A DNA stretch of 32,301 nt from a virus. Every line of letters begins with the position of its first letter. Within the stretch, counting starts at the first letter, position 1. This document shows positions 1 to 32,301 of this stretch, one piece after another. The DNA is taken from the IMG/VR virus record IMGVR_UViG_3300028024_000191, positions 1 through 32,301 of that record; one strand, given 5' to 3'. The translations under genes were made by a program, and so were the position numbers. Below the pieces are notes generated by a model, which saw only the letters and a list, made by a program, of their open reading frames with translations, had not been told where the DNA came from and ran no database searches.

Positions 1-573
1 ATGAATGACAATTTCATTCAGCAAATTCGCCAAATTTGGCCGATATCTCGCCGGTTTGAATCCCCTTGGAAGTTGGACGCTGCAAGCTGTGAGGTTACCG
101 GTGTAACTTTGCATGAGGACCGAATTGAACTTACAACTCAACACGTCGTGCCTGACACATTAGAGACAATATCCGATTATGAACCCAGAAGAATATATCT
201 AGGCCTAGGGGACTCGATAGAAATCTGGAACAAGCTTGCACAGTATTCCGGAGAATTGCCCGCATCGATTGGCGGTGAAATTGTGAATGATGCGCTTCTG
301 GCGCATGAGAAATTCGTTCGGCATCTCGTCATAAGCTCCCTGGTCGAGTCCTCCTCTTCTGGAATCCTTCGCAGCACGTTGGAGGACTCGGTCTTTCGTA
401 TCAAGAAAGACAGGAGTTTTCACGGACACGATTGGAGGGCGTCTGTCGACAAAGCACTCAATGATTTGCACCGTGCAGGCTTTATCTGTGTGACAAAGAA
501 AGAGCCTCAGAGATATTCCCTCACCGCTGCTGGTAGAAAGTATGCCTCGGAGATCATCGGAGGTGCAGCATGA
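1..573 (+). CDS. Hypothetical protein with C-terminal winged-helix-like region
   Basis: 190 aa, not assigned to a family. The last ~70 residues look like a winged helix: basic and amphipathic helices, then a LNDLHRAGFI recognition-type stretch and the wing pattern RYSLTAAGRKYA, typical of MarR/PadR-type or phage small winged-helix proteins. The N-terminal 110 residues have no motif I recognise; there is no signal peptide or membrane segment. The gene starts on the first base of the window, so a longer N-terminus cannot be excluded. Its stop overlaps the next start (ATGA), so the pair is probably translationally coupled. DNA binding is inferred only from the C-terminal pattern. Confidence 0.6.
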   Translation: MNDNFIQQIRQIWPISRRFESPWKLDAASCEVTGVTLHEDRIELTTQHVVPDTLETISDYEPRRIYLGLGDSIEIWNKLAQYSGELPASIGGEIVNDALLAHEKFVRHLVISSLVESSSSGILRSTLEDSVFRIKKDRSFHGHDWRASVDKALNDLHRAGFICVTKKEPQRYSLTAAGRKYASEIIGGAA

Positions 574-827
574 GACGCATACGCAAAGCCCCTGCCCCGC
601 TCCGGGTGTACTCGTATGATCTCCGCGTCTCCTTCAGCATCGGCCACAGTATCGCCGCGTCATCGCAGGAGGAGGCAGACAGGAAGCTCATGGAACTCCT
701 ACGTGGTGGCCATGACTTTGACGCGACACTTGGTCTTCTCCTTGAGCATGCGCGGGAGCGTGATTTGCCGGTGTACGCGGCCGATCTCGAAGGATGTTCC
801 CTCCAAGTGGTGGAGGTGTTGCAGTAA
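570..827 (+). CDS. Small hypothetical protein, coupled to the upstream gene
   Basis: 85 aa, function unknown. The start ATG overlaps the preceding stop as ATGA and has a good Shine-Dalgarno sequence (GGAGGT) 5-10 bases upstream. The protein has a basic N-terminus (RRIRKAP), a short beta-like stretch, then an alternating helix/strand pattern; no membrane segment or cysteine motif. It is followed within 10 bases by an intrinsic terminator, so it closes a two-gene plus-strand unit. Confidence 0.6.
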   Translation: MRRIRKAPAPLRVYSYDLRVSFSIGHSIAASSQEEADRKLMELLRGGHDFDATLGLLLEHARERDLPVYAADLEGCSLQVVEVLQ

Positions 828-834
828 ACAGGAA

Positions 835-857
835 GGGCCTCCTAGGAGGCCCTTTTT
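835..857 (+). terminator. Intrinsic terminator after the first two genes
   Basis: Perfect 18-nt palindrome GGGCCTCCTAGGAGGCCC followed by TTTTT. It ends the plus-strand pair. The stop codon of the minus-strand gene at 857 lies on its other flank, so it may also act weakly in the opposite direction. The 15 bases CCCTTTTTCATGGGA (850-864) recur exactly at 5560-5574 in the terminator after the serine recombinase. Confidence 0.85.
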
Positions 858-1069
858 CATGGGAGCACTCGCGTATCGCGGAAGAATGGTAACGTCCGTA
901 CTGGGAGTTCTATGGTTTGGAGTGTCGCCCGCAAGTCCGCGTCTTTGCCACGGTCAATCAATCCCTTGCAATGCGTCTCTATCGCTTCGTTGAGGTCCCT
1001 AGCCTCAAACTCCATGGGTTCACCCTTTGGGTCCGCTGCGCCATCATAGAACCGAATTCTAAACAACAT
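857..1069 (-). CDS. Small hypothetical protein (70 aa)
   Basis: 70 aa beginning MLFRIRFYDG. I chose the start at 1069, rather than an upstream in-frame ATG at 1117, because GGGAGGG sits just upstream of it. The sequence reads as a short beta strand followed by one amphipathic helix (EARDLNEAIETHCKGLIDRG) and a second strand. No family recognised. It is monocistronic, convergent with the 570-827 gene and divergent from the HEPN gene. Confidence 0.5.
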   Translation of the reverse strand: MLFRIRFYDGAADPKGEPMEFEARDLNEAIETHCKGLIDRGKDADLRATLQTIELPVRTLPFFRDTRVLP

Positions 1070-1149
1070 GACTCGCCCTCCCGACCGAACTATCCACATC
1101 GGCACAAGATAGCACATAATACCCGCTTCGGTGGAGACAGGGAACGATC

Positions 1150-1665
1150 ATGGCCAAGAAATTAATAGACGCGAAGAACCCGGACAACATTTTGCAGTGG
1201 GCGCAAGACTTCTCGGACGCCCACGCGATCCTGGAAGCTCATAACATCGCGACGCGCGTAAAGACGGCAACAGACTCCACACTTCCCGGAGCGTGTGATT
1301 TTTCGTCCACGGTTTGTCTCGCCTTCTCTCAGGAGTGCTACTTGAAAGCGCTTCTCGCTATCAGCAAGGGCGAGTATCCGCGAGAGCACGATCTGAAGAA
1401 GCTGTTTAAGGCCCTGGCTCCGGACGTACAAGCGCGTGTCTGGGCCGCGCTACGAAAGCACGATCCAGGCTTGAACGATGCCGGGTTTGACAAATGCATG
1501 ACCGAGAACGCCAATGCCTTCGAGATTTGGCGATATGCCTTCGAACACTTGGATACGGAATTTTCGCACTTCACGAGCTTCGCACTCGACCTGAATAAGG
1601 CACTGCTTGACGTGTATTTAAATTTCTACCCAGAGAATCCGCCAACCGGCTTCGGTCAACCTTGA
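1150..1665 (+). CDS. HEPN-domain protein
   Basis: 171 aa. An all-helical protein with HEPN hallmarks: an FSQECYLKALL helix (residues ~59-69), the EHDLKKLFKAL turn and helix (79-89), and RYAFEH at 128-133, which fits the Rx4-6H motif (R128, H133) of HEPN ribonucleases. Known members are RNases in toxin-antitoxin, abortive-infection and CRISPR systems, or nucleotidyltransferase partners; others are structural only. No MNT-type nucleotidyltransferase partner is adjacent, so an antitoxin role for a neighbour cannot be claimed. The gene stands alone, flanked by minus-strand genes and closed by a terminator, which looks like a moron. A plausible role is host or anti-phage defence; this is inference. 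Confidence 0.65.
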   Translation: MAKKLIDAKNPDNILQWAQDFSDAHAILEAHNIATRVKTATDSTLPGACDFSSTVCLAFSQECYLKALLAISKGEYPREHDLKKLFKALAPDVQARVWAALRKHDPGLNDAGFDKCMTENANAFEIWRYAFEHLDTEFSHFTSFALDLNKALLDVYLNFYPENPPTGFGQP

Positions 1666-1689
1666 TTGGAGCTTCCGCCAAAACAGAAA

Positions 1690-1712
1690 GGGCCTCGTGT
1701 GAGGCCCCTTTT
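1690..1712. terminator. Intrinsic terminator between convergent genes
   Basis: Stem GGGCCTC (1690-1696), loop GTGT, GAGGCCC (1701-1707), then CTTTTC. On the opposite strand the stem is followed by CTTTCTG, so it probably serves both the HEPN gene and the minus-strand membrane-protein gene that ends at 1712. Confidence 0.75.
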
Positions 1713-2383
1713 CAATCCGCTGAGTTCCCCTCATTCAACATGAGATGACGAATTCCGTTCCTAGTGCAGTTGGTCTTGAAGCGAAATCGCGTCACGTGAT
1801 CATTGCCGAACGCGTCTTTATACATGATATCGCCCCAACACAGCCCGAACGCGATTCCGTCCAGAAGATCATTTAAATAAAAATCTGGACCCACTTTCAA
1901 ACCCATTTCTAGCTTGAATGTTCCTCCAGGCATAAGCACACCACAAATGAACTCTCCCTCATCCATGGCCGAAAAATCGTGATCCTGGTGGTTTGTAACT
2001 AGAGCCCGATTTGAAATCCTCAGATTATAGGCTGGCGTATTCCCAAAGTTTCTAATCTCAATCGATTCGATGATCTCACGAGCGCCCGTCGCGCCAGACA
2101 CCCTTTCGATTCCAATATATGCGCGTAGTTGATGCTTCGCCGTGTCGTCCGCGCCTTTCACGAGTCTCCAGGTCGCGGCCCACAGCGCGGCAGTGAATGC
2201 AGCTACCAAGAAATCGCCGAAACCTATCTCACACTTCAACGATATAGGGCCGATATTGAGACACGCGCCTTCGCCGTGATATTCAAAGACGTGTTGCCCG
2301 GCATAAGCGGCGAAGAATGCGACTCCAATAAGGATCACAAGGAAGGCCGCACACCATCCATTGCAACTAGATTTCTCATGCAT
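1712..2383 (-). CDS. Hypothetical membrane protein, two N-terminal TM segments
   Basis: 223 aa from the ATG at 2383 (MHEKSSCNGW). The frame stays open to 2563, but the extra residues are Arg/Trp-rich and would overlap the SieB-like gene, so I reject them. TM1 is at about residues 10-29 and TM2 at 55-73, followed by a soluble C-terminal domain (KHQLRAYIGIERV then a beta-rich region with EIRNFGNTPAYNL). This two-TM plus beta-sandwich layout, with a Lys/His-Gln-Leu-Arg-Ala-Tyr motif after TM2, is common in uncharacterised proteins of proteobacterial prophages. Likely co-transcribed with the SieB-like gene upstream. No function assigned. Confidence 0.6.
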   Translation of the reverse strand: MHEKSSCNGWCAAFLVILIGVAFFAAYAGQHVFEYHGEGACLNIGPISLKCEIGFGDFLVAAFTAALWAATWRLVKGADDTAKHQLRAYIGIERVSGATGAREIIESIEIRNFGNTPAYNLRISNRALVTNHQDHDFSAMDEGEFICGVLMPGGTFKLEMGLKVGPDFYLNDLLDGIAFGLCWGDIMYKDAFGNDHVTRFRFKTNCTRNGIRHLMLNEGNSAD

Positions 2384-2426
2384 GACTCGATGATCCCCAA
2401 GAACTCCCACGAGACACTTTTGTTGT

Positions 2427-2972
2427 TCAGATCCGTGGAGACCGCCAAAGCGGCCAATCAGGAAGCGACATCTTTGAATACTCCCCGCGTCTCTTCTCAA
2501 GCTCCACCCATACAAATTTGGGGACTTCCAGCGCCTGAGAGCTATAGTATTCCAGCAATCCAAACCTTATCAAATTTCGTATTGGTTCTGGCTCTTCATC
2601 AAACTCAAATATCCGGCGTCCTCCTAACGTAATCATCGCAATGCATTGACTCTCTCGCTGCGTTAATCTCGTCAAGTATGCGAGAGCCTCCTTCTCTTTC
2701 TGTCTTCTCTCTCTCAACTCTCGCAAGCAATTGATAACGCTAATCGCGCTCAAGGTGATGAACGCGACACCCGAGAAGAGAAGGACGAGAGAGAGTGCGA
2801 ACAGATATATCCGGTTTGGGTCTGCTGTATCGAAAGCCGGAAATGCGATCAGCATGAGAATCGCTAGAGCGGAACTCACGAAGAGCACCCCGCTGAATAC
2901 CTTGGACTTCAATATCTCTGTGCCGAACTCAGAAATAGCTTTAAAAAGCTCGGTCAACTTCGCCTCCCCCAA
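2427..2972 (-). CDS. SieB-like superinfection exclusion membrane protein
   Basis: 181 aa with TM segments at about 26-47 and 55-81, then a charged linker (LRELRERRQKEKEAL) and a cytoplasmic domain of helices and short strands (SQCIAMITLGGRRIFEF; PIRNLIRFGLLEYY; PKFVWVELEKRRGEY). Length and layout match the superinfection-exclusion protein B (SieB) type, which sits in the inner membrane of lysogens and aborts infection by related phages. The longest frame begins with TTG at 2972, but a TTG at 2957 has GGGGGAGG just upstream and is the better-supported start (176 aa). The family call rests on topology and pattern, not on an alignment. Confidence 0.5.
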   Translation of the reverse strand: MGEAKLTELFKAISEFGTEILKSKVFSGVLFVSSALAILMLIAFPAFDTADPNRIYLFALSLVLLFSGVAFITLSAISVINCLRELRERRQKEKEALAYLTRLTQRESQCIAMITLGGRRIFEFDEEPEPIRNLIRFGLLEYYSSQALEVPKFVWVELEKRRGEYSKMSLPDWPLWRSPRI

Positions 2973-3054
2973 TCATGTGGAGGCTAGCATATCAAAGAAT
3001 CAGGAGATTCAATCATAAGAAGTTAAACGAGTACGCGCGGGTAGTCACTCCGCC

Positions 3055-3354
3055 TCACTTCTTTTTGTTGTTTACAGCGCCCCGCTGAGGGGCTGGCGGA
3101 GAGTAGCCCCTGGGATATACCTTGCGCTCTCTCACGAATGTTGAGCCGTTCTCTCGCACGTACCAGATATGCCGGATTGGACCACCGCCCAGGCGGGGCC
3201 GATCCATCAGAGCCTCTGTGAGGATTTCCCCACACTCCTCACAGCATCGCACAAGCTCAATTCGATCCTGCACCACGCTAGGCCTGGACTTGACCGGCAC
3301 CCGGTCAATCCAGACCCGGCTGATCAGGGTGAGCGAGTGAATGTGTTTGGTCAC
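3055..3354 (-). CDS. Small basic hypothetical protein with a CCxxC motif
   Basis: 99 aa, GTG start overlapping the previous stop (GTGA), with AGGAC upstream. The centre carries RCCEECGEI, possibly half of a zinc site; the C-terminus is basic (NKKK). The middle reads IRHIWYVRENGSTFVRERKVYPRGY, strand-like and rich in Arg. Last gene of a tight minus-strand chain that starts at 4551. Family not recognised. Confidence 0.5.
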   Translation of the reverse strand: MTKHIHSLTLISRVWIDRVPVKSRPSVVQDRIELVRCCEECGEILTEALMDRPRLGGGPIRHIWYVRENGSTFVRERKVYPRGYSPPAPQRGAVNNKKK

Positions 3355-3722
3355 TCGGTCTTGTCCTGCGCGAGCTTTGCCGCCTTATGTCTGGCAAGCG
3401 CCTTATGTCCATCACCGGGCTCAATGAAGATTTCGCGAAGCTCCTTATCCGCGTACATCTGGTGGAATTCCTCAGCGAATCCTGAGAATTTGTCCCCCAT
3501 GGTGTCCGCGAGCTTCTCTCCGCACCACTTATGAAACGCGCGTTCTTTCTCCAGGCTCGCGAGCTGGGATCGCTCTCTGTTTTCCTGATTCCGCAAAGCT
3601 AGCCTGAACAACTCTTCAGTCTGCTTTAAAATGCTCTTCTTCATATCGTTATCTTCGCTAAGAAGGGTTTGCATCCGCTTTGGCTCGAAGAGCTGAGCAA
3701 CGATCCACAAGAAACCAAGCAT
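3351..3722 (-). CDS. Hypothetical protein, start uncertain (possible frameshift continuation)
   Basis: From the ATG at 3722 this is 123 aa: a hydrophobic start (MLGFLWIVAQLFEP), then a long charged helical region (KQTEELFRLALRNQENRERSQLASLEKERAFHKW) and a C-terminus ending KAAKLAQDKTE. The frame stays open to 3956, and residues just upstream (GLNSEALNVKAGTLTYSE) look protein-like, whereas those beyond about 3800 look like a shadow. The gene ending at 3763 lies in the frame one base off and stops exactly where this frame begins to look real. It could therefore be a TTG-started overlapping gene, or the second half of one protein of ~220 aa joined by a frameshift. Function unknown. Confidence 0.45.
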   Translation of the reverse strand: MLGFLWIVAQLFEPKRMQTLLSEDNDMKKSILKQTEELFRLALRNQENRERSQLASLEKERAFHKWCGEKLADTMGDKFSGFAEEFHQMYADKELREIFIEPGDGHKALARHKAAKLAQDKTE

Positions 3723-3762
3723 CTCGGAGTAAGTGAGCGTTCCGGCTTTGACGTTCAAAGCC

Positions 3763-4023
3763 TCACTGTTCAAGCCCCTTACTTCGCGCAAGAACCCCCA
3801 CAATACGATGGAACAATCCGCTAGCTCCTGAAATGTTCTCAACTGGCGCACCTGAAAGAATGCTGAGTGTGATTTGCTCTGATGTGCGGCTCGTATACGG
3901 GATATGATCAATCGCAGTAGGAATGTGCTGGAGAAGCTCTTTAATCTCGTCGTCACTCGCGTTGTTCTCTAAGATCGCCTTGAACAGATGCTTCAGAACC
4001 TCTTTCTTTCCGTTCTCATTCAT
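3763..4023 (-). CDS. Small hypothetical protein (86 aa)
   Basis: Starts MNENGKKEVL at 4023; the start overlaps the upstream stop by 8 nt (ATGAATGA). Helical N-terminal half (EVLKHLFKAILENNASDDEIKELL), then HIPTAIDHIPYTSRTSEQITLSILSGAP. It stops inside the open frame of the next gene; see the note on 3351-3722. No known family. Confidence 0.5.
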   Translation of the reverse strand: MNENGKKEVLKHLFKAILENNASDDEIKELLQHIPTAIDHIPYTSRTSEQITLSILSGAPVENISGASGLFHRIVGVLARSKGLEQ

Positions 4024-4309
4024 TGGGTGTTTCCTCATTAATCGTTTCAATCTTGTCCGCCTTATGCTCCTCCAGCATCACCTTGAGTTTTCGAACTAGC
4101 TCTTCCTCTGCGGGCTCGGACCATGTGATCCGCTCCAGGATCACGCCATGCTCATTGCACGGGGGAAGACTGGGCGATTCCTTCCGCCCTGCCTCAGCGT
4201 TCGGGATGACGCGGCTCATGGGTATTTGCTGGCCACGCTGAACTCGCGGACCACTCGGGGTTATGTCGTACAGGGATCTGCTCGGGGTGACTCCAGGGTC
4301 TAATTTCAT
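4016..4309 (-). CDS. Hypothetical protein (97 aa)
   Basis: 97 aa with a Pro/Arg-rich, probably disordered N-terminal half containing one isolated cysteine, and an acidic, helical C-terminal half (EPAEEELVRKLKVMLEEHKADKIETINEE). Its start overlaps the stop of the 4306-4551 gene (4306-4309) and its end overlaps the next start, so it sits in the middle of a translationally coupled chain. No family recognised. Confidence 0.5.
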   Translation of the reverse strand: MKLDPGVTPSRSLYDITPSGPRVQRGQQIPMSRVIPNAEAGRKESPSLPPCNEHGVILERITWSEPAEEELVRKLKVMLEEHKADKIETINEETPNE

Positions 4310-4551
4310 GCTTCAGGTTCCTTCTTGTTCAACGTGCGGGTTCGAAGTGTGGTGATCCTGTTGGTTCTGGTGATCCCGCGCTGATACATGTATTCGCGCA
4401 AATACCCGATGGTCCAATCGTGGCCCGTCTTGGTCTTGATCTGATTCTGATTGAGATACTCAACAATCTTTCGCCCTGGCATCCGCAGAAGCGGGAAAAG
4501 GATTTGCTGAAATTCCAGGTCAAACTGGCTAGGGCGTCTTGCTCGGGTCAT
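4306..4551 (-). CDS. Small HTH-like protein resembling the C-terminal part of serine recombinases
   Basis: 81 aa. The core GRKIVEYLNQNQIKTKTGHDWTIGYLREYM has the spacing of the Recombinase-type helix-turn-helix (xxIAxxLNxxGxxTxxGxxWxxxxVRxxL) found at the C-terminus of large and mid-size serine recombinases, but there is no catalytic domain. It is the first gene of the leftward accessory chain and is divergent from an intact serine recombinase whose own C-terminus has the same pattern (LQAIADQMNTAGYKTPRG). It could bind the shared control region as a regulator or directionality factor; that is inference. Confidence 0.5.
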   Translation of the reverse strand: MTRARRPSQFDLEFQQILFPLLRMPGRKIVEYLNQNQIKTKTGHDWTIGYLREYMYQRGITRTNRITTLRTRTLNKKEPEA

Positions 4552-4852
4552 TCATCAGTCACTCACTCAGTCACTGGAGTACTTAGCCCGGTCATGTGAG
4601 AAACATGTCCAAACCCGCTTAATTCGGATGATTTTAAAAAAACCCTTCGTGATCCCCACAGGCCCCGAACGATTCCAATTTTTTCCCCAGGCCACCGCCA
4701 CCGGGTGGGGCTTGGCTCGCGGGTCCTTGGCCAGCACGTGGGTGAGCGTGCGTGAGTGCGGGGAAATCGCTGCGAGAGAGCTAGAAACTCTTGGTCCTGG
4801 ACCTCATCGTCCCTATATAATTCATGACAACGGACCATGAGGGTTTTACAAA
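4552..4852. promoter_or_regulatory. Divergent control region between HTH gene and serine recombinase
   Basis: About 300 bp without a gene. Contents, left to right: a CAGTCACT-type repeat block directly upstream of the leftward gene (4557-4580, similar to 27144-27166); a mixed GC-rich stretch with GTGAGCGTGCGTGAGTGCGG; a dyad GGTCCTGGACC (4793-4803); a TATAAT (4816-4821) suitable as the -10 of the recombinase; and a distant GAGGG as ribosome site. No clear -35 TTGACA; TTGGTC at 4791-4796 is 19 bp away. The dyad over the promoter would suit a recombinase or repressor binding site; this is inference. Confidence 0.45.
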
Positions 4853-5518
4853 ATGGCCAAGTATGTGAGCTACATTCGCGTATCCACGGACAAGCAAGGC
4901 AAGTCAGGCCTGGGCCTTGAGGCACAGCGTGAGGCGGTGGCTCAGTTTGTGCGGGCTCGTGGTGGTGAGATCATCTCGCCTGAGTACCGAGAGATCGAAT
5001 CCGGCAAGGTCAATGATCGCCCCGAGCTGACCAAGGCGTTGAAGCGCTGCAAGCTCACCGGGGCAACGCTGGTGGTGGCGAAGCTCGATAGGCTCTCGCG
5101 TGACCTGGGCTTCCTCATGACCTTGAGGAACTCAGGGGTGGACTTTGTCGCCTGTGACCTGCCAGAGGCCAACACCCTGACAATCGCGGTCATGGGCGCA
5201 ATGGCACAGCACGAGCGTGAGCTGATCAGCCAGAGGACGAAGGCAGCACTTGCCCAGGCGAAGGCCAGAGGGACCAAGCTGGGCGGGTTACGTCAGGGTG
5301 CTGCGGATATCACCGCGTACAAGGATCGATCCACCCAGGCACTACAGGCCAAGGCCGATGAATTCGCGGAGTCAATGCGTGAGGTAATCGAGCCGCTGAA
5401 GGGCCAAACGCTCCAGGCGATAGCGGATCAGATGAACACGGCGGGGTACAAGACACCACGCGGGAAAATCGGCTCCTGGACGCCCACCACGGTTCGCAAT
5501 GTCCTAGCCCGCCTATGA
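4853..5518 (+). CDS. Serine recombinase (resolvase/invertase family)
   Basis: 221 aa. The catalytic N-terminal domain carries YIRVSTDKQ with nucleophile S11 and R9, then KLDRLSRDL (D79, R80, R83), both diagnostic of the resolvase/invertase family, followed by the long E-helix (AQHERELISQRTKAALAQAKARG). The C-terminus (~185-221) is a helix-turn-helix of Recombinase type (LQAIADQMNTAGYKTPRG ... TPTTVRNVLARL). The length is that of small resolvase-like enzymes, not of the ~500-aa large serine integrases. It could resolve multimers, invert a segment, or act in integration. The element also has a tyrosine integrase, so resolution or inversion is more likely. Own terminator follows. Confidence 0.9.
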   Translation: MAKYVSYIRVSTDKQGKSGLGLEAQREAVAQFVRARGGEIISPEYREIESGKVNDRPELTKALKRCKLTGATLVVAKLDRLSRDLGFLMTLRNSGVDFVACDLPEANTLTIAVMGAMAQHERELISQRTKAALAQAKARGTKLGGLRQGAADITAYKDRSTQALQAKADEFAESMREVIEPLKGQTLQAIADQMNTAGYKTPRGKIGSWTPTTVRNVLARL

Positions 5519-5545
5519 GATCAGCGGGCTTCCTGAGCCGTCCCA

Positions 5546-5567
5546 GGGGCCTTCGCGGCCCCTTTTT
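5546..5567 (+). terminator. Intrinsic terminator after serine recombinase
   Basis: Stem GGGGCC (5546-5551), loop TTCGC, GGCCCC (5557-5562), then TTTTT. Confidence 0.9.
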
Positions 5568-5685
5568 CATGGGATCAAACAAATTTCTACTACCATACGG
5601 AGCCCATTTTTCAGGTCAATTTTGACCCAAATCCGCTTGATCACCCATCAAGGGCATTCCCTGGACAGGATAATTTCGCATCGCC

Positions 5686-5694
5686 GGTAAATAC
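5686..5694 (+). promoter_or_regulatory. TAAATA-type motif upstream of the 5733 gene
   Basis: GGTAAATAC in plus orientation, 39 bases before the start of the 127-aa gene. It matches the motif found in minus orientation before the virion genes (for example CGTAAATAC at 25635-25627). Because strand follows the gene it precedes, this copy supports reading the motif as a promoter element. Confidence 0.4.
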
Positions 5695-5732
5695 TGGGAG
5701 AGCCGCAAAGGCCACCAAGGGAGATTACCGAA

Positions 5733-6116
5733 ATGTCTGATATTGAATTCCTCAAGCGTATACACACGAACTCACCAAAGGATCAGGGTGAGGCAAGCTT
5801 CTTCAAATTCTATCGTGAGAACCTCAAGATCGTGGAGCGATTCCTGGAGCTGGCCGAACTAATGCGGCAGTTTCAGCGCCACTACCGGGCAAGCGCGATT
5901 GTGGATCGCATCAGGTGGGATCACGATATCCGGGGCGCTGATGGAAAGTTCAAGATTGCGAATTCCAGGAAGGCCTACTTGGCTCGCTTGGCCCAAGCCT
6001 TAGAGGTGGTCCCCGAGGGGTTCTTCACCACGAAGGAACTCACCCGGTCCAAGCGTGAGAAGTTTACACTGAAGGCCTTCAAGCGTATGCGTCACGACAC
6101 TGAGCGGGACGACTGA
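5733..6116 (+). CDS. Small phage/mobile-element hypothetical protein
   Basis: 127 aa, AAGGGAG ribosome site. The central pattern (RASAIVDRIRWDHDIRGADGKFKIANSRKAYLARLAQALEVVPEGFF) resembles a widespread small protein of phages and integrative elements in which a Trp/Arg helix is followed by a FKIN/S..xAYxARL stretch and a final GFF; the function of that family is not known to me. Highly basic C-terminus. Placed after the serine recombinase terminator and driven by its own motif at 5686; convergent with the 6120-6596 gene, three bases between stops. Confidence 0.55.
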   Translation: MSDIEFLKRIHTNSPKDQGEASFFKFYRENLKIVERFLELAELMRQFQRHYRASAIVDRIRWDHDIRGADGKFKIANSRKAYLARLAQALEVVPEGFFTTKELTRSKREKFTLKAFKRMRHDTERDD

Positions 6117-6119
6117 GGA

Positions 6120-6596
6120 TTAGTGGTCTAGCACAAGGTAAAGCCAATGAGCGACAAGTCCTCCTAGACCCGCGAAACTCATCGAGAGAATCCCTGATAT
6201 GAGTGCAAGTACAGCAAGTGCGCTCCACATTTGACTATCGCTGTCCGTCTTAATTGGGGAGCGGTTCCAGTGTGCGGCCATTTTCGCGCCAAGCCAAATA
6301 CCCATAGCCACTACGACTTGATCAGGCCTGATTATTGTTAGCAGCGCAAACACGGTCCTTTCAATGTTCCCGGTAAGGCTCGGATCTACCCTTGCGGATG
6401 AATGAAGCCAAGGAAACGCCTGCTCCGTATTCCTTTCAGGGTTCTCATCGTTCCAACGGTCAATTATCCGCTGTTTCTGCGTACGATGAAAATTGCCAAC
6501 AACCGCGCCGCCCAGCGATAGCGCTATCGCGGCTCCCGCGAGTAACGCCACCAATGCAGGCCAAAGCACCTGGATAGCCGTACATACATATGCCAT
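6120..6596 (-). CDS. Hypothetical membrane protein (possible lysis-cassette member)
   Basis: 158 aa with an N-terminal membrane span (~8-34), a soluble loop rich in Arg/Asn/Trp (~35-78), and two or three more hydrophobic spans (~80-108 and 123-156). AGGGGG upstream of the ATG. It is the last gene of the leftward late operon, directly after the holin-like gene, so a lysis or late membrane function is possible, but no holin signature is definite. Confidence 0.5.
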   Translation of the reverse strand: MAYVCTAIQVLWPALVALLAGAAIALSLGGAVVGNFHRTQKQRIIDRWNDENPERNTEQAFPWLHSSARVDPSLTGNIERTVFALLTIIRPDQVVVAMGIWLGAKMAAHWNRSPIKTDSDSQMWSALAVLALISGILSMSFAGLGGLVAHWLYLVLDH

Positions 6597-6638
6597 TGCA
6601 AGCCCCCTGCTCCTACCGCCGAGCCTGCTACGTTCATT

Positions 6639-6923
6639 TTATGGCGTCAAGTCTCGCTTCAACAGCACTAACAGGGCACCCTCGAATTTCCGGATGGTCC
6701 GTTTCAAGTCCCGGATCACATCGCGAAGCCGGTTCAAGGCCTCTGCTGTTCTGAGATTCGCTTCTAGACATTCCCGCTCATGCTTGGTCAATCGCTGCTC
6801 AATCTGATCCATGCGTGTCTTCTCACCCTCGTGGCGGTGCTTCCACCAAAGGAAGCTTCCTGCGGTTGCTGCTATCCCTGTTATTCCGACTTTTGCCCAA
6901 TCCAGGGCAGTGTTCCAATCCAT
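6639..6923 (-). CDS. Holin-like single-span protein with coiled-coil tail
   Basis: 94 aa, ATG at 6923 with AAGGAG at good spacing; the longer open frame to 7031 overlaps the terminase and is rejected. One N-terminal membrane span (~9-27, AKVGITGIAATAGSFLWW) is followed by a basic stretch (KHRHEGEKTR) and a coiled coil (MDQIEQRLTKHERECLEA ... RLRDVIRDLKRTIRKF). By the positive-inside rule the C-terminus should be cytoplasmic, which fits a T7-type holin better than an inner-membrane spanin. Its place right after the large terminase also fits a lysis gene in a podovirus. No separate endolysin was found. Confidence 0.5.
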   Translation of the reverse strand: MDWNTALDWAKVGITGIAATAGSFLWWKHRHEGEKTRMDQIEQRLTKHERECLEANLRTAEALNRLRDVIRDLKRTIRKFEGALLVLLKRDLTP

Positions 6924-6936
6924 TTCTGATGTCTCC

Positions 6937-8598
6937 TTATGCGTATGAGATTCTCTTTTTGAAGGGTTGATAGGTGTTGAGCTTTCCGCCCTGGACCGGC
7001 ACATACAGGGCTTGTGGGTCTGGTGCTGCATCCGCGTGAATGTGTTTCACATTAAGCTCGTGACAACAGGAGGCAAACGCGTCTAGGTGGTCATCGTGTT
7101 GGCAATTGGGGAACTCGCTGAGCTGCTTCACGAAGTCCCGCAAGCGATACGTGCGGGATTGAATGAAGAGCTTTTGCTTCAGAAGGAGTGTTTCCACATA
7201 TCTTGCGATGAACCCGTTCTTGCCCTGGCCCTGGGTCTGCGCCTTGCTGCGAGAGCTTTCAACCACGATCAAACGACGTTGCTTGCGCTTGGCTGCTTCT
7301 CTAATCGCGTTCGCGATAAGCGGGTTGAAGTTCACCTCTACATGGATGCGGTCCAAGTGGTAAGTCTGTAGCAGGTCTATAACCTTGTCGCACATTTTGT
7401 CGTAATTCGTGCCGTTCTCCATGCTCACCGCAGGCATTGCTTCCCGCTCGAACAGATAAACGGATTGATCCACGTCACAGTATCCCACGATCCGGAGAAC
7501 CGAATCATCGTGGGACTTGCTCGCAGCGCTTGAAGGATCGAAATACGCGACGAGCTGAGTTAGTTGCTTGCCACCTATCCGGTAGGTCACCCTGTTGCTT
7601 CTTGGATCGCCCTGGATTGGGATGAACTTCTTGATCTCGATATTCTCGGAGAATTCCTGCAATAGATTGCGATCAAGCCTCGTGTCCCAGGCATTGGACG
7701 GGATCAGGCAATACTGAGCCGCGAACCCCTGAACTCCATATTCTGATTTCTGCAGATCCGCCCATGCCGCGTCCTGCCTGATCTTCCCGTCTATGAGAAT
7801 CTCAGGGTCTAGGTCCATCTGAGTTTTACGTCTGGCTTCGTCGCGCCACACTGGCCAGTAGTTGCATTCCCATTGATTGTTTTGCTTCTTCAGGTACTCG
7901 TACACCCGGTCTTCCGCGTGCGGTGTTCCGATATACAAGTGATTTGGACTTACAGCGGCGAACTCCTTGATTTTCTCGCGGAGCTTCTCTTGCTTCTTCG
8001 CGGTCTCTGAGGTCTCGATATCATCACCGAGTAGTCTGTCTGCGTGAACTCCGGTGAAATCGGATTGGAGGCTCGTACACTGGACTGAGGTGTGAAGGCC
8101 GATCATCGGCGATAGAACGGAGAAATCCTGCTTCTGCCAGTTATCCGCCTTTGTGCCTGGGTAAAGGTGTTGCACGAGTGGCCACGCCTCAATCAGCCTT
8201 TTGATAAAGCTGGAGCGCTTGCTTGCTGCGTCTCTGGTGGCCCGGACCACCACAATGGACGTGTTTGGGTCCTTGAAGAGCCAGAACAGCAAGAGGAGAC
8301 CGGCAATGTAGGTTTTGCCCCGGTGTCTATAGGCTTGGAGCTGGCGACGAATTGCGGAATCTGTCCGGTCCAACCACCTGCACATTTCGCGGTGAAATTT
8401 TGGGGTTTGGCGCTTGCCATGCCAAAGGTTGAACTCCGCTAGGAAAGCTTCGAAGTCGTACCGGTCAATATCGATGCTTTTCATCTCTAGGAGGCGGGCT
8501 TTGTAGGACTCAAGGGTTTCACCCGGAACCACGAAGAATTCCTTCTCTTCCTCCTCCTTGGTTTTGCGCTTCGCGAGATGGTGTTGAACTTTTGCCAT
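6937..8598 (-). CDS. terL: Terminase large subunit (T7 gp19-like)
   Basis: 553 aa. ATPase plus nuclease that packages DNA into the procapsid through the portal. A Walker A-like RHRGKT is at residues 91-96, after an adenine-binding type Gln/Tyr stretch, and a Walker B-like RLLGDDIE at 188-195 (D192, D193, E195). The nuclease domain follows: AYFDPSS with D354, HDDS with D364/D365, and DHLDAF with D506 near the C-terminus. The degenerate Walker A and the GDDIE form are typical of T7-like terminases. It comes late in the operon as in T7. No small terminase subunit was recognised nearby. Confidence 0.9.
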   Translation of the reverse strand: MAKVQHHLAKRKTKEEEEKEFFVVPGETLESYKARLLEMKSIDIDRYDFEAFLAEFNLWHGKRQTPKFHREMCRWLDRTDSAIRRQLQAYRHRGKTYIAGLLLLFWLFKDPNTSIVVVRATRDAASKRSSFIKRLIEAWPLVQHLYPGTKADNWQKQDFSVLSPMIGLHTSVQCTSLQSDFTGVHADRLLGDDIETSETAKKQEKLREKIKEFAAVSPNHLYIGTPHAEDRVYEYLKKQNNQWECNYWPVWRDEARRKTQMDLDPEILIDGKIRQDAAWADLQKSEYGVQGFAAQYCLIPSNAWDTRLDRNLLQEFSENIEIKKFIPIQGDPRSNRVTYRIGGKQLTQLVAYFDPSSAASKSHDDSVLRIVGYCDVDQSVYLFEREAMPAVSMENGTNYDKMCDKVIDLLQTYHLDRIHVEVNFNPLIANAIREAAKRKQRRLIVVESSRSKAQTQGQGKNGFIARYVETLLLKQKLFIQSRTYRLRDFVKQLSEFPNCQHDDHLDAFASCCHELNVKHIHADAAPDPQALYVPVQGGKLNTYQPFKKRISYA

Positions 8599-8604
8599 GC
8601 GGGG

Positions 8605-9513
8605 TTACCAGATCAGGACGACGAGGCCGGGGTTTCCTGCTGTGCCTGTTGTGGTGGTGCCTGTTCCGCCTAGTCCGGCTGATCCCGCGTAATCCGGGTC
8701 ACCGTTGCCGCCCGCCGTGGTGCCTGAGCCTCCCGCATATGTGATGTTTGAGCCCGAGCTGAATGAACCGCCCGAGCCACCGCCACCGCCTGCACCTGCG
8801 TTATTACCTACCGATGTGCCGCCTTCGCCACCGAAGTAACCAGCACCACCGCCACCGCCTCCACCGTTATTCGCCCCTGAGGTTGCTTTTCCGCCTGCGC
8901 CGCCTCCTGGGGCACCACCCGCGCCTCCGTTAGCGACTGCTCCACCTGAGCCAGCACCACCCGTGAGTGACGCGCCATCGCCGCCGTTGCCGTTTCCAGA
9001 GCCACCAGCGGCTCCCTGTGCGCCTGCTCCGCCTACGCCACCGACCGATGCGTTGCCGCCTGTGGTGCCGCCTGTGCCTGCTCCCTGGCCACCTGGGGCT
9101 CCGTTGCCACCGTTGCGGTTGCTGAGATCGCCGCCGCCACCGCCACCTCCGGCTCCAGCAATCGCGAGAACCGTGGAGCTACGGAGGAACGCGGAATAAC
9201 CGCCACCACCACCGGCTCCGCCTCCCCAGTTCCCAGAGGACCCGACACCGCCAGCCTGTCCAGGAGCACCCACCACCACAGTGAGCGTTTCACCGGCCTT
9301 CACCGCGATATCCGAGATTACATAACCGCCGCCGCCACCGTTGCCGCCGTGGCCACTGGAGAAGCCACCTCCGCCTCCGCCGCCTGCGGCCCATACCTTG
9401 ACTCGAAGAACTCCGACATTATCCGGGACAACGAAAGGGGTTCCCGTGGTCGCTGTCGCGAATGATTGCTTGTTCTGAAAGCTCTGCTCTTCGTTACCGA
9501 TGATGATTGCCAT
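8605..9513 (-). CDS. Glycine-rich phage tail/adhesin-like protein
   Basis: 302 aa. The N-terminal ~40 residues end in VLRVKVWAAGGGGGGG, then a long Gly-rich region with short GGxGG runs, a YVISDIAVKAGETLTVVVGAPG segment (~65-85), and a C-terminal GLVVLIW. This is the glycine-rich tail-protein domain seen at the tips of phage fibres; in T-even-like phages Gly-rich adhesins form polyglycine-II sandwiches that bind host receptors. It starts just after the tail-fibre stop (TAAATG), so fibre and adhesin are probably co-translated. Role as receptor-binding tip is inference from composition and position. Confidence 0.75.
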   Translation of the reverse strand: MAIIIGNEEQSFQNKQSFATATTGTPFVVPDNVGVLRVKVWAAGGGGGGGFSSGHGGNGGGGGYVISDIAVKAGETLTVVVGAPGQAGGVGSSGNWGGGAGGGGGYSAFLRSSTVLAIAGAGGGGGGGDLSNRNGGNGAPGGQGAGTGGTTGGNASVGGVGGAGAQGAAGGSGNGNGGDGASLTGGAGSGGAVANGGAGGAPGGGAGGKATSGANNGGGGGGGAGYFGGEGGTSVGNNAGAGGGGGSGGSFSSGSNITYAGGSGTTAGGNGDPDYAGSAGLGGTGTTTTGTAGNPGLVVLIW

Positions 9514-10485
9514 TTACTGATGCCCGATGAGTTCAACCTTCAGGCCTATGGCAGTTCCATCTCCTAGGAGCGGAACATCGAACGAGATTTCATCGTCCGC
9601 ACTCAAGCTCGTGGTACTGAGGACTGGAGGAGTTGCGGCAGTGAGCGAAGTTTTCTCCGTGTTATCGATGGTGATTTTTGTGCCGAAAATGCTTGTGCCG
9701 CTCTTCTTCACGTCCACAGTGAGAAGAGATCCGCTAGTTTGCGCTGTATTGAGTGAGGCCTTCACTGAGGTGAGCGTGAAGTTATAGGGCATGCGGAACG
9801 TATACTTGCCAGTCCCAGAGGTGACGTTTGCCGCGTTGTTCGTGACATTCACGATGAACGATTCCGTCTGAGGTACAGCGGCGATTGCAGCCGCCAATCC
9901 GTCCGGCGTCACTGCGGCTTGAATTGCACTGCCCGCTACGGCTTCTGCTGTGGTTGCGTATCTGGTGATGCCCACCCGGCTCGTGGTCGCTTGCATCACC
10001 CCGCCCGCGTCTAAACGGGTAACGTTGATCAATTGAGAGCCATCTGGAGCCCACCCGAGGATCATATTCGCTTGACCCTGGGGAATGGCGGTGCTCGTCA
10101 CACCACTGACGGAATCCGCTAGGCCGAATGTACGAGAAAGCTTCGTGGTGATCTCTTGGCTAACCAGACTGAGCCTATCAAAATCCGCGTTGATCAGATC
10201 TGAGCTGATTGTTCCTTGCTGTGCGTAGTTCGTGGCTCTGGCTTGGCTCGTGGTCCTGGTGAACACAATGGGCGCCAGATTCGCGGGTGCCACATTGAAC
10301 GTGACTGTTCCGCCTGTGTTTGAGCCAGCGCCTGAGACGGTGTAATCCGTACCCATGGTCATCATTGAGCCACTGACAAAGACGACAAGGTCAGATGCGT
10401 TGATAATCTCGAATGGATAGGTGAACGCAATTTGAGCGCCGTTTCCGGTCAGCTCCGCGCGTGATCCATTGTTCAGTACTGTCAT
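9514..10485 (-). CDS. Tail fibre protein with T7 gp17-like N-terminal domain
   Basis: 323 aa from the ATG at 10485; the frame is open further up but crosses regulatory hairpins. Residues ~1-110 match the T7 tail-fibre N-terminal module that attaches the fibre to the tail: TGNGAQIAFTYPFE, DLVVFVSG, DYTVSGAGSNTGGTVTF, then ANLAPIVFTRTTSQARATNYAQ and an ISSDLINADFDRL helix. The middle carries a short collagen-free linker, and the C-terminal ~115 residues are a beta-rich domain (ESFIVNVTNNAANVTSG ... LKVELIGHQ). Short for a fibre (T7 gp17 is 553 aa), so the Gly-rich protein downstream probably extends it. The GAGGG ribosome site is buried in a hairpin. Confidence 0.85.
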   Translation of the reverse strand: MTVLNNGSRAELTGNGAQIAFTYPFEIINASDLVVFVSGSMMTMGTDYTVSGAGSNTGGTVTFNVAPANLAPIVFTRTTSQARATNYAQQGTISSDLINADFDRLSLVSQEITTKLSRTFGLADSVSGVTSTAIPQGQANMILGWAPDGSQLINVTRLDAGGVMQATTSRVGITRYATTAEAVAGSAIQAAVTPDGLAAAIAAVPQTESFIVNVTNNAANVTSGTGKYTFRMPYNFTLTSVKASLNTAQTSGSLLTVDVKKSGTSIFGTKITIDNTEKTSLTAATPPVLSTTSLSADDEISFDVPLLGDGTAIGLKVELIGHQ

Positions 10486-10490
10486 GAGAG

Positions 10491-10522
10491 AAACCCTCGA
10501 AAGATCTTCGAGGGTATTTATC
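10491..10522 (-). promoter_or_regulatory. TAAATA motif and SD-sequestering hairpin before the tail fibre gene
   Basis: Minus strand reads GATAAATACCCTCGAAGATC, then TTTCGAGGGTTTCTCTC and ATG. CCCTCGAA pairs with TTCGAGGG, which holds the only good Shine-Dalgarno sequence (GAGGG). The same design (TAAATACCCT ... AGGGT, then ATG) precedes the 29757 gene. Opening of the hairpin would be needed for translation; function inferred. Confidence 0.5.
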
Positions 10523-10524
10523 GA

Positions 10525-10571
10525 TATGTGGAAAAGTGAAACGTCCGGACCAGGAGATGGTACCGGACGTT
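10525..10571 (-). terminator. Hairpin with T-rich tail, attenuator-like, in tail-fibre leader
   Basis: Minus strand AACGTCCGG ... CCGGACGTT (10571-10563 with 10548-10540), extended by GGT/ACC, followed by TTTCACTTTTCC. It lies between the motifs at 10639 and 10515, so it could terminate or pause transcripts from the upstream motif. Confidence 0.5.
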
Positions 10572-10638
10572 CCCTGCATAGGACGTTTCTTGTGAAGAAT
10601 GCGAAGCGTATTTTTCTGAGGTATTCGCCCCGCAAACT

Positions 10639-10646
10639 TATTTAGG
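10639..10646 (-). promoter_or_regulatory. CCTAAATA motif
   Basis: CCTAAATA on the minus strand, four bases after the T-tract of the terminator at 10651-10690 and 154 bases before the tail-fibre start. No sigma70 -35 box. Part of a tandem terminator/motif array. Confidence 0.45.
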
Positions 10647-10650
10647 TGAG

Positions 10651-10690
10651 AAAGAAAAACGCCCGGCCTTAGTGGAGACTCAGGCCGGGC
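10651..10690 (-). terminator. Intrinsic terminator in tandem array
   Basis: Minus strand stem GCCCGGCCT (10690-10682) with AGGCCGGGC (10669-10661), 12-nt loop, then GTTTTTCTTT. Confidence 0.85.
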
Positions 10691-10732
10691 AGTATAGAGA
10701 ATGAACATCAATGTCTGATCGTGTTCAGAACC

Positions 10733-10740
10733 TATTTAGG
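10733..10740 (-). promoter_or_regulatory. CCTAAATA motif
   Basis: CCTAAATAGG on the minus strand (a near-palindrome), 11 bases after the terminator at 10751-10793 and only ~50 bases before the next terminator. No ORF with a ribosome site lies between, so a transcript from here would be a short RNA of about 80 nt. Confidence 0.45.
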
Positions 10741-10750
10741 TGGAATCGCA

Positions 10751-10793
10751 AAAAGAAAAAGAGCCGCAGGAAATTCGGGTAACCTGCGGCTCT
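10751..10793 (-). terminator. Intrinsic terminator after the 281-aa gene
   Basis: Minus strand stem AGAGCCGCAGG (10793-10783) with CCTGCGGCTCT (10770-10760), followed by TTTTCTTTT. Ends the 10869-11714 transcript. Confidence 0.9.
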
Positions 10794-10868
10794 CATCTCA
10801 CAATCTACAAGGAAACCCAACATGGCTGAAGGGTTCGACCATGGCAATCACTCCACGATCAATCTTAT

Positions 10869-11714
10869 TTATGCCGCGTCTCTCGTTTTGGTGTCCGAAG
10901 CGATGCTGTCCAAGACTTGATCCATCGTGGAATCGATTATCTGGTTTGTCTCATCGCTATCCTGGATCAACGCTTGGAGCGCCTCATGAAATGCTCGCCT
11001 CTTCAACTTCAGCGGAATCACGCGGCTAGCATCTCGCTTGTATTCCTCCCGTGATCGCGGCTGCATCTGCTTCACCACTTCCTCAAAGTGAGAGGCGAAC
11101 TCATCGCGAGCGGCCCAGGCCGCATTCTCAAGTACCCTTAGATCAGCTTCACTCTCTGCAGGCGCCGGGATCGCGGTGGGCTCGATAGCTTGGGACGCTT
11201 CAATCTCTTCCGACTCTGGTGTGGAGTCCAGCTCTTGTTCGACCGGGTGAGTCTTCTTCTTGAGCTGAAGCGGCTTGAGTTCACGCATCACCGCGATTTG
11301 CTCAGCGGTGAATACCCCGGTCTCAAGCAACTTGGCACAAAGCGCTTCGTGGTATTCGATGAGATCTCCCTTCGTCGCGGTGGTGGCTTTGTCCTGGCGA
11401 AGCTGATCACGGATGAACTCCAGGCGCTTCTCCTGAGGCACGCACCAGCGTGATCCCGCTGTCTTGTCGCGCTTGTCCTCGCTTCGCTCGAATAGCGGGA
11501 CGCGGTAGTAATCGCAAAGCTGGTCCAGGAGCTGCAGACCCTTTTGGCTGAGTCTATCGTTATACACGAAGCGGTAAACATCATTGAATGTCTGACGATC
11601 CTGCGGGTTCAATTCGAGCTTGTCCAGGGCGAGCAAGCACTGTGTCAGGCCGCGCCATTCCTTCTTGCTGAATTGCATGCAAGCTTGTTTCTTATCTGAC
11701 TGGGGGAAACGCAT
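10869..11714 (-). CDS. Unrecognised charged protein downstream of the GTGTAAAC region
   Basis: 281 aa from the ATG at 11714, chosen because AGAAGGA precedes it; the frame is open to 11840 but without a ribosome site. N-terminal ~140 residues are mainly helical (SKKEWRGLTQCLLALDKLEL; DVYRFVYNDRLSQKGLQLLDQL; EKRLEFIRDQLRQD); residues ~145-205 are an acidic, Pro-rich linker; the last ~75 residues are again helical and basic (SREEYKRDASRVIPLKLKRRAFHEALQAL). Not a known virion protein at this place in T7-like order. Its upstream region has five GTGTAAAC boxes and a CCTAAATA motif, so it may be a DNA-binding regulator or replication initiator; no Rep motif is visible, so this is only a hypothesis. 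Confidence 0.7.
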   Translation of the reverse strand: MRFPQSDKKQACMQFSKKEWRGLTQCLLALDKLELNPQDRQTFNDVYRFVYNDRLSQKGLQLLDQLCDYYRVPLFERSEDKRDKTAGSRWCVPQEKRLEFIRDQLRQDKATTATKGDLIEYHEALCAKLLETGVFTAEQIAVMRELKPLQLKKKTHPVEQELDSTPESEEIEASQAIEPTAIPAPAESEADLRVLENAAWAARDEFASHFEEVVKQMQPRSREEYKRDASRVIPLKLKRRAFHEALQALIQDSDETNQIIDSTMDQVLDSIASDTKTRDAA

Positions 11715-11912
11715 GTTCGTTAGTCCTTCTGTTGGCGGACGTGAACGAATGCGACAAATCAAGTGTAAACATCTGAGCAAGTCCTCTGGGTTTTCATCAT
11801 CGTCTGTCCCTTCGATTCGATGTGCCCCCCAGGTGGACACGCGAATGTTTACACCTGAGGGGCTGATGAAAACTGAAGGGCTCAGTAACAGGCCGCTAAG
11901 CCTGTCAGAAAG

Positions 11913-11920
11913 TATTTAGG
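11913..11920 (-). promoter_or_regulatory. CCTAAATA motif upstream of the 281-aa gene
   Basis: CCCTAAATAC on the minus strand, ~200 bases before the start at 11714. The leader between holds two GTGTAAAC boxes and a GACAGGC/GCCTGT hairpin. Confidence 0.45.
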
Positions 11921-12243
11921 GCGGTAGCTACTCCGCGCGTACTTTCTTATGACGAATGTAGAAGAGTGACGAAGCGCGACAAGGGGAGCGGCGCGGAATG
12001 CCCGCCATCATTGATATGATCCCCCACATGGCCCGGCACTGGTGTAAACATCGAATGCCCTGCTCACCTAGTGAGATCAAATCGAGGCCCCTGCTCTGCC
12101 TTCATATCGATGGTCCTAGACCTAGGTGAGATCGAAGGGGCCGGAGGCGTGGCGAGCGAAGCGAGCTGACTAAGCGAGCGGCCACGAAGCGCCGAAGGCG
12201 TTGCGGAGTGGCGCGAAGCGTCGAGGGGATAGTTATCCCCTTA

Positions 12244-12288
12244 GACTATGGCCGGACATAAAGGCTTTAGCCTCGTCCGGACATAGTC
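12244..12288. repeat. Long imperfect inverted repeat
   Basis: GACTATGGCCGGAC (12244-12257) pairs with GTCCGGACATAGTC (12275-12288), one mismatch; an inner hairpin AGGCT/AGCCT (12262-12273) stacks inside. No T-tract, so not a terminator; could be a protein-binding dyad or an RNA element. Confidence 0.7.
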
Positions 12289-12359
12289 CTTGAATTCAAT
12301 CGGATGATCCGGGACCCAAAAAGGCCTGAAACTTGTGTAACCCATTGTAATCGGCTCAG

Positions 12360-12393
12360 AAAAAAAGGACGATTTTCTGTTAAAACCGTCCTT
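12360..12393 (-). terminator. Intrinsic terminator, leftward
   Basis: Minus strand AAGGACG (12393-12387) pairs with CGTCCTT (12371-12365); an inner TTTT/AAAA pairing closes a small loop; then a run of seven T. It would end leftward transcripts from the virion operon that pass the stop at 12783. Confidence 0.8.
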
Positions 12394-12406
12394 GAAAAGA
12401 ACCCTT

Positions 12407-12445
12407 CCGGACGATTTTTCCGGCAATTCGTCCTTTTTCGTCCGG
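12407..12445 (+). terminator. Rightward terminator with a competing pairing
   Basis: GGACGA (12409-12414) pairs with TCGTCC (12428-12433), followed by TTTTT (12434-12438). The same 5' arm, extended as CCGGACG (12407-12413), can instead pair with CGTCCGG (12439-12445) beyond the T-tract. The two pairings exclude each other, as in attenuators. The small plus-strand gene starts 63 bases downstream. Confidence 0.55.
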
Positions 12446-12507
12446 GCCTGAAATAGGTGTAAACTTCTGCCGGGCTCACGGCATAGCGATTCGCTCAGGA
12501 GGCACTC

Positions 12508-12702
12508 ATGGCGATCAACAATGACCAATGGACCACGGCAACGGTGGAGCAAAAGCTTGACCTGTTGCGGGCCGAGATCGAAGCGGTAGACGCTCACGCG
12601 GTGAACCTTACAAATGCGATCCACGGCACCTTGAACGGGCTTGACCGCGAGATTGCCGAGATCAAACGTAAACTTCCAAAGACACCCACGGTTCCGCGCT
12701 AG
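12508..12702 (+). CDS. Small coiled-coil protein on the strand opposite the late operon
   Basis: 64 aa, with AGGAGG six bases before the ATG, the best ribosome site in this part of the window. Mostly one heptad-like helix (TVEQKLDLLRAEIEAVDAHAVNLTNAIHGTLNGLDREIAEIKRKL) with a basic Pro/Thr tail. No known family. GTGTAAAC boxes lie ~45 bases upstream and ~60 downstream, and an attenuator-like hairpin precedes it. Could be a small regulator or modulator of DNA or RNA binding; unproven. Confidence 0.65.
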   Translation: MAINNDQWTTATVEQKLDLLRAEIEAVDAHAVNLTNAIHGTLNGLDREIAEIKRKLPKTPTVPR

Positions 12703-12782
12703 CAGGGCTCACCATCGGCGACGATTTCGCCACGCCATGATCCGCAGGAGCAGAAGCAACACGGTGTAAACTTCTCCGTTGA

Positions 12783-15245
12783 TCATCGCGTGATCTCGTC
12801 CAGTGAGTTCCCGATGAACCGGCGAAGCTGGCCACCGATACGCTGTTGATGAGCTTGGCGAAGTGCGTTCGTGTGGGCCTGCCGGTACCCGCGATGATCA
12901 AGCATATCCGCCACACTGTTTACAACTAGGCTGCGCCAAATCGCAGCGGTAAACAGGAGGTTCTGTCCAGGCACGTCCCGGAGCAATTCGTTCGAAAGTT
13001 TACGCAAGTTCTTGTCGCGGGTCTTGGTGTTCCCCTGTAGCTCGCCGATCAAGGCGCCAGCACTGCCGCTCATCAGATTGACGATTGAACCCGCGAGCGG
13101 TCCAAAAAAGTCAGTGCTCGATTGCTGCCGCTGTTGCTTCGCTCCAAGGATTTGGCCCAGGACATCAGAGCCGAACCGCTGCATCATGAGCTGAAGCGGC
13201 AAGCCTCCGGGAATTTGCGCGATTGCCTTGGTGATGAATTCGGGATCATCCCACTTGTACAGGGCGTTTCCCTTCGCGGCCTCTCTGGCTTGCATCCCAA
13301 TCATATTAACCGCAGTGGCCACAACCGCGAGTGCGGCAAGGCCGGTGAGCTTCGATGTTGCTGAGATGCTCGGATTCATAATCGTTGCGTAAACAGTGCG
13401 ACGATGAGCAGCCACGGCAAAGCTTGAAAACTGCGTGAGTGTCTTTGCGAGTTCCGCACGAACTGAGCCGGGTTGACCACCCAGGGACAACAGCTCCTTA
13501 TCCGCGAGCCCAGGTGTGAGAACTCCCCGTTCTACAGCGTCTTGATAAAAAGCCACGAGGCGTTGTTTCAGGCTCAGGCCCTGGGTGTTTTCGTCCGGGA
13601 GCTTGAACAGGTTTAGCTCACCATCCTCCAGGTGCGTCTTGCCGAGCTTTGCCCAATCGGATTCCCCAATGTTGAAGCGTCCAAGCTGGTACTGGAGTTC
13701 CCTGGGTAGGTCTGCGAACTTCGCCCCGTCTTGGATGAACCCACCCAAGTGGGCATCCATGATGCGGGTGGCCCCGCTCTTCATGATCCCGGACCACAAC
13801 TCTAGACCCCGGAAACGCATGATCAGATCTGTCATCTTCGCCACGTTACTGCTAAGCCTGTCCGTGGCGTCACTGCCTATCCCAAAGCGGTTCGCCACGT
13901 GAGCGTTAAGCCCCTCGCTCCACGCCCCTAGGTATCGCGCGTAATCGCGATTGCCCTTTCCCGCACTGCTCAGAATCTTTCCGATGCTCTCAAATACCCC
14001 GGCTCCGTAGAACTGTTTCATCGCATGCACCAAGACCGGGGCGTCTGTGAATCCGCTGAGCACGGCCATTCCAAGCTTTGACGCGGTGGTCACGTTGCGA
14101 GCGATACCCAGATAGCGAGAGAGCTTCTGATGTTCAGGAACCCATGTGTTCGTCATCTGCTTGAAGTGTGAACCCGCACGCTCTAGCGCCTGATCAGAAG
14201 CACCTTGCCGCTTCGCGTAGGCTTGGAGCTTCGTAAAACCTTGTCTGAAGTCAGGACCGAACAAGCGAATCGCTGCTTCTCGCTGTGCAAGCGATTCTAT
14301 CCGCGATCTCATCGTGTCAAAGAAATTGCCGGTTCCGAACTGGTCATTCACGGATTTCCAAGCCGCTCCCCGCGCGTAGTTCAGGGCCGGAGCTGTATCC
14401 GTGCCGAGTTTCTCACCAAGGATATCAGGATCAAGCACGCCCTTGTTCTGTATGACTGTGTCATAGATCGCAGCGGCCAAGGCTTGGCGGTGTGCAAGAT
14501 CGCCATGTGTCGCCGGATCGAGAGCCCGGCTCATCGCTTTCAGGAACTCTTCGCGCTTTCCCTGTAAGAGATTGTAGTCAAGACGCGTGGGCAAACCTGC
14601 GCTTGCCCAGGACTGGCGATCACCCAATGAATTGAGCTTGGCGAGTTGCTCCTGTTTCACCCGATAGAGGATGCGGGCCACATCCGCCGCAAGGGATTTC
14701 TGCACTGGCTGCTTCAGGTGGATTTGCTGATATGCCGCAACGGTTGCATCCCTTAGCCGTGGATCACGTGCAAGGCGGTTGCTATTTCCAAGCAACGCGT
14801 CAAGCTGCTTCGCCACACGTTCACCCGCGTATCCCGCATAGATCGCCTTGGTGGTGGCTTCGAGATTGCGACCTGTGCCCAATGCGTGCTGAAACACCAT
14901 CCCGTCCAGGGCTTTCCCCGCGTTCGTGCCCTGTGCCACCGCCTGATCAATCGCCTTCATATTTTCAACGTGTTTGGCTTCATTGGCGATCTTGCGAGCC
15001 GCACCACGTGCAAAGGCCTTGGTGTCACGCGCAACGACTTGGTCAAGGAGCTGCTCAATCACCTGGGACACCTCTGATCCACTCTTCGCGTTGCGAAGCT
15101 GTGCCAGGATTTGACGCGAATCAGTGCCATTGCGATCAAGCGCGTTGCTCAGATCTTTGTACAGGCCCTGAACCTTTGCCCATTCGGCAGCATCAACCGC
15201 AGCACCCAGTGTATTCTCAAATGTGATTTTGCATCCTTCGCTCAT
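12783..15245 (-). CDS. Internal virion / DNA-ejection protein (gp16-like, C-terminal part)
   Basis: 820 aa, largely helical (QVIEQLLDQVVARDTKAFARGAARKIANEAKHVEN and many similar stretches), with hydrophobic segments such as ITASKLGMAVLSGF-like (~400) and LTGLAALAVVATAVNMIGM (~645). In podoviruses of this order the large proteins behind gp15 form the inner core and the conduit that carries DNA through the cell envelope. It starts one base after the stop of the 599-aa gene, so both are translated together and may be two parts of the single large gp16 of T7. No catalytic motif seen. Last large gene before the odd 12 kb region. Confidence 0.7.
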   Translation of the reverse strand: MSEGCKITFENTLGAAVDAAEWAKVQGLYKDLSNALDRNGTDSRQILAQLRNAKSGSEVSQVIEQLLDQVVARDTKAFARGAARKIANEAKHVENMKAIDQAVAQGTNAGKALDGMVFQHALGTGRNLEATTKAIYAGYAGERVAKQLDALLGNSNRLARDPRLRDATVAAYQQIHLKQPVQKSLAADVARILYRVKQEQLAKLNSLGDRQSWASAGLPTRLDYNLLQGKREEFLKAMSRALDPATHGDLAHRQALAAAIYDTVIQNKGVLDPDILGEKLGTDTAPALNYARGAAWKSVNDQFGTGNFFDTMRSRIESLAQREAAIRLFGPDFRQGFTKLQAYAKRQGASDQALERAGSHFKQMTNTWVPEHQKLSRYLGIARNVTTASKLGMAVLSGFTDAPVLVHAMKQFYGAGVFESIGKILSSAGKGNRDYARYLGAWSEGLNAHVANRFGIGSDATDRLSSNVAKMTDLIMRFRGLELWSGIMKSGATRIMDAHLGGFIQDGAKFADLPRELQYQLGRFNIGESDWAKLGKTHLEDGELNLFKLPDENTQGLSLKQRLVAFYQDAVERGVLTPGLADKELLSLGGQPGSVRAELAKTLTQFSSFAVAAHRRTVYATIMNPSISATSKLTGLAALAVVATAVNMIGMQAREAAKGNALYKWDDPEFITKAIAQIPGGLPLQLMMQRFGSDVLGQILGAKQQRQQSSTDFFGPLAGSIVNLMSGSAGALIGELQGNTKTRDKNLRKLSNELLRDVPGQNLLFTAAIWRSLVVNSVADMLDHRGYRQAHTNALRQAHQQRIGGQLRRFIGNSLDEITR

Positions 15246-15246
15246 C

Positions 15247-17046
15247 TTATTCCGCCTCTAGCAAGCACAGGATTGAATCAATCAAGGCTTGTTTCTTGTT
15301 TGCCAGTGTCTGCGCTTCTCTCAGTATGTTCTGCACCTCAGGGCTTTGCTGTGCGAGTTCGTCTAGTCCAAGGATTTCCCGGAACCTTTGAAGATCATTC
15401 TTCAAGCTCTCCGGGGTGACCTCGTGTAATCCTTCTTGAATGTCCGCGATATCGTCTGTTCTCGTGTACCCATCTAGGGCATCACTTGCCTTGATCCTCG
15501 CGGCTATCTCGTCCGCGTTCAAATCGATCCCCTCAGGTACTTGATACTGTTCGGGATAGCTCTTGTACGTGAACGTGGGACGCTCCTGCGTTCCCTCATG
15601 CATGTAGGACCACAGCAAATCGCCGATCTCACGCTTGCTCGCATCCGGAGCAAAATCAATGCCGCGATCCCTCGCCAGATAGCGAAGCATCGGGGTCTGT
15701 GCGATCCAATCCACCGTATAGTTCCATTGATCGTGAGTGAGCTGCCGGAGCTTTTGCAAGAATGGCTCAGCTCGAATATTGCCGGTACGGAACCGCTTCA
15801 CATCCGCTTCCATGATGGTCCGGCCTCGCAGAGACTTTTGATAGAACTCGCGAAGCGGGACCTCTTTGATCTCACCCGCGTGGCCTGGACTCGTGCGGGC
15901 CTGCAATACCCCTGGAGGTGTCGCCGCCTCTGGCATACGGGGGCCTTCCGCCCGGCTATCCGCCTGAGCTTTCAGGGCCTGCTCAACGATGGCTTGTCTG
16001 ATCCCCACGGAGCCCGCACTGTCCGGGGATGCAGCGGGAAGCTTCACCCCCGTGGGTGCCTCCGCCTGATACTGTACCCCTTTGATCTCCTCTTGAAGCT
16101 TCGCGCCGAGTGCCATGTTTGCCTCGCTCACCTGAACCTCAGGCTTTGCAAAGTTTGTGTCCCGGAGAATCTCACCCGTTTCCGGATCGATCACCACGCG
16201 GTTACCTGCCCGGTCCGTTATGACCTGTGAGGGTCTCGGGCTCTCGGGATTGACGAACTGATTACGGAACTGCTCATCCGTGAGTACCTTGGGTGCCTTC
16301 CCGCCTTGGTCCTCTATCTGTGGAAGTGGCTGAGCCGGATTGTCCGGTGGCGGTGTGTACGGCTCGGGGTTGCTCGGGATCACATTCCCCTCGTGGTCCA
16401 CGTCCAGGCCGATATCAAGGCCGCGTGCTCTTTCCCCAAGGCGTCCCAGCCCGTGGCCTGCGGCTCCCAGGAGCCCGCCAATAGTCGCCTGAAGAGCGAA
16501 TGACCTAGCGATCTCCCGCCCCGTCTGTGGCATGCCCTGAGCCCGATCTAGAGCCGCTCCGCCTATGATGTTAGGCGCGGTGATCACTGAGTTAGCGACG
16601 ACACCGCGAAGGATCGCTCGTCCCAATGACGTGGCCTCTGCCGCTTCTCCTACCCCGATGAGGTTGAGCGGATCAGGAAGTCCACCCACGACGTTTCCGC
16701 CTAGGTACGCGAGGTACCCTCCGGTGGTCCGGGATGCGAGAAGTTGATTTTCCATTGAGCGATCACGACGGGCGGCAAGCGTAGATAACAGCGCCTCCTC
16801 AGTCATGCCGGGCTGATATGAGAGCCCCATATCCCCGTAACCCGCCTCGTTGAACTGATCTTGCGTGAGTGCGGTTCCCAGCTTGGTCCCGAGATACGGA
16901 GAGGAGCGGTTGAACAGCCCGATTGAAGTATTCTCCAGGCCCCGCTCCACACCTTGCGAGAACATCTCTGTGAGTGTGGGAGCTGGACCATAGCCCGAAT
17001 CCGGCAAGGCAACGGTATTTGGAATGAACGGGAGAAAGTCCGCCAT
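15247..17046 (-). CDS. Internal virion protein (gp16-like, N-terminal part)
   Basis: 599 aa. N-terminal region (~110-180) has the GGNVVGGLPDPLNLIGVGEAA motif and Ala/Gly-rich amphipathic helices that are typical near the start of large podovirus ejection proteins. A Pro-rich linker (SNPEPYTPPPDNPAQPLPQ, ~235-253) and a charged middle follow; the C-terminal third is helical and hydrophilic. Its ATG overlaps the stop of the previous gene (TAATG). Function in the ejection core is inferred from position and composition. Confidence 0.7.
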   Translation of the reverse strand: MADFLPFIPNTVALPDSGYGPAPTLTEMFSQGVERGLENTSIGLFNRSSPYLGTKLGTALTQDQFNEAGYGDMGLSYQPGMTEEALLSTLAARRDRSMENQLLASRTTGGYLAYLGGNVVGGLPDPLNLIGVGEAAEATSLGRAILRGVVANSVITAPNIIGGAALDRAQGMPQTGREIARSFALQATIGGLLGAAGHGLGRLGERARGLDIGLDVDHEGNVIPSNPEPYTPPPDNPAQPLPQIEDQGGKAPKVLTDEQFRNQFVNPESPRPSQVITDRAGNRVVIDPETGEILRDTNFAKPEVQVSEANMALGAKLQEEIKGVQYQAEAPTGVKLPAASPDSAGSVGIRQAIVEQALKAQADSRAEGPRMPEAATPPGVLQARTSPGHAGEIKEVPLREFYQKSLRGRTIMEADVKRFRTGNIRAEPFLQKLRQLTHDQWNYTVDWIAQTPMLRYLARDRGIDFAPDASKREIGDLLWSYMHEGTQERPTFTYKSYPEQYQVPEGIDLNADEIAARIKASDALDGYTRTDDIADIQEGLHEVTPESLKNDLQRFREILGLDELAQQSPEVQNILREAQTLANKKQALIDSILCLLEAE

Positions 17047-20000
17047 TAGTTAGCGTCTCCGAAATCGATAGAACGCCCGATGGCGTAGTAACTCCGCGCC
17101 GTGGTGCCGTTCCCGTCTTCGCCGTCTATGCCGTTGTGCAAGTCGATTGCTCCGCCCACACCAAGCAAGTGGGACGCCGCGAGTAGTCCAGCAACGTCCT
17201 TGGCTGGCGTACCGGAAGTGATCAGGCCTTTGCTCTTCAAGTTCAGATAATTTCGATAGGTGAAGTCCCTGAACACACGATCCTGAAGCGCTTTATCCCT
17301 CAAGAATCCTGCTTTGCCTCCTGGGATGGTCCAGGAGTTCGGATCATCGAAAATCTGTTTCTGCGTGCGGTTCCCCTTCAAGGCCTCCTGATTGATCAGG
17401 CCCGCGTCCGCCAGTGCCTGCGCTCCCATTTGATAGCGTCCCAGGTAACCCCCGGCATTCTGAGCTGAGTAGTTGTCGCCCCGCTCACGCTTGGCGATTG
17501 CATCCGCGTATTTCTGGAATTGCGGAACCGGCTGCGTCCCCACGAGAGCTTCTGAGAAGCTCGTGTAATTCTTGCTCGGATAACCCACGGCGGATTTTAC
17601 CGCGTCCACACCTACGGTGCGGGTAAGACGCTCAAGTGTCTGGAGCGGAGTTTCCTGAACACCCGCAACTGTCTGTCCTCGCTGTGTCGGATCAGCGAAG
17701 GCCTGAGCCACAGCTTGCCTTGCCGCTGGGGCCTGCAATGGCGCGAACTCCTTAACGCCACTCTTCGCCAAAGCCTGAAGGGACCAATCCGGAACCTGTC
17801 CGCCACGAATAACGGCGCTCACACCGTTGAGAACCGCTTGGTCCCCCTGATCGGTGGTGAGACGCGAGGCGACTGGATCAGGGACAAGGCCCTGTCTGTC
17901 TGCGACTTGCCGGGCTCGCTTCGCCGTGATCAATGGGTTCTCGGTCGCGGGAACCGTCTTAAAGCCAGCGCCCTTGCCTCCGGTTACCGCAATGGTCTTT
18001 GTTGTTTGTTCCGGGCTCACGTCTACGGGATTGCCGAATGTTTTGGACCGGGCGGAATCGCTGCGGTCCTGTTCCAACGGAGCCACTTGAACCGAACCAT
18101 CCCAAGGCCCCGGCTGTGCATGGTTCGCGGTGTTCGCCCGGTAGTTCACGGAGTTGCCACGAATGGTCCCGTCACGCTCCACGATCAAGAGCTGTTTCCC
18201 CTGTGGGGTTTGTTGGTAGTAGGCCTGTCCCGAATTCCTATCGATCAACGCAAAGCCACCATCTTGGGGGATGATGCGGGTGGAATTCGGATCAGCGAGA
18301 GCCGCTCCCATTTGCGCATTTGTGTAAGTGTTATCCGGTCCTAACGTGATGTTGTTCCCCAGCGGGCTCGCGGCGATCCGATCAAGTGTCTTGTTTACGG
18401 CCTTCGCGTCCACGTCTTGAGGAACCAGCAAATTCTCCCCGTTAAGCCGGACCTGTTTCATTCCGGAGGTCAACACACTCAGAGTTTTCCGCGTGGCTGC
18501 GTTGTCGTTGAGACCCTGTCCCAAATACATGCGGTACACGTTCGCGAAGTTCGCTCTCATCTGTCCAGCTTGCTGCGGTGAGGTGAATACTGTCTTATCT
18601 GGGAAAGCCGCATCAAACGCGGTGTTTACGTCTTCCTCTTTCGCGTAGGTCTCCAAATTCTTGGCGTTGTGCTCGGCAAGCAAGACTGTAGCAGCGGCGT
18701 CAGCTTGCTTTTGATTGACCATCTCCGCAGCCATGCGCTGTCCCGGAGTTAGCTTAAACGCGTCCGCGATCCTCGCGAAGTTCCGGGGATATCGATTATA
18801 GACATCCGCCAGTACATTGGCCTGAGTGGCCGCATCGGGTGCGCCGTCCAGCGTGTTCTTGTACCGATCAAGCATTGCCTGCGGCAGAACCAAAGCATTA
18901 GCGTTGCCGGTCTTACTCACGATATCGGCACGAGCTGCATTCAACCCCTGATCCGTACTCAAGTCGTAACGCTGATACGTGCTCGGGGCATACGCTTGCG
19001 TTGCGGCCCATGGATCTGTCTGAAACGCTTGTATCTTTGCGGCCTGCGCCTGGGCGAGAATTTGCGAGGTCCGCAGGAGGTTCGCTTTCTCCACGGGATC
19101 AGAACCCGTGTAATTTTGATATGCCTGCTGAGCCCGGTTCACCATGGCCTGTCCCTGGCTGAGGCTTCCAGTCTTCAGCACCTTGACCAGTGCGCCATTA
19201 GCCTGCGCCTGTCCTAGCTGAGTGGTGTTCGCTTGGATTTGCTGATCCGTATATCCGAACTTACGCATGGTCGCTTGAATCGTCGCGATATCCACCGGGA
19301 TACTCTCGCCGTTCCGAGCAAGCTTCAAATAAGCGTCCAGAGTGGTCTCATATGCGGCGCGATCACTCGCGGAGGCCTCGCGGTTCAGGTTGATCTGGGA
19401 GTGAACCTCTGCGGCGATTTGCTGACGCTGATCAAGACCGAACTGCTTCATAGGTCCATTCGGGTCTAGAATCTCCTGCGTGATCTTAGAGGGGTCCGCA
19501 CCCTGATTGACCTGAAACAGGTAGTTGGATTCCGCCGTTCTCTTGAGCAAGTCTTTCTGTAATGCGTTTGCCTCTTCCGGCGAATAAATCCCGATCTTTG
19601 CAGCGGAGGCAATCTGCGCTTGTGCCTGCGTGATCTGCACTTGGCTATCCGTGGTTAGGCCTTTCTGCAAAATCCGATCCACGAGGCCGTTCACATTGGT
19701 CTGTAGGTTCGTATTGACATCAACGATGTTCTGAGCCTTCTGCCTCTCGAATAGGCGATTGCTGATATCGTTCTGCACACTCGTGACGCCAGAGTTCCAC
19801 ATCTCTTGGAGCTGCGGTTGAACCTTCGCGTTCACGCCTGTGAAGAACTGCTTTTGCACATCTGGCAACGCCTTGTTGAACCCTTCGGGATCATACTGGT
19901 ATTGCTGATTAAGCCGGTTCAGTGTGGTTCTGAGCTGAGCTTCCTTATTCATTCCGTATGCCAGATCAGCACCCGCATTATATCCGGCATCACTCGAAGC

Positions 20001-20225
20001 GTTCCAAAACCGGATCGGCTTATTCATGAGCGTGCCGTCTTTCCGAGCTTGCTGATCCTGATAGCCCTGGACCTTGGACTGTTCGAAGGCTTCTCTCTGG
20101 CCTTGCTGGATCATCTCGCTTCCTGCCTGAGCAAGTCCGGACCAGTCCACGGGCTGAACTCCCTGGGCTTGCTGCGGCGGTGTGGTGTTGAAAAGTGATC
20201 CTTGATAGGTGGGTACGGTTACCAT
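17046..20225 (-). CDS. Internal virion protein with C-terminal peptidoglycan hydrolase-like domain
   Basis: 1059 aa. Residues 1-~700 are Gln/Asn/Ala-rich helices as in the gp15-type core proteins. Residues ~900-1059 form a lysozyme/transglycosylase-like domain: KRERGDNYSAQNAGGYLGRYQMGAQAL, with E914 as the likely catalytic acid and GYLGRYQMG (926-934) as the family signature. In T7 the transglycosylase sits at the N-terminus of gp16; here it is at the C-terminus of the gp15-position protein. It should open the cell wall during infection. GAGATTG is a weak ribosome site. Confidence 0.8.
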   Translation of the reverse strand: MVTVPTYQGSLFNTTPPQQAQGVQPVDWSGLAQAGSEMIQQGQREAFEQSKVQGYQDQQARKDGTLMNKPIRFWNASSDAGYNAGADLAYGMNKEAQLRTTLNRLNQQYQYDPEGFNKALPDVQKQFFTGVNAKVQPQLQEMWNSGVTSVQNDISNRLFERQKAQNIVDVNTNLQTNVNGLVDRILQKGLTTDSQVQITQAQAQIASAAKIGIYSPEEANALQKDLLKRTAESNYLFQVNQGADPSKITQEILDPNGPMKQFGLDQRQQIAAEVHSQINLNREASASDRAAYETTLDAYLKLARNGESIPVDIATIQATMRKFGYTDQQIQANTTQLGQAQANGALVKVLKTGSLSQGQAMVNRAQQAYQNYTGSDPVEKANLLRTSQILAQAQAAKIQAFQTDPWAATQAYAPSTYQRYDLSTDQGLNAARADIVSKTGNANALVLPQAMLDRYKNTLDGAPDAATQANVLADVYNRYPRNFARIADAFKLTPGQRMAAEMVNQKQADAAATVLLAEHNAKNLETYAKEEDVNTAFDAAFPDKTVFTSPQQAGQMRANFANVYRMYLGQGLNDNAATRKTLSVLTSGMKQVRLNGENLLVPQDVDAKAVNKTLDRIAASPLGNNITLGPDNTYTNAQMGAALADPNSTRIIPQDGGFALIDRNSGQAYYQQTPQGKQLLIVERDGTIRGNSVNYRANTANHAQPGPWDGSVQVAPLEQDRSDSARSKTFGNPVDVSPEQTTKTIAVTGGKGAGFKTVPATENPLITAKRARQVADRQGLVPDPVASRLTTDQGDQAVLNGVSAVIRGGQVPDWSLQALAKSGVKEFAPLQAPAARQAVAQAFADPTQRGQTVAGVQETPLQTLERLTRTVGVDAVKSAVGYPSKNYTSFSEALVGTQPVPQFQKYADAIAKRERGDNYSAQNAGGYLGRYQMGAQALADAGLINQEALKGNRTQKQIFDDPNSWTIPGGKAGFLRDKALQDRVFRDFTYRNYLNLKSKGLITSGTPAKDVAGLLAASHLLGVGGAIDLHNGIDGEDGNGTTARSYYAIGRSIDFGDAN

Positions 20226-20238
20226 AATTCAATCTCGA

Positions 20239-20730
20239 TTAGTTCGGGGTTCCAGAGCCTGCGGCGGTTGTGGCCGTGCCAGCGGAAGCGCCTGCGGCTC
20301 CTACTGAGCCCGCACCAAACATGTTTGAGGCCTTTCCTGCCGTGCTCAGCACATTTGAGAACGCAGAGTTCCACGCTGAAGTCACAGCGTTTGCTCCGCT
20401 CGTCTCCAGCGATGATGCTTGGTTTGCGCTTTGTAGGTCCGCCGCGTATTGGTCGCGGCCTGATTGCTGCGCTGAATAAGCGGCTGTGTCAGTGGGTGTG
20501 CCTAGGACCGAGTCCAAGCCTGCCGCCCCGTATAGATTCCTTTGCTGCTCCTCCAGGGCCACGAGCTGGCGCTTGCGGTCCGCGTCCTGCACTACCTGTG
20601 CCGCTTCAACGTATTTCGCCTGCTTATTCGCGGCTGATTGCTGCGCATTCCCTGCCTGAATACCCTGAACACCACTAGCCACAGCGGCAGCGGCCATCAA
20701 CGCGACACTCACAGCGACAAATCCACACAT
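20239..20730 (-). CDS. Internal virion protein (gp14-like)
   Basis: 163 aa. Begins MCGFVAVSVALMAAAAVASG: a short hydrophobic segment after MCGF, then long Gln/Ala-rich helices (AGNAQQSAANKQAKYVEAAQVVQDADRKRQL) and a low-complexity Ala/Gly/Ser/Thr tail. Size, composition and position between gp13-like and gp15-like genes fit the T7 gp14 group, which forms the outer-membrane part of the ejection channel. GAGGG precedes the start, within five bases of the previous stop. Confidence 0.75.
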   Translation of the reverse strand: MCGFVAVSVALMAAAAVASGVQGIQAGNAQQSAANKQAKYVEAAQVVQDADRKRQLVALEEQQRNLYGAAGLDSVLGTPTDTAAYSAQQSGRDQYAADLQSANQASSLETSGANAVTSAWNSAFSNVLSTAGKASNMFGAGSVGAAGASAGTATTAAGSGTPN

Positions 20731-20734
20731 TCAC

Positions 20735-21172
20735 TTAACCCTCATAGCGAAGCCACCTGAGCCCGCTGTATTCAAAGCCCGCCTCACGGAACCCTAGGTT
20801 CTTGTGCCAGTTGAAGCGCCTCTTGTTTTCCATATGAACCGCCACGATCACGTCAAATCCTGGGTACTCTTGAGCCAGTAGACGAGTGAAGGCCCTTGCG
20901 TACTTACCCATGAGGCTCGCGTTCTCGTCTGTGAGACGGGTTCCAAATCCCCACACGTTCACAGCGCAACCCCGAACCCAATGACCAAAGCAAAACGCCG
21001 GAGTCCCATTGACGCTTGAGCACATGGCGTGCGCCTCCGGGTGGAAAAACTGATCAATCGACGCAAACGGCAATGCCAGCATTTCCTTCTTGTCGTCGTC
21101 ACGCATCCTTGCCCAGACGTAGCGAAGCTGCCTCTTCCGGGCTTTCTCCACCTTGATATTCACCGGCCTCAT
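20735..21172 (-). CDS. T7 gp13-like GNAT-fold virion assembly protein
   Basis: 145 aa. Short strands and helices of an acetyltransferase-like fold: TPAFCFGHWVRGCAVNVWGFGT, then ARAFTRLLAQEYPGFDVIVAVHMENKRRFNWHKNLGFREAGFEY, where the last stretch is the usual GNAT beta4-alpha4 region. Same place as T7 gp13, between tubular B and gp14. Known relatives are virion-assembly factors rather than proven enzymes. Its start overlaps the tubular B stop (ATGA). Confidence 0.75.
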   Translation of the reverse strand: MRPVNIKVEKARKRQLRYVWARMRDDDKKEMLALPFASIDQFFHPEAHAMCSSVNGTPAFCFGHWVRGCAVNVWGFGTRLTDENASLMGKYARAFTRLLAQEYPGFDVIVAVHMENKRRFNWHKNLGFREAGFEYSGLRWLRYEG

Positions 21173-23574
21173 GAGTTGCCCGCCTTGTACGTAACGGTGA
21201 GGTTCAACACGTTCATGGGAACCGGGGCATCCGTCCTAAGCTGAACAGTCGGGTCATACGTGGCGCCATTCACGTTCGAGATAGCCATCTTCGCAATACC
21301 CGTCTTCAAAGGGGTTGTGGTGTCGAATGTGTCTTTATCGAACTGGCGGAAGATCACAGGGCGATCATTCACAGTCGCGTCCAAACTCCCGTCAAAGGTG
21401 ATAATCGCTTCGATCACGCGGGTGGGCCTGCCCTTCAAGGACATGCTCGCGAGTTCCGGTGCAATCGGCATTGTCTCTAATCGCGTTTCATATCGGAATC
21501 CCGCGAAGGGTTGAGCCACCGCTACCGGCAAGGTGAAGTTTCCAGAGTTGTCCGTGGTGAAATCACCGATAACCGCGAGCCCGTTATCATCGGAGATGCT
21601 CACCCGGATATCCGTGTTCGCAATGCCTTCAGTGAAGCTATAGGGGCCGGTGCTCGGGGTGGTGTTCGTTGCTTGCTCCCAGTGGTCCAAGTAAACATCC
21701 TGCTGATTCTCGAACACCTCCAGGAAAAAGCGCTGGCTTCCGTTGATTGTACGAGAGACTAGGAAGTAAGCCTCAGCGATCACGCCCACAGTGGCGTCTT
21801 GCAGGGAGTGAGCAACGGTGCAATCCCAGAAAGATCCGTTCGGGGTGTCCCAGGTGGCCCAAGCACGAACCGAACTTGAGCGATCATAGGTGAGAGTGCA
21901 GCAAATCCCATTGTTGCAGGGGACGAAAAGAATTGAACTCTGCGTGTCGCGGTAGTTCGGCAAATATGCGAGACGGCGGGGCAACTCAAGGAGCTGCTCC
22001 AGGTCCACGAACAAGTCATGAGCGTACAAAGTCAGGCTCATGCTGTTATATGCGTCTTGGGTAAAATCGTAGGTGAACCGCGAAACTGTCTTGCGATCCT
22101 GGGAGATAAAGAGGACTTGGCCCCCGATATACTCCGGGGGAATATTGGCCGAACCCACTTGGGTTTGCTGATAGCAGGTGAGCGGCGCCGTGGGTGAAGC
22201 GGCTGCGTTATTTGTCGTGCTGGCGGAAAACTCACCATCCGATGCGAGCACGATCAAGCCGGTACGCGAAGGCAGAATGTTATAGATGGTCTGATTCTGT
22301 GCTGAGTTCGCGATGAACTTAAACGTCTTGGCCGCAGTGGTCGCGGAATCGTCAAAATTGAAGTAGTCACCCGTGTTCCGCGCTACCAGTGCGTTCGGAA
22401 TGTCACGGATACCCGAGAATACCAAACGGTCCGCGTAGAACGTGGAGCATCCCGGATACCCATGAGCTGGGCTCCACATTTGTTCGGTCCAGGTGGTGCT
22501 TGCATTGGTGTTGCCCAGAGCCGTGGCCCCCACCGTGCCAGTCACACGCAGGCCGAACGCAAAGGTAACGTCCTTCAAGTCCAGGGTCGCACCATTGGTG
22601 ACGCGGACACGGAAGCAGGTGTTCCCGGCATTCGTCGGAACGTCAAACCAAGAGACGGTTCCCGCTGTCAGAGTGACCCCGGTGAGCGTTCCCACCCGCA
22701 CAGGTGCAGCGAATGCGGTTGAGCTGTCGGTCTCAAAGATCAGGTCAACCGTTGCGGTGGTGTTCACGTTGATCCCGACGATTTCCACCGCGTGCGAGGT
22801 CGCACCCCAAGAGTATCCAATCCAGCCATTAGCCCCGCAGTTGCACGCGGTACCCGTGGAACCGTCAAAGGCATTCGCTGCTGTGCCTGCGCTCCGTGCG
22901 GCGGTCCCACCTGTGGCATCCTGCGGGAATCCCGTAGTCGTGACGAATGGCTGATTCGTTACGCTTGGATCAGGAATAATGATCACGCCTTGTGCATAGT
23001 ACGAGCTGAAATACGCGAATGTACCGTTCAGGGTCAATGTGATTGAGGTGTTCGCGGTGACCGCTGAAGGTGTAAGGGTCTGCGAGACGTTGTAGCGGAA
23101 CTGAGGCAAGTGAATGAATGCGATATCCCCGATTCCCCAAGAGGTATCCCGTCCATTACGGAACAGCTTCTTCGGAGGGTACCGGGGATGCGTGAGAATG
23201 ATCCGGTCTAGCTGCTGCGACCAGCGAACCCGGCGAAGATCTGCCTTAGCGTAGGGATGAACAATTGTCGCCTTGAACACGCGGTTACGGAAGATATACG
23301 CGGTCCCATTCGGCATAAACGCGATGACATATTCTTGGTCGCGGTTGAAGGAATAGGTCATGATCAGGGCATACTGAAAGTCCGCCCGTGAGATTCCGGT
23401 GAACTCGTAAACATTTCCCAGGCCACGGCGACGCTGTACGCCCCCGTGTGGGAGGATCACCACGTTATTCACATCGAGAGCGCCGCTGAGATACTCCTTT
23501 AGGTCTGTGCGGCCCCTCATGTACGGGCCAAGGTAACCGGTATTGAAGGAAACGAGCGGCTGTTTAAACGGCAT
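21169..23574 (-). CDS. Tail tubular protein B (T7 gp12-like nozzle)
   Basis: 801 aa, the tail nozzle through which DNA leaves the virion. Signatures: KEYLSGALDVNNVVILPHGGVQRRRG near residue 30, FADRLVFSG-type segment (YADRLVFSGIRDIPN, ~385), VASDGEFSAS region, and SRFTYDF. A central insertion (~215-340) looks like an extra beta-sandwich, perhaps carbohydrate-binding (GWIGYSWGATSHAVEIVGINV). The ATG overlaps the tubular A stop (TAATG). Confidence 0.9.
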   Translation of the reverse strand: MPFKQPLVSFNTGYLGPYMRGRTDLKEYLSGALDVNNVVILPHGGVQRRRGLGNVYEFTGISRADFQYALIMTYSFNRDQEYVIAFMPNGTAYIFRNRVFKATIVHPYAKADLRRVRWSQQLDRIILTHPRYPPKKLFRNGRDTSWGIGDIAFIHLPQFRYNVSQTLTPSAVTANTSITLTLNGTFAYFSSYYAQGVIIIPDPSVTNQPFVTTTGFPQDATGGTAARSAGTAANAFDGSTGTACNCGANGWIGYSWGATSHAVEIVGINVNTTATVDLIFETDSSTAFAAPVRVGTLTGVTLTAGTVSWFDVPTNAGNTCFRVRVTNGATLDLKDVTFAFGLRVTGTVGATALGNTNASTTWTEQMWSPAHGYPGCSTFYADRLVFSGIRDIPNALVARNTGDYFNFDDSATTAAKTFKFIANSAQNQTIYNILPSRTGLIVLASDGEFSASTTNNAAASPTAPLTCYQQTQVGSANIPPEYIGGQVLFISQDRKTVSRFTYDFTQDAYNSMSLTLYAHDLFVDLEQLLELPRRLAYLPNYRDTQSSILFVPCNNGICCTLTYDRSSSVRAWATWDTPNGSFWDCTVAHSLQDATVGVIAEAYFLVSRTINGSQRFFLEVFENQQDVYLDHWEQATNTTPSTGPYSFTEGIANTDIRVSISDDNGLAVIGDFTTDNSGNFTLPVAVAQPFAGFRYETRLETMPIAPELASMSLKGRPTRVIEAIITFDGSLDATVNDRPVIFRQFDKDTFDTTTPLKTGIAKMAISNVNGATYDPTVQLRTDAPVPMNVLNLTVTYKAGNS

Positions 23575-24152
23575 TAGAGGCGGACTCCATATCTAGCAGT
23601 CTGCCAGCGGCTTTGACTGATCAGGGTTTGCGGTCCCTTTCCGATTGCATCGCGAGACGAAGCCATGGCGAATTTATCTTTGATCTCCTGGGCAAGACGA
23701 TTCTGTGTGTTGCCGTCCCCCACGAGGGGTTCACACGCCTCATAGGCGAGCATCGCAATAAGGTAGTGAGTGAAGAGAGGCGGAAACTCCCGCTCATCGA
23801 GATCACGCGTATACTTCAAGAATACACGCTGGGACTTCCGGAGGACTCGTCCCGCCTCTTCCGCATAGGTCACGGTGGCCCCGGTTTGATCGATACAAGT
23901 GCCGCCGCTCACGTAGTCTGAGGGGAGCAAGAACCGATAGGCCCAAGTGGTGTCCGTGGGTGCCGCGAGTTCTCGCGAGAGTTCCACAGTGAATTTGTTG
24001 AAGCTCCAGTCATAGCTGGCGAGTGCGGCTTGTTTGGTCGGCTCATAGAGCTGGCCGAACACATCGGCCTCAAATGAACCCTCGTCCAGAGATTGGACTT
24101 TGGCCTTGCCTAGTTTGGTGCTTGCGGTGCTGATAATGTCGAGATTGTTCAC
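23574..24152 (-). CDS. Tail tubular protein A (T7 gp11-like adaptor)
   Basis: 192 aa with GTG start at 24152 and a strong GGAGGAAA ribosome site. Typical family pattern: MNNLDIISTASTKLGKAKVQSLDEGS, ALASYDWSFNKFTVELS, WAYRFLLPSDYVS, LYEACE-like YEACEPLVGD, and a closing RWQTARYG. It connects portal and nozzle in short-tailed phages. Preceded by its own terminator and CCTAAATA motif, so it can be transcribed apart from the capsid genes. Confidence 0.9.
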   Translation of the reverse strand: MNNLDIISTASTKLGKAKVQSLDEGSFEADVFGQLYEPTKQAALASYDWSFNKFTVELSRELAAPTDTTWAYRFLLPSDYVSGGTCIDQTGATVTYAEEAGRVLRKSQRVFLKYTRDLDEREFPPLFTHYLIAMLAYEACEPLVGDGNTQNRLAQEIKDKFAMASSRDAIGKGPQTLISQSRWQTARYGVRL

Positions 24153-24170
24153 GGGGATTTCCTCCGTGGA

Positions 24171-24178
24171 TATTTAGG
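24171..24178 (-). promoter_or_regulatory. CCTAAATA motif before tubular A
   Basis: CCTAAATATCC on the minus strand, between the terminator at 24184-24210 and the GGAGG of the gene. Spacing to the GTG start is 19 bases. Confidence 0.5.
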
Positions 24179-24183
24179 CAAAC

Positions 24184-24210
24184 GAAAAGGCCAGCCGTTT
24201 CGGGCTGGCC
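24184..24210 (-). terminator. Intrinsic terminator after capsid/decoration genes
   Basis: Minus strand stem GGCCAGCC (24210-24203) and GGCTGGCC (24196-24189), 6-nt loop, then TTTTCGTTT. Likely controls the high capsid to tail ratio. Confidence 0.9.
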
Positions 24211-24231
24211 CCTTCTGCGTTCTAGTCCGCG

Positions 24232-24648
24232 TTACGCGAGTAGACGGCGGAACTCCACGATCACGGCAAGGCTCGTGCTGGCGGAGAGGTTTGCACCTCC
24301 CACAGTAAGAACCAAGGAATCGTTAGCCGCATACGTGTAACCACGTCCAGCGGTAACGGCACCCGCAGTAATAGCGGTGTTCGTGTTCACTGCCAGATAG
24401 CCAGCCGAGGCGGAAGAAACCGCGTTCAGATAGCGAGTAGCAGAGCCGGTATCACCCACGGAAACCGTGGAGCTGGCCACTGCCGGAGAAACCACGAGAA
24501 CGTCCAGAATCTGGGCGCCCTTGGCAATCGGAGCAATGGTCCAGGTCTCGCCAATGTTCAGAGCATTGGCCAGAGTGACAACAAACACTTCTTTGCAAAC
24601 TTCGTAGTTCTGCAAACGAGAAGTGGAGGTAGTGTTAAGAGCAGTCAT
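24232..24648 (-). CDS. Putative head decoration / minor capsid protein
   Basis: 138 aa, beta-rich with many Ala/Ser/Thr and few charges (TLANALNIGETWTIAPIAKGAQILDVLVVSP ... SVGDTGSATRYLNAVSSASAG ... LAVIVEFRRLLA). This type of protein often follows the major capsid gene in podoviruses. It is 18 bases downstream of the capsid gene stop and is closed by a terminator, so it is co-transcribed with capsid. Decoration is inferred from place and composition. Confidence 0.65.
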   Translation of the reverse strand: MTALNTTSTSRLQNYEVCKEVFVVTLANALNIGETWTIAPIAKGAQILDVLVVSPAVASSTVSVGDTGSATRYLNAVSSASAGYLAVNTNTAITAGAVTAGRGYTYAANDSLVLTVGGANLSASTSLAVIVEFRRLLA

Positions 24649-24666
24649 TTCTGTTTTCCTCCCCTA

Positions 24667-25482
24667 TTAATCCGCAACGTTCGCAGAGACGATACGCGAG
24701 CTATCGAGCCCGGCAGCGCCCACATACATGTATCCGGCAATCTGCCAAGAAAGCTGCTGCGGTACCCAATCAAACTTGAGCTGGATGTCCTGGAACACGG
24801 CGAGTCCAACAGAGTTCTTCTGATAGCCAAACCGCTTGTGCTGGCCTGCCGTGGGAACCGGCAAGTAGTTGTGCTCGATCACGTTGAAGCCCTGAATGTT
24901 CGTGACGTAACCCTTGCGGACAACCTGATCTTGAATAGCAAAGTTGTTCGCGATGGTGCTGTCAGTGGCCATGTGCTTCATGCCACCCGTGTGGGTGACC
25001 ATGTAGCGGTCCTCGTTTTCAACGTCGAAGGCACTGAGAGCCATTGCCATGGCATTCATGCCTGCGTTGTTCAGAGTGTTCGCGGTGGGCAGCGTGACAG
25101 TCTGTAGACCAGAGATACCGGACATCGCTGAAATGATGATTCCGTCAACCTGACGGCCAAGATCAGAAAGGATCTTCTTCGTCAGGACGTTGCGGTAATC
25201 GATCCGCGAGCGGGCCATATCGAAATTATCGATGATGAAAGCAGAATAAATCTGCTGGCTCTGGCAGGGGACTTTGACAGGGTTCTGCGAGTTGTATGTC
25301 ACGGCATCCGCGCGGGACTTGCCAACGGTAGCAGTGCTGTTGTCAAAGGTAATGAAGTTGTAGATGTCGGCTCCCGTTACCTGCACTTCCTGCACAGTAC
25401 CGCGAAGCTTCGAAGTCATCTGAGTTGCGAGAATGAGAGCCTCTTCGCTCCATTTCTGCGCGACAATTGCGTCAATCGACAT
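24667..25482 (-). CDS. Major capsid protein
   Basis: 271 aa from the ATG at 25482, with GGAGGAATTC as ribosome site; the frame is open to 25518 but without an alternative signal. HK97-fold pattern: N-terminal AIVAQKWSEEALILATQMTSKLRGTVQEV, a loop with FDNSTATVGKSRADAV, a helix/core segment with RNVLTKKILSDLGRQVDGIIISAMS, then GFNVIEHNYLP and IVSANVAD. Position after scaffold and before the decoration gene confirms it. Smaller than T7 gp10 (345 aa). Preceded by a terminator, motif and a 145-nt leader, consistent with strong separate expression. Confidence 0.9.
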   Translation of the reverse strand: MSIDAIVAQKWSEEALILATQMTSKLRGTVQEVQVTGADIYNFITFDNSTATVGKSRADAVTYNSQNPVKVPCQSQQIYSAFIIDNFDMARSRIDYRNVLTKKILSDLGRQVDGIIISAMSGISGLQTVTLPTANTLNNAGMNAMAMALSAFDVENEDRYMVTHTGGMKHMATDSTIANNFAIQDQVVRKGYVTNIQGFNVIEHNYLPVPTAGQHKRFGYQKNSVGLAVFQDIQLKFDWVPQQLSWQIAGYMYVGAAGLDSSRIVSANVAD

Positions 25483-25627
25483 GATTTGAATTCCTCCGTT
25501 TGTCGTTGAGGAACCCAATTCAGTGAAGTTCTCCGTTTCCGCTCAGGAGGGTCCGGGCTTGTGCTACGCAGTGAAGTTATCCGGCCTGATCCGAGCTTCT
25601 CGGGCTTGTTAATCAGCGTTCTGCGAG
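25483..25627 (-). promoter_or_regulatory. Long untranslated leader of the capsid gene
   Basis: About 145 bases between the TAAATA motif and the capsid start with no credible ORF. It contains two copies of AACTTCACTG (minus strand; plus coordinates 25521-25530 and 25569-25578) and a GAGAAGCTC-type small hairpin. Long structured leaders can stabilise an abundant mRNA; this is inference. Confidence 0.4.
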
Positions 25628-25635
25628 TATTTACG
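25628..25635 (-). promoter_or_regulatory. TAAATA-type motif before the capsid gene
   Basis: CGTAAATACTCG on the minus strand, nine bases after the T-tract of the terminator at 25644-25667. Confidence 0.45.
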
Positions 25636-25643
25636 GCAGACAT

Positions 25644-25667
25644 GAAAAAGCCCGCACAAGGCGGGCT
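25644..25667 (-). terminator. Intrinsic terminator after scaffold gene
   Basis: Minus strand stem AGCCCGC (25667-25661) with GCGGGCT (25655-25649), short loop, then TTTTTC. It separates portal/scaffold from the capsid unit. Confidence 0.9.
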
Positions 25668-25672
25668 CTCTC

Positions 25673-26566
25673 TTAGATAGCTCCGGCTCTGCGGAGCTTC
25701 ATTTCCATGAGCTTGTCGATTCGGCTATGGACCTCCGCGTGGGCCGGATGACGCGGGTTATTATAGGCCTCACCACGCATGAGTTCAGAGATATTGCCCT
25801 GAAGGTCTCCGACCCGCTGTGCGGGAACATCACTGTCCGTAATCGGGGAAGCGTCCGCTGATTTCAAACGTAAACTATTGACGAAGTCCATTCCCTCCGG
25901 ATGCATCGCCAAGGCATTCAAGACAACCGGGTCAAGATTTGCCTTGCCCCACTGGGTCGCCGCCGTGCGGTTCCGCTCGTAGTCCTTCCCCCACAGGTCT
26001 TTCAGGGCCTGGGATTTCTCCTGCATATTGCGATCATCAATCCCGTGGGTCTGCTTCATGAACGCGTACATGTTCTGCATCTCTTGGTGATAGAGCTGCA
26101 AACCCGCTTGCATCGCATCCTGACTAAGGTTGTGGGACTTGCCCCATTCCTGATACGCGGCTAAGCCATTTTCCACGCCATAGTTCAGGCCGAGTTCTTC
26201 CGCCTGCTTGTCGAGGTCCGCGTATGTCTCGGGTGCCGTCTGGATTAGCCCGCGTTCCATGGCCATGTTGCGAACCATGTCATCATCGAACTTGCCCGAG
26301 AGCATCTTCTCCAGGTTCTGATACGAGTTGATCAAGTCATCTTGATTCTTGAACTTACCCAGGATCAGCTCGGAAGCCGCATTATCTAGGAGGTTTCCCT
26401 CCTCACTCGGAGGAGACCGGTTCCGGGACGGGCTTAGCAAGTCCCGACTTGGACTTGTCACGCTGGAGTTTCCTTGAACGGGACTTGCGCTCGCCGGTGC
26501 CGCGCTGCTTTGCGCGTTCGTGCTTGATACTCCACTCGATACGTTGCTTGTGCTTTCTATGCTCAT
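25673..26566 (-). CDS. Scaffold / capsid assembly protein
   Basis: 297 aa. N-terminal ~65 residues are Ser/Pro/Ala-rich and disordered; then SELILGKFKNQDDLINSYQNLEKMLSG, a typical scaffold motif of T7 gp9-like proteins; then helices (LAAYQEWGKSHNLSQDAMQAGLQLYHQEMQNMYAFM), and a basic, helical C-terminal tail (PAHAEVHSRIDKLMEMKLRR) that would bind the capsid shell. GAGGA ribosome site. Its first 164 bases overlap the previous gene in another frame, so the disordered N-terminus may have arisen by overprinting. Confidence 0.85.
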   Translation of the reverse strand: MSIESTSNVSSGVSSTNAQSSAAPASASPVQGNSSVTSPSRDLLSPSRNRSPPSEEGNLLDNAASELILGKFKNQDDLINSYQNLEKMLSGKFDDDMVRNMAMERGLIQTAPETYADLDKQAEELGLNYGVENGLAAYQEWGKSHNLSQDAMQAGLQLYHQEMQNMYAFMKQTHGIDDRNMQEKSQALKDLWGKDYERNRTAATQWGKANLDPVVLNALAMHPEGMDFVNSLRLKSADASPITDSDVPAQRVGDLQGNISELMRGEAYNNPRHPAHAEVHSRIDKLMEMKLRRAGAI

Positions 26567-26864
26567 TTAGATTTTCCTCATCCTTAGCTAATTCGACCAC
26601 CATAGGGGCCGGGGTTCTTGCATCCATCCGCTTAAGCCACTCATACAGTTGCAACGCGGCCTTCTCTGTCTTGAACAGGAGCTGGCGGAGAGATCCGCTC
26701 TTGCGGGTACTCCAAACTATTCCGTTGTCTCTCATCCATTTCTTGGGAATCTCAAACCTCTGCTCGTCGGAGATACCAAAGAACATTCCCCAAACGCGTT
26801 CCGTGATTGACACTTCCCAGAGCAGGCTAGTTGTCGCGGTCCTTGAAAGAACTGGCTTCGTCAT
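26403..26864 (-). CDS. Hypothetical basic protein, overlaps scaffold gene by 164 nt
   Basis: 153 aa. Its ATG overlaps the previous stop (ATGA). The first ~95 residues look folded (RVWGMFFGISDEQRFEIPKKWMRDNGIVWSTRKSGSLRQLLFKTEKAALQLYEWLKRM); the last ~55, in the overlap, are basic and low in complexity (KHERAKQRGTGERKSRSRKLQRDKSKSG). It resembles small nucleic-acid-binding phage proteins only in composition. Sits between the Bbp19-like gene and scaffold. Confidence 0.6.
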   Translation of the reverse strand: MTKPVLSRTATTSLLWEVSITERVWGMFFGISDEQRFEIPKKWMRDNGIVWSTRKSGSLRQLLFKTEKAALQLYEWLKRMDARTPAPMVVELAKDEENLNEHRKHKQRIEWSIKHERAKQRGTGERKSRSRKLQRDKSKSGLAKPVPEPVSSE

Positions 26865-27133
26865 CTGGATAACTTCTTGATCGTGTCGAAGAACTCACGG
26901 CGCCCAAGCACGTAGAGAGCCTTATCCTCCGTGGGTGGGTTCTCTTGGTGAATCGGGCTCACGAGTGCTTTGTATTCGAGGAAGTCCAGAACCGTCTGGC
27001 CCTCAGGGGTGGAGAACAGACGTTTACACGCGGAGAGCATATCCGCCTCGTCCACGCGAAGCCCGGACGGCAGCGTGATAGTCTTGATCAGGGGTTTTTG
27101 TGGCGGGGCTTTCCCGTGGGGATCATAGGCCAT
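26861..27133 (-). CDS. Bbp19-like small phage protein
   Basis: 90 aa. The core CKRLFSTPEGQTVLDFLEY ... ALYVLGRREFFDTIKKLSR fits the Bbp19-like domain of podophages (F-x-TPEG-x-VLDxL then a GRRxxxxxI/L helix), always found beside the portal gene. Function in the virion is not established. It is coupled to the next gene by ATGA and has an unusual 30-nt leader with CAGT-type repeats. Confidence 0.65.
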   Translation of the reverse strand: MAYDPHGKAPPQKPLIKTITLPSGLRVDEADMLSACKRLFSTPEGQTVLDFLEYKALVSPIHQENPPTEDKALYVLGRREFFDTIKKLSR

Positions 27134-27142
27134 TGAAAATTC

Positions 27143-27174
27143 CAGTCAGTTACTCAGTTACTGAGCTATTTACT
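27143..27174 (-). promoter_or_regulatory. CAGT-repeat leader and TAAATA motif before the Bbp19-like gene
   Basis: The portal stop (CAGTAA) runs into CAGTAAATAG (27174-27165), then CTCAGTAACTGAG, a 13-nt palindrome (27154-27166), then TAACTGACTGG and the start at 27133. A very similar block precedes the 4551 start (CAGTCACTCACTCAGTCACTG in plus orientation there). Confidence 0.45.
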
Positions 27175-28837
27175 GTTGACCGGAATTTCCTGGGTTCTGT
27201 CCCTGCATCCCCTGGAAAGCCGTGAGCAAGGATTGAATATCGACGGAACCGCCGTGGGGATCGCCCTGTGCCTGTCCTGACTGGGTCGCGGACTGCGCCA
27301 CTTGGGCCATTTGCTGCGTTAGTTGCTGGCGAAGCTGGTCCGCCTGTTGAGGATCACGCATCCAGCGAGCGGGAACACCCAGGGCCGGAGCGATTTCACG
27401 CAATGCCTTCTGAGTGTCAATCTCGGTGCCCACGGATTGAGGACCGAAATTCTGAGAGAGCTGCATAATCGTTTGAAGTCCGGCCTGGGCCTCAGCCTGC
27501 TTCAGCAAGCGGGTGAGCGCGGCGTTTGTATCCACCTGAAACAGCATGCTCAGGCTTTGCACCTGGGAACTGATCCCAAGGGATTTCAATTGAGCGGCAT
27601 CAACCACCCGGAGTTCTCCACGGCGGAAAAGCCTAGCGCAGGTTTGCTCAGCGATTGGCTTTAGAAATTCGCGCTCGATTTTCAACGCGGGTTCACCGAT
27701 GAGGGTTTCCCATTGCTCCTTCAGGTACTGGATGGTTTCGGCTTTCGCATACTGAATCCGGTCAGAACTCGGCATCTGTGGCGCCACCATGTGGGCGTTG
27801 ATCTGCTGTCTAATGCGGTCAATGCTGGTGAAATTCAATTCTGGACGCCCAGGGAACTCCAGGGGCTGGAATGGCTCGGATTCGTACCCAATCACGCCAC
27901 CCGGCTGGATTAGGTCGCGGATTTGAGCGAGGTCTCCCATGGATGCATTCTTGCCCTGCCACATCCCGTTGGCGGCGAATGCCAGGAACACAAGAGAGTC
28001 CTTGACCATCTGATTGACGCTGCGAATATCCGGGAGTGCTGTTCTCGCGGGTGAGTTTCCCCAAGGCGAGCCCGTGATGGTGGACCACCTCGCGACGATG
28101 AACGGGTTCATCTCAAGCTCTGCCTGATTGATGATCTTGCACCGGCTCCCATAGGTCACCCGATAGTCAAACTTGCCGGTGTCCTCGTTCGGAATCACCC
28201 GTTCAAGGATCGTGAATTTCTTCACCGGGGAAGTCTTCGCCTGATCTTGAAGTTCACTCGGAAGCTTCCACGAGGACTTCCGCATCAACATGCGTCCGGT
28301 CATTTGATGACGGCGAAACACGCTATCAATTTTGCTCTTCGTCTTATCCAGGAGGATATAAAGCTCATCGACGGGAACCGGAATGTAGCTGAGCGGCTCG
28401 TCCGGTACGTCATGCACCATCACGCAGTAGGTTCCGGCGCAAATCCCGTCATTTAACGCCTCTGTGGTGGCGTCATAGAAGTTCCGGTTCACGAAGTGCG
28501 AATGTAATTTGATGTTTGCGTCTTCCAGTGCTGCACCCAGCGAGCCACGCAGGGCCGGAGCATTCGGGAACGTGTCACGAATGGTGATCTCAGCCCACGA
28601 GGAACTCTTCGGGACGAGGTTTTTCATACTCCAGGTATTCAGGTTACGCATCGCAAGCGTTGCTGTGGAGTCGTACTGCTGAGTACGATCAAGCGGGCTC
28701 TCATCCTGGGAGAGATCAACGCGGAATCGACGCTGAGGAAGAACGAAGTTGTAAACGTCTTTCAGCTCGGGTTCGTGAATAAGGCGTTCTTGCTTGGCTC
28801 TCTCGAATAGCTTCTTTACGTCGTCTTGAGAGATCAC
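27170..28837 (-). CDS. Portal (head-tail connector) protein, T7 gp8-like
   Basis: 555 aa with GTG start overlapping the previous stop (GTGA). Family marks: MNPFIVARW followed by GSPWGNSPARTALPDIRSVNQM, a conserved stretch of T7-like portals; an N-terminal KELKDVYNFVLPQR-like region (PELKDVYNFVLPQRRFR); a C-terminal Gln-rich tail (QQADQLRQQLTQQMAQVAQ). It forms the ring at the packaging vertex and binds the terminase and the tubular A adaptor. Normal size for the family (~510-560). Confidence 0.93.
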   Translation of the reverse strand: MISQDDVKKLFERAKQERLIHEPELKDVYNFVLPQRRFRVDLSQDESPLDRTQQYDSTATLAMRNLNTWSMKNLVPKSSSWAEITIRDTFPNAPALRGSLGAALEDANIKLHSHFVNRNFYDATTEALNDGICAGTYCVMVHDVPDEPLSYIPVPVDELYILLDKTKSKIDSVFRRHQMTGRMLMRKSSWKLPSELQDQAKTSPVKKFTILERVIPNEDTGKFDYRVTYGSRCKIINQAELEMNPFIVARWSTITGSPWGNSPARTALPDIRSVNQMVKDSLVFLAFAANGMWQGKNASMGDLAQIRDLIQPGGVIGYESEPFQPLEFPGRPELNFTSIDRIRQQINAHMVAPQMPSSDRIQYAKAETIQYLKEQWETLIGEPALKIEREFLKPIAEQTCARLFRRGELRVVDAAQLKSLGISSQVQSLSMLFQVDTNAALTRLLKQAEAQAGLQTIMQLSQNFGPQSVGTEIDTQKALREIAPALGVPARWMRDPQQADQLRQQLTQQMAQVAQSATQSGQAQGDPHGGSVDIQSLLTAFQGMQGQNPGNSGQQ

Positions 28838-29028
28838 AAGTTATAGCCCCCGTTCTGGTTATTCGGGACACCTAGGTATCCGGTTTGCTGACTAGCGAGA
28901 GCAGCACGGCCCTGAAGGGCAGCGGCTCTTGCACGAGCATCGCTATCGGCCTGGGCAGCGGCTGTATCCTCTGCCTGAACCGTGGGCTTTTGCACCTTTG
29001 CGACTTTGGGAGAACTGAAACCACACAT
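28834..29028 (-). CDS. Small virion protein (gp6.7/gp7.3-like)
   Basis: 64 aa: MCGFSSPKVAKVQKP at the start, an Ala/Gln/Asp-rich helix (AEDTAAAQADSDARARAAAL), and a C-terminal NQNGGYNL. T7 gp6.7 starts MCFSP and gp7.3 ends GGGINI; both are small head proteins lost from the capsid at ejection. Immediate position before the portal matches. The MCGF start is shared with the gp14-like protein. Confidence 0.6.
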   Translation of the reverse strand: MCGFSSPKVAKVQKPTVQAEDTAAAQADSDARARAAALQGRAALASQQTGYLGVPNNQNGGYNL

Positions 29029-29034
29029 GACTTT

Positions 29035-29757
29035 TTACCCCAGTAGATTCCAAGACTGGAAACCCGCGCGACGGCGGAGATTGCGGAACGGATCGTTCTG
29101 ATTGCCCGGTCCCGAATTGCCGGAGCCACCAATCTGGGCACCCGGATCACCAATCGTTCCCAAGTCCGCGTTGTCCACGAAGCCGGGGCTTGAACCGTTG
29201 CTGGTCTGTCCCTGCTGAAGCAAATTCGTCGGAGTAGCTGGGGCCGGAGTTGAGTTGATCTGATTGATCACGTTATTCATGAGAGAGCGCATGTTTGAGT
29301 CTGGGCTCGGGCTCGCAGGGCTAGAAACAGAGCTGACGGGCTTGCTCGGGGTCGTCACGCTGTTTACGCTACGTCCGCCTCCGCCATCACCATTACGGCC
29401 AGCTCCGCCACCAGTGCCATTGCCTCCTGTGCCACCACCGGCCCCAGCGCCAGGACCGCCACCGGCAGCATTGCCACCGGGTCCTCCACCATCAGATCCG
29501 TGGCCCGTGTTGCTGCCGCCGTTTCCGGGTCCGTTACCTGCGGCATTGCCGCCGTTCTTCTCGCCCACGAAGCTCCAAAGGCCAGTGGACGGGTTCACGG
29601 TGCCCTCGTTGCCGAGAGCCCGCTTGATCTTGGAAAGTTCACTCGGATTGATCTGGATTAGAACTGAGTCTTTCACTCCGTCCTTCGGATCAGTCATACC
29701 CAGTGAAGTGAGATGTTTGATTGCTGCTTGCGTTACCGCATCAATGGTTTTCGCCAT
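29035..29757 (-). CDS. Gly-rich virion protein upstream of portal
   Basis: 240 aa. N-terminal ~65 residues are folded-looking (AVTQAAIKHLTSLGMTDPK ... LSKIKRALGNEGTVNPSTGLWSFVG), then Gly/Asn-rich low complexity (~68-128), a Ser/Pro/Val linker, and a C-terminus RNLRRRAGFQSWNLLG. A conserved terminal Trp-Asn-Leu-Leu-Gly plus basic run suggests capture by head proteins. First gene of the leftward virion operon, with its own motif and leader hairpin. Exact function unknown. Confidence 0.65.
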   Translation of the reverse strand: MAKTIDAVTQAAIKHLTSLGMTDPKDGVKDSVLIQINPSELSKIKRALGNEGTVNPSTGLWSFVGEKNGGNAAGNGPGNGGSNTGHGSDGGGPGGNAAGGGPGAGAGGGTGGNGTGGGAGRNGDGGGGRSVNSVTTPSKPVSSVSSPASPSPDSNMRSLMNNVINQINSTPAPATPTNLLQQGQTSNGSSPGFVDNADLGTIGDPGAQIGGSGNSGPGNQNDPFRNLRRRAGFQSWNLLG

Positions 29758-29797
29758 AAAAAAATACCCTCTGAAGAGAATTCAAAGGGTATTTAGG
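29758..29797 (-). promoter_or_regulatory. CCTAAATA motif and SD-sequestering hairpin, start of virion operon
   Basis: Minus strand CCTAAATACCCT (29797-29786), then GAATTCTCTTC, AGAGGGTATT and T-rich bases before the ATG at 29757. AATACCCT pairs with AGGGTATT, which hides GAGGG, the only ribosome site. Same plan as at 10491-10522 before the tail fibre. Rightward of this, up to the DUF3800 start, lies an AACACA/TGTGTT hairpin at 29832-29848. Confidence 0.55.
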
Positions 29798-29905
29798 CGA
29801 GTGGCTCTATTACGGAATTCATCAGCAAGAGCAACACATGAAGTGTGTTAGGCTTTCAGGAGCTAGAGGGGTATTGTTTGATGACGGCTGGATTTGGAGT
29901 GATCT

Positions 29906-30715
29906 ATGGCATTGATTGCGTACATGGATGAAAGCGGAACTCACGACGGCTCACCCTGTACCGTATTTGCTGGCTGGATAAGTGAGGAATCCTCGTGGAA
30001 ATCCTTTGATGCTGCGTGGAGCGTTCTCCTCATTCGCCCTTTGCCGGGTATTCGCGCAATTTCTCACATTCACGCGGTTGACCTCTACAAAGGCAGAGGA
30101 GAATTCAGGGGATGGCCGGAGAAAAGCCGGATTGCGCTGGTCGAAGCGGCACAAACCCTTATTTTCCGCTATGTGCGCTTCAGTGTCTCGCTCATCTTAG
30201 ACAACTCTGACTATGAAAAATCATATTCAGCCGTACACAAGAGAGAGAAGAGGAAAACGGGTATCGACTCAAAATACGGGGTCTGTGTTCGCATGTTCTT
30301 TGCGACAATCGCACAGATTATGGAGAAGCACTTCCCCACAGAGACGATTAGGATTGTCGTTGAAGGAGGCCATAAAAACAGAGGTTGCACGGACACGCTC
30401 TTTGAGGAGTTGAAACAAGTAGCTCCTGAGCTGGCTAATTTCATTTCCTCTGTTGATTATGGCGAGAAACGTGCTTGCCCTGGCGTTCAAGCGGCGGACT
30501 TGTTGGCTTATCCTGTGTTTCTTGGAGAACGCGATGGGACCGCGAAATTTGAGGCGCTTGACTATTCGCTTGGTGAAACCATGCCGCTGGATAAGATCGT
30601 GAACTATCGATACCCGCTGACAGAAGAAATTCTCGTCAATCTCCTAAACGGCCAAACAGACTATTCCGCTTTAAAAAGGCGCATGAAAAGTGATGCGGAT
30701 CGTATGAGTGATTAG
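29906..30715 (+). CDS. DUF3800-family protein
   Basis: 269 aa. Opening MALIAYMDESGTHDG with a metal-type D8/E9, then IVVEGGHKNRG, and GVQAADLLAYPVFL near residue 195: the DUF3800 pattern, thought to be an RNase H-like fold with three acidic ligands (here D8, the E in VVEGG and D in AADLL). Members occur in prophages and near defence genes; the biological role is not settled. TTGGAG ribosome site. It runs opposite to the virion operon and integrase, as an independent moron, and its stop overlaps the integrase stop by three bases. Confidence 0.8.
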   Translation: MALIAYMDESGTHDGSPCTVFAGWISEESSWKSFDAAWSVLLIRPLPGIRAISHIHAVDLYKGRGEFRGWPEKSRIALVEAAQTLIFRYVRFSVSLILDNSDYEKSYSAVHKREKRKTGIDSKYGVCVRMFFATIAQIMEKHFPTETIRIVVEGGHKNRGCTDTLFEELKQVAPELANFISSVDYGEKRACPGVQAADLLAYPVFLGERDGTAKFEALDYSLGETMPLDKIVNYRYPLTEEILVNLLNGQTDYSALKRRMKSDADRMSD

Positions 30716-32301
30716 TACGAGACCTTGTCGATTGCCTGTTTCAGCGTGGGCAGTCCTCCAAAGCTCCCATAGGTGCGGCCCACTGAGCCGTTACTGTGTC
30801 CGGTCAAACTGTCGTGGATATCTTCGGCGAGCAACGCACGGCGGCACGCGGTCTTGAATGTGTGGCGCAAGGAATGGAATGAGCCGGGTATCTCCAGGCG
30901 CTTCAGGCGCTTTGCAAATCGCTTGCCCACAGCATCACCCAGGAACCCGCGCGGGTTATGGTCCACGTCAAACAGTCGTGCGCTTTGCTTCCGCGCTCTC
31001 ATGTAGTCGAGGAAGCCCGCTTCTAACACGGCCTTGTGCAAGGGTACCCACCGGGAGGAAGAGTCCGTCTTGATAGAGTTGTCCCCGTACTCGTTCACGT
31101 CCATAAACCACGTGTTGTTCTCGCAGCGAATATCACTGGGTGAGAGCTGGCAAATCTCCTCGCGTCTCATCCCATGATAGGCCGCAATCATCGTGATCCA
31201 AAAATCAGTAAGGCCGAATTCGCCCTGTGACTTGCCCTTGGCTAGGTCCTTCAGGATCACTCTCATCTGATCCACTGTGAACTCTGGACGCTTGGACTTC
31301 GCCGGGTTCACCGCGACACTTGCTGCCCTTCCCTCTGCCGGGTTGATCCGGACGAGCTTCTCAGTCTTTGCCCAGGCGAACACCGCGCTCACGCATGCGG
31401 TGGTTTTGTTGATCGCCGCTGGCTTGAGCCGGGCTCTCTCGTCCTGGAGCTTCGCCTGTTCTGGCAAGGTCAACTCCCGCTCCGGCTTCGTCATCCGCGC
31501 GGGGACCTGCAACAGGTAGTCCCGATATTCCGTAAACTTCTGCTCCGTGACCTGGGAGGCCCGGACCTGATCCACCTTCGTTCCCCACATCGAGGCGAGG
31601 CGCTTAAAGGCAAACTCAAATTCCGTTCTCTGCTTCTCCGGGGTTTGCTTGATCCGAAAGTACTTGTCCAGGAGCGCACGAAGTGAGATCACCCCCATGG
31701 TGTCCTCAGCGCTCTTCTCCGTCATCGCCAAGGCTAGTTCATCCTGGGATCGCTTTTCGATCTCAGGTAACAGACGAAGCGCCAACTCCTCCACGAGCCC
31801 CGCTAGGTGGACCCGCTGATCTCCCTGGATTGGGGTTCCGGTCCGGGCTTCGATCCGCTCCAGGATTGTCTCGGGGAGATCGATCCCCGCCCGCTGGAGG
31901 TTCTGCCTTCGCCGGAGGTCCCACCCGCCGCGATCACTCATGTACTGGGAGATGTCCTCTCCTGGCCGGGGTTCGGCTCCCGCATCGATGGCCCGGAATG
32001 GACGAAGCTCCCCGGCCTTCCGCCGCACCAAGTCTTGATCAAGGATTTCCCGCTTCGCCGCTTCCAGGATCACGGCGGGGTCCACCTGCGGCGCTTGCCC
32101 GGCAATCCTGGCCCGCTCCAGGTCAAACCGCTCATCCCATTCCGTGGCGAGAATACGGGCTCTCTTGCCCGCCTCTTTGGGCTCTGTCGTCTCCAGTGAC
32201 TTGGTGATCTGCTTCCCGAGCACGCCCTGGAGATCAGCGGGAACTCGCCGGTAAAAGTAGTAAGTCCGCCGTCCGGGTTTGCGCCAAAGATAACCGCTCA
32301 T
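30712..32301 (-). CDS. int: Tyrosine recombinase / phage integrase
   Basis: 529 aa. N-terminal MSGYLWRKPGRRTYYFYRRVPADLQ is the small arm-type domain common in proteobacterial phage integrases. The core-binding SAM-like domain is around residues 200-340. The catalytic domain holds R379 (HGMRREEICQL), H476/R479 (HSLRHTF), H502 (LTGHSN) and nucleophile Y511 (GRTYGSF), so all key residues are present. It should join the phage att site to the host chromosome. The start lies on the last base of the window; no att site or tRNA is visible inside, so the attachment site is probably beyond this edge. Confidence 0.93.
   Translation of the reverse strand: MSGYLWRKPGRRTYYFYRRVPADLQGVLGKQITKSLETTEPKEAGKRARILATEWDERFDLERARIAGQAPQVDPAVILEAAKREILDQDLVRRKAGELRPFRAIDAGAEPRPGEDISQYMSDRGGWDLRRRQNLQRAGIDLPETILERIEARTGTPIQGDQRVHLAGLVEELALRLLPEIEKRSQDELALAMTEKSAEDTMGVISLRALLDKYFRIKQTPEKQRTEFEFAFKRLASMWGTKVDQVRASQVTEQKFTEYRDYLLQVPARMTKPERELTLPEQAKLQDERARLKPAAINKTTACVSAVFAWAKTEKLVRINPAEGRAASVAVNPAKSKRPEFTVDQMRVILKDLAKGKSQGEFGLTDFWITMIAAYHGMRREEICQLSPSDIRCENNTWFMDVNEYGDNSIKTDSSSRWVPLHKAVLEAGFLDYMRARKQSARLFDVDHNPRGFLGDAVGKRFAKRLKRLEIPGSFHSLRHTFKTACRRALLAEDIHDSLTGHSNGSVGRTYGSFGGLPTLKQAIDKVSY

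Follow-up and report, generated by a model that had tools for sequence, protein, structure and literature searches.

The eight-base motif CCTAAATA, mostly followed by C, recurs in the gaps before virion genes of a T7-like temperate phage and is likely the core of a phage-specific late promoter that consists of a -10 element, has no -35 element, and works like the late promoters of T4. The DNA analysed, here called the window, is the complete 32,301-base IMG/VR record IMGVR_UViG_3300028024_000191 (G000). As a distant sister phage (G001) has the identical word in the corresponding gaps, it is very probably the phage's own start signal for late genes. To our knowledge, it is not known how virion genes are switched on in HTVC010P-like and related T7-like phages that lack an RNA polymerase; the motif would supply one such lineage with a concrete conserved promoter sequence and could be used as bait to identify its recognition factor.

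A T7-like virion module lies on the minus strand of the window and comprises, by PHROG matches, the portal, scaffold-like protein, capsid, tail tube A and B, internal virion proteins, tail fibre, and terminase; a tyrosine integrase marks the right end, and a serine resolvase is found on the left side. The best matches of the portal, at ~22-23% identity, are Methylophilales phage MEP301, the HTVC010P group, and Yersinia phage YeP5. One close relative, IMGVR_UViG_3300028024_000020 (G001), was found by scanning viral contigs with tail tube B; viral contigs scanned with the portal, the capsid, and the terminase one at a time returned no relative, nor did two scans of bacterial genomes, and the conservation evidence presented here covers G001 only. 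Virion proteins of the two phages are 22-78% identical overall: 78% for the internal virion protein, 73% for the tail fibre, 63% for tail tube B, 52% for the portal, 29% for the terminase, and 22% for the capsid. The terminase (6937-8598) and capsid (24667-25518) are far more diverged than the internal virion protein and tail fibre, and this divergence against conserved neighbours suggests that genes of the virion module have been exchanged. Both records begin or end near gene boundaries, with an integrase at one end, and their scanned ORFs yielded no recognisable replication gene or repressor. Since both seem to have been trimmed at gene boundaries, a regulator may lie outside them and part of the phage may be missing.

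All nine sites listed in an initial annotation of the window are present at its coordinates. The annotation described TAAATA cores that are mostly preceded by CC, followed by C, and often placed after an intrinsic terminator; the core itself is found throughout, and each of the three accompanying features comes down to five of the nine sites. CC precedes the core at 29797, 24178, 11920, 10740, and 10646 (the others read CG at 25635, GA at 10522, AG at 27174, and GG at 5686 on the plus strand), C follows it at five sites, and a terminator-like hairpin with a T-run closely precedes it at 25635, 24178, 10740, 10646, and 10522. By the gene table, the ~2 kb of intergenic DNA contain 10 copies of TAAATA and the 30 kb of coding DNA two (4.87 vs 0.07 per kb), a contrast that is partly ordinary because TAA is a stop codon. 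Dinucleotide shuffling of the intergenic pieces, which controls for the stop-codon effect, gave a mean of 0.54 TAAATA against 8 observed and 0.05 CCTAAATA against 5 observed, with 0 of 500 shuffles containing as many in either case; the core is enriched between genes and far above chance, and the annotation's reading stands against both coding and shuffled DNA. Independently in G000 and G001, CCTAAATA is also the top-ranked over-represented intergenic 8-mer.

Alignment of 13 sites from the two phages yields a single strong block, (C/G)(C/G)TAAATA followed mostly by C. Column 13, eight bases after the hexamer, is a purine at 13 of 13 sites, a column picked post hoc in an alignment whose orthologous pairs are not independent; a purine at this place fits a transcription start site. 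The lack of a TTGACA partner, as first described, is borne out: there is no conserved -35 (the information content from -40 to -16 relative to the core reaches at most 0.65 bit), the most conserved upstream columns are the T-runs of terminators, and a sigma-70 scan for the TTGACA/TATAAT pair calls none of the listed sites. These properties bear on an alternative in which host RNA polymerase with a host sigma factor uses TAAATA as a weak -10 while a phage activator bound upstream, in the style of P2 Ogr or Mu C, confers late timing. Activators of this kind are used by P2- and Mu-type temperate phages, and the alternative gains from the fact that neither a phage sigma factor nor a phage RNA polymerase was detected; however, TAAATA matches TATAAT poorly and is passed over by the sigma-70 scan, upstream conservation consists of terminator T-runs rather than a box at fixed distance, and the first late gaps of G000 and G001 have almost no common upstream sequence. 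Activation of a host-type promoter is therefore considered unlikely.

Conservation in G001, whose absence would have counted against the annotation's reading, is decisive for the reality of the observation. Of six orthologous gaps, five contain TAAATA in both phages (null mean 0.011), namely those before the first late gene, capsid, tail tube, 323-aa gene, and tail fibre; in the sixth, a plus-strand gap, G001 has TAAGTAC instead. The orientation of the cores with the gene that they precede, also part of the initial description, is seen in 14 sense matches (null mean 0.54) and 0 antisense matches in orthologous gaps. Almost no upstream sequence is common to the two phages in the first late gap, and yet core and hairpin are retained; their persistence amid diverged DNA is the strongest evidence that the element works. 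The late-gap TAAATA signal is absent in distant relatives with the same virion module (YeP5, MEP301, TPWB-05, 22O28-1, and BcepC6B), and G002 contains no CCTAAATA. These motif-less distant relatives count against the promoter reading, as do the single close relative, the C-rich bases downstream of the core, and the fact that no sigma-like gene or RNA polymerase was detected.

Upstream of the portal, CCTAAATA followed by C (29790-29797, minus strand) precedes the first late gene (29035-29757), its G001 ortholog being CCTAAATAC at 31700-31693. The inverted repeat CCCTTTGAATTCTCTTCAGAGGG (29767-29789, minus strand) comes directly after the motif and supplies, with its 3' arm, the gene's Shine-Dalgarno sequence; G001 has the same layout. 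The weak site AGTAAATA (27167-27174, minus strand) overlaps the portal stop codon and consists of that codon plus ATA, and because the same TAA-ATA overlap is found at the portal end of G001 (29165), this site is ambiguous. The major capsid gene (24667-25518) is preceded by CGTAAATA followed by C (25628-25635) and the tail tube A gene (23574-24152) by CCTAAATA (24171-24178), both on the minus strand and both with CCTAAATAC at the equivalent place in G001. Intrinsic terminators on the same strand, recognised from the sequence, lie just upstream of the capsid motif, between the scaffold and capsid genes (25649-25667; conserved in G001), and upstream of the tail tube motif (24189-24210). Before the 323-aa gene (10869-11840), CCTAAATA followed by C (11913-11920, minus strand; CCTAAATA at 13103-13096 in G001) is accompanied by a long structured leader, in which both phages (window 11780-11920; G001 12960-13103) have a C-rich/G-rich hairpin with z of -5.2 and -3.4, respectively. 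On the plus strand, GGTAAATAC (5686-5694) precedes a 127-aa gene (5733-6116); G001 has CGCTAAGTAC at the aligned place, which makes this site only partly conserved.

Since many sites come after a terminator, each promoter would open a new transcription unit. RNA polymerase, directed by a late specificity factor that is most likely sigma-like, would read the single -10-type element and start transcription about one helical turn downstream of the core. Separate units would then serve the first late gene with the portal, the capsid, the tail tube with the core proteins, the 323-aa gene, and the tail fibre; at several of these promoters intrinsic terminators would end the preceding unit.

The initial annotation saw neither a T7-type RNA polymerase nor a phage sigma factor in the window, and dedicated searches agree: G000 and G001 have no match to RNA_pol (T7 control 1e-109), gp55 (phrog_234), or sigma-70 region 2 (PF04542), the controls being positive. 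A three-sequence gp55 profile likewise found nothing in either record, both of which may be incomplete (T4 control of the gp55 searches 2.5e-70), and no sliding clamp is among the PHROG matches of the scanned ORFs. The 127-aa protein (5733-6116), which is basic and helical, is 62% identical in G001, and adjoins the serine resolvase, was rejected as the factor: its model is poor (pLDDT 56), and its gp55 matches are noise outside the sigma region. Among phages it has one weak match only, in a Tunturiibacter phage. A zinc-ribbon-like 99-aa protein was likewise rejected as an Ogr-type activator, as the full Ogr-type cysteine pattern is absent.

A further alternative is that the core serves a T7-type single-subunit RNA polymerase whose gene lies beyond the trimmed record. 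The T7-like virion module favours this, as does the placement of sites ahead of the capsid and tail-fibre genes, which recalls the T7 promoter positions; T7 class III promoters occupy comparable places in the T7-like virion operon. T7-type promoters are conserved over ~20 bp and start with G, whereas the stretch conserved here is far shorter, at ~9 bp, with C rather than G after the core and no GGG start. The RNA_pol search that readily recovers T7 detects no such polymerase in either record, and the best portal matches include pelagiphages of the HTVC010P group, one of which is reported to have no RNA polymerase and only a few sigma-70-like promoters, near replication genes (PMC10504331). A T7-type polymerase is for these reasons highly improbable.

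The likeness to T4 late promoters that the initial annotation proposed extends to the TAAATA core, the absence of a -35 block, and the late virion genes served. T4 late promoters lack a -35 and consist of an 8-bp box that precedes the start by one turn; the closest published consensus to the present motif is (a/g)CTAAATA of Aeromonas phage Aeh1, which departs from T4 exactly where this motif does, in the first two bases (PMC2988020); C at -12 is common to both. As in T4 and Aeh1, the putative promoter is one 8-bp -10 element built on TAAATA, present in many copies before virion genes on either strand. Unlike T4 late TATAAATA (gp55-gp33-gp45), the motif has CC in place of TA, with no gp55 found; TATAAATA itself is absent from G000 and G001, where all listed sites have the TAAATA core. 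Downstream of the core, columns 6-8 and 10 are mostly C, whereas T4 late promoters are AT-rich, and the phage is not a T4-like myovirus but a temperate, T7-like podovirus. Because neither gp55 nor an AT-rich downstream region was found, the motif is not classed as a T4-type late promoter. A second parallel is the podovirus phiEco32, whose gp36 promoters (tAATGTAtA) have one -10-type element, no -35, and starts 6-8 bp downstream (PMC8948821); its consensus is different, and it has a recognisable sigma factor whereas none was detected here.

The initial inventory had the cores right and lacked the hairpins after them, the occlusion of ribosome sites, and the array of three motifs conserved ahead of the tail fibre. 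Most sites have a predicted hairpin that begins within 0-9 bases of the end of the core (combined Stouffer z -6.4). In both phages, the first late gene and the tail fibre are preceded by an inverted repeat that begins at the base right after TAAATA (CCCTC...GAGGG; CCCTT...AGGG at window 29789) and whose 3' arm doubles as the Shine-Dalgarno sequence, 7-9 bases ahead of the start codon. Folding of four sites by partition function predicts this sequence to be 0% unpaired in read-through RNA and 23-68% unpaired in RNA with an assumed start at +11 from the core. In RNA that reads through from upstream, the ribosome-binding site of these genes would stay closed in a hairpin, and RNA from the late promoter, without part of the 5' arm, would have it free for translation, as for the T4 lysozyme gene e, where a late promoter with an occluding hairpin is documented (PMC3014915). 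The hairpins of T4 genes e, soc, 49, and I-TevI are alike in burying the Shine-Dalgarno sequence with the late-promoter core on the 5' side; here, in contrast to gene e, the layout stands at the first late and tail-fibre genes rather than at lysozyme, and the occlusion is predicted only. This layout in an unrelated phage type, before virion genes, would point to convergence or exchange.

The same position of the core, often between a terminator and a 5' hairpin, would also suit an RNA processing site, with read-through late RNA cut at AU-rich UAAAUA to leave protective 5' hairpins on the mRNAs. Six invariant bases and flanking CC exceed the needs of AU-rich cleavage, however, and several sites (29797, 11920) have no preceding terminator while strong terminators stand just upstream of others, making processing a very unlikely account of the motif compared with a late promoter.

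Viral contigs were scanned for the promoter-hairpin composite with the exact pattern TAAATACCCTC-N(6-16)-GAGGGTTT, which returned 14 stretches, two of them G001 itself. Serratia phages 3M and MAM1 (158-159 kb), whose genomes encode gp55, have the composite before the endolysin (muramidase) gene, where TAAATACCCTCTGATATACCAACAGAGGG lies directly upstream (3M 3014-3052; MAM1 1829-1867). By analogy to T4 gene e, TAAATACCCTCTGATATACCAACAGAGGG is a candidate late promoter with an occluding hairpin; because several of the other stretches may be chance occurrences or terminators, and late promoters in related ViI-like phages are reported as not yet identified (PMC3184105), the composite in 3M and MAM1 is an analogy and not proof.

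The gap before the tail-fibre gene contains three cores in both phages (window 10738, 10644, and 10520; G001 12023, 11926, and 11813) with a terminator between each, spaced by 94 and 124 bases in G000 and by 97 and 113 in G001. All three window motifs are on the minus strand: CCTAAATA at 10733-10740 (GTAAATA at 12023 in G001), CCTAAATA at 10639-10646 (CCTAAGTAC at 11926), and, directly before the gene, GATAAATA followed by C at 10515-10522 (CCTAAATAC at 11815-11808). The third is followed by the inverted repeat CCCTCGAAGATCTTTCGAGGG (10494-10514, minus strand), whose 3' arm is the tail-fibre Shine-Dalgarno sequence. The tail-fibre start was set at the ATG at 10485-10483 because the position of the ribosome site agrees with the start of the PHROG tail matches, which begin at residue 51 of a longer frame, the same ATG.

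After each of the first two motifs comes a mini-unit of 5' hairpin, linker, and terminator, also on the minus strand, with an equal layout in G001: the first (10655-10732) would yield an RNA of ~70 nt and the second (10536-10638) one of ~95 nt. Folding is well below shuffles in three of the four mini-units of the two phages (z -5.4 and -4.0 in the window; -5.7 and -2.1), and Rfam has no match for them; from these predicted folds, the two mini-units before the tail fibre are candidate short RNAs. As a tentative wider proposal, these temperate T7-like phages may read a minimal CCTAAATA promoter through their own unrecognised factor, either of a sigma-like family without detectable similarity or encoded outside the trimmed provirus, and the same promoter may drive the two short structured RNAs. 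The array extends over 10536-10740 in the window and 11836-12023 in G001; the sequences between the cores have diverged and the layout has been kept.
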